Source of the DNA: Mycteria americana
Lineage: Eukaryota > Chordata > Aves > Ciconiiformes > Ciconiidae
Reading direction: 5' to 3'
Assembly: GCF_035582795.1 (NCBI RefSeq)
Contig: NC_134366.1
Coordinates: forward strand, 126,501-190,500
Length of the DNA: 64,000 nt
Part shown: positions 1 to 64,000 of the stretch, in pieces
Layout: the number at the start of each line of letters is the position of its first letter
Position numbering within the stretch: position 1 is the stretch's first letter
Program-made: the position numbers and the translations under genes
The notes under the pieces: generated by a model
Databases searched by the model: none
Told to the model about the DNA's origin: nothing
Seen by the model: only the letters and a program-made list of their open reading frames with translations

Positions 1-51
1 GTGGCCTTGGCACACCAGCTGTCTAGCTATGCTTATTTTGAATAGCCATTT

Positions 52-218
52 CTGCCCAGAGAAGTTGTGGACAACCTATCCTGGAAGTGTTCAAGGCCAG
101 GTTGGATGGGACTTTGAGCAACCTGGTCTAGTTGAAGCTGTCCCTGCCCATGGCAGGGGGGTTGGAACTAGATGATCTTTAAGGTCCCTTCCAACCCAAA
201 CCATTCTGTGATTTTATG
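52..218 (+). mobile_element. CR1 LINE 3' end fragment
   Basis: This is a short, severely 5'-truncated CR1 copy in plus orientation. It reads from the end of ORF2 (a degraded LPREVVD-like stretch at about 55-75) through the typical CR1 tail: a GATGATCTTTAAGGTCCCTTCCAACCC-type segment ending in ATTCTGTGATTTTATGA near 218. The octamer-like ATTCTGTG tail is characteristic of CR1 3' ends, which lack poly(A). The left edge is uncertain. Confidence 0.85.
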
Positions 219-1865
219 AATACCTACTCCGTGCACCCCATCCTTGGCACCTGTTTTCTGATCAATTTACACCCAGCCTGCAGCTTGAAACCATAGAAAC
301 AACGTACTTGGGGGGGGGGGGGGGGGGGATTTTGACTACCCTGTTCTCTCTTAGGAAATAAGTATGCTTCATTCTTCAAAGAGGTTCCCTAGTGCTCAGA
401 TGCTACAGCCAAGCTAGTACATGTACATATGATACAGCAACACTGAATGTTAGTTATATATATGATGCCAAACAATAAAATGTAAATCTCAGCTAAGGTT
501 AAAGAGAAGAAGACTTTCTAAATTGTTACTTATACTAAGCCTGAGATACCAAGAAAATTAGAAAATTATTTCTTTAAATTCCTTTAGTTAAGATCTTGGA
601 TATTAATCTGGAGTAGGATATCCACCTAGTCTAAACAACTATAAAAGAAACTTTAAAAAATAGTGAAAGTTTATGTAATGGAAGGTCAATCACTAATATT
701 CCAACCATAAGAAATACGGGGAGCAGAATATTGGGAAAAAAAAAATCCAACACAAAAAAAAAAGCTTGGCATATTTCTGCTCTTGAGAAAAGCTTCTTTT
801 GTCTATAACATAACTGATTCCTTTCCTACTGCGTCTGATCTGTAACAACTCTTCCAATTAGCTGATTTTTTCTTAATGGTTACCCTTTTTTTTTTTTTTC
901 CCCAGTTTCTTCACCTCCTTCTGCTATTTGAGTCAATCCTTCCTTTCTCCAGTCAAACTCCTGCCATTGTATATCTCACCACTGTCTTTTCTGAACTTGA
1001 CAAATACTTTTTTTACTCTGATTAAATCCACTTGGAATGCTGCTGGCAAAAACTTGCTCTGAAACTGTCTAAAATGCCAAATAAAGAGTAAGAAAGTGCC
1101 CACTTCTTCTGCACCCCTCAGTCTTACCCATTTGCTGATGTTACCCCACCCTACAACAGCTTTGCCATGCATTTATCATGCCACTTAACTCCAGGATGCC
1201 TTGCCTCTTCCACAGTGCTGCAAGAAGTCAACAATCACAATTCCTCATGAGAAATAATTTAATAAAGAATCAGTTGCAAGCCTATACCCCTCTCCTTGTT
1301 ATGGCCTTATTTGAAGGCTTAGCATTGTTCTTCCCTATTTCCCCCTTTATATGTGAACTCCATTTATCTATCAAAGGACCAATTCCGTGAACCCTCTTGC
1401 ATGCTTACAGCACACAGTTCTCTGACATTTTAAACCAGACAAAGCCCTGAACAATACCTTCAGAAAATGACTGTTCTGTCTGGCAGCTGGTGAAGAATGG
1501 ACCACATATAACTAAAATAGTTAATAGTCTTTCAGCTTCTGAATCTGTTGCAGTCTCCAAAAATAAAAATGGTTAGGATCCTTCCTGCAGCAAAGCATGC
1601 AAGAGAGCAGCAATCAGTCAAATGCTCTTTCAGTCATTTGCTTTTGGCTAGAGGACAGAAGATACTCTCTTAAGACTTACAAAGATGTGACGTATTCTCT
1701 TGATTCCTATAGCAACAGAGCAGTATCTGCTCCTAGACTAATAGACCACCTTTCTCTTCCCACAGAAAGCTGCACAATCATCTACACACTGTTAGTGCCG
1801 CTCTCTGTTTCCTTTCCCATCCTAAACATGCACTGAATTCTAAGGTAGTTGACAACTCACATGAC
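219..1865. other. AT-rich intergenic DNA, no gene seen
   Basis: No exon-like open frame or recognised repeat was found. Notable are an uninterrupted run of 19 G at 310-328 and several A or T runs of 9-14 bases (for example near 737-745 and 886-899). Short open frames here look like chance. Confidence 0.6.
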
Positions 1866-4080
1866 TGGAGTGCCGCGATGGATGGATACAGGCTTTTTAG
1901 GAAGGGCAGGCTGGGGAGGCGAGGAGGGGGAGTTGCCCTTTAGCTGACAGTGCAGCTGGAGTGCACGAAGCTCCACCTCGGGATGAATGGTGAATCAGCT
2001 GAGAGCTCATGTGTCAGAATTAGCAGGCAGACCAACACAGGTAGCATTGTGGTGGGTGTCTGCTACAGACCACCTGCTGAGGAAGAAGTAGATGAGACCT
2101 CAGACAACAGGAAAAATCCTCATGTTCACAGGCTCTGGTCCTCATGGAAGACTTTAACCACCCCAGTATCTGCTGAAGAGATAACAGAGCAGGGCACAAG
2201 CAACCCAGGAGCTTCTGAGGCACACTGAAGATGAATTCCTAACACAGGCGACTGAGGAGCAGACAAGGAGAGGTGCTCTGCTGGACCTGATTCTTATAAA
2301 CAAGGAAGAACTAGTCAGGAATGTGAAGGTTGGGGTAGCCTTGGCTAGACCATGAGATGGAGGAGTTCAGGAACATGAGAGGATGGAGCAGGGCAGAAAA
2401 CAGGGTCACAGCCCTAGAGTTCAGAAGAGCAGACTTTGGCCTGTTCAGGGATCTGCTTGGAAGAATCCTCTGAGCTACGGCCTTGGAAAGAAGAGGGTTC
2501 CAGGAGAGCTGGTTGACTTTGAAAGATCACCTCCTCCAAATTCAAGACCAGTTCATCCCAACAGGCAGGAAATCAAGCAAAAGCAGAAGGAGGCCTGCAT
2601 GCATGAACAAGGAGCTCCTGACTGAGCGCAGACATTAGAAGGAGGCATACAAGAGGCGGAAGCAGGGACAGGTGACCCAGGAGGAATACAGAGACACTGT
2701 CTAAGCATGCAGGGATGTGATTAGGATAACAAAAGCCCACCTGGAGTTGAATCTGGTGAGGAAACATGAAGGACAGACAGAAAGGCTTTTACAAGTACAT
2801 CAGCAGCAAAAGAAAGACATGGGGAAATGTGGGCTTACTGCTGAATGGGGAAGGGACTTGCTGAGAAAGAACATAGAAAAGGTTGAAGTATTGAATGCCT
2901 TCTTTGCCTCCTTTACTGGCAAGATCGGTCATAAGGAATCCCAGGCTCCTGAGACGAGTAAGAAAGTCTGGAGCAAGGAAGACTTGCCCTCAGTGGAGGA
3001 AGACAAGGTTAGGGAACATTTAAACAAACTGGACGTACAGGGGACGTCCATGGGACTTGACAGGATGTACCCACGAGTGTTATGGGAGCTAACTAATGTC
3101 ATTGTGAGACACCTCTCAATTATCTTTGAAAACTCATGGAGATTGGGAGAGTTCCTGAGGACTGGAAGAAAGCAAATGTCACTTCTTTCTTCAAGAAGAG
3201 GAAGAAGGAGGAACTGGGAAAAAAACCAGGTCGTTCAGCCTCACCTCAGTCCTAGGGAGGGTAATGAAGCATATCCTCCTGGAAACCATTTCCAACACAT
3301 GAAGCACAAGAAGGTGACTGAGAGTAGTCAGCACGAATTTGTGAAGGAGAAATTGTACTCATGCACCAGGACAGGCTGGGGTATGACTGGCTGGCAATCA
3401 GCTTTGCAGAAAAAGACCAGGGGATCCTAGTGAGCAACAAATTGAAGATCAGCCAGCAATGTTCCCTTGCAGGAAAGAAAGCCAACAACATCCTGAGCTG
3501 CATTAGGAAGAACATTACCTGCAGGTTAAGGGAGGTGATCCTTCTCCTTTACTTGCCACTGGTGAGACCACATATGGAGTGCTGTGTCCAGTTCTGGGCT
3601 CCCCAGTACAAGAAATACACGGACATATTGGAGCAAGTGCTCACAAAGATGGTTAAGGGATTGGAGCATCTATCATAATGAGGCAAGGCTGAGAGAGCTG
3701 GGATTTTTTTAGCATGAAGATGAGAAGGCTCGGGGGTATCTTATCAATGTGCGTAAACACCTGATGGCAGGGTGTAAAGAAGACAGAGCCAGACTATTCT
3801 CAATGGCAGCCAGTGACAGTATTGGAGGCAATTGGCACAAAATGAAATACAGGAAACTTCATTTACATACAAGATAAAAACTTTTTTACTGTGAACAGGT
3901 TTTTTACTTAGAACAGGTTGCCCAAAGAGCAACTTAACTCCATCCCTGAAGATATTCAAAACTTCACTGAACTTGGGACTCAGCAAGTTGCTCTAGCTGA
4001 CCCAACTTCGAGAAGGGAGGCTGGACCACATGATCTCCAGAGGTCCCTTTCAACCTCAACCATTCTATGATTTTATGATT
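1866..4080 (+). mobile_element. Degenerate CR1 LINE, ORF2 to 3' end
   Basis: A long, decayed CR1 copy in plus orientation. Recognisable pieces in order are the endonuclease region (AMDGYRLF-like and VGVCYRPP at about 1875-2085), the endonuclease-RT linker (about 2600-2800), the [13 protein letters not shown] block near 2877-2915, an RT fragment, the thumb region (SQQCSLAGKKANN-like near 3450-3490; LYLPLVRPHMEC near 3540-3585), and the 3' tail ending in CCATTCTATGATTTTATGATTCT near 4056-4082. Many frameshifts and stops are present, so it is not functional. Its tail differs from the two long minus-strand copies, which suggests another and older CR1 subfamily. Confidence 0.88.
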
Positions 4081-6477
4081 CTACTCAGGAAAGACTTAAG
4101 CATTACAAGTAACTCAAATACATACCCAATCAACATGCAGTAGATTGAGATGAGGAACCATGGAATGGAGACTGACAGCAGAAACAGGGCAATGACAAAA
4201 CACCTGGAATGCCCTTACCTGGAAACATATGTGCAGAGCTAGCTGCTGCCTTTGCAAGCACAGCAAAATTACAGGGTGTGGAGATGGCAAGAAGAATCAA
4301 GGGTTAGAGAGGCCAGTTTGAGAGCAGTGATTGAAAATGCTAGAGTTTTTTACCTTAGAAGGTAGGTATTAGGGAACAAAACAGTAGGATAATGAAGGTA
4401 AATAATGCACCTCTATTTACTATTCCTTAATGCAGGTCTAGGAAGAAGCTACTGGAATGAAAAGCAGGCTGTTGATGAAAAAACTTTAAAACAAAAGAAC
4501 ACTGCTTAGTAGTACCTATACATAGTATATACGAATGCATACAAAATGCTGCTTCTAAAATAATTTTCCCAGTGCATCACTTTGAAATGATCACTGTTCC
4601 ACTAGTGCTTCTGTATCGCACACCTCATATTTAAAAAACCAAAAAGATCAAACCATGGTTGGATCCTACTTCTGGTCCCTGCTAAATATGTTTGCTCCCT
4701 TAGAAGAGCATCACAATGGGTTTAGAAGAAGCAGTGCCTTATATATAATTTGTTTACTGTATTAGCAGTTTCTTATTTGGTCGATCTAGTGCAGGTAGAC
4801 CTGTCAGTGCTTCTACACAGTTCTCCTTTCAGACATGGGACTGAAAGGACTGCCGAGATGCAGACTCCCTGCATACACTTTGTTTCCTGTTTTTCAGATT
4901 TGCCTGTCCACTCCTTTGGAAGAATTAGTATCAGAAATTCTCTAATGCCTCTCTGGCTAGCAAGAATACTGCTGTCTAAGGAAAAGCGGTATTCTTGCTT
5001 TCATAAGTGAAGAGCTGCACAGAAGTCTTCAGTGCTGGCAATTCGTGACTGAGGAAGGAACTCGTCAGATGGGAACAATAGTGCACAATTAATCTGTTTT
5101 ATACAGAGAGCCAGGAACAGCACCACACTATTCGCAGCTCACTCCTCATCAGCTGCAGGATCATAGCACCTGAATGTGCTGACAGCCTCTGCTTCAGGTA
5201 CAAGCAACAAAGAGCTTGGAGCCTGCGCTGTTGAGCTCTGAACAGAATCTTCCCTGTGAAGCCTTTCACAGTACATTTCCATGGGAACAGACACATGCCT
5301 TTCTTGTTGCCGAGGAGACAGTGACTGCTTTTTGAGATTGGTGAACATTGTGCCCAAAGCATTTCAGCATCTTTAAGATCAGAAGGAGCCTTACACAGGC
5401 ATAATCACCTCCCCGCCAGTTAAACATGTCAATCATTCTCACCAGTCCTATTTCTGAGAACCTGTTTTAAGCATTTTGATATACTATGTCAGATTATTCC
5501 TAATATCTAGTTTTGATATCAACATTTAAAATGACATTGTCACCCTAAACACCTTCGTATGCCTGGAAGTCTTTTCTACTATTGTTCTGTAACTCTTCCA
5601 ATTCACTCTCAATGACCCAACTTACAGTAAAACTAACTCCTCCCTCTCCATGGGTTTCCTGTGGTATTGATCTGTACTTAGAGAAAAGCTGACTGGCAAA
5701 GCCGGTTGGCAAAACCAGTGTCCATCTCTCCTCCATCTTCTCCTACTTCCACTGTTTTTAAATAGAAAACATGCTTGTAAAATCAAAGGGCTCTGTACAC
5801 TCGAGGCCTCAGGGTGGCAGTAGCACTGGATGGCAGCACATGATAAAGGAGGAGGAGGCGCATTCCTGCAATGTTTTTGAGCTTTGCTGTCAAGTGACAG
5901 AGCAGCTCAGACAAGCCGCGGTCAGCACTGACACCGTGCCCCGTGCAGCCGTGCTGCCCCTGTGCGGCAGCCTTCACCAGTTCACTGATGAGAAGTTCTG
6001 CAGTGCGGGACCTCGGTGGAGGCGGGATCTGCACCGCAGCCACGCAGGAGCAGCCCTGCAAGCTTAACGAAACATTCCTCGAGCTGCTGTGGAGGAGCAA
6101 AGGTGGTTTCCTGGGCCGCAGGAAGCGGTGGCCACCAGACTGCTGGTGCCACCAGTTCTCTTTTCACGTTCTCTCCTCCCTCACACAACTTTTTCCCCAT
6201 CCTTTCTGAAAAAAATGCACCAGTAGTTGAGATTTGCAATTTGGGGAGGGAGTGTCAACTGAAACAGGGGCCCCCTATTCCGGTAAATCTGATGTGGGGA
6301 AGGAGGGACAGCTACAGACTATGCTCAAAGGAGCGATGGATGGAGTCTCCCATAATGGGGGAGCATGGAAGCTTGGCATTTCTGGCACAGAAGGGCCCCT
6401 TCTCCACCTTTGTATCTCAATTTACAGAACCAGTGCAGTGCCCTAATACTGAAGGAGAACAAGTTCCAGTCACTAAT
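4081..6477. other. Intergenic DNA, no recognised gene
   Basis: No recognised repeat or gene. A minus-strand open frame of about 70 codons (5139-5357) has fairly non-repetitive composition, but it lacks a convincing splice acceptor and matches no protein I know. A locally GC-richer patch lies at about 5,900-6,160. I do not call a gene here. Confidence 0.5.
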
Positions 6478-9400
6478 CACAGAAGAGAATCACAGAATCA
6501 TTTAGGTTGGAAAAGACCTTTAAGATCCTCGAGTCCAACGTAAACCTAGCACTGCCAAGTCCACCACTAAACCATGTCACTAAGCACCACATCTACACGG
6601 CTTTTAAATACCTCAAGGGTTGGGGGCTCAACCACTTCCCTGGGCAGCCTGTTCCAGTGCTTGATAACCCTTTCGGTGAAGAAATATTTCCTAATAACTT
6701 GAGGCCATTTCCTCTCGTCCTACTGCTTGTTACCTGGGAGAAGAGACCAACCCCCACCTCGCTACAACCTCCTTTCAGGTAGCTGTAGAGAGCTATAAGG
6801 TCTCCCCTCAGCCTCCTTTTCTCCAGGCTAAACAACCCCAGTTCCCTTAGCCGCTCCTCATCAGACTTGTGCTCCAGATCCTTCACCAACTTCCTTGCCC
6901 TTCTCTGGACATGCTCAAGCACCTCAATGTCTTTCTTGTAGCAAGGGGCCCAAAACCGAACACCGTATTGGAGGTGCGGCCTCACCAGTGCCGAGTACAG
7001 GGGCACAATCACTGCCCTAGTCCTGCTGGCCACACTATTTCTGATACAAGCCAGGATGCCATTGGCTTTCTTGGCCACCTGGGCACACTGCTGGCTCATG
7101 TTCAGCCGGCTGTCAATGAATACCCCCAGATCCTTCTCCACTGGGCAGCTTTCCAGCCACTCTTCCTCAAGCTGTAGCGTTGCATGGGGTTGCTGTGACC
7201 CAAGTGCAGGACCCAGCACTTAGCCTTATTGAACTGCATACAATTGACCTTGGCCCATCGATCCAGCCTGTCCAGATCCCTCTGCAGAGCCTTCCTACCC
7301 TCAAGCAGATCAACACTCCTGCCCAGCTTGGTGTGGTCTGCAAACTTACTGAGGGTCACTCGATCCCCTCGTCCAGATCATTGATAAAGATATTAAGCAG
7401 AACTGGCCCCAATACTGAGCTCTGAGGAACACCGCTTGTGACCGGCTGCCAACTGGATTTAACTCCATTCACCACAGCTCTTTGGGCCCAACCATCCAGC
7501 CAGTTTTTTACCCAGCGAAGAGTACGCCCATCCAAGCCGTGAGCAGCCAGTTTCTCCAGGAGAATGCTGTGGGAAACCGTGTCAAAGGCTTTACTGAAGT
7601 CCAGGTAAATAACATCCACAGCCTTTCCCTCATCCACTAAGCAGGTCACCTTGTCATAGAAGGAGATCAGGTTAGTCAAGCAGGACCTACCTTTCATAAA
7701 CCCACGTTGGCTGGGCCTGGTCACCTGGTTGTCCTGAACGTGCTGCGTGATGGCACTCAAGATGATCTGCTCCGTAACCTTCCCTGGCACTGAGGTCAGG
7801 CTGACAGGCCTGTAGTTCCCCGGATCCTCCTTCCGGCCCTTCTTGTAGATGGGTGTCACGTTTGCTAATCTCCAGTCAACTGGGACCTCCCCAGTTAGCC
7901 AGGACTGCTGATAAAGGATTGAAAGTGGCTCGGTGAGCACTTCCATCAGCTCCCTCCGTATCCTTGGGTGGATCCCATCCAGCTCCATAGACTTGTGCGT
8001 GTCTAAGTGGTGTAGCAGGTCGCTAACAATTTCCCCTTGGATTATGGGGGCTCCATTCTGCTCCCTGTCCCTGTCTCCCAGCTCAGGGGGCTGGGTACCC
8101 CGAGAACAACTGGTCTTACTATTAAAGACTGAGGCAAAGAAGGCATTAAGTACCTCAGCCTTTTCTTCCTCCTTTGTCACCATGTTTCCCCCCCATCCAA
8201 TAAAGGACGGAGATTCTCCTTAGCCCTCCTTTTGTTGCTAATGTATTTATAGAAACATTTTCTATTGTCTTTTACAGCAGTAGCCAGATTAAGTTCCAGT
8301 TGGGCTTTGGCCCTTCTAATTTTCTCCCTGCATAACCTCACGACATCTTTGTAGTCCTCCTGAGTTGCCTGCCCCTTCTTCCAAAGATCATAAACTCTCC
8401 TTTTTTTCCTGAGTTCCAGCCAAAGCTCTCTGTTCAGCCAGGCCAGTCTTCTTCCCCGCCGGCTCGTCTTTCGGCACATGGGGACGGCCTGCTCCTGCGC
8501 CTTTAAGATTTCCTTCTTGAAGAATGTCCAGCCTTCCTGGACTCCTTTGCCCTTCAGGACTGCCTCCCAAGGGACTCTGTCAACCAGTCTCCTAAACAGG
8601 CCAAAGTCTGCCCTCTGGAAGCCCAAGGTAGCAGTTCTGCTGACCCCCCTCCTTACTTCTTCGAGAATCAAAAACTCTATCATTTCATGATCGCTATGCC
8701 CAAGATGGCCTCCAACTGTCACATCACCCACAAGTCCTTCTCTGTTCACAAACAAGAGGTCCAGCAGGGTGCTTTCCCTAGGTGGCTCACCCACCAGCGG
8801 TGTCAGAAAGGTTATCTTCCACACACTCCAGGAACCTCCTAGACTGTTTCCTCTCTGCTGTATTGTATTTCCAGCAGACGTCTGGTAAGTCGAAGTCCCC
8901 CACGAGAACAAGGGCTAGCGATCGTGAGACTTCTCCCAGCTGCTCATCAAATATTTCATCTGCCTCTTCATCCTGGTTGGGTGGTCTATAACAGAATCCC
9001 ACCATGATATCTGCCTTGTTGGCTTTTCCCCTGGTTCTTACCCATAAACACTCGACCCTTTCATCACTATCATTAAGTTCTAGACAGTTCCTAACATACA
9101 GGGCTAGCCCACCGCCTCTCCTTCCTTGCCTATCCCTTCTGAAGAATTTATAGCCATCCATTGCAGCACTCCAGTTGTGCGAGTCATCCCACCATGTTTC
9201 TGTGATTGCAACTATATCATAGTTTTCCAGCTGCACAATGGCTTCCAACTCCTCCCGTTTGTTGCCCATGCTACGTGCGTTGGTGTAGATGCACTCCAGT
9301 TGGGCCATTGATCCCACCACCTTTTTGGGGGGAGAAGCCCTAATTCCTGTGTGACTGTTCTCAGGCGCTTCCATGGTTTCTAACACATCGATAACCCTTG

Positions 9401-10720
9401 CATCTTCACTGCTGCATGGATCTCCATCCCCTACCTCCACTGAGACGGCAGACCAAAGGACCTCCCTAGCACACCGTCCCTCAAAGACTGGCATGCCACC
9501 CTCAGGCTTATCTCTAGCGAGCCTGGTTTTATCTCTTTCCCCCTTCAAATCTAGTTTAAAGCTCTTTCAATGAGCCCTGCTAGCTCCTGTGCAAAGATCC
9601 TTTTTTCCCTTTGAGGCAGATTATTCCCCGTCTGTCACCAGCAGACCTGGTGTTGTGTAGACCAACCCATGATCAAAACCCCAAAATTCTGCTGTGACAC
9701 CAGGCTCGGAGCCAGGTATTGATCTGCTGGCTCCTCCTGTTTCTTCCCTCATCATTCTCTGCAACTGGAAGGATAGACGAGAAGACTACTCGTGCTCCTT
9801 ATCCCTTAGCCAGTTATCCCAAGGCCCTGAAGTCTCTCTTGATTGCCCTCAGAGTTCTTGTTGAGACTTCATCGCTGCCTACCTGAGAAATCAATAATGG
9901 AGAATAATCTGAGGGCCATACCAGCGTAGGAAGCTTTCTCTTCACCTCTTTAACCTGGGCCCCAGGGAGGCAGCAGACTTCCCTAAGCAGTGGGTCCAGT
10001 TTGCATATTGGGCCTCCTGTTCCCCTCAGGAGAGAGTCTCCTATGACAATGACCCGTCTTTTTTTTTTTTTTTATGGAAGCGGTTTTGACACAAGGCATA
10101 GATCAACTTAACCTTGGCAACACCTCCAAGCTAGATGAACCATCATCCTCGTCACTGTTTGGTTCCATTTGCAGAGCCTCGTACCTGTTATGCAAGGGCA
10201 CCTGGGAAGGTGGGGTGGTCACGGAGGAGACACGCCTGCTGTGCCGGACAAGAACTTGTCGCCATTGCCCCCTATCCCTTAAGTCACCACCAGGTGATCC
10301 CTTAAGTTCAGCCAGGTGGAGAGAGGATAGGGAATCCTCCGTATCATGTGTCCTGTCTGCCTGACAGTCCTGTCCCAGGCAAGGTAGGGTGCAATTCCAG
10401 TAGTCTACCTCTCTCTAGGACTCCCTGATACTCCTCAACCTACTCACCTCCTCCCAGAGCTCTGTCACTAAGCGGAGGAGTTCCTCTTCCTGGGCGCACC
10501 TCCCACAGGTGTGCTCACTGCTGCCGTCCCGTACTGGCATAACAGTAGGAAGCCTAAGGAAGGCTTTAGAGCTATCTGGGCTAAACCATGCATTAACATC
10601 CAGAGAAAATGGCAAGTGACTCTCTTCTGCAGGGGATGGAGGCAATCATCTGCCGGCCAGACATGTTGTCATGGGAGGTTTGTTGTTAACTAGGGACCCT
10701 GATCCAGGTTGTTACAGGGA
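6478..10720 (-). mobile_element. Long CR1 LINE copy 1 (near full length, inactive)
   Basis: A CR1 non-LTR retrotransposon on the minus strand. Reading from the 5' side there are ORF1 remnants (CGRCAQEEELLRLV near 10480-10510; an SGNH/esterase-like VIVIGDSLLRGT near 10015-10060). ORF2 follows, with the apurinic-type endonuclease (9548-8787, NARSMGNKREEL, ITETWWDDSHNW), a linker (8911-8177), the reverse transcriptase (8183-7102, [33 protein letters not shown]) and the thumb/C-terminus to about 6593. The 3' tail ATTCTGTGATTCTC is at 6485-6500. ORF2 is broken: a 1-base insertion after the EDN codons near 8808, further frame changes near 8180 and 7100-7360, the RT motif FADD reading FADH, and a 25-base deletion near 6695 relative to copy 2. 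The 5' boundary is approximate (10,650-10,870). Confidence 0.95.
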
Positions 10721-13700
10721 GACTACTGAGGCTTGTCCACGCCTTGAACCCTCACCCCTTGCTGCTCATCCACATGGTGAATAAAAACACAGCCTAGGGA
10801 GTCCTGGAGGCAAATCAAGAGGGATGACAGAGCTCTGGGGGCACAGCTGAAGGACATGGCACCCCAGGTAATCTTCCTCACCTTACAGGTGCAGGAGAAG
10901 GCTCAGATAGGAGCAGATTTATCCTGCAAGTTAACAACTAGCTGTGTGACTGTGTCACAGACAGAGCTTTGGCTTCTGTGGCCATGGTTGCCTCTTTGAG
11001 GAATGAGAACTGCTAGCATGAGACAAGATTCATTTGACAACATGGTGCAGGAGCATCTTTGGCCACAGGCTTGCCAACCTGGTGAGGAAGAATAACAACC
11101 CAGTATGTTAGGCAAGGTGCTAACAGCTTGCAAGTTAAGTGAGGGAATGGAGACCAGGGGGGGAAGTACATGGTGCAAAGCAATGGGAGCGAGAGTGCCC
11201 TTGGGAAGGATAAAACAGATCTAAAGGGACTCACCTGAAGTGCCTGCACACAAACACACACAGCCTGGGAAACATGAAGTCCAATAAATTATTCCAAGCA
11301 TACATTTAAATTTTTGTACTTCAGAAACTCCCAGAGATATTAATTATCTGAAGGAAATGCTTATATAGACTCTAAGGCTAGAGGGCCTAGTACAACAATT
11401 TGACCTTATCTTATATACAATGGTACCATATCTATGCTATACCTCTGGCTCACTCTAGGAGAGTATTCAGGGCCAAGTACCATCATATTCCTCCCCTGTT
11501 TTCATACTCCTCCTTAAAGTTACTCTCAGCCACTATCAAAATATTGCATTACACCCATGACATGATCCAGGACAGCTGCTCCCACAGCATCAACCAACAA
11601 TCCCTCACTCAACAGATTCTTCACAGAATTTACTCTAACTTAAAAGCTATAAAGATGCTGGAAAGCCATGCAATCCTGATGTAAAGAATCCCAACGATCT
11701 AGGATCTACTGTGTCCTGACATCTGTTCTTCCACTGTTTAATTGTCCTTCTTGTAAAACTATGCCTTCATGTTTGAATTTCACTACTTATAGCTCCCAGA
11801 CATGCCTTTTGCACCTTACCAAGACTTCCTGGGCTGTGTGTGGCCACATACTTTAACTAATGGCAGGAGCAGCAATAATTCCTAAATTCACATAGAGCAA
11901 GAGGCAATGCTCATCTGTGCTACGCATATCAGATTAGAAATCCATGTCTTCATATAAAATGGCCTTGCAAATTATCTTCCCCTTTTAGATTCTTTAAAAT
12001 CAGAATAAAATCCCTCTGTCAACCTCCCTTGAGTGAATGAAATACAGCGAGTCCTTGTGGTTGCTCGCTATAAAACAGTATTAACTACATCTTTAATCTC
12101 TTTATACGTCTCTTCTGAACGCTTTTTCATATTCCATCAGTCTTCTTGAGGTACAGATACTAGAAACGGAACCTGTATTAGAGTAATATGCAGTAATGTC
12201 CCTAGAATGGCATCTGTTTTTATTCCTTTACTACCACAATCCCAAAGCCCACTTACAACTACTCTTTCTATAAAAATTCATCTGTGTGTTTCTCAATATA
12301 TGATCCTTGTATATTATTCCACAAAAAAATCAGGAGTGTTAAAAGGAACCTACCATATAAATCAACTACATAAATAGTCCAAATTGGTCGGTATATATAA
12401 CCTTCCCTATTATTCATCACTGCACTAATTCTGTCATCTGATATCTCCTTCTGTATATTTCCTCCTGCATCCAAGGATTCAGATTACTCTGTAACCTCAG
12501 TGCCAGCACAGCTCCACTGCTGACCAAGTGATGCAGCCTGTCACAAGAGCTTGAACTGGTCAAGAAATACATACTGGCCACCTCTGCATTAGGTGGCCTC
12601 TTGAAGTCTTTGGTGACTATACGTAAACAGCAACTTTCCTCAAAGAGAGCTCTGAGCCCCAGAAGAAGAAGTACCTGAGTCTATAATATCTAATAAATCT
12701 TACCATTGCCACTGGTTTTATACAGAAAGATAAATAATACAGAAGTGGGTAGTAAAATAAGTGAAAGCTACAACAAAGTGCAAATCTGTGAAGGGGGCTG
12801 TCACTAGGTGGTACTTATATGTAACACTGTAATGAAATGTTGAGCTTAACTATCTCTACTTCATCTGATTTGGATCTGAAAAAAAACCCAAATAATTTAC
12901 TGGGAAGAAAAAAGCTAATGCCAGACCTGCATTGCCTCTGAATAATGTTTCTACAGTCAGAAATCACGGAACATAAAATCATTAACTATCACTCCATTCC
13001 TGAGCACCGAAATGTCTCTGCTCTCAAAGTGAAGATAATATTATTTACCTTCACTGCAAAGAGGAAAAGTAAAGGTGAAGGGATAGATGTCTGCTCCTGG
13101 CCAATGGAACTGTGCTTATCAAAATGAATCCTCAGCCCTGTATGTGTCTTCACTCACACTAAGTCTGTGTGATGTGAGCTACATTGTGCACAGGTGTCTA
13201 ATTATTTTTCTGCCTTTCCTATGAAGTTCAAAGTGAAGGAACTTTTTCTGGGGCAGCAGATGTCAGGAAATGATAGCAGGGAAAAGTCTTAAAGAAAAGA
13301 ATGCACCCAACAGCAGGACAAACTCTTGCATTGCATGCTGGCAGGAACAAGAAGGAGACTGACCCACAGGCTATCTGCTAAGAAGCACTGCTTTGTTTTT
13401 GCAGAAATAGGGCCTAGCCAAAAGGCAACAAGCACTCTTCTTATCCATAGAATGAATATGAATATAGATGGTAGTACTTGTGCATACACTCTGTCACTGA
13501 CATGAAGTAACACGCCTTTTATGCATACTTATATCTTAAAAATATGAACAATCATCATGAAAATATATATGTACAGTGCTTTCTCAAAGACCAAATTGCT
13601 CCAGACAGAAAATACTCAATAGTAAGTATTAAAAACTCTGAATTTCAGTTACTTATGTTTAAGAAAACAGGAGCAATAGGGGAGAGCTCTTCATTTAAGA

Positions 13701-16700
13701 GCACTTTATTGGAAACTCAAAAAAACATAATCCCAAACAATAACAACATAATTTAAAAGATTCTCCTTTAGATGGGAGAGTAACAATAGAATAAAAAAAG
13801 AGGCAATAAAATAAATAGTACAAGTGATACTGACAGCTTTTACATTGCAGTCTCCGCTATAACATTCAATTAGAGAACTTAACATAATTGATTCAAAATC
13901 CATGATACAAAGTCAAAAAGAAAAGAAAAAATTTTTAGTAGTATTTCAGTAACAAAAATATCCTCCTAAAAATAATTAATGTTTGATGCACTATCAAGAG
14001 AATTTATAAAATTGTTGACAATAAGCATGCTGTTAAGTATTTAGAAATAAGGCAGAGGAGATGCTCACAGTTTATATTGGTGACAAACTAACAAAATGCT
14101 TATAACTACAACTGTTCCTACACAGGTGTGCTAAAGTTAGACCATTTAAAATTATTAGCTGGACACTGCCATTCAACAGCTTTACAAGAAATAACTTGTG
14201 CATTCCTTAGACCATTACTGTTGACATAAGAAATCTTGAAACACTAAAGAATGGAAGAAAGTTAATGCTGTATCAGATAATTAAGAATAGTGAACTGGGT
14301 AACATGACTATTACAGACCAATAAGTCTGACAGTCTAACACTATTGCTGCCATAGTACTCAGGAAATATTAGTACTACTAAAGAACGTTTTATAGTTAAC
14401 ACTAATCAAAATGGTTTTACAGAAAACATATCTTGTCAAACTAAGCCGATATATTTTCATAAGGCTATTTATTAAAAAAATGCCAATTTGTTCATACAGC
14501 CTTCCATACACCATTGATCACATGCGTATGTTTGTTTAACTGAGGTTAGACCTGGGGCTCTAACCCAGCCAGCTGGTAAGAGACATTTGGTAGACTTTAT
14601 GTCAACCCAGTGCAGGTGTGTACAATATTTATGAGTTGACCACCCTTGACAGTCAACAGAGAGAAACAGGCACTTTTAGGGATGTTTCAGGAGACAACAG
14701 CGCTATCTATTTAGGTCTTTATATTACAGTGTGGTGAGTCAAACCCTCTACTCACTCTAAAAGGAACCTATGACAACTAGTTCAGTTGTAGACATCTACA
14801 ATTAATCAAATAAACCACATCTTCTTTATGCACTTGTAATGCAGGGTGCCAGAATTTAAACCAAGAAATCACAGTATAGTATAGCAAAAGCATTTTGAAT
14901 AACATAACTATTTAACAAGTAGAGACGTACAGTTGCAAAGTGACTGGTGTTTGTAAACTGCTACTCTTCAATTAGTTGCCGTGATAAAAAACTGCTGAGC
15001 AAACTCCAGGAACAATGATTATGCCCAGAGCAGCATCAGCTGAAGAACACTGTCTCATTGTCTTTAGCTGGGCCCCAGTCCTTGTTTTCCTCATGTTTCA
15101 AGAATTTCTTCACAAGTTAGAAGTGACAGAGGAATACTGTGACAGATTAATACTGTTCAGGTTAAGAACCGGTGTTAACCTCATTTACAGGTCCCAGCAA
15201 AACAGTGCAGGGGAGAAACAAACTGCACAGCAAAACAGTGCAGGGGAGAAACAAACCACCGCAAGAAGCAACCAGGGCAGAGTGGGAACTTCTTAAATCA
15301 GCTTTACCAATAAATTCCATTTATGTCAAACCATGACTTAAAAGTTTTCAAAGATAAGAAAGAAGCAGAACAGTTGGAAACATTTTTACAAATGGGAAGC
15401 AGGAAAGGTGAAGAAAATTCACAATAAAATTCACTTGTACATAGCTGTGACTGTAGGCATTTGAAACAAACTACTTTGGATTGATGTGGTATAATTAGAA
15501 AAAGAATAAAAGCAAGATTGCCACATGTTGCTGGCTCAGTGCTGGCCCTTCAGGAAGAGTGAGTTTTGGAGAAAAAAAGATTAAGAAAGCCCAGGGGACA
15601 GTCTCAGGATTTCAACAGTTTAAATGCTGGTCAGGTTAAGAGAAACCCTAGATTCTGACTCAAGTATATACTGTTGAGATATCAGCTGTACCCTGTAACA
15701 TTTTGAATAAAATACTCAACCCTCCACAAAAATCAATACAGCACATACTTCATATATGTCAAAAGAGAGCAAATCCTAAATAATAACAGCTAAATGAAGA
15801 ATCATCATCAGATAGGACCTGTTGTCTGCTTAACATCATGTAATATATTTGTCAGTGATTTAGGAGAAAGTATGAAATGGAAATGAATACTAATTAAGCT
15901 TGCAGAAGTCACAAGGAGACAGGACAAGTCATTTATACTCTTATCCAAGTCATTTGGTGAACTGGGAACAAAAAACTATATATAAATAAATGTACATTCA
16001 GAGAGCCTGAAAGGGTAGGCAGACCACTTGTTGCATGGGATGTACACTCTTGGGAAGCAAGAAACCTACAAAGGTCATCAGAAACATGGAAGAAACAATG
16101 CACATAAACTGTCTATGCAAAGCAAGAACTAAAGTGGGTGCATGAGCCAGGGACAACCTGGTACAAGCAGCTGATGCATACTAATGCAGCAGCAAGGTCA
16201 TCCTGGTACCCTGAAACAGCCATGAAGAACAAAGCCAAAACACAGGTGTAAGGGGTAAAATAGGAGGAAGGAAAATAGCAACAGAAACTTTGAAAACATA
16301 GAGACAGTACAAAACATGAAGATGGGGAGAAAAGCACGGTAAGACCAAATAAGGAAAAGGGATCAAGGAAGGATTTAAAGATGTATAGAAAGCATTTACT
16401 AGAAAGTGACGTAGGAGGCCCATAAAGAAGGTGCAAGGAAGTTATTGGGGCAAGAAAGGAGATGGAGCACAGATCTGGCAAGACAAAAAAAACCCAATCT
16501 ATGACAGCACTGTCAGTGACTATGGAGAAGGAAAAATAGTTGCAGGACAGAGAGTTAAGAGACAAGTTGTATTAGATGGTACCAATGCTATGTGATGGTG
16601 TGACAGGATACACAGTCAGACTCTGATATGGCCTCTGCCATGTAGCACACAAGAGCTTCCTAGGAGCTATTCCCCTGCTGAATGGCAGAATGCAATAGAG

Positions 16701-19700
16701 AAACTGCGGGGCAGCAACAGCCACTCAGGGAAGACATGTCCACACGAGTGTTGTCCACACAGGCTCAACATTCAAACAAGAAGCCACCGAGGATGTTTGG
16801 CTGAGCAGGAGAAAGAAGCGAGAGATGGAAGTACAACCCAGGCATGGTCCCTTTGTAAGCGTTCTGCTCAAGGCCTAGCTATGTCAGCACAACCGAGTAG
16901 CTGCTGCCAGTTTTGCTGGAGAATCACCATCCATTCTATACATACCTGGAAAGCTGGGAAAATTCAGCAATAACCTACAGGTGCTTGAAGGAACTAGACT
17001 GAAAGTCTGTACCTAAGAAGTGACCTGAAGCACTTACAGAGAAAATAAGCAAGTACTTCATAATATAACCATAACTGTAAGATTATTACCCACCTTAACT
17101 TGTAATACTTTTATTGAGGGATTAAATGTCTTTCGTAAAGACAATGTCTGTTATTAATGTGCATTCTAATTTGCATAACAGTATTTCTCTCCACAATTGC
17201 AAGTTCTGGTCCCATGACAATAAAAAAATGAGGATCTCCAAAAGCCAAGTTCTCAGGTCAAGTCAGGTTCCTCCCACCCAGCCATCACACACAGCTCCAT
17301 TCCTGAAGCCAAAAAGTTCTCCCCAAATAAACTGAAACAATTTCCTTTTCCTATTTGTTTGGGTTTTTTTTCAACAGGAGCAAGAGTACAATGGCAGGCA
17401 GGCAAAAGAGGTTAAGTTGTCCTGGATAAAGAAAGCTCTCCATATTTACAGCTCTCTTCCCCAACACTTTTTGTATACCCTGCAGCTGGCTGTTTTTCAT
17501 TTCCTAATCTGCATTTCATCTCAAAACAACCCCAAAGCCCACTTCCAGAACTCTGGTCATTCACCAGAGCTCCCTACCCCTTCCTCTATCGTTTATTCTT
17601 TTCCTCATTTTCCTACCATTTTCAAGGCACTCCTTCCTAGCCCACCACTGCTCCTCTGCCTTTTGACTCTTCCTTAAGCTGAGTGCTTCAACATGCACTC
17701 AGGTGTCTTTACTATACTGATGCAAAGAAGTATTTAGCTCTCTGCTGTGGCAAGAAGCAGTGGTGCACAGGAACAAGATTCTGTGCAGTAGAAACAGAGC
17801 ACAGGAGAGTCAAAATGTGATGTGAGGAATAGGCCTCCACAGAACGGTTCAAGGAGGGACAGCAGAGGAAAGAAAAGACAAGAAGAGTCATATGTGACAG
17901 TGCAATCTAAATAGCAAGTAAGCCGCCAGATTAGCATTAAGTGCAGATAGATCCTTGCTAAAATATTTGAGAATTTCCCACTCTTTTCATGTGAATTGAG
18001 CAATAGATTTCAGAGGGTTTCATTTTAACTTTCTCTTTTGAATAGTGTTTTTGTTTGGTACTTGCTAGGTTTGTTTTTCAAATTAAAAGTCAAGGGACTC
18101 TGCTATGCACAACACTCACCACACAGCAGCATAACTCTTCTATTAAGCTTTTCTCTCAATTCTGTAAATCCAGAATGGGAACTCTCCCACCCTGTGTCAC
18201 CCAGGCCTATGGGATGGTATAATCTGAGACATCTGTGTTCTGCTTCTCTCCAAGGCACCTTCATCCTTGCATGAAACTCAAAGAAAACCCTAAACTTACC
18301 ACCTGCTTCCAGGGACCCCATCTATCCACACCATGCAGAACACCCGCTACATGACTTACTAAGAAAAACATAACCAGGCTTGTGAAGTTTTACTTCCTTT
18401 TGGTGAAAACTGATTTTCAAAAAATGTTCTCCTATCTTCACTTTTCTTCCCATCCAAAGTACACTCTATAAATAGAAACAAAGTATTTTTATATTCCATT
18501 TTAAATCAGTACCAAATACTTGTACAGGTATGGGAAGCCTATATACTTCAGAGGGCTAATACATGAAAGAAACAACAAAGTCAAAGATAGGGAAGAGAGT
18601 TTCAGCTAAACTATTTAACCTCTATTTTTTTTCCCCTTTAAAGTTGCTTAACAACAATGGCTGACATCTGGAATAAATGAAGCCTTTATCATTTACTATC
18701 CTCAGACTTTTAACAGAGACTGTGGAAAAATTCACATTTCTGACACCATCAGATCTCAGACCAAAGGTCTACTTAGCCAACAGTTAGTACCAGATGCTCA
18801 AAGAAAGACTATAAGAAATAAAATTAAAAAAAGAAAATCTTCTGATTTTTTTTTTTTACAACTGTATCAGGTATTCTAATAAACACGCTCCTGTACATTA
18901 AAACTTTTTTTACTATATGGGTAGAGCATCATAGCCACAACACTATTATTGCAAAAAACAAAACATACATATTCCCCTTGTATGACTTTCCTGTTTCTAA
19001 CAGCCATGGTTCACTAACATCCTGAGCCTGGACTACCACGTTTAATAGCCAGCAATGGACTTGTCTAATACCTGTGTTTGAACCATCTATACTGTAGACA
19101 GCTGAAACATCTTTTAGTAGTAAATGCTACAATCTAATTTGGCATGAGCTGAAAAAAAAAAAAACCAAACCAACCTTGTGTTTGTTTTAAGCCTGTGGCC
19201 TGATAATTTCATCACATGTCCATATGTTCTATAAATCGTAAGTCCCTATGTTCTATAAATAGTCATTTGCCTTTCCTCCATGATGACTGATGATCTCTAG
19301 CACAGTTATCTTTGTCTATCATTTTTCTAAAGAATTCTTACATACCTCCTCTGATGGAAATCTCTCCACCTCTTACTTATCACTTTTTCTAGAATTCTTC
19401 TAGTTCTACTAGTCACTGCATCTTAAGAGATATAGAACTGCATTCACGCTTCAGGACATAGGCTTTATATAATATTATAACAATAACTTCAGTTTTGTTA
19501 ATTCTTTTCCTGTAATATCTAACATCGAATTTTCCATTTTAATCGCTACTGTTAAGCTCATGTTTGCAGAGAACTATCTATAAAGATGCTAAAGATTTCT
19601 TTCCTAGGCCAAAAGAGATAATTTTGACAACAATGTGGCTACATTGGTAGGCTTATTTTCTCTACACACTTTACATATTAATTCATCTACCTTAAATTTA

Positions 19701-20199
19701 TTCTGCCATATTATCATCCAGTTTTGAAACACTATTCCCCAATCTTAAGAGACAGGTTTAGGTTCTACTGCACTGAATAATGTCACATTATCGGCTAATT
19801 TTGTTGCTTCATAATGAAGCTTCATTACCTCTTTAGAAATCATTCATCATACACTGAACACCAACAGGGAACCAAAAAGGCACTCCTTCCATTACAGAAA
19901 CTGAACATTTATTCGTCCTTCTGCAGCCACCACCTCAGCAGCTCCGGGGCCCAGGGATTCCACTAGTTCAGGTTAGTCCTCTCCAAAGCTATGCCTGTAG
20001 TTTCTTAATGGCTCGTCAATGAGTGAAAGTATACTTTTGGTCTTTGTCTCCATTATCCCTTGACTAGCAGGTTTGTGTCTCTCTGTGTTTTTCTTTAGCA
20101 CTTCCCCCATGTACTTATTATCCCCTTTGCACTGAAAACGTCCTTGGCTGCATAAACTTAATGAAGAAGAGGTGTACTCTCACCTTCCACATACCCTTA
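10721..20199. other. AT-rich intergenic DNA, no recognised gene
   Basis: About 9.5 kb without a recognisable gene, RNA gene or CR1 copy. Open frames are short and look like chance. The only clear local structure is a 33-base tandem duplication at 15195-15260. Ancient decayed repeats cannot be excluded by eye. Confidence 0.5.
15195..15260. repeat. 33-bp tandem duplication
   Basis: Two adjacent copies of a 33-base unit that begins CAGCAAAACAGTGCAGGGGA. The first starts at 15195 and the second at 15228. They match for about 29 bases before the second diverges at its end. No gene context. Confidence 0.85.
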
Positions 20200-20992
20200 C
20201 ATTTCCTCATTAAGTTCAAGAAAGGGAAGTGCAAAGTCCTGCACCTGGGGAGGAACAACCCCAGGCACCAATATATGCTGGGGGCCACCCAGCTAGAAAG
20301 CAGCTTGTCAGAAAAGGACATAGGGTCCTGGTGGACACCAAGTTGAACACGAGCCAGCAGTGTGCCCCTGCTGCAAAGAAGGCACGTGGTATCCTGGGCT
20401 GCATGAGGCAAAGTATTGCCAGCAGGTCGAGGGAGATGATCCTTCCCCTCTACTCAGCACTGGTGAGGCCACAGCTGGAGTACTGTGTCCAGTGCTGCGC
20501 TTGTCCAGTATGAGAGAGACATGGACACACTGGTGAGTCCAGTGAAGGGCCACAAAGATGACAAAGGGCCTAGAGCATCCCTCCTATGAGGAAAAGCCAA
20601 GAGCACTGGGATTGTTTAGCCTGGAGAAGAGAAGGCTTGGAGGGGATCTCATCAGCATATATAAATACCTGACGGAGGGTGCAAAGAGGATGGAGCCAGG
20701 CTCTTTTCAGTGGTGCCCAGTGACAGGATCAGAGGCAATGGGCACAAACTGAAACACAGGAGCTTCCCTTGGCACATCAGCAAAGACTATTTTACAGTGA
20801 CTATTTTACAAAGACTATTTTTCTGCTGAGCAGTAGAATGGGTTGCCCAGACAGGTTGTGGAGTCTCCCACCTTGGAGATATTCAAAGGCTGTCTGGACA
20901 TGGTCCTGGGTAACCAGCTCTGCTTGAGCAGGGGAGTTGGACAAGTTGACCTCCAGAGGTCCCTTCCAACCTCAACTATTCTGTGATTTCCT
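20200..20992 (+). mobile_element. Truncated CR1 LINE, ORF2 C-terminus to 3' end
   Basis: A 5'-truncated CR1 copy in plus orientation. It starts in the [11 protein letters not shown] segment of ORF2 at about 20215 and runs through [19 protein letters not shown]-like (20350-20410), [15 protein letters not shown] (20450-20495) and [14 protein letters not shown] (20610-20655). It ends in the CTCCAGAGGTCCCTTCCAAC tail and ATTCTGTGATTTC near 20990. Frameshifts make it non-coding. The tail groups it with the 1866-4080 and 38125-38790 copies rather than with the two long minus-strand copies. Confidence 0.92.
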
Positions 20993-23584
20993 ATTTTTCC
21001 TTACTGCTTATGAGGAATTTTCCTTATTGACTATATACTTCCCTTATTAGCTTTAACATTCTTTAGAAGCCTTGCTGAGAGCATTTTCAAAACACTTATG
21101 TACAATACGCTGACAGGCCCACTCTTATTCACGTGACCTGTCAAAGAATTCTAATCCTAATAAAATAGGGGCACAACAGATAAAGAATAGGAACATAACA
21201 GACCCGTGGGGCACTATTTGCCCCTACAGAAGACATGCTGACTCCTTATCTGCAATGGCATGCTTAGACACCAATCCTTTGAATAAAAGACAGGACTCCA
21301 CTAATTACAACTTCACATGCAATTTACATTGTTAAGTATATTGACAGATGAGGATGGCTGCAGCTCTTGACAGAAGCATTCACTCAGAAAATAAAATTTG
21401 AAGGAGTTACGAAGAGACAGAACAGAAGATATTACAGAACACTGTATCAGTCAGTAGTTCTCTCTTGCTTTTATCATACTGCAGCCAGTGCTGGTCACAT
21501 CTCTAAGAAGTATACAGCAGAATTAATAAAGATACAGATATGGAAAGACTAGGTACAAAACAATTCTCTTATGAAGAGGAACTGAAAGAGAGTGCTTGTT
21601 TATACTGCAGGAGATGGGGGAAGTATACAGAATTAAGACTAGCACTGAGACAAAACTAGGAGCACATTATCTCGTAACAGAAGAACTAGAGGACCACGAA
21701 CAAAAACAAAGAGCAACAAACTCAAAATCAACAAAAGCTTTTTCATGCAGAACAGTTACCCTTGGGCACTAAGTGGCATAGGACTTGCCAAGAGACTTTC
21801 AAGATGTAGAAAGGGGTCAATGAGGTAAGGAGCATCCAGTTTTCTTGACCTTGCAAGCCACACAGGAATATCTTTACACGTCAAACGACCACAAGACACA
21901 TACCACCATATACTTCAGAGGATGGCAGAGAGGAGAAGTACCAGATAGTCCACAGAAAAGTTATGACAGCAGATGTCTCACATGTTCCATCACACTGCCT
22001 TGGGCCCTAGCTGGTCTATGCATACCACTGGATCCCAGGGAGACCTAGCAATGGCATTCTTGGCAGTCCCCGCTGGTTTGCTTCCTTACAAAAATAGATC
22101 TGGACTACCAAGCACAAAAATGGCACCAGAATTACTTACAAACCATATATAGAGACCCTTGGACTAGACGCTTTCATTCATACAAGACTATCCAGAGCTG
22201 TAATGTTAAGCATTAAGAAAACAATAAGAAGGTTTGTAAAGAACAAAGCCCATAGAACAAAAGCCCGGCTCTAGTGGGAACTAACAGGATCCTTCTGTGA
22301 GGGGCAGCTTATTGCCTAGCATTAATCATGAGGGATTTGAAAGACCATTCTAGATAGATGACTGGGTATTATTAGACTATTTTTTTCTGATTACAAATAA
22401 GCACTATGAAATATCAATAATGTCCCCAATTTGCTGGCACAAATTAAACAGCAAATGTAGTTAAAAGTGAAGGTACCTTTACAGGGAGGGTTAGTAACTA
22501 GTCAGACAACATTCAACAGTGTCATTCAGCATATGGAAATTAATACAAAGTCACCTCTAATGAACTGGAGTGCAGGACAGAACTGTTGGATCAAGCCATC
22601 TTATTAAGATGAATCCATTCAAAGTGTGTGTTTCAAGGCAAGGAACAATCTAAGAACAAAGAATGAGAAACATCCTCCTAAAGCAGGAGATCGTGTCTTG
22701 AAAAGTGGAAAATCTGAAAAGGAAGTAGGGACCACAGTGGGAAAACAACTCAAACTTAATTACCTGTGCCACACTGTGGCAGAGAGCGCCAAAGGAACCC
22801 TGGATTTATGAAGAGGAGGAAGCAAGGATAGTAGGATGATTTTCTCTATATATTTCAATCACTAGAGAAGTCCCTGTTGGAACACTGAATAAAGTAGTGC
22901 AAAGTACAACCCAGAAGTCTGAAAAATGTTGTCCATGAAAGATTTAAATAATGCAACATGTTTAATGCACTAAATATAAAGTTGAGAGATGAACATGATG
23001 ATGATGTTTAAGTACATTTAATATAAGTACAACATTCACAAAATCCCAAGTGATAAAAAGCTTTTAAATTAAACAGAAAAAAAGACAGAACAAGAGCCAG
23101 TGGACAAAAGCTGACATGAGACAAACTACGCCACAAATCATTACCACACAGCACGTGTCAGTTAGGAGCAGGGAGGGGGGGAATCACACTCCTGACAGAC
23201 AGTTACAGCAACACTCTGTCCTACATAATAAGCACAGCTGACACTGTTATAACCTTCACCCCTTGCCTTCAGGATAGTCTAGCCGTCACAAACAAGATAT
23301 TTACAGAATCAAAGCAGAGGGGCTAGCATGGCCATTAGAAGATCTTCAAATCCTTCCTTGCCCCAATTCAGTATTGACCTGCCAAAACCCTTCTTAACAG
23401 GTAATTTGTCCACATTCTTAAACCCTCCACTGATCGAGGCTCTATGGGCAGTATATTCCATTTTTAATTTACAATAGCTAACCAAACTGCAGCTTCTCTT
23501 TCTGGAAGGTATAAGGCTCACAGTAAGGGCTTTGGCTTCTACAATCACAGGATGTTCTTTGATGAATACAGCTTACTGGGGAGA
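20993..23584. other. AT-rich intergenic DNA, no recognised gene
   Basis: No recognisable gene, RNA gene or repeat family was seen in this stretch. The open frames present are short. Confidence 0.5.
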
Positions 23585-24205
23585 GAAAGGATTCACCATC
23601 AGCCAGTTTCCTCAGGACCCTGACATGCATTTCATCAGGTCCCATGGACTTGTGTATGTTCAGGTTCCTCAGATGGTCTAAAACCTGATCTTATCCTACA
23701 ATGGGTGGGACTTCCTTCCTCCAGTCCCTGCCTTGAGATTCAGGGACTTGAGAGATTCAGGAGAGCAATCGCCAATGAAAACTGAGGGCGGAAAAAAGTT
23801 GTTGAGTACTTCAGCCTTCTCCATGTCAGTTGTCACCAGATTCCCTGTCTCATTTATTGGGGGGTACAATTTCTTTTTCTTCCTTGTCTGACTAGCGTAC
23901 CTGTAGAAGCCCTTCTTATTATTCTTCACATCCCTTGCCAAATGTAGTTCCAGTTGTGCCTTAGCTTTCCTGATCCCATCCCTACACTCCTGGGCAGTAT
24001 CCCTGTATTCTTCCCAGGATGCATGTTCCTGCTTCCACTTACTATGCATTTCCCTCTTGTGTTTCAGTTTGACGAGGAGGTCCTTACTTGGCCATGCTGG
24101 TTTCCCACCTTCCTTGCCTGATTTCTTGAACATGGGACTCGATAGTTCTTGTGCTCTAAGAAAAATGTCTGTAAATAGCTGCCAGCTCAAAGTCCAAATG
24201 AAGAT
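23585..24205 (-). mobile_element. CR1 LINE, inverted 5' segment
   Basis: A minus-strand CR1 segment covering the endonuclease-RT linker (KAQLELHLARDVKNNKKGFY, about 23910-23965) and the start of the RT region (EKAEVLNNFF near 23800-23825; then a KSMGPDEMH-like block near 23630-23655). It abuts the plus-strand remainder of a CR1 element at about 24205. Together the two halves look like one insertion whose 5' part is inverted and whose middle RT part is missing. Confidence 0.9.
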
Positions 24206-25062
24206 CAGTATCAAGTGGTGTCCCTCAGGGGTCCATATTGGGACCGGTACTGTTCAATATCTTTATTAACGACATAGATAGTGGGGATGGAGTGCACCCT
24301 CAGCACGTTTGCAGATGACATCAAGCCAAGTGGTGCAGTTGATAGGCTAGAGGGAAGGGATGCCATCCAGAGGGACCCTGACAGGCTGGAGGAGTGGGCC
24401 CATGTGAATCTCACGAAGTTCAACAAGGTCCTGCACCTGGGTCAGGGCAATCACCAGTACCAGTACAGGCTGGGGGATGGATGGATTGAGAGCAGCTCTG
24501 CAGAGAAGGACTTGGGGATACTGGTAGACAAAAAGCTGGACATGAGCTGGCAATGTGTGCTTGCAGCCCAGAAAGCCAGTTGTATCCTGGGCTGCATCAA
24601 AAGAAGCGTGGCCAGCAGGTCAAGAGAGGGGATTCTTCCTCTCTACTCTACTCTCCTGAGACCCCACCTGGATCCTGCTCTGCAGTCCATAGTACAAGAA
24701 AGACATGGACCTGTTAGAGCAGGTGCAGAGGAGGCCATGAAAACGGTCAGAGGGCTGGAACACCTCTCCTATGAAGAAAAGATGAGAGTTGGGGTTGTTA
24801 AGCCCAGAGAAGAGAAGGCTCTGGGGAGACCTTATTGTAGCCTTTGAGTACTTAAAGGGGTCTTATAAGAAAGATGGAGAGAGACTTTTTACCAAGGCCT
24901 ATAGTGATAGGTCAAGGGGCAATGGTTTTAAACAGAAAGATGGTAGGTTTATATTGGACATAAGGAAGACATTTTTTATGATGAGGGTGGTGAGACACTG
25001 GAACAGGACTAGGTGATCTTTGAAGGTCCCTTCCAACCCAAATCATTCTATCATTCTATGCA
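24206..25062 (+). mobile_element. CR1 LINE, 3' segment in sense orientation
   Basis: A plus-strand CR1 segment beginning at the RT motif [20 protein letters not shown] (24213-24272). It continues through the catalytic FADD motif (STFADDIK, about 24303-24326), RLEEWAHVNLTKFNKVLHLG, the thumb region and the 3' tail (GATCTTTGAAGGTCCCTTCC) ending in ATTCTATCATTCTATG near 25060. Unlike the two long minus-strand copies, FADD is kept here, but the segment lacks the upstream RT fingers and is frameshifted, so it is inactive. Confidence 0.93.
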
Positions 25063-26646
25063 CCAGACACTGAATGAACTTTATACTTTCTCCTGCAACT
25101 ACTTGTATTGGCCCCTGTCCACATAGAGTCTGGTCAGAATACCAGCCAGCTCAGTTACTACATAGTTATCCCTATGATCTCAAACAAGAAAAAACAAGAA
25201 TAAAAAACCTTAAGTAACCTCACAGTACGTCCTTTCTCTACCATGGAAATAGAAAGCTTTAAAAAATTATCTACAAGTAACATTTAAAAATCATTCCTCA
25301 GTGACCTAACAACTGCAAACACAGCTCTTGCTCTCCATCTAGACAACACCTTTTAACCGTAAATTCTGCAGTTGCCATGAATCATACATATTTTGCCAGG
25401 GGAAAAAGACTGTTTTAAATCTTTAAAAATAGTGAATTTATAAATTTTGAATGTTATGCCTTGTTAGGCCTTGCAATTTCACCAAATGAAGTCAAATTTC
25501 TTTCACATCACCAAAAGCACATTTGCGAATCAAAGGCCACATGCTTATCAAAAGTTGAGTTTATACGACTTCGCACTTCAGTGCAATAGCTGTGCCTGTA
25601 AATTTAAAAATATATGATTGGTAAATTGTATTTTCTTCTCTGCAGTTTAGGATCTTGAAAGGAGCTGGACTGCCTTTAAACAGATTATTTTTAAAATTCA
25701 TTCACAGGCAGAGAATAAGTGTGCCAAATTTCAGGGTAAAAAGTAAAAGATACAATGTTGACTAGAGTCTGAAACCGACATTCTTGGAGCAGGCAAATTT
25801 TTCAGTCTAGCTAAGGGCTTCATTTCAGCCATGGTGATAGTTACATTCAAAGGAAACACTTCTATCCCTAGCTTTGGACAACTACCATAGACAAACACAG
25901 ACATCATCATTATGTACATAAGAGTACAAAATAGTAAAGGCTATTGGACTATCAAAGGCCATAAAGGAAAGGACAGGAAGTTTGTCTCTCAAACACTGGA
26001 ACCAATGAATAGAGAGTTTTTTAAAAAAAAAGAGGAAGGAAGATCAAAACAGCTTTCCATAAAATTCATGGGACCCGTGTCCAGCATTGAGGTGCCAGTG
26101 CTATCAATATATCCAGGTACAAGAATGACCATATCACTGTTACTTTCATGTTTACTCAGTGAATATCAGAAACATTTGACAAGGGCATCTCAGGCTGTCG
26201 ATTCATGAAAATCAGACATACCTCACTTGATGACCACCGAGTAACATTTCCTGAACAAGGCCTACTAGCCACTGTCTACATTATGAAAGCATTATGGAGA
26301 ACACAGCAATAACTCTGTGAGCTAGAAGAAAAAGCACGCAAGTTGTAGTTATTTGCTTGCTTCTATGCACTTAGGACACTTCTGTATAAATGAAAAATCT
26401 GGATAACTCCTGTGGTATAATACCAGAACTCTTAATCCTTTACATTTTAAATTAAGAACCATTCAATTCCTCCAACTGCACCTTTCCAGAACAGCTAAGT
26501 TCCTGGAATGCTATTCAAGGGCATACCAGCAAATTCCAGGTGTTAGCCCCAGCACTCTGTTTGGAAACCACTGTGGCAATACCGCACTGGAAGAGGAGTG
26601 AGCTCCAAGGGATTAAGAGTACTGAAGGTTAAAGTTAGCACCTTAC

Positions 26647-26715
26647 CTTTCATCGAGAAGCTAAAGGAGTTTGAATACATAAGCTCTTCCGATTCCAGCG
26701 AGGGTTGTGGACTCT
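26647..26715 (-). CDS. Candidate 69-bp internal exon, product unknown
   Basis: On the minus strand a 69-base segment is bounded by an AG acceptor (ttcctgcag) and a strong donor (AAAG|gtaaggt). Its length is a multiple of three. One frame is open throughout and reads SPQPSLESEELMYSNSFSFS followed by MK, with an incomplete codon at each end; the other two frames contain stops. Serine-rich, slightly acidic composition fits a disordered segment. I do not recognise the protein. It lies about 6 kb downstream, in minus-strand direction, of the CpG island at 31-33 kb and could be one of that gene's early exons. A chance open segment with splice-like ends remains possible. Confidence 0.35.
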
Positions 26716-28694
26716 CTGCAGGAATATACATTAGCAGGTATATTCCACATTAATGTTAACATCAATGGGTTCTTAACAAGTTAGTCAGCATAGAGCACAT
26801 GGCATGTGATAGTTACAGGAACAGAAAGAAATGGAATGGGGTCTCAGAACTGAAAAGGAAAGAAACTTTCCTAGATGTCAACTAGAAAAAGCCTTTTGCC
26901 ACATTTGCTGCCTCGCATTCAGTGGTCATCTTGAACCCAACACCATCCATAAGTGCAAACACAAGTAAAAAATCACAAAAGCGTTTCCTGCTTAGCAGGT
27001 TATTATCGTCATTGTCTTTACTTCCAACTTCTTTTGCCAAGCATCTGCAGTCACCCCCTTTTTGTCTGGTGTCTCTCTCTGCCAAATAGCTCTCATCCAT
27101 ACCTCAGTCTTCTATCATTTGGAACCTGAATGAGGAGAACAACCAAACTGCCTTTCTAAAAGACATACCCTTACTCAGAAACAGCTGCGAGCTGGATACA
27201 GGTACCCACTACCTTTACAAACATGCCAAAGTGAATGGTCCTATAGTCCCCCCTGGACTCAGAATCCAAGAGAACATTCAACTGAACAGAAAAGGACAGA
27301 ATAGTGACAGAAAACATAATCACAGAAAAGTCAGTCACAGAAAACTGGAACAACTCCTTCCAATGAAGATAACTTAACATTGAAACAGCAGACCTAAGAA
27401 TTTGGGGGATTTTCTGACATTGTTTACTCCAAACTGCTGACTCCATAATTAGACGACTGAAAAAACTTAAAAGGTATGTGGAAGAAAAAAAAAAGATTCA
27501 GCATTTGCCTCATTTTCCTATTCCTTTTCCACATATCCATTACTAGTCGGAGACAGGATACTTTGGTCTGACTCAGCACAACACAGTTCTTAAATTCATG
27601 TAAGCTATGATTGGTAGACTAGAACTGGTATCTCTCTGTAACAGACTTTCCCTACTCAGCCAGAATCAAAAAGCAAGAGGTAGCAGGCACTGGCCAAAGT
27701 TCATAACTGTGCTGCAGCAGGCTAAGCAATATGGTTGTTAAAGGGCCAAATCAGATGACAATAATAAGCCTAATGTGTCTTAAAATAAGAAAAGTTATAA
27801 CCTAGGCTATTTATTTCCAATACAAAATAGTATGCATTTTTCTACCAGGCAATTTATGCTACCAGTGAAGTGACCTGTACAGGCTGTAAAAGGTGAAAAG
27901 GCACTGACCCAGTCGTGGGAAAAACAAAGTCCCTTGCAGGCATACTGTGTACTGACTGGGAAAAAAGGTAGATGGATACAGGTGGATATTTACCAGTGGA
28001 AGCAACAAGAAGAATGGAACTAATGGTAGAAAATAAAGACCTGAGTGGCAGATTTGAGTACCGTATCATAGAGATGACCAATGCATATCCAACAACAGCA
28101 GGTACTGGATAAATCTACCAGCTGGGAAGAGCTAACCATACTATTTTAAACCTGCTGTGAGAAGCACGGTAACCCTACAAATCAATAATCGTCTGATAAG
28201 AACTAATCACATTTACTTGTAGCTAATGGAGTAATGAATTACAACAAAGAATACCTGCTACTACTACTCCTCTTCTTCATTCTTTCCTCTGTTAGGCCTG
28301 CTCTTAGCAACTGCCTTCTCTAACGTTATTTGCTCTGAGCCAGTCTACTCTGCCTAATCAGCACCCTCCCTGCCAGCACTAGCAGAAACTATCACAGAAG
28401 TAGCTGGCTAGTAAAAGGACCAGCTTAGGTCAACAGCAGCAAGCAGGCAGTTCAGGACTTATTTCACAAAATAACATTTCCCATATGTCCAAAGGCAAAC
28501 ATTTTCCAGTCCCAATACAAGTCACAGACACATTCTTCCCACCTAGAACAGGTCATTTTTCAAAGGGCTAAAACCTACCTGTACCAGACTAGGTAGCTGA
28601 TGAACACCCGGAGTCACATGTGTATAGACCAAGAGGAAGCAGGAAACTTATCCAACAGGATGGGGCAGGAGACCAGATACTATGTCATGATGAA

Positions 28695-28772
28695 TTAGCA
28701 GCAGATATTCTCATTGAGCTGAAGCAGGAACAGCTCTAAGACAGCAGGCCAAGGATGCATTTGGATCCAGCT
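28695..28772 (-). other. Candidate terminal exon segment with strong acceptor
   Basis: On the minus strand the sequence tactttctcttttcag ends at 28773 and is a near-ideal 3' splice site. The following bases read SWIQMHPWPAVLELFLLQLN in one frame and reach a stop about 78 bases on. No downstream donor was found. It may be a non-coding or terminal exon, or chance. No homology is recognised. Confidence 0.2.
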
Positions 28773-31700
28773 CTGAAAAGAGAAAGTACATACTGAGTAA
28801 GAGGGAAGTAATATACAATATAAATAAAATTTCCTAGAACAGCACCAACCCATGTGACACATCATAAGCAGCACAACTGAAAAAAAAAAAAAAAAAGAGG
28901 GGAAAAAGCAAGAAAGAAAAGATGCAACTGACATAGTGATTAGGGACTTCTCTGCAGACAACTGCACACAGATGCACATCCATGTTGCCAAGACAGTACT
29001 TTTGCCCAGGCACTAGGCCATCCTTCCAGGCTATTCAGCTTACAGACAGGAGCCAGCTTGTATTTGGGGAGATTGTAGAAAACATGAAGAAAGTACAACA
29101 CTTGTCTATAACCTGTCAACATGTTGAGACGTGCTCTAATAAAAACCATAGGGTGGTTAGGATTGGAAGGGATCCCTGGAATTTGCCTGGCCTAACCAAG
29201 AAGCAAGGGTATCTTCTTACATAGATGTTCTCAGTTATGTTTCTGCCATCAGACATGTCTGGTAACCCTTGGGAAAGCAGGCCAGTTCAGGAACTTTAAC
29301 CAAGTCAGCTTGCTTTCATTCTTAAAAAAGCAAATCCTTAAAGGCTATCAGAATGCTCCTGCATTTCAGCAGGCATTGTTAGCTGCCCTCATAGGATGGT
29401 GAGAGTGTTGCGGACTGGGAGAACTAATGATCCCGCAGATTTAGGGTATAGTCAGGGAGCTTCAGTGTCTGCATATTCATGACAGGTCCCAGAGAAGATG
29501 AGCCAGGGTAAGAAGGAAAAGGGTAAGGAGTAAGGGTAAGGAAGCTGCTCCTCGGGAAGAGCTGAGCCAGCTGCACCTGTGTATACAAAGCACTGCTGCT
29601 TCTGACAGCTCTCTACTGTAGCTGATGAAGAAAAGAAGCGTTACAGCAGAACAGATCTGAACACCAGCACTCACAGCATTCATGGGTGTAAGTTCATACC
29701 TAGTCATGCAGTTAGAAGCAACTGCTCAAAGAATGGATAAGCAAGAAAGGAAAATATGAGCAACACAGCACCAGCCTAGGCAGTGCTGGTCAGCACAAGA
29801 GCAGACAATTCCATCAGGGTCAGTAACAAGGCTCTCGGTCCAGCAGGGTCAAAACAAGGGAAAAACAAAGGGCAGAAAGAAGATCATGGTGAACTGTGCT
29901 AAAATAGAGCTGAAGTCAAGGAAGGATAGAGTCCAGGAAAACAGTGGCTGAGGCAGAACACAGCAACGGAGGCAGTGCAAGTGAGAACGGCTGGGCCAGG
30001 AGAGTACATGAGGTACAGAAAGGAACATCACTGCAGCACTGCAGAAAAGAAGGCAACCAAAGGCTGACAATGTTGGGAATCTCACCCTCACCCTGCCTTA
30101 GAGGCAAGGCCAGGTAGGGATTGTCTTCCTCACAGAGCGCAGGGGATTCTGCCAGGGAAGAAGGGCTGGTTTCTCATGGTGGTGTCCCCATGGTAAACAG
30201 TAGGTTGTTGATTGCTCCTGAGGCGGCACCAAGGAACTGGTTATTTTCAGAAGCTGCAGGACTCCCCTGGATAGGCAGTAGTATGATGCCAGTCTCTCCA
30301 AGAAGGGCAGTGCTGACAGCACTACGCAAGGATACTGCACAAACGCACCCCCAGATCATGCTAACTGGTGATTGATCTTGCTTTCTCCTCAGTCCCCCAT
30401 TTAATTTCTACCTAAGTTTTTCCCAGCAGCAACTTGCACACAGTGTCCCTCCACAGGCCATGCTGATAGAGGAAATGGAGGAGAGTTCAGGCCCCAGGGA
30501 ACAGGAGGGAGGGAGGGAGCAGCAATCTCCAGCAGCAAGCTCATGGCGCCAAAGTGAGATGGTTTGCCTGTATGGGAAGTCAAGAATATCTTCTGGAAGG
30601 CCGTACAGAGCATTAGCCTCCTACAGATATGGATCAGTTTGTCCTGAGAGAGTATCTGGGACTATGTATCTCCCTCTGAAAACAGAGCTGAAGGGCACTT
30701 TAGAGGCAGCAAGACGAATACTCTCTCTCAAAAGGTGCTACCTCCTGCATGAAGGCTGGTTGTTCCTGGAGCACTAGAGACAGCTGTCAGTTAGTCACAG
30801 GGCAACACTGGGGTGTGGAGTGTCTCCAGGGACAGGGTGTTAAGAAGAAGACCCTCCTCTCCAGAGGACCATGCCAGTGCAGGCTCGGCAATTCCAGACG
30901 AGTGCTGGCGTCTCCCCCAGGAAAGTCAGTCCCTGCTGAAGGAAAGCCTCCCGAGGGGGCTTGCAGTTCACATTTGGGAGTGGTAAATGAGTATTGGGCT
31001 TCCCCTCTCTGCCTGCCTCTCCAAGCCAGCTAGGTCCCTGTGAGGCAGCAAAGCCACCACAGCTCGGCCGAGGATGCGGGGGCACGCGCTGGGACAACCG
31101 GAGGGGGCCAGGTGGGCGGCTGCACCGGCGGAACGCCGAGCCCGAAGGGAAGAACGGAGAGAGCGGCGCGCCGGTCGTCGGGGAGTTCTAGCCCCGGCTC
31201 CGCGGGGGAGCCGTGCGGGGGCAGCGGAACGCCGCGGGAGGGGGCACCGCCGGGCGGCATACCGACGGCGTGGGGTCCGCTGCCCGGACTCTGCCAGTCT
31301 CCCGGTCGGGAGCGCCCTGCAGACAGCGCCGGGGCGGGAGCAGCGCTAGTACCCGGGGTCCGTGCCCGGCCCGGGGGTGCCGCTGGCGGGGGGCAGTGCC
31401 CGGGCGGAGGTGTACCGCAGCCAGAGCTCCCGCAGGTGCCCAAGGCAGAGGCACGGCAAGTGCCGCCGCGGGGTCGAGCCGGACGGAAGCCTGGGGCGAG
31501 GGACGGCGGGACCCGGGGCAACGCTCACCGTCCCGTCCATGCTCCTCCCCGCCGCGCCGCTCTCCCGCTCGCACCGGGGCCGCCGTCCCAGCGCCGGGCG
31601 CGGGGCGCCTGCGCGGCGCTGCGGAGAGCGGCGCAGGGACCGTCTGCAAAGTGCACGTCGCTCGCTGCCCGCGCAGGAGCGTCAGCGCGGCGCCAGAACG

Positions 31701-32079
31701 GGCTGCCCGCAGCGCCCTCGCCGCCGGGGGAGAGGGTCCTCGTGCGAGAGCGACCGCTCCTCCAGCCCAGCCGCGCTCCGACCCCCTGCGTTTCAGCGCC
31801 GCTTCGGCGACGGGAGGACTGTGTAGCCGCGGTCCCTGCGCCCGCTTCCCAGCCCTGCGGGGGCGGCGCGGCGCGGAGCTCCTCCCGTGGACAGGCGGGG
31901 GCAGCGCCGGTACCTTTCCAGCCATTCGGGCAGCCCCGGCCCTGCCGCCTCTGGACAGCTCTGTCTCGCCCGCCGGCAGCGTCCACGGCAGCCTCGGAAG
32001 AGGGTCGGACAGGCTGCGGGTCCGCCGCCACAGCCAGTTCCCGCCGCCACGGCCCCGTGCCACCACCGAGCCCCAGCGC

Positions 32080-32545
32080 CCTTCACCCGCCAGAGCGCCC
32101 CTCACCGCCAACAGCCCTCTCACCTGCCAGAGTGCTCCTCACCCGCCACAGCCCCTCACCCACCAGAGCGCCCCTCGCTCACCGCCACAGCGCCCCTCAG
32201 TACCACAGCTCCCCTCACCCACCAGAGCGCCCCTCGCTCACCGCCGCCCCCCGCCGCCACAGCACCCCACCCCGCCACAGCGCCCAGACTCACCGCCAGA
32301 GCCTCCCGCGCCACCCCAGCGCCCCTCACCCGCCGCCAGAGCACCCCTTACTATCACAGCTCCCCCAACCCGCCGCCACAGCCCCCCGCCTCCAGAGGAC
32401 CCCTCACTCGCCAAAGCCCCCCCGCCGCCACAGCGGCCCTCACCCACCACAGCGCCCTCCCGCTGCCAGAGCGCCCCTCACCCGCCGCCAGAGCCCCCTT
32501 TACTATCACAGCCTCCCTAACCCGCTGCCACAGCCCCCGCGCGCA
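32080..32545. repeat. Pyrimidine-rich minisatellite inside CpG island
   Basis: About 460 bases of imperfect tandem units around the theme CCCCTCACCCGCCACAGCG (or CCAGAGCG), roughly 18-30 bases apart. Alternating cacc, gccaga and gccaca blocks repeat more than 15 times. The plus strand is C-rich and almost G-free within units, so the minus strand is G-rich. It lies inside the orphan CpG island. The Pro/Ser/His-rich open frames across it are translations of this repeat. Confidence 0.85.
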
Positions 32546-32754
32546 CCACAGCGCCTCCGCCTGCCGCCATCCGGCTCGGCAGCGGCCCCGGCGCCGGCCC
32601 CGCTCTGTCCCGCCCTAGCCGTCAAGCAGGTCGGGCTCCGCCACAGAGCCCAAGCCCAGGCCGCCCTTGGGCCGTAGCGACCGCCCGCGGCCCCGGCCCA
32701 TCTGGCGGCGGTGCCGGTAGCGGCCTGCCCCGCCCACCGGCCCCGCGGACCCAC

Positions 32755-32930
32755 CTGGCGGCGGGGCTGGTGCCGGCACGATGACGGTGGCGCCGGGAGG
32801 GCGCGTGCCGCCCCCGGGGCAGTGCCGGGGAGCCGCCCGGCTCGCAGCAGAACTCGAGAGCGTATTCGGAGAGCGTTTTCGCCCGGTGTAGCGCGAGGGT
32901 GGCACGCGCTGCCGCGGGGCACTGCGGGGG
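32755..32930 (-). other. Possible non-coding first exon of minus-strand transcript
   Basis: Within the orphan CpG island a minus-strand donor CGCCGCCAG|GTGGGTCCGC is placed at 32755/32754. No ATG opens a convincing frame into the donor, so a 5'UTR exon is the simplest reading. The upstream limit of 32930 is arbitrary, chosen where CpG density falls. Confidence 0.25.
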
Positions 32931-32960
32931 CAAGGATTTACCAAGACTCAATGAGAATTT

Positions 32961-35683
32961 CGGTGGTGATGTGAACAACAATAACCCGTGTATCGGGCGT
33001 GAACGTGGGTGGAAAAAAGCTTTGAAGCATGTATGATATTTCAAATTCAAAACTGGCCTGTACCAAGAGTTATTATCCTATATTTGCATACTTTTTTGCA
33101 CACCTTTCTCCTAAGGAGCTAGTAACTCCTGGGAGGATGAAGATGCTGGGTTTGGTGGACCATGAGTCTGTTATACTGTGCCAATTTTAATGGGAAAAGA
33201 AAAGGAAAATATTTTGTGAATATCCAGCGGAAGATATTTATGAAGTACACTTTCAAAGAAGAATTTGAAGAAGCACTGAAGAGAATGTGACTTAAGTTGA
33301 AGAAGCACTGCAAACAATGAGGGATGAGGAGGGGAGTGTGTATAGGATGAGCACTGAAAGTGAATAATTTTGAGTGATTCTCCAAGGAGCTGTGAGAAAG
33401 GGGTGAAAGGAAACAACTCATTTTAAAAGGAGTATCAGATGAGCAGAAGCCAAGCAATTCTGCCAACTCCAAGTGTTCAAAAAGGGTAAAATAAAATCTT
33501 ATAAAGATTATGAGGTGGCTTTATGTCTCACTGGGTGTTTTAAATAGGGGCTATGTATGTGCCTTCCCCTTTTTCAGTCTGCATTTTTCATGTGTGTCAC
33601 ATTTTCAAGCTTTTTGCTACAGCTATTTGCATTAGAAAAACACTGTTGTAAATGGAAAATGAGTTTTTGTGTTACCTGTAATCCGGAAACTGCCACCTTT
33701 GAGCATCCTGGAAGAAATCATTTAGCGTGCATATTGAGAAGATAATGTAAGCGCTAGGTACTTCCAGGAAAGACAATATGAAAGAGAAATGCAAGAGACA
33801 GCAACTATCTTGGCTATGGTACATGACTCATGAGGGGCAAGCCCTGAGATAGTGTTGCAGAAAGTACCTTGTGTAGTGGTTCAGGCTAGGACTCTTGGCA
33901 GGAGACTAAGCTAGCAGCCTGCACACATTTTGCAGTACTGTAAAGTATGTTTCATGATGGATATGTGACATGGTAATGCTTATGGCCAAATAGAAGAGAG
34001 CAAGTTCTGCAGAAAAGTGTTCATGATGGAGTTAAGAATGGAGGAGTCTGCTGAGCAAGAATACCTTGCTTTTTCTGGGGAAATGTGCACCTGTTGATGA
34101 GATTGTATCATCCTCTGTATCTGGTCATCTGATCTGACTAGCAGCAACTCCAAAACTTCTCTGTGGAATAGCTTAGACCATCTGCAAGTGATTGGCTCGC
34201 ACTCTCCAGAGTGTTAGCAATTGGCTGTGAACCACTTCGGAGTGAGAAAATTCAGCATCCTGTCAGCTGTGACTGAGATAAGTGCAGCCATCCTAGAGAC
34301 TGAATGGTCTCTACCAGCCATCCTAGATGCAAATGAACTGCTTAGCACTGCCAAGGGAGGAGGGGAGGAAACCACCCCATGCAGGTTGCCCAGATGAGAT
34401 AAGCTGCATATCTCCCTCGCATGGGAGAGTCATGTCATTTATATTCCAGTCTTGGAGAAGACTGATGGACACCATGAGCAGATACAGTATCTGAGTTCAC
34501 AACATCTGTGTTTTTACTAAAAAAAAAAGAAGAAGTATACCTTTTAGTTAGGGATATTAGGGATAGAGTGGCAGCTCCTTCATAGGTGAGAAGATGGTGA
34601 GTCTGTTTTCACCTGTTTCTTGGAGTTAAAAATGCAGCTGGGACAAAAGCTTCCTGTGTTTGTAACGTATGCTGAACATTTTTCTTTGGGATCAGCAAAG
34701 ACTATTCCAACAGAATAAGTAAGCCTGTCTAGGACATCCAACAGAGCAAGTTACCCATACCACAACTGAAGACAAGGAAGAAAAATATCCAAGGACATGG
34801 AGCCCAAAGAAAGTGAAGTACACACAAAAGTACATGCACCTGGAGCATGACAGGGTAAGCACAGCTGGAGGCACAAGAGACACCTAATGAGGGTATGCAT
34901 TTTCTCAGTTTTACAAGGTCAAAGATTATAATAATGGTAATTTGTCTTCCTGGCCAATGCATGACCCCACTGTAGTCCATGAATTCTGTATCACGATTCT
35001 CACAGCGTTTATCATTTCTGGCTGAAGTAAAGTATGTCCTTGAAAAAGATCTAGTCCTTTTTTGCAGATAGTGACACAAAAATGGTGGTACAGAGTCAAA
35101 CCATAAGTACACCTGACTGATTTACCCTGTTCCTGACAGTGGCCAACACTGAATGCCTAGAAAAGTTCATAGAAATAGGGTAGACATACAGTGATACCTC
35201 CCTGAATGGTCTCCTAGCTCATAATGATTTGTGATTCAGAGACCTACTGTGACAGAGGTGTTGGCTTTGTGTTTAATAGCCTTTGATGGATTTCTCTTTT
35301 GCAACTTTCATCCACTATATATTCACAGTCACAAAATTTAAGGCCATGAAGGACCATTACTTCTGCCCACTTACATATGACAAGTAATTTCACATGGGCC
35401 TCCAATGATCTCTGTTACACAAACCAAGTAAATTGTAACATACTGGAAAAGCTACCACTCCGTAATTTTACTAGTTAATCACTTTCATCACTAAAAGCAT
35501 ATGCCTATTTTCAGTTGGAATTACCTGTTGCATTTTAAAGCTGTTAGTTTTGGTGTTGCTGTTGTTGTGCCTTACCCCTAGACAATTAAAAACCTCTTTA
35601 GTATCCAGCATTTTTACTCAGTAGATGTACTTATACACTCTAATCAGATCACCTCACAACCTTCTAAGTAATTAGAGTTCATG
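32961..35683. other. Intergenic DNA, no recognised gene
   Basis: AT-rich DNA right of the orphan CpG island. No exon pairs, CR1 fragments or RNA genes were recognised. Confidence 0.5.
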
Positions 35684-35840
35684 GAATCATAGAATCACAG
35701 AATGGTTTGGGTTGGAAGGGACCTTTAAAGGTCATCTAGTCCAACCCCCCTTGCCATGAGCAGGGACAGCTTCAACTAGATCAGGTTGCTCAGAGCCCCG
35801 CCCAACCTGACCTTGAATGTTTCCAGGGGTGTTTAAAGCC
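35684..35840 (-). mobile_element. CR1 LINE 3' end fragment
   Basis: A short 5'-truncated CR1 tail on the minus strand. On the plus strand it begins ATAGAATCACAGAATGG and continues TTTGGGTTGGAAGGGACC, then CATCTAGTCCAACCCC, the reverse complement of the standard CR1 3' end. The far end fades near 35840. Its tail resembles the 52-218 fragment. Confidence 0.92.
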
Positions 35841-38124
35841 ATTACCGCTTGTCTTATGCTACAGGAGCTCTGCATCTCTCATTGTAAAATATTTCTTCCA
35901 AACTTCAGATAAATTTTGTGAACCTCTTGTACATTCTTTTTTTTTTTTTGTCTCTGTTCCCTTCAAGCCTTAAAAATAAGGGCTCTGCCACCAGGGGCCT
36001 TATTGCTGTCTCACATCTACAGCATCTGTTTCCCCCAGATTGTCTACCTGTATAGATCTGTTCTATCATGTCTTAAATCCTAAATTGTAATCTTTACAGC
36101 GCTGGGATAGCTCTGTATTTTAGTGTCTAAAATAGTGGGTCCTGGTCAAATTAAGCTGCTTGCACATTAATACAGTCAATTTCTTTCCAGACTTAACTTT
36201 TTTTTTTTAAATACAGTCCTCTTTGGAGGACTGACACACCTTCATTTTCCCCAAGTATGTAAGTTTGCACTTGGCCGCTTTAAGACAAAATCTATTTGAA
36301 TAGCCTTACTCTGCTACACACTCTTCTCCATTGTTATCCTGTCTTTATGACTGGTTTTTGCAGTACTCATTTTTTACATCATCTGCAGATTTTATCAGTA
36401 GAGATCTTACATTTGTTTCCAAATCATCAATTAAGTGTCAAACAACACTGGCTGGAGAACTGTCCCTCTAGGACCTAAGTAGAAGTGCCCAAATCCAACA
36501 ATTGGCTCTTATTCGATATGCCAACCTGTTCTTAACTCACATGATTTGTTTGCTGCTGTATAACTTCCTGTTTAATAGTTAAAGCATTGCATTAAATCAA
36601 ATGGATTTTCAGGTCTGTAATGGCTGTCTGATCATCTTTAACTCAACATGTAACTTCAAAGTTTTAAGTCAAGTTGTTTGCCAAGTTTTACTTGCTGTAC
36701 AACAACCTTGACTAGTATTAGCTATACAGTAATGCCAGCTACACCAAATTTCTTATCAGTTAGCATTTCTGGTTTCAATTGCTTATAGTCTAATGTTAGG
36801 TATCTGTAATGAGCAATTAATATTTTTCTTGTTCGATGTAACACTGGATCAATTCATTCAATGTTTAATTTGATTTTTTTCTTTCCTCTTTACAGCATTT
36901 GTCTTATTGCATTTTTAGTTTACTATCCCCAGACTATTCCAGCTAGAACATAACTGTGAAAGTTAACCTGTCTGCCTGTAGGACGCAAGTTGTTCCTTTC
37001 ATGCAGCCTAATCTCACCTTGGAATGCAGAGTTTTGATCAGTAAACCAGAATCTTCAGTTTATGGACTCAGCAGTTTGCTGGCAGTATTTCCTGCCTTTC
37101 CTTTCCCACAGAGCTAGATTTAAAAAAATATATATATCAGCTTCCAGCTTCCCTCAGTTTTCTCCCAAGATACTAGATGCTCTTAAGAGTTTCTAGTTCT
37201 GTGTAGTATTGCATCATTGCCTTACATGCACTGACACGGGCAGTGACTTACCAAACAACGATGCCAATTTTTTGGTTTACATCTTTGTTTTGTTTAAATG
37301 ACAGTCCATCAAATCTCACTACCCTGATTCCCATGATTCTCTTCCTTCTCTAATGAGGACTGACTAATGATTCTAGCTTGCCCTATGTCATTTTAAAACC
37401 TTCTCTGTAGCAGCTTGTTTTACATCACAGATATCCCCAACTGCTACATCCCCTACACCTTTCAGTTTCATTACCAGAGAGAGATTTCCTGATAGTTAAC
37501 TCACTGCATCTTTTTCAATGTTTATTCTTTCAACTTGGTTGCATGACACCTGTTTTACCCCCATGCATCATATCAGACTGCTTGCTTTGCTTACATAGTT
37601 TTCTACAGCATCCAATTCCCATTGCCAGTCCTTCCAAATCTGAATTCTCCTTGGATATTACACCATATTGAAACTTGCATTTACAAGCTGTGCATCCTCT
37701 CTGGCACCATGAGGTTGTATTTCATGCATCAGAATCTCTTTTGTCTTCAGGAAGACAAACACACCAGTAGCAAGGCAAGCAGCAGCAGGGGTTCTTACAC
37801 TGTCCATCTTTGCTACTGTAGTCATCCCGACTGAAAGACAGTCAGCCATTGAGATTTCTATCCAATGTGAAGCAATGTTCCAGACTTTGAACACTTCTTT
37901 TAAAGCTTTTCTAATCTTTCAGATGCTGACACGAGACCTCCACCTCATACCCCTCATGAGTACAGCAAATACAATCTCTTTCCTTAAACAGCGCTTATGC
38001 AGCCATGAATGGGATTAGACACACTCACTGGCTCATCACACCGAAATTTGCAAGTTCACATCAGGGCTTTGGCCTTTGATTTCTAGGATACTGGCTGGAA
38101 AAAAAGAAGCTGGAAAGCTGAAAG
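35841..38124. other. Intergenic DNA, no recognised gene
   Basis: No recognisable gene or repeat. A T run lies at about 35938-35950. Open frames are short and unsupported. Confidence 0.5.
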
Positions 38125-38790
38125 CTTTGCAGTAAAAAAGATTGGTGGGGTCCTGATGGATAACAAGTTAAACATAAGCCAGCAGTGTTTCCTTGGAGCA
38201 AAGAAGGCCAGCAGCATTCTGGGCTGCATTAGGAGGAGTGTTACCAGCAGGTCGAGGGCAGTGATCCATTTCTCTAGTCAGTGCTGGTGAGACACATCTG
38301 GAGTGCTGTGTCCAATTCTTGGCTCCCCAGTACAAGACAGACATGGACATACTGGAGCGAGTCCAGCAAAGGGCTGTGAAGATGGTTAAATAATTAGAGT
38401 GTCTGTCATAACAGATGAGGCTGTGAGAGCTGGGATTGTTTAGCCTGGAGAAGAACAGGCTCAGCGTCGCTCTTATCCATGTATATAAGTCATTGATGGG
38501 AAAGTATAAGGAAGACAGAAGCAGATGCTTCTCAGTGTCCAGTGACATGACAAGATGCAATGGGCACAAACTGAAATGCAAGAAATTCCATTTAAACATG
38601 AGAAAGAACTTTTTAACTGTAAAATTTATTACACACTGGAACAGATTGCCAGGAGAGATTGTGGAGTCTTCATCCCTGGCGATATTTAAAATGCAACTGG
38701 ACACCGTCCTGATCAACCTGCTCTAGCTGACCCTTTGTGCAGGGGGGGGGGTTGAATTAGATGAACTCCAGAGGTCCCTTCTCTGTGATA
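38125..38790 (+). mobile_element. Truncated CR1 LINE, ORF2 C-terminus to 3' end
   Basis: A 5'-truncated, decayed CR1 copy on the plus strand. Recognisable parts are the SQQCFLGAKKASSILGCIRR-like block (38178-38240), a degraded [13 protein letters not shown]-like segment (38285-38325), MFSLEKNRLSVALIHVYKSL (38436-38495), and HWNRLPGEIVESSSLAIF (38636-38690). The tail GATGAACTCCAGAGGTCCCTT ends near 38790. Not functional. Confidence 0.92.
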
Positions 38791-39716
38791 CAGAATAGGG
38801 AAATCTAAAACATGACCTGTTTAATTTCTAGATAAATGACTTTGCAGTTACCTGTCTTATGTATAAGTACATCTTATATCTGAATCATTCTGTATAACGG
38901 ACCTGTCCTCGTTTTCTCCCACCTGGTTAACCTTTGTTATCTGCAACCTTTTACCAAGATTTTTTCCTTCAAATAATCAAATATAATGAGTGACATTTGG
39001 CCAAAAACCTGTTCCCATAGGAGCACACTGAACGCCCATACCTGGTCATTAAAAGACAGCTTTTCATCCATTTAATAGATTACATTAATGAGAACATGGA
39101 CATCAGTTTGGAATAACAGCCCTTGAGAATAAGCAAACAGTTGCCTGCTTCCACTAAGATGCACATGGCAAGCAGGTGGATATACCTGATAGAAACCAGG
39201 TCCTAGAACTGTATTGAAATTGTGTGGAGCTAGGAGCAGAATCAAAAAGTATGGTGTGACTGAGGAATTTCCTGTCCCTTAGAACAGTTGCACAGGCTCA
39301 CCACTTTAATAGGTGCAGGACTTAACAGGTAATCAAATTGGAGCTGAACTGTTAAATCTGCTAGCCATGCCATCTGCCCATCTGTGATAAGAAGTGACAT
39401 TATCTGTTATTTTCAGGGATAATACTTTGCTCAATCTGCAGAACTGAAAGGTAGTTGTTGGAGACCTTCAGACAGTTCCTGGTTCCACTCTAGGGCATAG
39501 AGCAACCCCGTGTCATACCACGGTGCTCAGCCCAACTGAAGCAAGCTTGGTGCATGTTGAAGGGAATTTTCAATTTTTTCACCTTCCCAGATTACACAAA
39601 ATGAATGTTCTGCAGTTGTGGAGGAGCTAAATATAGCAAAGTGAAAGTGCATTGAATAGCTTTGTCCAGCAGCAAACTAGACAAGCTGGTGTTTAGGCTT
39701 CCTTGAAAAATGAATG
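38791..39716. other. Intergenic DNA, nothing recognised
   Basis: Spacer between two CR1 fragments. No gene or motif recognised. Confidence 0.5.
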
Positions 39717-40139
39717 ATAGAATCACAGAGTCATTTAGGTTGGAAAAGACCTTTAAGATCATAAAGTCCAACTGTTAACCTAGCACTGCCAAGTCCACCA
39801 CTAAACCATGTCCCTAAGCACCACATCTACACGTCTTTTAAATACCTCCAGGGATGGCAACTCCGCCACTTCCCTGGGCAGCCTGTTCCAATGCTTGACA
39901 ACCCTTTTGGTGAAGACATTTTTCCTAATACCCAATCTAAACCTCCCCTGGCACAACTTGAGGCCATTTCCTCTCGTCCTATTGCTTGTTACCTGGGAGA
40001 AGAGACTGACCCCCACCTTGGTACAACCTCCTTTCAGGTAGTTGTAGAGAGGGATAAGGTCTCCCCTGAGCTTCCTTTTCTCCAGGCTAAACAACCCCAG
40101 TTCCCTCAGCTGCTCTTCAGACTTGTGCTCTAGACCCTA
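39717..40139 (-). mobile_element. CR1 LINE 3' fragment next to CHPF2 3' end
   Basis: A 5'-truncated CR1 copy on the minus strand with about 97 codons of the ORF2 C-terminus still open ([20 protein letters not shown] through [20 protein letters not shown]). It has the same 3' tail as the two long minus-strand copies (TCATTTAGGTTGGAAAAGACC on the plus strand). It retains the 25-base segment that copy 1 (6478) has lost. It ends about 225 bases beyond the CHPF2 polyadenylation signal. Confidence 0.95.
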
Positions 40140-40363
40140 TGAATGAAGACACAAACACCCAGGAGGGTGCAACAACAGCACTGAGAGTAGCATAGTCGAG
40201 GTAACTTTGTTCCAGTACATAGCTCATATTCACTTTCTCTCTGCACTTCTCAGCAGAATTGCATGGCTTAAAGTAAGGTTGACTCTACAGCTTGTTTTAC
40301 ATCCCTCATCCCAGATGCTATAAAGTTTACAAGTAACCACATGAGTCTGCCTGGAAAGAAACT

Positions 40364-40373
40364 TTTATTTATT
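40364..40373 (-). terminator. CHPF2: CHPF2 polyadenylation signals
   Basis: Two overlapping AATAAA hexamers on the minus strand (40364-40369 and 40368-40373), about 215 bases past the CHPF2 stop codon. They imply a short 3'UTR. Just upstream in transcript direction, the 3'UTR contains long T runs interrupted by a G run (about 40380-40430). Confidence 0.7.
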
Positions 40374-40587
40374 TAAAAAACAAACAAACAACCCCCCCCC
40401 AAAAAAAAAAAAAAACAAAAAAAAAAAACAGCCTCTCTCCATAGCCCATGCCTGTGCCCCAGAGCAGGGCTGGGAAAGTCTTCCTCCTCCCTTGACCTCA
40501 CATGCCCTTCTCCAATGGCAAGGCTGGGAAGGGGACAGAAAGTGCCAAGTGTTAAGGTGCTGAGAAGCTCTTGATGTTTCTAGTCTC

Positions 40588-41850
40588 TCAAGTGCTGTTG
40601 GCCTGTTCCTGCTCGAAGAGGGCCATGGCTAAATGCGAGCGGGATGCAAGTCCTTCCAAGTTACTAAGCACACAGCGGTGGTATAACTCCTCACTAAGCC
40701 GGGGATTGCAGCTCCTCAGTGCGTATTTCTGCACTAACCCTGGCTCCACAGCCCTAAATAGGTGCAGACCAGAATAGTGGAGGAAGACATCAAATACCTC
40801 CATGCTCTCCAGCACCTCATCTCGGTCTAGTATATCAGCTGCTAGCTTGGTACGTGCTGTCATATAGTCAGAGTTATAAAAACAGGCCTCAGCAAATGAA
40901 TGTCTGTCAAAATGCCCATCCCTCAGGAAGTCAGTGCTGGAGGAAGCAGTCTGCTCACCACGGTACACCAATGCAGGGTTGAACTCTTGGAAATGCACTG
41001 GGAAAAAGACCTGCCAATTGCTGATAGTATTCATGCGGCAGCGGTTCAGGAACTCCATGTTGATTTCTGTCCAGACACTGGCCAAGAAGAACAGTGTATC
41101 CACAGGGTGCTTCTTTGAGACTATATCCATGAGTTTCACTTGTGATGGCACCTCAGTTTTAACACTAATCCAGGGGATTTTAACTTCTGCATAGCGTTTC
41201 TCCAGCTCTCCTACCATGGCTTTGACTCCAGCAAAAACATCCACCTGACTGACTCGCTGGGCATCATAGGGATGGTAGATGAAAAGCAAAGTCAGCAAAG
41301 CATTATCATGTGTGTCCAGTGTGTTCATAGCAAACATATCCAGGAAGTTTGCCACAAAATCCAGGTCCTGCACTGTCAAGGGAAGCACCAGTTGCACCCG
41401 TGTGGCCTCTGTCACATATGGCATGGGAATAATTTCCACCTTACTTAAGGGCCGCACCAAGCTCACTCGTTTGGCCAGAACATGACTGTGGCCTTTTTGG
41501 GTCACTGCCTCCAGCAGTAGGTCCAGTGTATATTCCATGCCCCGTGTCGGGTCAAAACGCCGATAGCCGTTCAGCAACTGCCGCTTGCTGAAGCGGAGCA
41601 GAGGCTGGTAGCGACTGTTAAGTTGCGCAAGTGCTGACTCAATGATTTCACTGACATCTGCTTTGCTGGCTCCAGAGAGCTCACACTTGGGGGAGCCATC
41701 AGGACAGGAGAAGAGGTGCTGCTCAGTGAAGTAGTCCCAGCTGATTACCTCAAAACGTGACTTTGGAAGAAATGGGGCATTAATGCCCACAGGCCATGTC
41801 AAGCCTGCCTCACCTGCAGGGGTCAATGATGTCAGGTTCCTGATCTGCAT
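40588..41850 (-). CDS. CHPF2: CHPF2 coding exon 4 (C-terminal transferase domain)
   Basis: The acceptor ctctttgcacag precedes 41850, and the exon opens with MQIRNLTSLTPAGEAGL. It runs 420 codons to a TGA at 40588-40590 and carries the whole second glycosyltransferase-like domain. An N-glycosylation sequon (NLT) lies at its start. Relative to mammals the NPALVYRGEQ to GHFDRHSF segment (about 40900-40980) is short, accounting for most of the length difference. Confidence 0.95.
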   Translation of the reverse strand: MQIRNLTSLTPAGEAGLTWPVGINAPFLPKSRFEVISWDYFTEQHLFSCPDGSPKCELSGASKADVSEIIESALAQLNSRYQPLLRFSKRQLLNGYRRFDPTRGMEYTLDLLLEAVTQKGHSHVLAKRVSLVRPLSKVEIIPMPYVTEATRVQLVLPLTVQDLDFVANFLDMFAMNTLDTHDNALLTLLFIYHPYDAQRVSQVDVFAGVKAMVGELEKRYAEVKIPWISVKTEVPSQVKLMDIVSKKHPVDTLFFLASVWTEINMEFLNRCRMNTISNWQVFFPVHFQEFNPALVYRGEQTASSSTDFLRDGHFDRHSFAEACFYNSDYMTARTKLAADILDRDEVLESMEVFDVFLHYSGLHLFRAVEPGLVQKYALRSCNPRLSEELYHRCVLSNLEGLASRSHLAMALFEQEQANST

Positions 41851-44271
41851 CTGTGCAAAGAGAGAACGCATACTGATCCCTACCACTTTCTCAAAGAGGT
41901 CCAGTCCATCTCCCACCCAAGCCTGCTTCACCACCTAGAACTGTATCTTGGTAGTATCACACCAGCAGTTTGGGATAACCTGGTGTCAGAAGTGCTATTT
42001 CTGAGACGCAGGACTATATCCTGTGTCCGGCTGATGGTCACCTACAAACAGAAGCAATAATCTTCCTTCACTGTGTTTAAAGAAAAGGAAACCTGTTTGG
42101 TTGAGGAGTTTTTGCAGATATCCCTCACCACATACCTGCAGGTCCTGGATCTCCTGGTAGGCTCTGTCCAGCTGGATCCTGCTGAAGTGCTTATGCAGCC
42201 GGTACATCAGAGTCATGTCGGAAACAGGGTGCACAGCAAGAGCTGCTTGGAACTCCTCTTCTTCCTCCTTCTCTGGCTCAGTATTTTTGGCCAATTCATA
42301 GGTGTGATAATGCTGGCCCTGAAGTGGACAAGAGCCATAAAGACTGGCATGGAGCTCGAGTTCACAGAGAAGCCTTCCCTCACCCCAGACATGCATTTGG
42401 CCCTCTGTCCATGCTGACTGCAGTACCCAGAGATGAAAATAAAAGAGTTGTCCCCACCTGCCCTACCACCTATACTACATGTCCACTTGCTTCTTGGTAC
42501 CAATGTGCCCTTTATCCAACCTCCAAAAACCTGTGGATCAGCATCTGCTAGTAGGCTGAAAATTAAATCCTGTATGTGCTCTCATCCCCAACGTCTCAGC
42601 TTTGATTATGGGCCTCTCCCCAGTGCTGCCACACCACACAGCCCTTTCCTCCTCTGTAACTCACAGCAGAGGTTCACAGAAAAGTCCCTGTGTTATGCAG
42701 CAGGGAACTAGTAAGAGCATGGGGTCTGTCAGGCTTAGCTAACACAAAACCCTGAGAAAGGAGGTAGTACCTGGAGCTGGGAAACACAAGCAATGCCAAG
42801 GAAATCGATGATGCAACGTCCCAGCCACTCATCTGGCCGCACACTAAGGATCTCATTGCGACAGCTGTCCAGGTGCGGATGGAGCTTAAGCAGCAGACTG
42901 CGGGAGATCAGGTAGCCAAAGCCACCATGACAATAGCGGGCCTGCTCATCCCCCCCGATAAACTCCTCTGCTCGTCCCAAGTAGACATCTTGGTTAATAC
43001 TTAGGTGCGTCACCAGAGCCTTGACCTGTTCGGCCTGGGCATAGGTGTCATCCTGCATGATGTAGAACCAGTCATAGTCAGAACCAAAATGCTGATGGAT
43101 ATAGTGCATGGTCTCATACATGAGCCAAATGGGACGCTCATCCCCATGGGCCACCAGCACCATGCCATGAGGCACCTTGGCACTGCGCAACCCTGTAAAG
43201 TACAGCAGGCGTGGGAAGTGATGGGCTACCGTCTTGTTCACTGCCACTGCCAACGTATTCAGGGTAGCCTTGGAGGTCAGCACAGCCACAAACAGTCTTT
43301 CATGGAATCCCAATTCTGTCTGGATGTAGCGAGTTCTGCAAAGGAAGGACATACCCACATGACAAACAGCTGGATGACAAAAATCAAAGGGTTATGGTAA
43401 CTTGGGATAAGTCTTTATCTGCTGGAGTCTACCAATGGTGAAACAGTTAAGTCTAAAGGTAGAGCTTTAAGAAAAGATTCACTAGTAAAAATCCCATTTT
43501 GTAAAAATACTTGCTTCCTTCAAGGAAACTACAATCTCACATCATTTATCCGAGCTAGGAAACTGTACTAGTGTAAGTAACAAAAAAAAAACCCTACCAA
43601 ACCAAAAAAACCAGAGCTAACTACTTGCAAGTTACATACATTATTATTAATTGCTCAAAATTTTCCTAATGAATAGACTGTCTAAAAGAGTTTTGAAGAA
43701 TAATTTAACATGTTCCATAAGTCACAAGTAATAAAAGAAGAAATATTCTCAATCTTCTTGGGTGTTTTTGTTGCCTTTTTTTTTTAAATTAACTTCTTAG
43801 ACACTTCTCTTGCACCCCTTTAAGGTAACAATCTTAGCCATTGTCTTGTTGCATCATGCTGTTACTACATAAGGTATTTCAAATATCACATTCCACCTTG
43901 AACCTGGTAACTCACTGGAAGATTTAGAACCCTAAATACCATTCATATGTGATTATTTTCCTTGACGGAAAGCCTGGCCAAAAGAACAGATTTTACCTGA
44001 GCACTTTTTTGTAAGGCTTGTTGGGGTCTCTGTAGTACGGAACAATCCTAGGCCTGAAGTCCTCGTGGCCCGGGCCTGGCCCTCCATCCGCTGCCTCCAG
44101 ACGCGCTCCGCCGGCGAAAGGCCCAGGACGGCCCGCTGCCCCCAGGCACTGGTCCTCGCCTCCGCTCTGGCTCCAGGAGGCACGCAGCAGGCTCAGGCTG
44201 CAGCCAAGGGAGAGGCCCAGGACGAGCGGCAGCACGGGCCGCAGCGCAGCCAGCAGCGCAGCCAGGCGCAT
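40588..44271 (-). CDS. CHPF2: CHPF2, chondroitin polymerizing factor 2 / glucuronyltransferase
   Basis: Four coding exons on the minus strand: 43997-44271, 42771-43335, 42136-42318 and 40588-41850, all with GT-AG junctions. They join in frame to 761 residues, close to the roughly 770 of the mammalian protein. This is a type II Golgi membrane glycosyltransferase of the chondroitin synthase family. It adds glucuronic acid to, or helps polymerise, the GlcA-GalNAc chain of chondroitin sulfate. Visible features are an N-terminal signal anchor at residues about 3-29 (leucine-rich), a PRIVPYYRDPNKPYKK stem segment, an N-terminal beta3-glycosyltransferase-like domain with QDDTY at 186-190, and a C-terminal domain containing SRFEVISWDYFTEQHLF, LLNGYRRFDPTRGMEYTLDL and DVVSKKHPVDTLFF (in the form DIVSKKHPVDTLFF). 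The C-terminus MALFEQEQANST is typical of the family. The start is the first ATG after the CpG island and precedes the anchor. The gene is head to head with ABCF2. No frame damage was seen. Confidence 0.97.
42136..42318 (-). CDS. CHPF2: CHPF2 coding exon 3
   Basis: 61 codons from GQHYHTYELAKN to YQEIQDLQ, bounded by cacttcag and CAG|gtatgt. It contains a run of glutamates (EKEEEEEF) and the conserved HPVSDMTLMYRLHKHF segment linking the two catalytic-type domains. Phase 0 at both ends. Confidence 0.95.
42771..43335 (-). CDS. CHPF2: CHPF2 coding exon 2 (N-terminal transferase domain)
   Basis: 565 bases bounded by tttgcag and CAG|gtacta, from TRYIQTELGFHERL to GIACVSQLQ. It contains the Rossmann-like start (LFVAVLTSKATLNTLAVAVN), the acidic metal-binding-type motif QDDTY, the YLGRAEEFIGG and ARYCHGGFGYLISRSLL blocks, and DEWLGRC. 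The first base completes an Arg codon split with exon 1. Confidence 0.95.
43997..44271 (-). CDS. CHPF2: CHPF2 coding exon 1 (signal anchor and stem)
   Basis: 91 full codons from MRLAALLAALRPVLPLVLGL to NKPYKKVL plus two bases, then donor CTCAG|gtaaaa. It encodes the membrane anchor and a low-complexity, Gly/Ala-rich stem. The ATG has a purine-poor but GC-rich context (cgccgccATGC). A possible 5'UTR donor lies further upstream at 44578 (CTGCAG|GTGAGAG), so the transcript probably has an extra non-coding exon. Confidence 0.93.
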
Positions 44272-45191
44272 GGCGGCGCTGGAGCCAGCGGAGCCCCGGC
44301 GGGGCGACGTCCAGCCGCGGGGCAGTCCGGTACGGTCCGGGCGGGAGGTGGCGGCCGCAGGCCCGCTACGTTCGGGGCGGGCTCACGGGGCCGCTCCGGC
44401 GCTCGGGGAGCCGGCGGCCGCGGGACATCGCCGGCGCGGGGCACTCGGGCGGCACGGGGCGGGCAGCGGCGGGGCCTGCGGGACAGCGGGCCGGCAAGAG
44501 CGCGGTAGCCCCCGCGGGGCCGCGTACCGGCCCCCGACGCTAGCCCGCGTGGGTCAGCAGCCCCGGGGCTCTCTCACCTGCAGGCAGGGCGGCCCTTCTG
44601 CGCGCAGGCCGGTGGCAGGACCGAGGGCGGCCCGAAGCTCCGTGCCGGGGGCGCGGGGGAAGACAGCGGCTCCCGCCCGGCCGCGCTCCCGCCGCTGCCA
44701 CCTCAGCCGCCACATCGCGACCCTCACGCGCTTCCGCTTCCCCTTTTCTCTCTATGGTGCACCGGCGGCCACTCTACCTGGTGGCGCCGTCGCCTCTATG
44801 GTACCGCGAGCCACCGCCCCCCGCGCGCTCACGTCGCGCGCCGGACCCTGCCCGCGGCGGGCTCGCCGTGCGCCGGGGGTGGGGCCTGGGGCCAGTCCCG
44901 GCGCGAGCAGCGCGGTGCACGCCGGGACGCGCAGTGCCCGGGAGCCGGCGGCGCGCTCCGGCCCAGCCGGCGGAGGGAGCGCGAACTCCACTTCCCAGAG
45001 CCGCGCGGCCGCCCGGTGCGGGTGACGCTTCGCGCTCCGATTGGCCCCTGTTCCGGGGGGGGTGGGGCGTGCGCACGCGGTAGCAGCTGTCCTGTTGCGA
45101 CAGAAGGAAAGCGCGGACCAGCCGGTGCGGGCCGGGCGGGCGGCGCGGGTTGGGCCTGGCGGCGCGGCGCGGCGGAGCAGGCGGCGGCGGC

Positions 45192-45246
45192 GGAGGAGGA
45201 GGAGGAGGAGGAGGAGGAGGAGGAGGAGGAGGAGGAGGAGGAGGAG
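45192..45246. repeat. (GGA)n trinucleotide repeat in shared promoter
   Basis: About 18 uninterrupted GGA units follow a short GGC run. The tract is about 220 bases upstream of the ABCF2 ATG, probably in its first exon or proximal promoter. Polyglutamate/polyserine open frames across it are not real proteins. Confidence 0.95.
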
Positions 45247-45465
45247 TGGGACGGACTGGGTTGGGCAGCGCGGCGCGGGCAGCCTAGCGGGCGGGCGGGC
45301 GTGGAGCCCTCGGCCGGGCCCGGCGGCGCCGCGTGCTCCGGGCCGGGGCGGGCGGAGCGCGGGGCCGCCGAGGCGGGGAACTGGGGCGGGGCGGCCCGGT
45401 GCGGGCCGGATCGGCGCGCCCTAACGGCGCCTGTCGCACCTCTGCCGCAGCCCCTCCGCCGCGCC

Positions 45466-45619
45466 ATGCCCTCGGACCTGGCCAAGAAGAAGGCGGCCAA
45501 GAAGAAGGAGGCGGCCAAGGCCCGGCAGCGGCCGCGCCGGGCCCCGGAGGAAAACGGCGATGCCGGGACGGAGCCGCAGGAGGTCCGTCCCCCGGAGGCC
45601 AACGGAACGTCGCTGCCAG
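45466..45619 (+). CDS. ABCF2: ABCF2 coding exon 1 (basic N-terminal tail)
   Basis: 51 codons plus one base, ending CTGCCAG|gtgaga. It encodes the strongly basic tail followed by an acidic, low-complexity stretch ([13 protein letters not shown]). Local GC content is very high because the exon lies in the promoter CpG island. It joins exon 2 through a split Glu codon. Confidence 0.93.
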
Positions 45620-48600
45620 GTGAGACACGGCCCCGCCGTAATGCCAGTCCCGCTGCGCCGGCAGGTGCCTGACTTGTGTCCGTGCGCCCCGCGGGGGACA
45701 GTGCTGCAGGTGGTCCGGTGCACCCGACTGGGTGCCCTCGGTGGGGGTCAGCCTGGCAGCCCCATGTGTTCCGGTGCAGGGAGTGTCCAGCCAGGGCCTG
45801 TTCATGGACAGGACTGTACACATTCGGTTGTGCCCTCGGCTTAGTGAACTGGGACATGTGTTCCTCTTCAGATGAAATACCTCGCGGGCATGGGCTTGTG
45901 CTGAGCCGGGCCAGCTGCAGTGTCTACCATTAGGGCCACTCTCTCTCCTGTGAGCCAGCAGGACACCTACAGCAATTTGTGGTGGCTCTCCATAAACTGC
46001 ACAGGTGAAGGATTCCCTTGGCCCTCTCTTGAGGCTTGCAGAGTAAAGATAGATGATGCTGATGGGGTCTTTTCCCTCTCAAACAGATACTGTCCCGCTC
46101 TTCTGGTATTTGATGCCCAGACCTGTTTGGTTTTTTTGTTTTGTTTTGTTTTTTCCTGCTGCAGGAACCACTGTAGTGTCTGAATTCTTACTGTTCTTGC
46201 TGATATTGCTATGACCCTCTGTTCATCTGTTTCTCTGGGACATATCTCGTTTGCAGAAACTAAGAGCCTGGCTATCTTAATGAAAGAGACTTTGTCAATA
46301 AAGAGCTGTTGACCTCCCTAAAGGAAATAGGCAAGGTAAAGCTTACAGAGAGAGAGTTTATTTTTTGTCCTTACTTTAGCCCACCTGGTAACCCACAGGC
46401 TGTTGGGCACACAAGTTTTTTTCAGGCTCAGGCCACAGTGCGCTGTTTTAAGAGGCACTCTGCGTGTGACACAGAGACCTAGGGCAGCCACAGGCACGGG
46501 GGTCAGGAGGGCAGGGCGAAGGGGCTGGTCTCCCGAGGAGCCCGCTCCTTGCCAGTGCCCCCGCGGTCCCCACGCAAGCTCTTGAGCGCTGGTGCTGGCG
46601 GCATCTGCGCCTGGCGGCCGGGCTGGTGGGCTCGGAGCACAGGCAAGGCGCTGCCAATGCCCGAACGCGACTTCGGCCCGGTCACCGCAGCCTGGCGCTG
46701 ACGCGGGCGGCTCGGGTGTCCGCCGCGGCGGGGCGACCCTGGGGCCGGGCCCGGCCCGGCGCCGCCGGCTCCGGGCGGGGACTCGGCGCCCGCCCGGACC
46801 GAGCCGGCCAACCGCCGTCCGCTCCCACTGCTCATTTGCGTACCGCCTTCCTATTGGTGAAGCCTGGGGAGCCGCGGCAGGGGTGGCGGGGCCGGGCCGT
46901 GGGCTCTCCGCGTCCCGTGTCCCCCCCCCCCCGCCCCGGTCTCCTCCGGGACCGGGCTGCTCTGCGGGGAGCGCTCCGCCTGCAGCTGCGAGCGGCACTG
47001 TGGAGGGTAGTACAGGCAGGGCCGGCGCCGGTGGCTCAGGTTGCTGAAGAGCAGAGGTGGTGAGCAGGCGTTGGGAGTCAAGGGGAGGCTGGTAAAGTAG
47101 TGCAGACATCAGAGGGCAGGTTATGTGCGTTGGGTATGTGCATATTTCTTATTGGCAGTTCCCTGTGAAATAATTGCACATCAAGGATGTGCCTTGCCCC
47201 TCTTTTCGCTCACCTGGTTTGCTTGTTAATGTAGCTGGTCTACTTGCACTGCCCGTGCTTTCAAAGGGTGTCCTGTGTCAGTGCAGTTGACATTTTTTGC
47301 TCCTTTTTGGCTAAGGCACATTTCCCTTGGTAATAATAGTGATTTTGCTGAGTGAGTGATTTTGCCAGGAATGCTAGATGTTGACAGCCAGGGTGCTATC
47401 CCTCAGTGGCCTGAACACCAGGTTTCTGCTCTGTGCAGCTGGAGTATTGCTGAGATCCTTAGTGCCATTTTCTTCTTCAAATGGCAGTGTCTCACCAAGG
47501 AGTGAAAACTGGACTGTAACTCAGGGCTGCAACAGAAGATCAGTGCAACAGGAAAGATTTGCTTATACTGATTTGCTTATACTGAGGAAAGGAAGAGGAG
47601 GGCATGCATATGGACATATTAACTTCTCAAAAAATTGGTAGGGCTTATTCCAATGCTGCTGCTTCTTTCCTCCTCTCAGCTTTCCCTTCATTTATTTTCT
47701 AGCCAAGTTCTCTTTTGGCCAGCCCTTTCCTTAAGCTTGCAAGCGATACTTCGTAAGTTCTCTTCCCACCCCAGTCCTTCTTGCAGTGAGGGTTAATCCC
47801 ATCATACTTGGACAACAGGCTAACTGTTCTGGCTGCTCGCTTAGTTCTAATGGTCAGATTTGATTTAGAGAGCAGATGAAAGTTCCTGTTAGACCATATA
47901 TATCCATCTGCTAAGCTGAAAAGCTGAGTGTCATTGCATCTGGGCCTCAACATTTCTGTAGAAATGGGGATGTGAGAATTGTTTTTGTGGTCCTGGGCCT
48001 ATTGGTACAGGGGCTTATGGCTTCCCTTGTATTTGTAAATCAGTAACACTTCTGGTCTGTCTCTGCATATAGAGGTGGATGCTCTTACAAAGGAGCTGGA
48101 GGACTTTGAATTAAAGAAAGCTGCTGCCCGTGCTGTGACAGGAGTGCTGGCCTCCCATCCCAACAGCACTGATGTGCACATCATTAACCTCTCGCTGACC
48201 TTCCATGGCCAGGAGCTGCTGAGTGATACAAAACTCGAGCTGAACTCCGGGAGGCGCTACGGCCTGATTGGACTCAATGGGATTGGTAAGCTGTGGGGCA
48301 CAGTGACGTGGGCTTCTTGGAGCTTGGTGAAGATTCTGTGCTGCTGAGAAGCTGGACAGATGCAGGTGGTAAATGCTGGAAACCGGAAAGAAGGCTGTTA
48401 GACAGACATGGCTGGGACACGGCACTTTCCGTTCTCCCATCTCTCCACCCAGAAAGAGGACTTGCTAGGATTGCTGGTAGAAGTATGAGGTTGCATTCTG
48501 GCTTTGGACTGTGCATTTGAACTTGTTTCTGTGGAGAGTTGGACGAGATGTCTGGGATCTGTGAATCTGTTTGATTCTGGTTTGCAGGATTTGTTTAGCA

Positions 48601-51600
48601 GTGTCAGTAAACCCAATGCTGACGCTATTGGTTGAAGAACTTGCACAGTATGGAAGAGTAGGGAGTTTGTAGTTTGGCCTGAATGGGAAAACAACTGTAC
48701 AGTCCCTGGAGAAGGTGACACTCTACATGGGGAGATGCAGAATATGGGTGTAATTGAAGAAGAGCTAGTAAGAGTGACCAGCTGGTTTAACTTTCAGGAA
48801 AACACTTAGGTTCTCTAGTGATGAGTGCATTACTTTCCTCTGTGTTAGAAGTCTTTAGAGTCTGGGTCCTGGTAACAGATGTCAGACCTGGTTAGACAGC
48901 AGGAAGTATACAGCAGAGATAAAGTTCCCTAAATCCAGGCAAGGGCTGAACTGCAGTGGTTTCCAAAGAGCTTCTTCATGTCTCAATCCTGTCCTTGGGG
49001 TGGTGAGCCTTAGCTGGGAGGGCAGCCTGTTGCAGTGAGACAGTAGGCTCTGCTGTGTCTCTCATTCTTCTGGTCTCTTGGGCAAGAAATTCCTAAGGAT
49101 TTTCTGGGGTTGGAAAGGGAGGGAATCAATGGGATCTGACTGCATCTTGTCCATTTCTCTGTGACATTGTATCTCACTGAATCCAACAATTAATTGTGGA
49201 GTGTCTGTCTGCACACAGGGAAATCCATGCTTTTGTCAGCTATTGGGAAACGAGAAGTGCCCATCCCAGAGCATATTGACATCTATCACCTGACCCGAGA
49301 GATGCCTCCCAGTGACAAGACCCCTCTACAGTGTGTGATGGAGGTGGATACAGAGAGGGCCATGTTAGAACGAGAGGCAGAACGTCTGGCTCATGAAGAT
49401 GGTAAAACTTCTTGGAGTCCCTGTGGACAAGGGACATTTCCTCCATTTCCCTCCCCACCGAAGAAAAGGTCTTATTTGGGTTCCTTGGCAGAGTTTTTAC
49501 ATGTTACGGTACCTATTTCCCCCAGCTGCCCTGTACTAGTTGAAAAGTCCTGTGGGATTACACTTCTTTGGATGAAGTTATTCCATGCAGCTTCTTAAGA
49601 AGTGTCTTAGGCTTGGGAATGGAGGGGGCTGAGTAGTGGTAAAGCAGATGGACTATGAGCTTTCCCAGCTGTATAGAGGTGCAGCTGAGCGCCTTTTATT
49701 AGTAGAAGTGCTGACAGGCAAGCTCTCTTTCAGCGGAGTGTGAGAAACTCTTGGAGTTATATGAACGTCTGGAGGAGCTGGATGCTGACAAGGCAGAAGC
49801 ACGGGCCTCACGTATCCTTCACGGCTTGGGGTTCACACCAGCCATGCAGAGGAAGAAGCTGAAGGACTTTAGTGGTGGCTGGCGAATGAGGGTGGCTCTT
49901 GCTAGGTGAGTGGTATACTGCCTGCTGCCTCCTGGGAGAATGCCTGCCTGCTCCTGACTCTGCAGAGCCACATACACAGTTCTAAGAACTCAGAGCAGAG
50001 CTGAGAGGCTTTGGGTTACCTGCATTTACTTACATTGTCATCTCCCCTCTCCTTTCAGGGCCCTCTTCATTCGGCCTTTCATGCTGCTGCTAGATGAGCC
50101 TACAAACCACCTTGACCTGGATGCCTGTGTGTGGTTGGAAGAAGAGCTGAAAACGTAAGCATGAAGGAGTTTGCTGCTTCTATGAGTTGTGCTTTTCTGC
50201 TGGAACATCTTGTCAGCACATGAGCAAGTGCTACAGGAATAACTTTCTATAGTTCTTGTGGCTACATAACTATATTGCAGTACCAGTGACACCTTCTTGT
50301 TCTTGCTGCTACACTTGTCTACGGAAGGGTTCTTGATACAAGGGTAATGAATTCAAGACAAGACCCCATCTCTCCCTCACTGAAGAAATGAGAAATGCTG
50401 GTTTGTACTCCCTGGTTAAAGCTACTTCCTTGAAAGCCAGGAGCAGCCCTGGCAGCCTGTGTACCAGCACCATGTGCTGTACCAGTAGCGTGAGCTTTCC
50501 AGACCTGGCTTCCAGCTCATCTTTCTGCATATTGTTCCTCTGTTTTCACAGAACTGTAGTATCTGAGTGTGTCAGTTTCATCTTGTTTTAGTATGTTGGG
50601 TTTTTTTGTTTGACTGTTTTTTTTAAACAAAGGTAAAATGTTAAGGCTTAAAGCAAAAAGCTTAGGAATAGTTATGAGGCTTAGGTTATCTGGGATGTGC
50701 ATTAAAAGGACTGTATTGTGAGAAGGGCTTTTCATTTGCAGAGGTTTTCCCATCAGCTTTGTCAGTTGAACTCTTTGCATACTTGCTTTAGAAGTCAGAT
50801 GTTTTAGGAAGGTAATTTGACCCTCTCTCTTTTTGGGAGGCTTTAACCAGTCCTTTTACATTTTACAGTCAGGCATAGTGTACCTAACGGATGGTAGTCT
50901 GTACCAAGGTGAAAGCAATGGTTGAAACTTCTTAGAGGTGTGATGACAGTGGAGTCAGTTGCATCAGTACCACTAGTCATCTACCACATGGGTAGCCAGC
51001 TCTTAACCCTGTGAAGTGTGAACCCTGTGAACCCTCTTCACTTGTGAAGACAGGTGAAGACTGTCTTATGATGAAGAGTGTTTTAATACAATGAAAGGTG
51101 TTTGCAGTATTTGCTTACTGCAGCAGGTTGTAGCTGCTTTACTCCATATTTCCCAAAGCATCTCCAAGGCTGTTATCTTTTTTTTCCTAATCCGATTGTA
51201 GGCAAGAGAGATCTGGTGCATGTAAATGCTTTGTCACCATTAGGGCCAACGAGCAAGAATTCTTTTCCTAGCTTAGTCTCAAATGACTTATGTGGTGTCA
51301 CAGGTTCAAGCGGATCCTTGTGCTGATATCCCACTCCCAGGACTTCTTGAACGGTGTCTGCACCAACATAATCCACATGCACAACCGCAAACTGAAGTAC
51401 TACACGGTGAGTAAATGGTGCCCTGTGCAACCGGCAAAAGCAGAGGAGCTGTTCCCTGGGGTATGTCTGATGTTCTGTGGTCTGTTTCTAGGGAAATTAT
51501 GATCAGTATGTAAAGACTCGCTTGGAACTAGAAGAAAATCAAATGAAGCGATTCCACTGGGAGCAAGATCAGATTGCTCATATGAAGGTATGTGCCTAGT

Positions 51601-54600
51601 TGAATGAAAATCTTTCTGCCTATGCAGGTGGGTGTCCCTGCACCTCCTCAACCTTGTTATTGTAGGTTTCGGCTAACTCTGTGTTTTGTTGCAGAATTAC
51701 ATTGCACGATTTGGTCATGGTAGTGCAAAGCTGGCCAGGCAAGCCCAGAGCAAGGAGAAGACCCTTCAAAAAATGATGGCTTCTGGCTTGACAGAGAGAG
51801 TTGTGAATGATAAGGTAGGATCAGACATGGGATTGCATCTAGAGATCGGTATTGGAAACATGGGCTAGATAAGTAGAACAGTGTTTAGCTGACAGCAGGA
51901 ATGGCTGACACAGCTGGGAGCAAGAATGGTATACTCTTCCTGATGCCAAGGATGACTGTAATGAAGATAGTGTAATGCTGAAGAGTGGAAAGAGGAGGAG
52001 TAATTTTCTAGGGGAGAGAAGGGGATTTGTCATATCAATAAGGCTATTTTGCAGACACAGAGATCAGAAATGAATGTCTAAGGGTTGGAGAAGATGGGGG
52101 AGGATGCTCAGAGCAACTCCTACTTGTTTGAAGAGTTTACTCCCACATTTGCTTCAAGGGAAAAGAAATAGGGACTCATTAGCCAGCAGATGAGCTTGCA
52201 ACCAACTGATCAGAATAAATCTGTGAGTTGCTAGAGGGGCTCATAAAAAGTCGCAGTCTGGTGCCCTGGTTTACAGATGATGCCTGTAGTGAGGCATGCT
52301 TATACCAGAATAACTGGGTTGTCTTGTGCTCCAGGGTATCTAACAAGTGGATATTCTGTGTTAACAGACTTTGTCATTCTATTTCCCGCCCTGTGGGAAA
52401 ATCCCCCCTCCTGTCATCATGGTGCAGAATGTCAGCTTCAAATACACCAAGGATGGGGTGAGTATGGGGAGTGTGCATGGGTTGTATGGAGATTACTTGT
52501 ATCCCTGCCTTGTTTGGGAGTGTGAGGCTTTTGGCTAAGCTTTCTGATCAGGCTGCAGCGTATGACTAGTGAATCAAACTTCTTAGCAGTGTTAATGCTA
52601 AGTCTGCTGAGGACAGAGTATTACAGGTGCAGCATGGAGATTCTGGGTAGTAGTGGAAAGGCATAATATGTGTCATGATATTTGTGGTTTGCAGCCATGG
52701 ATCTATAATAACCTGGAGTTTGGGATTGACCTGGATACCCGTGTAGCTCTTGTTGGACCCAATGGAGCTGGAAAGTCAACACTGCTGAAACTGCTCACAG
52801 GAGAGGTATGCTCCCTACATTGTCTGCCTTGTTCTGGACCTTTATTCTTGGGGTAATCTTCAGCGAAGCTGCATTTATTTGCCAGAGCACCCCAATCAGG
52901 CCTTGGAAATCCTAAGGTCTTGCTGCAATATAGGGCTTTTTCTCTCATGTCATCTGTTCAGGCTGCCTCCTCTGTGCCAGAGTGGAGATGGCTGGATTCT
53001 GTATTTCTGGCATACAGCAAAACAAGGGATTTCCTGGTGAAATGCTTTTATCTTCTCTTTCTAGCTGCTGCCCACAGATGGGATGATTCGCAAGCACTCG
53101 CACGTGAAGATCGGTAGATACCACCAGGTACTCCCTACAGCAGCCACCGGGATGTGAAATGCTAAGGAAAAAGCTGTCAGGAATGAGGAATCTTGCCCCT
53201 CTATTTCTGCTTCTAAAGCCCCTCTCACTGCTGCCTTCTGAGCCTGGAGATGGGGGAAGGAACTGTTCCATTGGCTGAACGGGCTCTAGCAAATGTTCTT
53301 ACCCTGAAAAGAGGCTTGCTGTGGTCCTTTCTGTTTAGCCTCTCACCTTTAATGGGAGAGATGGTTGCCTTGTGCTTGGTGGTGGACAAGCCTGCTATTC
53401 TGAAGCAGCATTCCTGCTCCTGAAATGGAGACTCCTTCCATAATAGTTCAGCACAGTGGCTATACTGTGAGTGGGGTTATTGGCTCTTGCGTTCTGCTGC
53501 TCAGCTGGTACCAGAGGGGCATAAGGGGGGAAGTACTTTTGGCCATGAAATGGGTGGCCTGCACAGCCTGAAGCTGACTGTTCTTCTCTGTCAGCACTTG
53601 CAAGAGCAGTTGGACTTAGACCTCTCACCCCTGGAGTACATGCTGAAATGCTACCCAGAGATCAAGGAGAAGGAGGAGATGAGAAAAATCATTGGCAGAT
53701 ATGGTCTGACAGGGAAGCAGCAGGTGAGTATGAGCTGTTGAGGTTTGCTTTTTGCTCATTAGGGAAGTAGAGCTGCTGCATTTTCTGTTGCTCTACTGAT
53801 ATCTGACAGTGTGATGCAGTATGCAGCATGGCACACCACAGCACCAAAATGCTTTTTCCATCTCTGTCTTTGAAATTGGAGAGAAAAATAATTCATGGCT
53901 CATAGGAACTTTCTTTGCATTGCAGCAATACGTGGGTTGGAATGGGTGACCTCCTCAGAATCTGGGTGAAGAGAAGAGAAGTTGTGGCATAGTGCTAGAC
54001 TCAAGCATATTTCAATTGTAACTTGAACTGGTTTGCTTATCTCTTATTTCTGAGATGAATACCAGGCAGAAATGCTAAACACATTCTCACACACATGACA
54101 GGAGTTGTCCTCCTCACTGCAGTTCAACGTTGATTTTTTACATTGTTCTTCCCCATTTGTCACTCCAGAAGTTGACAGTAGTTTTATGGTTGTGTCAGGA
54201 TGCAGTGAACACTAGTCAGACCTCAGTTAACTATTCTTTGGAACATTTAACACAAGCTGGGTCTCGCTATGGACGCTCCTTCTTCAGAAGCCCCTGGAAT
54301 TCCCTTGTTCTGCTGGTGAGAGAAGCTTAGTCTAGATATAAGACTGACTAAACTTTGTCCTCTTATGTCATGTAGCTGTTGGAAACACAGTGTGAGATCT
54401 GAATATTTTGTGGTCAGGGCGGCAGTCTGTAAGTTTCCCTGCAGAGCTGCGAACAGTGTCTGTGTTTGTCAGGTGAGCCCCATTAGGAACCTCTCTGATG
54501 GGCAGAAGTGCCGTGTGTGCTTTGCGTGGCTGGCCTGGCAGAATCCTCACATGCTTTTCCTGGATGAGCCCACCAACCACTTGGACATAGAAACAATAGA

Positions 54601-55587
54601 TGCTCTGGCAGATGCTATCAATGAATTTGAAGGAGGAATGATGCTCGTCAGCCATGACTTCAGACTCATCCAACAGGTAAGAAAAATAGTGAATTTTCTC
54701 AGAGCACCTTTCTAACACTTTAAGTAATTAAAACAAGGTGTTTTCAACTGACTGGCTCTTACTCATCCCAAAAAGATGTGTGAGTGAAAAAAAAAAAAAC
54801 TCACTGGACATGATTCCCTTGCCGTGGTCATGTGAAACAATTACTGAGCTAGCCTAGGAAAACATTAGGTACTTGAATAGAAAAAGAAAAAACCAAAACC
54901 CTAGAAGTGAAGAATAAGTTAAATGGAAATCATGACACACTGTGGAGGCCTTAACTAGTTTTTTGGGTTTTTTTTAAATTATACTGGAGTAGTTCTAGCA
55001 CAGTTCTTTATGACTCAGTCTGCACAGGCAAAGGAAATTGCACCACATACACACAAATGTCAAGTGCTGATTTATCAGCTATAGCTTTGTCTGCAAGTTC
55101 AGGTATAATTTTATCTTTCAGTGCATTATATCCAAGTAGTTCAGGTCAAGAACTACTTTCTTCAATTCCCAATTTAGCAAGAAAGGCTTTCCTTCTTAGT
55201 CCATGTACAAAAAAAGAAATGTTGAGGGATCAAGGATTTTTAGTTCTAAAATCTTGTATAAATTACATAGAAAACACCAGGTAAGATACTTCGCTGCAGA
55301 TATTTTTCTTGGTAGCTGAAGTGTGAAAGCTATTAAACTCTTTTATTACCAGACTTCAGAGAGTAGATTTTGGTTAATTATATAATTTTACTAAAATTAT
55401 AAAATGCTGTACTGTAAACTTCTCCTCCTCCTTGTGTGCTTGCTTTCAGGTTGCACAGGAGATCTGGGTCTGTGAGAAGCAGACAATCACAAAGTGGCAA
55501 GGCGACATCCTCGCCTACAAGGAACATCTCAAGTCAAAGCTGGTGGATGAGGATCCGCAGCTCACCAAAAAGACCCACAATGTGTGA
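45466..55587 (+). CDS. ABCF2: ABCF2, ATP-binding cassette subfamily F member 2
   Basis: Fourteen coding exons on the plus strand: 45466-45619, 48073-48285, 49219-49401, 49734-49905, 50059-50154, 51304-51406, 51492-51587, 51695-51814, 52368-52457, 52695-52805, 53065-53127, 53595-53723, 54473-54676 and 55450-55587. All junctions are GT-AG and they join in frame to 623 residues, the usual length of the family member. It is a soluble protein with two ABC ATPase domains and no membrane segments, of the ABC-F class that acts at or near ribosomes; the exact cellular role of ABCF2 is less settled. The N-terminus ([20 protein letters not shown]) is lysine/alanine-rich. Domain 1 has Walker A GLNGIGKS (118-125), signature FSGGW (229-233), Walker B MLLLDE (249-254) and switch His283. 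Domain 2 has Walker [10 protein letters not shown] (430-438), signature LSDGQ (517-521), Walker B MLFLDE (537-542) and switch His571. All catalytic motifs are intact. Confidence 0.98.
45620..48072 (+). other. ABCF2: ABCF2 intron 1 with internal CpG island
   Basis: A 2.45 kb intron from gtgaga to ctgcatatag. It contains a second, discrete CpG island at about 46,500-47,060 (separate entry). The remainder has ordinary composition with T/GTTTT runs near 46130-46155. No coding exon was seen within it. Confidence 0.85.
46500..47060. promoter_or_regulatory. Second CpG island in ABCF2 intron 1
   Basis: About 560 bases of CpG-rich sequence separated from the main promoter island by roughly 850 bases of ordinary composition. 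It contains an inverted CCAAT box (attgg) at 46853-46857, an octamer-like atttgcgta about 20 bases upstream, and a C run followed by a GC-box-like cccgcccc near 46921-46938. It could be an alternative ABCF2 promoter, an antisense promoter or an enhancer. The open frames on both strands across it look like GC-driven artefacts. Confidence 0.6.
48073..50154 (+). CDS. ABCF2: ABCF2 exons 2-5 (first ATPase domain)
   Basis: Exons 48073-48285, 49219-49401, 49734-49905 and 50059-50154 encode most of ATPase domain 1. The Walker A lysine is at the exon 2/3 junction: its preceding Gly codon is split by the intron. Exon 4 carries the signature motif ([13 protein letters not shown]) and exon 5 Walker B and the D-loop ([14 protein letters not shown]). 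The introns hold nothing recognised. Confidence 0.96.
50155..51303 (+). other. ABCF2: ABCF2 intron 5
   Basis: A 1.15 kb intron from gtaagc to gtgtcacag. Moderately T-rich (T runs near 50600-50625). A small local repetition of gtgaaccctgtgaa and ttcacttgtgaaga motifs is near 51010-51060. No additional exon was recognised. Confidence 0.8.
51304..51814 (+). CDS. ABCF2: ABCF2 exons 6-8 (H-loop and inter-domain linker)
   Basis: Exons 51304-51406, 51492-51587 and 51695-51814. Exon 6 carries the switch-histidine loop LISHSQDF. Exons 7-8 encode the long charged helical linker typical of ABC-F proteins ([40 protein letters not shown]), which in family structures inserts between the two ATPase domains. 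Confidence 0.96.
52368..55587 (+). CDS. ABCF2: ABCF2 exons 9-14 (second ATPase domain and C-terminus)
   Basis: Exons 52368-52457, 52695-52805, 53065-53127, 53595-53723, 54473-54676 and 55450-55587. Exon 10 holds Walker A, and exon 13 holds the signature, Walker B, D-loop and switch histidine in one piece. Exon 14 ends [15 protein letters not shown] followed by TGA. Exon 13 begins GTGAGC, which itself looks like a splice donor just after the acceptor (gtcag|GTGAGC); this does not disturb the frame. Confidence 0.96.
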
Positions 55588-56014
55588 GCTCTAGAGCAGT
55601 CGGTCAGGTGCTCTCTATGGAGACTGACAGTGGCCAATGTGACTCACTCAGCTGCCGACTGGAATGGGACTCTGCTGCTATCTCTGTGGCTGTGTTCTAG
55701 GATTGCTGCAATACTGCTTCCCCTTGACTTGCCTTGCACCTCTATATCTGGACAGATCTCTTCTCTCCTGATCTGGCTATGTTTGGGCAACCATTTGCAT
55801 ATTTAGATGACGTCCCATCTGAGCCAGGCCTTGGAATCTAATGGTCTGGGGTCATGGCAGTGGCAGTTAAGGTGTCTGAGCTGCAGGGATACAGAAGTGG
55901 AGACCCCAAGCCCACCTTCTCCTGCCTCTTCCTTCCCCATTTCTGCTTCAGTTTAGACACTTCACTTCAAACTCCTCTGGCCTTGGTTTGTTTTTAACTA
56001 TTATTTAACAGTGT

Positions 56015-56052
56015 AATAAACAGATCTGCCTGAGAATCCATCAGTCAATAAA
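56015..56052 (+). terminator. ABCF2: ABCF2 polyadenylation signals
   Basis: Two AATAAA hexamers at 56015-56020 and 56047-56052, about 430-465 bases after the stop codon. A GT-rich stretch (cttgtcttgttttctgagctgt) follows at 56067-56090, as expected for a downstream cleavage element. The next CR1 copy begins at about 56100. Confidence 0.85.
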
Positions 56053-56099
56053 GAGGGAAGAACAGTCTTGTCTTGTTTTCTGAGCTGTAGTAGTTATTA

Positions 56100-59000
56100 C
56101 TAGAATTACAGAATTGGTAAGACCTTTAAGATCAAGTCCAACCACTCACCTAGCACTGCCAAGTCCACCACTAAAACACACCTACATGGCTTTTAAATAC
56201 CTCCAGGGATGGGGACTCCGCCACTTCCCTGGGCAGCCTGTTCCAATGCTTGACAACCCTTTTGGTGAAGAAATTGTTCCTAATATCCAGTCTAACCCTC
56301 CCCTGGTGCAACTTGAGGCCATTTCCTCTCATCCTATGGCTTGTTACCTGGGAGAAGAGACCAACCCCCACCTCGCTACAACCTCCTTTCAGGTAGCTGT
56401 AGAGAGCTATAAGGTCTCCCCTCAGCCTCCTTTTCTCCAGGCTAAACAACCCCAGTTCCCTCAGCCATTCCTCATCAGACTTGTGCTCCAGATCCTTCAC
56501 CAACTTCCTTGCCCTTCTCTGGACATGCTCAAGCACCTCAATGTCTTTCTTGTAGCAAGGGGCCCAAAACCAAACACCGTATTGGAGGTGCGGCCTCACC
56601 AGTGCCGAGTACAGGGGCACAATCACTGCCCTAGTCCTGCTGGCCACACTATTTCTGATACAAGCCAGGATGCCATTGGCTTTCTTGGCCACCTGGGCAC
56701 ACTGCTGGCTCATGTTCAGCCGGCTGTCAATGAATACCCCCAGATCCTTCTCCACTGGGCAGCTTTCCAGCCACTCTTCCTCAAGCTGTAGCGTTGCATG
56801 GGGTTGCTGTGACCCAAGTGCAGGACCCAGCACTTAGCCTTATTGAACTGCATACAATTGACCTTGGCCCATCGATCCAGCCTGTCCAGATCCCTCTGCA
56901 GAGCCTTCCTACCCTCAAGCAGATCAACACTCCTGCCCAGCTTGGTGTGGTCTGCAAACTTACTGAGGGTCACTCGATCCCCTCGTCCAGATCATTGATA
57001 AAGATATTAAGCAGAACTGGCTCCAATACTGAGCTCTGAGGAACACCGCTTGTGACCGGCTGCCAACTGGATTTAACTCCATTCACCACAGCTCTTTGGG
57101 CCCAACCATCCAGCCAGTTTTTTACCCAGCGAAGAGTACGCCCATCCAAGCCGTGAGCAGCCAGTTTCTCCAGGAGAATGCTGTGGGAAACCGTGTCAAA
57201 GGCTTTACTGAAGTCCAGGTAAATAACATCCACAGCCTTTCCCTCATCCACTAAGCAGGTCACCTTGTCATAGAAGGAGATCAGGTTAGTCAAGCAGGAC
57301 CTACCTTTCATAAACCCACGTTGGCTGGGCCTGGTCACCTGGTTGTCCTGAACGTGCTGCGTGATGGCACTCAAGATGATCTGCTCCGTAACCTTCCCTG
57401 GCACTGAGGTCAGGCTGACAGGCCTGTAGTTCCCCGGATCCTCCTTCCGGCCCTTCTTGTAGATGGGTGTCACGTTTGCTAATCTCCAGTCAACTGGGAC
57501 CTCCCCAGTTAGCCAGGACTGCTGATAAAGGATTGAAAGTGGCTCGGTGAGCACTTCCATCAGCTCCCTCCGTATCCTTGGGTGGATCCCATCCAGCTCC
57601 ATAGACTTGTGCGTGTCTAAGTGGTGTAGCAGGTCGCTAACAATTTCCCCTTGGATTATGGGGGCTCCATTCTGCTCCCTGTCCCTGTCTCCCAGCTCAG
57701 GGGGCTGGGTACCCCAAGAACAACTGGTCTTACTATTAAAGACTGAGGCAAAGAAGGCATTAAGTACCTCAGCCTTTTCTTCCTCCTTTGTCACCATGTT
57801 TCCCCCCCATCCAATAAAGGACGGAGATTCTCCTTAGCCCTCCTTTTGTTGCTAATGTATTTATAGAAACATTTTCTATTGTCTTTTACAGCAGTAGCCA
57901 GATTAAGTTCCAGTTGGGCTTTGGCCCTTCTAATTTTCTCCCTGCATAACCTCACGACATCTTTGTAGTCCTCCTGAGTTGCCTGCCCCTTCTTCCAAAG
58001 ATCATAAACTCTCCTTTTTTTCCTGAGTTCCAGCCAAAGCTCTCTGTTCAGCCAGGCCAGTCTTCTTCCCCGCCGGCTCGTCTTTCGGCACATGGGGACG
58101 GCCTGCTCCTGCGCCTTTAAGATTTCCTTCTTGAAGAATGTCCAGCCTTCCTGGACTCCTTTGCCCTTCAGGACTGCCTCCCAAGGGACTCTGTCAACCA
58201 GTCTCCTAAACAGGCCAAAGTCTGCCCTCTGGAAGCCCAAGGTAGCAGTTCTGCTGACCCCCCTCCTTACTTCTTCGAGAATCAAAAACTCTATCATTTC
58301 ATGATCGCTATGCCCAAGATGGCCTCCAACTGTCACATCACCCACAAGTCCTTCTCTGTTCACAAACAAGAGGTCCAGCAGGGTGCTTTCCCTAGGTGGC
58401 TCACCCACCAGCGGTGTCAGAAAGGTTATCTTCCACACACTCCAGGAACCTCCTAGACTGTTTCCTCTCTGCTGTATTGTATTTCCAGCAGACGTCTGGT
58501 AAGTCGAAGTCCCCCACGAGAACAAGGGCTAGCGATCGTGAGACTTCTCCCAGCTGCTCATCAAATATTTCATCTGCCTCTTCATCCTGGTTGGGTGGTC
58601 TATAACAGAATCCCACCATGATATCTGCCTTGTTGGCTTTTCCCCTGGTTCTTACCCATAAACACTCGACCCTTTCATCACTATCATTAAGTTCTAGACA
58701 GTTCCTAACATACAGGGCTAGCCCACTGCCTCTCCTTCCTTGCCTATCCCTTCTGAAGAATTTATAGCCATCCATTGCAGCACTCCAGTTGTGCGAGTCA
58801 TCCCACCATGTTTCTGTGATTGCAACTATATCATAGTTTTCCAGCTGCACAATGGCTTCCAACTCCTCCCGTTTGTTGCCCATGCTACGTGCGTTGGTGT
58901 AGATGCACTCCAGTTGGGCCATTGATCCCACCACCTTTTTGGGGGGAGAAGCCCTAATTCCTGTGTGACTGTTCTCAGGCGCTTCCATGGTTTCTAACAC

Positions 59001-59228
59001 ATCGATAACCCTTGCATCTTCACTGCTGCATGGATCTCCATCCCCTACCTCCACTGAGACGGCAGACCAAAGGACCTCCCTAGCACACTGTCCCTCAAAG
59101 ACTGGCATGCCACCCTCAGGCTTATCTCTAGCGAGCCTGGTTTTATCTCTTTCCCCCTTCAAATCTAGTTTAAAGCTCTTTCAATGAGCCCTGCTAACTC
59201 CTGTGCAAAGATCCTTTTCCCCCTTTGA
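56100..59228 (-). mobile_element. Long CR1 LINE copy 2 (5'-truncated, inactive)
   Basis: A CR1 copy on the minus strand, nearly identical to copy 1 over 56470-59196. It contains the endonuclease (59162-58401), linker (58525-57791), RT (57797-56716) and the ORF2 C-terminus to about 56171. It is cut off at about 59228, before any ORF1 sequence, so it is 5'-truncated, as usual for LINEs. It carries the same 1-base ORF2 insertion after the EDN codons (near 58422), the same further frame changes and the same FADH in place of FADD (near 56940) as copy 1. It keeps the 25 bases that copy 1 lacks near its 3' end. It begins about 50 bases past the ABCF2 polyadenylation signal, antisense to ABCF2. Confidence 0.96.
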
Positions 59229-62200
59229 GACAGTTGTACCCCTGTATTGGGGCATGCTGGGGCAAATCAGCTAGTGCTGAGCTTTGAGTAAGGATGCAGA
59301 GCCCTTTCTTCTGGGGTGAAGGTTCAGTTCTTCAGTACTACCAAAGCTATGACCAGAACTTGTGGGATACATGAAGTGGTGAGTACTGTGCTCTGGAGGT
59401 ACAGAGCAGGGAGTAGGATCCTCACACCTGGGAAACCTCTGCTAATCCAGAGTGAACACTGGGTTTTCCAGTTAGTGACATAAGGGGGTGCAAGCCATGC
59501 ATGCTGTTATTGTTCTTGTTGACAGATACAACTTGAAAGGGTTCTGAAGATTGGAAGTTAGAGACAGACTGTAGATCTATAAAATACCAGTGTGTGTTCT
59601 CTACAACAGAGTGGTTTAGGTGTATGCTTTTTCCTTCACCTTGAATTTTATGGGTCTAATAATGAGACTCAATAATTTAGGATTTTTGGGCTATGAATTA
59701 GTTATTTGTTCCTTGCAGGTTTAACTAAACAAGACTAATGAACTAAAGTTAGTTTAACATTTATTTTTGTTCTTAATAACAAATTTTTAGAAAAGTTGGC
59801 ATTTAAACCTCACCCTGTGCCACAGAAGCTTGAATAAAATACATTTTTCATGTATTTTTAAAACAATTAAAAGGTACTAAAGAAAAAGGTAGCAAATCAA
59901 ACCAAAGAGCTTCTTATGATCATGAGTTACCATTTTAATTACTTCTGACACATGAGAATGTCTGCACTGGTCATGTGAAAGGTTCATGTAGCCCAATAAC
60001 CTGTTCCAACAGTACATGTTGACAGGCAAATTGAAGAACAGGACAAATATGTAGTAGTTGTACTACAAATATGTAGTAGGGGTACTTTCTCAGATGCCGA
60101 CTGTCTGTGGCTCTGACTTTTTGAGTAGAGTATTTCCTTGTTTCTTTCCAAAGGGACCATCCAAGTTGTGACTGCTGTTATAGAAGCACTTAGTATCATC
60201 CATAGGATGAATGTGACAATTGGAGCTGCTTCCAGTAGATAATACAAAACATTCAGCTTTTTCAGTGTTTTTAGCAATGATCTGAGAGAAAAAAAAGTCT
60301 TTTCTGAGAAAATAATGCAGATTAGTATAAATGCTGTTCAAGTTAGTTCTGCAGAAAAGTCTAGATTGCATTGAAAAGTCACTTAAATTAATATTACAGT
60401 GTAGTACTCAGAAGTTAACAGACAGACAGTGATGGAGTAAAAGCAACCCACAAATAAGTAATTAGTGTAAAGGCTGATCGGTGTCACAAAAGTTGAAACA
60501 AGAATAGATGAATGCATATCTTTGTTCGTTCTGCTCTCTACGTTTTAAAAAGATGTTGGTGAGTTGGAAAGGGTTGCAAAATAGCTATGAGAATGGTGAG
60601 GTCAAGAAGTCCTGCCTGAGGCTAGAGCTGTTCATTCTGCTCTTCCTTATTCTTAGCAAAGATTTGGCAACAACTCTTACCACTACATTTCAGATCTGTG
60701 TAGTTGAGAGCCATGGTGGCTATAATAAATGCAGGATATAACCTTACACTGAGTTCTTTGGGAATGGTAAATCCTGAGAAGGGCATGGGAACATTGGGAT
60801 GACAGCCAGCACAATGGATGGTAGTTGGAGAATTCTTGTAGCTGATGTAGCAAAGAGGAGAGCTGTGTTAGCTGTCTGCTGCTGTGAAATGAGAAGAACT
60901 TTTTGGTTGCAGACAGGTCTCCGATTTAGCAAACAAGGACCACAGGTACATGTTCAAAGCAAAAGTAGCTGTAACTGCACTAGAGGTCACAGTTAGTAGG
61001 CCAGGACTTGTAAAATGGAATATATATACATGCTTTATCAGTCTGGTATTTCAGCCTTGATTTAAACCTGTTCTGTGGTGACAGTTTGTTAGACTGCTCT
61101 GAAGCAGCTGTGGCAGGCATGTGTCCTGGAGTACTGGTTTCTGTGAGAGAGGCAGCCACTAGCTGGGGCAGTGGCATTTTGAACTGTTTCAGCTAGGGTG
61201 GCTCTAACGCAGCTACAGCCAGAAGTGGCAGATATTACGTCAAGTGCAGGGTTGTGGGATTCCCATGTCTTTGTGTTGTGAGCCGATCCATACACTACAA
61301 AAACAGCACAAGGATGAGTGAAGCCAACCACACAGCTTCCAGAATGGACAGCCTCTTGCACATGCCATCTAGGGAAGCAGATGGTAATTCCCCAAACCTG
61401 GGAGTTCCCATTTGACTCTACTGCTCAATGGATGAGCCTCTGCCCTTGCTATATAATGGCTCCCTGTGCTTAATGCTGAGTGATCAGTCACTGCTCCTTG
61501 TCCACCAAAGGGCTTCCTTCTAACTAAACATTTTGTCAGAAAAACAAGCTGTGTGTGTATAACTGCCAGTGCCAGACACAGTTGCAGCTGTGGAGAGATA
61601 CAACGGCTAACAGCTCCTTTAGCATGAGAGCACCTTTGTGTGCTGTGACTGGTGGCAAAGGTAAAATAGTTCCAGTCGCGGTGAACAGTCTCCCCCAACA
61701 CAAAGATCTCAGCTATTTACAACTCTGTAAATCAGCGGGTGGGTGGAATGTACATGAGAGGTGGAAGCCCTGTGCTGTTCCTTCTCAATGCATGGCCTCT
61801 TACAAAACAGAAGTGGTGATGTTGCCTGCTCCTTACTCCCAGTATGAATCATCCGCTGACATCTCTTGACGTTGTTCGGTATCACAGAATATGCCACTCC
61901 TGTTCCCAGAAGGATCCCTCTACCCCATATCTTCAATGCCCAAACCCATTCCCCTTCACAAATGTGCTGACATGACCATTCCAGCCTGTCCCACCTGATC
62001 ACTAATGTTTCAGTTCTTGGGTGCAAGAAGCCCTTCTGTGATACTTAGACTCCATTTGTCACTGTGATGTTTATTTGCACTAGGGATAGGTGATCAGGTG
62101 CCTCCCCATGAGGACAGGCCTAGAATAAAACTAAATTCAGTGAAACAGTATTGGCTGTACACGTACCGGCAGTGACTGATGAGTAAGTCCCCCAAACTCA

Positions 62201-63033
62201 GTCCTTGGAAGATGTGATTTGTTAAGGATATGCCAGTATAACATGTGCCCCTGAGCAGGAGACAGTGTGCATGGCAGCACAGAGATGCCAGCATCCCCTC
62301 ACCCAAAGGTAACATACTAGTATTACCCTTTTATGAAATATCTGTTGTGGTGCCTGCTGAGAGAAAGGCTTTCTTTTCTGTCTAAAGGACAGAAAACTTT
62401 TTCTGTTTTGTTCACTTCTCTTCTGTGTTGCTGCACTTTTTTTCCTGGCTTAGCTTAATTCCTGCATCATAATGCAGGAATCCTCCCACTGCCTCCCTTC
62501 TGTCCTTTGAGGCCCTGTTGTGTATAGCAGGCAGGACTCCCAAGAGCAGGCTAGCTGAGACAGTGGAAGGAATACTGGCTGTTGGGATGTTTATAAGGCT
62601 ATCATTCAGTCACTAGACCAATGTTTCCCCTCCAGCTACTGAGTCTCCACTGACTGCATTATCTGTTCCATAGCACAGAGGTGGTTCCACCCATTTGATT
62701 CTGGAAGCAACACCTTGAGTACTCTGATTTACACCCTTCCATCAAAGCAGGAACTCTCCTTTCACCAACACCCTGGATGGACTTGGGAATAGCTCTTCTC
62801 TGGCACATCTGCCCCATGTGAATAAGACGCTACTGCTCTTGCCCACCTCTTTGCCCGTGTTACCCTCAAACTTTTTCTCAGGTCTGAAAGTTTAATTGAA
62901 TTGGTTACTTCCAAGATCCTCTCAGGCCAGTTGCCCTTCACTTAGTGCAAAGTGGAATCATCAGTCACAGATGTGTATTCGTCCTGCTCCTTGGGGGCTG
63001 CACCTGAGGTAGGTGAGGTACTGCTGCCTTTGC
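59229..63033. other. Intergenic DNA between CR1 copy 2 and the H2B gene
   Basis: No recognised gene, RNA gene or CR1 fragment. A TATATAA sequence at 61450-61456, in a context similar to that of the H2B TATA box, is reported separately. Open frames here are short and show no domains. Confidence 0.5.
61450..61456 (+). promoter_or_regulatory. TATA-like element, gene unknown
   Basis: TATATAA preceded by ccttgc and followed by tggctccctgtgc. This resembles the H2B promoter element 1.58 kb downstream (ctttgctatataaccagcccc). No open frame with a recognisable product starts within 150 bases downstream, so it may be a relic of a duplicated promoter or chance. Confidence 0.25.
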
Positions 63034-63040
63034 TATATAA
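63034..63040 (+). promoter_or_regulatory. TATA box of the H2B variant gene
   Basis: TATATAA, 59 bases upstream of the A of the H2B ATG at 63099-63101. A start site about 25-30 bases on would give a 5'UTR of roughly 30-35 bases. TATA boxes and short 5'UTRs are usual for histone genes. Confidence 0.65.
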
Positions 63041-63098
63041 CCAGCCCCATGGCACCTTACTGGTTGCTCTGCTAGAGCTTGCTCTGTTGGAGGCTGAG

Positions 63099-64000
63099 AT
63101 GAGTGCAGAAGCTGGAAAGAAGCGTGGTTGTGCTCCTACCTCTGAGGACAGGAAGTCTAAGAAGAAGCCTAGGAGAAAGGAAACCTATTCAGTCTATATC
63201 TACAAAGTACTGAAACAGGTGAGTAAATGTTTCTTTTCTGCTAGAAATGGCTTCATATATAAAGTTACTTCTGCCCACTGCATGTTAGCATTGTAAAGAG
63301 GAAGGAAGGAAAATCTGCTTTTTAGTGAGATGAAAAAAAGAGTGAGTGGGTACAGGAGAGCCCCAGCTGAGTCTCAAAAGTGTGTGTGTCTGTGTGGATT
63401 CTTGGGGTAGGAGGCAAGAGATGGATCTAGGTCAGAAAGGGTTTCCTAGAGAGAATAAGCTCTAGTGCAAGTCAATAGGGCAAGGACAGCTGCTATTGGC
63501 CATATGAGTAAGTATTATCTTTCTGGTAATGTCTGTAGAGGAGATGAGAGAATTTTGAGAAGTGGCCATGAGTTGTCTAGGCCTCAGCCATCTGCATGAG
63601 CTGGTAGGCAGGACTTGGAGCATGTGGGCATTTCCACCCCTTACAGGCTTGTTTTCCATATAGGGGATTGTGCAGAGGCTCCTGCCAGCACAATCCCAAA
63701 GCTGCTGTAGTATCATGGGGGACTCTCTTCAGTCTAATGCAAGTGGCACACAAATTGAGACCCTCAAGGTGGTAACTGTGGGGTTTTTTGGGGTTAGGGG
63801 GTACTGTCTAGGGTGGGAAGGGGGGCCCCACTCCCTCCAGGGTGATGGGTGTTTGAGACAGTGCTTGATTACCATCTGGCAGGTGCACCCAGACACTGGC
63901 ATCTCCTCTAAGGCCATGAGCATCATGAACTCCTTCGTCAACGATATCTTCGAGCGGCTGGCCTCAGAGGCCTCACGCCTGGCCCAGTACAACCACCGCT
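63099..64000 (+). CDS. H2BK1: Intron-containing histone H2B variant (H2B.K-like), partial
   Basis: Two coding exons, 63099-63218 and 63883 to the window end, joined by a phase-0 GT-AG intron of 664 bases (CAG|gtgagt ... ctggcag|GTG). Exon 1 encodes a 40-residue start: [20 protein letters not shown], then a basic KKKPRRK patch and [13 protein letters not shown]. Exon 2 starts [20 protein letters not shown] and continues [19 protein letters not shown]. This is the H2B histone fold through helix alpha2; helix alpha3 and the C-terminal helix lie outside the window. Replicative H2B genes have no intron, so this is a variant. The tail is about 7 residues shorter than canonical H2B and quite different in sequence. 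SAE at the start, [19 protein letters not shown] and LAQY recall the H2B.K class (human H2BK1 on 7q36). The class call is from memory of family features; H2B itself is certain. An in-frame ATG at 62952 is unlikely because it lies upstream of the TATA box. Confidence 0.88.

Follow-up and report, generated by a model that had tools for sequence, protein, structure and literature searches.

Gene conversion between transposable elements is a known process, studied mostly in Alu elements and otherwise in LTR elements (PMC6598467, PMC8230782). In primates, non-allelic conversion between Alu copies is given a range of about 10 kb (PMC8230782, PMC6598467). For yeast and for rodent (Chinese hamster) systems, conversion tracts are reported to average about 200-500 bases (PMC3924818). 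No description of gene conversion between CR1 copies was found in the literature titles and abstract openings that were searched, which represent a part of the matching literature.

Here we describe two CR1 copies, A and B, in a window of Mycteria americana DNA (the whole stretch of 64,000 nucleotides analysed, positions 126501-190500 of contig C2, NC_134366.1) that share about 2.86 kb, which we attribute with a probability of roughly 0.93 to interlocus (non-allelic) gene conversion between two old independent insertions. As in interlocus conversion between duplicated genes, an identity plateau lies within more divergent homologous flanks and private mutations are shared along the tract; compared with the tracts reported in PMC3924818, however, the A/B tract is several times longer and runs through DNA that is probably near 10% divergent. 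The likeness to primate Alu conversion (PMC8230782, PMC6598467) is that old dispersed retroelement copies have been partly overwritten, most strongly among neighbours. Whereas Alu elements are about 300 bases long and convert over about 10 kb according to these papers, the element here is a LINE, the tract measures 2.86 kb, the copies lie 49.6 kb apart and other pairs in the genome are separated by 79 kb to about 1.3 Mb. Compared with bird CR1 retrotransposons the element itself is ordinary, and the later exchange is its unusual feature.

Copies A and B are independent insertions

The window begins 126.5 kb from the start of the contig, and the genome searched comprised 1.35 Gb. Analysis of the window revealed two elements, both on the minus strand and in the same orientation, which we take to be CR1 non-LTR retrotransposons. 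Copy A extends over 6486-10549, with its 3' end at the low coordinate and its 5' end at about 10549, the position up to which other genomic copies are homologous, and carries endonuclease and reverse transcriptase domains in pieces. Copy B (56102-59242) is 5'-truncated at about 59242, and the matches of other copies end there or earlier; in a second search with 39 other matches, one extended to 59245 and the rest ended at 59242 or 1 base earlier. The 5' part of copy A that is absent from copy B (9630-10549, about 920 bases, minus strand) consists of normal CR1 sequence, to which other copies align.

The reverse transcriptase piece (PF00078) was located on the minus strand at 7356-8183 in A (E 1.1e-26) and at 56970-57797 in B (E 2.8e-25), and the endonuclease piece (PF03372), on the same strand, at 8787-9548 in A (E 6.7e-11) and at 58401-59162 in B (E 1.5e-10). 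The presence of both domains in both copies, the 5' truncation and the many copies in the genome (7,824 first-look candidates, of which 40 were scored) are traits of the CR1 type. CR1 elements end at the 3' side in short ATTCTRTG-like repeats; decayed ATTCTGTG-like units, read by eye at the 3' ends of both A and B, may correspond to these. The ends of the minus-strand frame pieces are identical in A and B for four of the five listed; the fifth has the same start in both and a different end, which falls in the divergent 3' end.

Comparison of the outer flanks of A and B, about 1 kb on each side, revealed no similarity except a 12-base chance match (E 0.47). Since their 5' ends differ and their outer flanks are unrelated, the two elements occupy separate loci and are independent CR1 insertions. 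Both are old and dead.

Extent of the near-identical tract

An earlier note on this DNA had aligned a core at 6856-9582 in A with 56470-59196 in B at a constant offset of 49,614 and had estimated about five base differences in 2,727 sites. The constant offset was confirmed, and exactly five differences were counted, at 6958, 7408, 8102, 9113 and 9475 (A coordinates). Divergence is far from even along the element, as the note had also held: the whole shared element shows 42 differences at 3,115 aligned sites, 37 of which fall among the 388 sites outside the core (hypergeometric P = 3.4e-29). A scan for plateaus gave 6729-9579 as the best low-divergence block; its likelihood ratio was 66, whereas none of 300 shuffles exceeded 9.8.

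The plateau starts some way before 6856, where the note had placed its beginning. No A/B difference was found over 6725-6847, and the state at 6794 is common to A and B and occurs in no other aligned copy. We therefore draw the conversion tract at 6725-9582 in A (2,858 bases) and, at the same offset and with equal length, at 56339-59196 in B; over the full tract the two copies differ at 8 sites and are 99.7% identical. The tract so drawn includes the three differences at 6848, 6853 and 6854, which fall in a patch of 7 bases (6848-6854 in A, 56462-56468 in B) that was probably left unconverted. The region 6725-9582 is read here as a single tract with a small patch, and two overlapping events are also possible.

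The plateau is bounded on both sides by divergent homologous sequence, which argues for gene conversion. On the low-coordinate side lie the divergent 3' ends of the elements, 6486-6724 in A and 56102-56338 in B. Copy A carries here a private 25-base deletion at 6695 and one further deletion of 1 base, and copy B private deletions of 10, 3 and 15 bases; the best other match was 89% for 6486-6855 and 91% for 56102-56470, each among 40 scored. The earlier note had recognised this end as divergent and had seen a 25-base indel, and its figure of about 16 differences was too low: A and B differ over 6486-6855 at 28 of 342 aligned sites, apart from the additional deletions. At the other edge (9583-9629 in A, 59197-59242 in B) the 4 differences that it gave for about 47 bases became 9 at 46 aligned sites in the multiple alignment (8 in A only and 1 different in both), or 6 substitutions and one gap in a pairwise alignment. 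The divergence of this edge thus stands; what had been missed is that the edge coincides with the 5' truncation of B, and that the CR1 sequence of A continues to about 10549.

The plateau score alone is not specific, as six non-local pairs containing copy L036 outscored A/B in a scan of 435 pairs. The seven pairs shown directly below A/B were also L036 pairs, and the local pair L020/L026 ranked 276th. The high scores of the L036 pairs probably arise because this copy, near its 5' end, belongs to another subfamily. In place of the plateau score, the analysis used the 600-base window of lowest divergence and the number of uniquely shared states.

Distribution of shared and private changes

The comparison set for A and B consisted of 27 further long copies of this genome, L025, the twin of L026, being left out. 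Over the core, two copies typically differ by about 10% (the median identity of 406 pairs is 90.3%), and the next-best match to 7000-8000 reached 91% among the 40 scored of the 7,824 candidates. Against the majority of the 27 copies, the core showed 170 departures common to A and B, none in A only and 5 in B only. Over 6486-6855, 10 departures were shared, 10 were found in A only, 17 in B only and 1 was different in both. Three of the 10 shared states fall in 6746-6855, inside the tract as drawn; the left end nevertheless retains some shared signal, which counts against the conversion reading.

States that A and B carry and that no other covering copy has were counted at 52 positions, which all fall within 6794-9486 (at least 6 of the 27 cover each position, fewest towards the 5' side), and within 6486-6855 the only such state is that at 6794. 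Deletions behave likewise. The core contains three 1-base deletions common to A and B that are absent from all 27 others and one 9-base deletion present in 1 of 21 others, and all deletions found in only one of the two copies lie outside the tract; for the private deletions of the 3' ends, none of the 23-25 covering copies is gapped at the first deleted base. Private mutations are thus shared within the tract and mostly separate outside it. The core of A and B has one history of mutation in common, and the ends have largely separate histories.

The five core differences are all changes on copy B, C-to-T or G-to-A, and four of the five are at CpG. The 5-to-0 split towards B (two-sided P about 0.06 by our own arithmetic) was also counted against the conversion reading.

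Other CR1 copies on the same chromosome

Ten local pairs, A/B included, in eight neighbourhoods shared 13-52 unique states, as against at most 4 (median 0) in 425 non-local pairs, a comparison in which the three pairs on C11 are not independent of one another and in which the counts involving L069, L070 and L071, chosen as best hits, are not like-for-like with those of the non-local pairs. The non-local backgrounds omit L036, L027 and L030 (distinct subfamily), the pairs of B except that with A, and pairs with fewer than 1,500 aligned sites, and they do not include the best non-local hits of L013, L019 and L021. The local pairs other than A/B are 79 kb to about 1.3 Mb apart and comprise L011/L022 (C14, opposite strands, 417 kb apart), L031/L038 (C1, 1.16 Mb apart), the three copies L014, L067 and L068 (C11, mixed strands, within 334 kb, with different 5' ends), L016/L069 (C3, opposite strands, about 95 kb apart), L024/L071 (C6, about 127 kb apart), L020/L026 (C33) and L012/L070 (C2). 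For the first five of these groups no shared flanks were found in the 0.4 to 2.1 kb compared. The lowest divergence in a 600-base window was 0-2.7% in eight of the ten local pairs, 4.3% in L020/L026 and 4.8% in L012/L070; the lowest non-local value was 4.8%. These contrasts between local and non-local pairs are partly biased, because resembling neighbours are drawn jointly into lists ranked by similarity and because some copies were chosen as best hits.

Some observations count against the generality of the pattern. Copies L027 and L030, which lie on C228 and C3 and are not known to be close to each other, have 14 unique states in common, the same number as the local pair L020/L026; when L036, L027 and L030 were kept, 374 of 378 pairs shared at most 5 unique states, the exceptions being L027/L030, L020/L026 and two more local pairs. 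Among 44 copies there were 16 close pairs, whose observed mean was reached in none of 20,000 permutations, a result biased by the joint entry of similar neighbours into a similarity-ranked list. Of these pairs, five that belong to C33 or C228 stand at 91-92%, within the background range, and two further C33 pairs at 93-94%.

Because of this bias, six queries were run with copies that have no listed neighbour within 1.2 Mb (L012, L013, L016, L019, L021 and L024; other neighbourless copies such as L015, L017 and L018 were left out). Three of the six (L012, L016 and L024) had their best other hit on their own chromosome, at a distance within 1.4 Mb, against an expectation of about 0.2% per query for random positions, by our own arithmetic and ignoring the clustering of CR1. 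The neighbour of L012 is weak, with 89% identity overall and a lowest 600-base window of 4.8%, equal to that of the lowest non-local pair. No local best hit was obtained for L013, L019 and L021, the other half of these neighbourless queries, which again counts against generality.

Divergence is at its minimum at about 7,950-8,850 (A coordinates) in six local pairs out of ten, namely L011/L022, L031/L038, L024/L071 and the three from C11, and this holds even for the two C11 pairs whose shared part ends at about 8,400. Within the A/B tract the divergence is flat, and the trend is weak or absent in L016/L069, L012/L070 and L020/L026. The trend is partly general, since the non-local pairs, with mean divergences of 0.078-0.116 per 300-base segment, are also lowest at 7986-8285 (they are highest at the 3' end). 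Candidate explanations for the remainder are a recombination-prone stretch or the overwriting of abundant 3' ends by other copies, each of which would explain it.

Alternative explanations

The first alternative is an artefact in which one core was replaced by the other during assembly, gap filling or polishing. The window lies 126.5 kb from the contig start, in a part of the contig where assembly quality may drop. Collapse or patching of the assembly is improbable all the same, because an internal replacement requires two switches within one element and because other local pairs show related patterns with graded, older divergence, which polishing would not be expected to create. In addition, two genuine cores would show some 10% divergence and could easily be told from each other, and the assembled cores do differ, at five sites, four of them CpG-type and all on B.

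If A and B had both been inserted recently from a single young source element of low copy number, this would account for the fact that the 40 candidates scored in each search included no more than two copies of this core. We consider such an origin very unlikely, as the ends are old and diverge between A and B as well as from their best matches elsewhere (89% and 91% among 40 scored), the dead frames match in elements of unequal 5' length, and the private deletions are confined to the ends. Duplicates that include the surroundings of a CR1 element do occur in this genome, as in L025/L026, which are 99.98% identical over 5,358 bases including flanks; segmental duplication or unequal exchange of a CR1-bearing stretch is nevertheless a highly improbable source of the A/B similarity, the flanks being unshared on both sides and the high-identity block ending inside the element at both ends. 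A mosaic would also be expected if B had arisen recently by chimeric reverse transcription, with template switching onto a transcript of copy A, an origin to be given hardly any weight since it requires two template switches and the mobilisation of a dead element, would make the 3' end of B young when its best other match is 91% among 40 scored and its deletions of 10, 3 and 15 bases are absent from other aligned copies, and leaves the other local pairs with different 5' ends unexplained.

Discussion

Gene conversion between A and B, the interpretation that the earlier note had proposed, is supported by the independence of the two insertions, a single set of private mutations in the core, the separate ends and a plateau enclosed in divergent homologous DNA; the related patterns in further local pairs also speak for it. 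Most likely, a break in one copy would have been repaired by synthesis-dependent strand annealing on the other copy, with synthesis running until the homology was almost exhausted and stopping about 240 bases before the 3' end and about 47 bases before the 5' truncation of B; the 7-base patch would have retained old differences. Tract ends just inside the limits of homology fit such break-repair synthesis. A single event of recent date, rather than several overlapping ones, appears probable to us, and successive conversions, each easing the next, may also have produced the tract. For one event, a tract of 2.86 kb through DNA that is probably about 10% divergent is long, and this was counted against the reading.

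If substitutions accumulate at near 2e-9 per site and year, the five differences over the 2,727-base core would date the event to about half a million years ago, and the age may be lower because four of the five core changes are CpG-type. Divergence from the majority by part (24/370 in the left end, 170/2726 in the core and 38/422 in the 5' part of A; 31/368 in the left end of B) points to neither copy as the donor.

The A/B pair is a further case of a known process, and the neighbourhood pattern is the more interesting lead. New here are traces of comparable sharing between further CR1 copies that lie on one chromosome at distances of up to 1.3 Mb, some of these pairs having been picked by similarity. 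We regard it as slightly favoured that CR1 copies evolve partly in concert with their chromosomal neighbours, conversion repeatedly homogenising LINEs up to about 1 Mb apart in both orientations; the recurring tract, which six of the ten pairs show between the reverse transcriptase and endonuclease domains, may indicate that this part of the element is prone to recombination.

A gene with chondroitin N-acetylgalactosaminyltransferase domains lies at 40591-43391, between A and B. Through the 2.86-kb direct repeat (99.7%) that flanks it, the intervening 49.6 kb might be deleted or duplicated. Ages and trees of avian repeats are often read from divergence, and conversion between neighbours resets this clock locally and creates mosaics; if the neighbourhood pattern is true, divergence-based ages of such copies would be wrong. 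Should the wider pattern hold, long-read genomes could be used to gauge how non-allelic conversion declines with distance and divergence among old LINEs.

Close CR1 pairs elsewhere in the genome

The CR1 copies L025 (C33:6823546) and L026 (C33:6771627), located about 52 kb apart, showed 99.98% identity across 5,358 bases, flanks included; this pair is a segmental duplication and serves as a useful contrast to the pair formed by copies A and B.

The CR1 copies L067, L068 and L014, found in mixed orientation at C11:10.70-11.04 Mb, are three independent insertions with pairwise likeness of 96-97%. Their divergence drops going inwards from the 3' end, and the group looks like a three-way conversion cluster. 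Copy L036 (C1:173503952) resembles other CR1 copies along most of its length, and among the pairs listed it showed 37-55% difference outside a block ending near window position 9262-9307 within copy A; L036 is probably a member of another subfamily or a mosaic.

Analysis of the close pairs indicated that five on contigs C33 and C228 were at 91-92% identity, which is background only, that two further pairs on C33 were at 93-94%, and that all those on other contigs (9/9) were at 93% identity or higher. Contigs C33 and C228 possibly belong to a poorly recombining chromosome such as the W.

The interval between copies A and B

Domain matches revealed a minus-strand gene at 40591-43391 of the window, between copies A and B, harboring a CHGN (chondroitin N-acetylgalactosaminyltransferase) domain together with a Fringe-like domain, which we take to be probably CHPF or CHPF2. 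Just past its 5' side, the adjoining stretch 44001-46000 has a very high GC content (75%) and is possibly a CpG-island promoter. A third, short CR1 3' end was identified at 39719-40138 (85% identity to A and 87% to B), outside the high-identity pair. Since the gene lies between A and B, exchange between the two copies could remove or double it.
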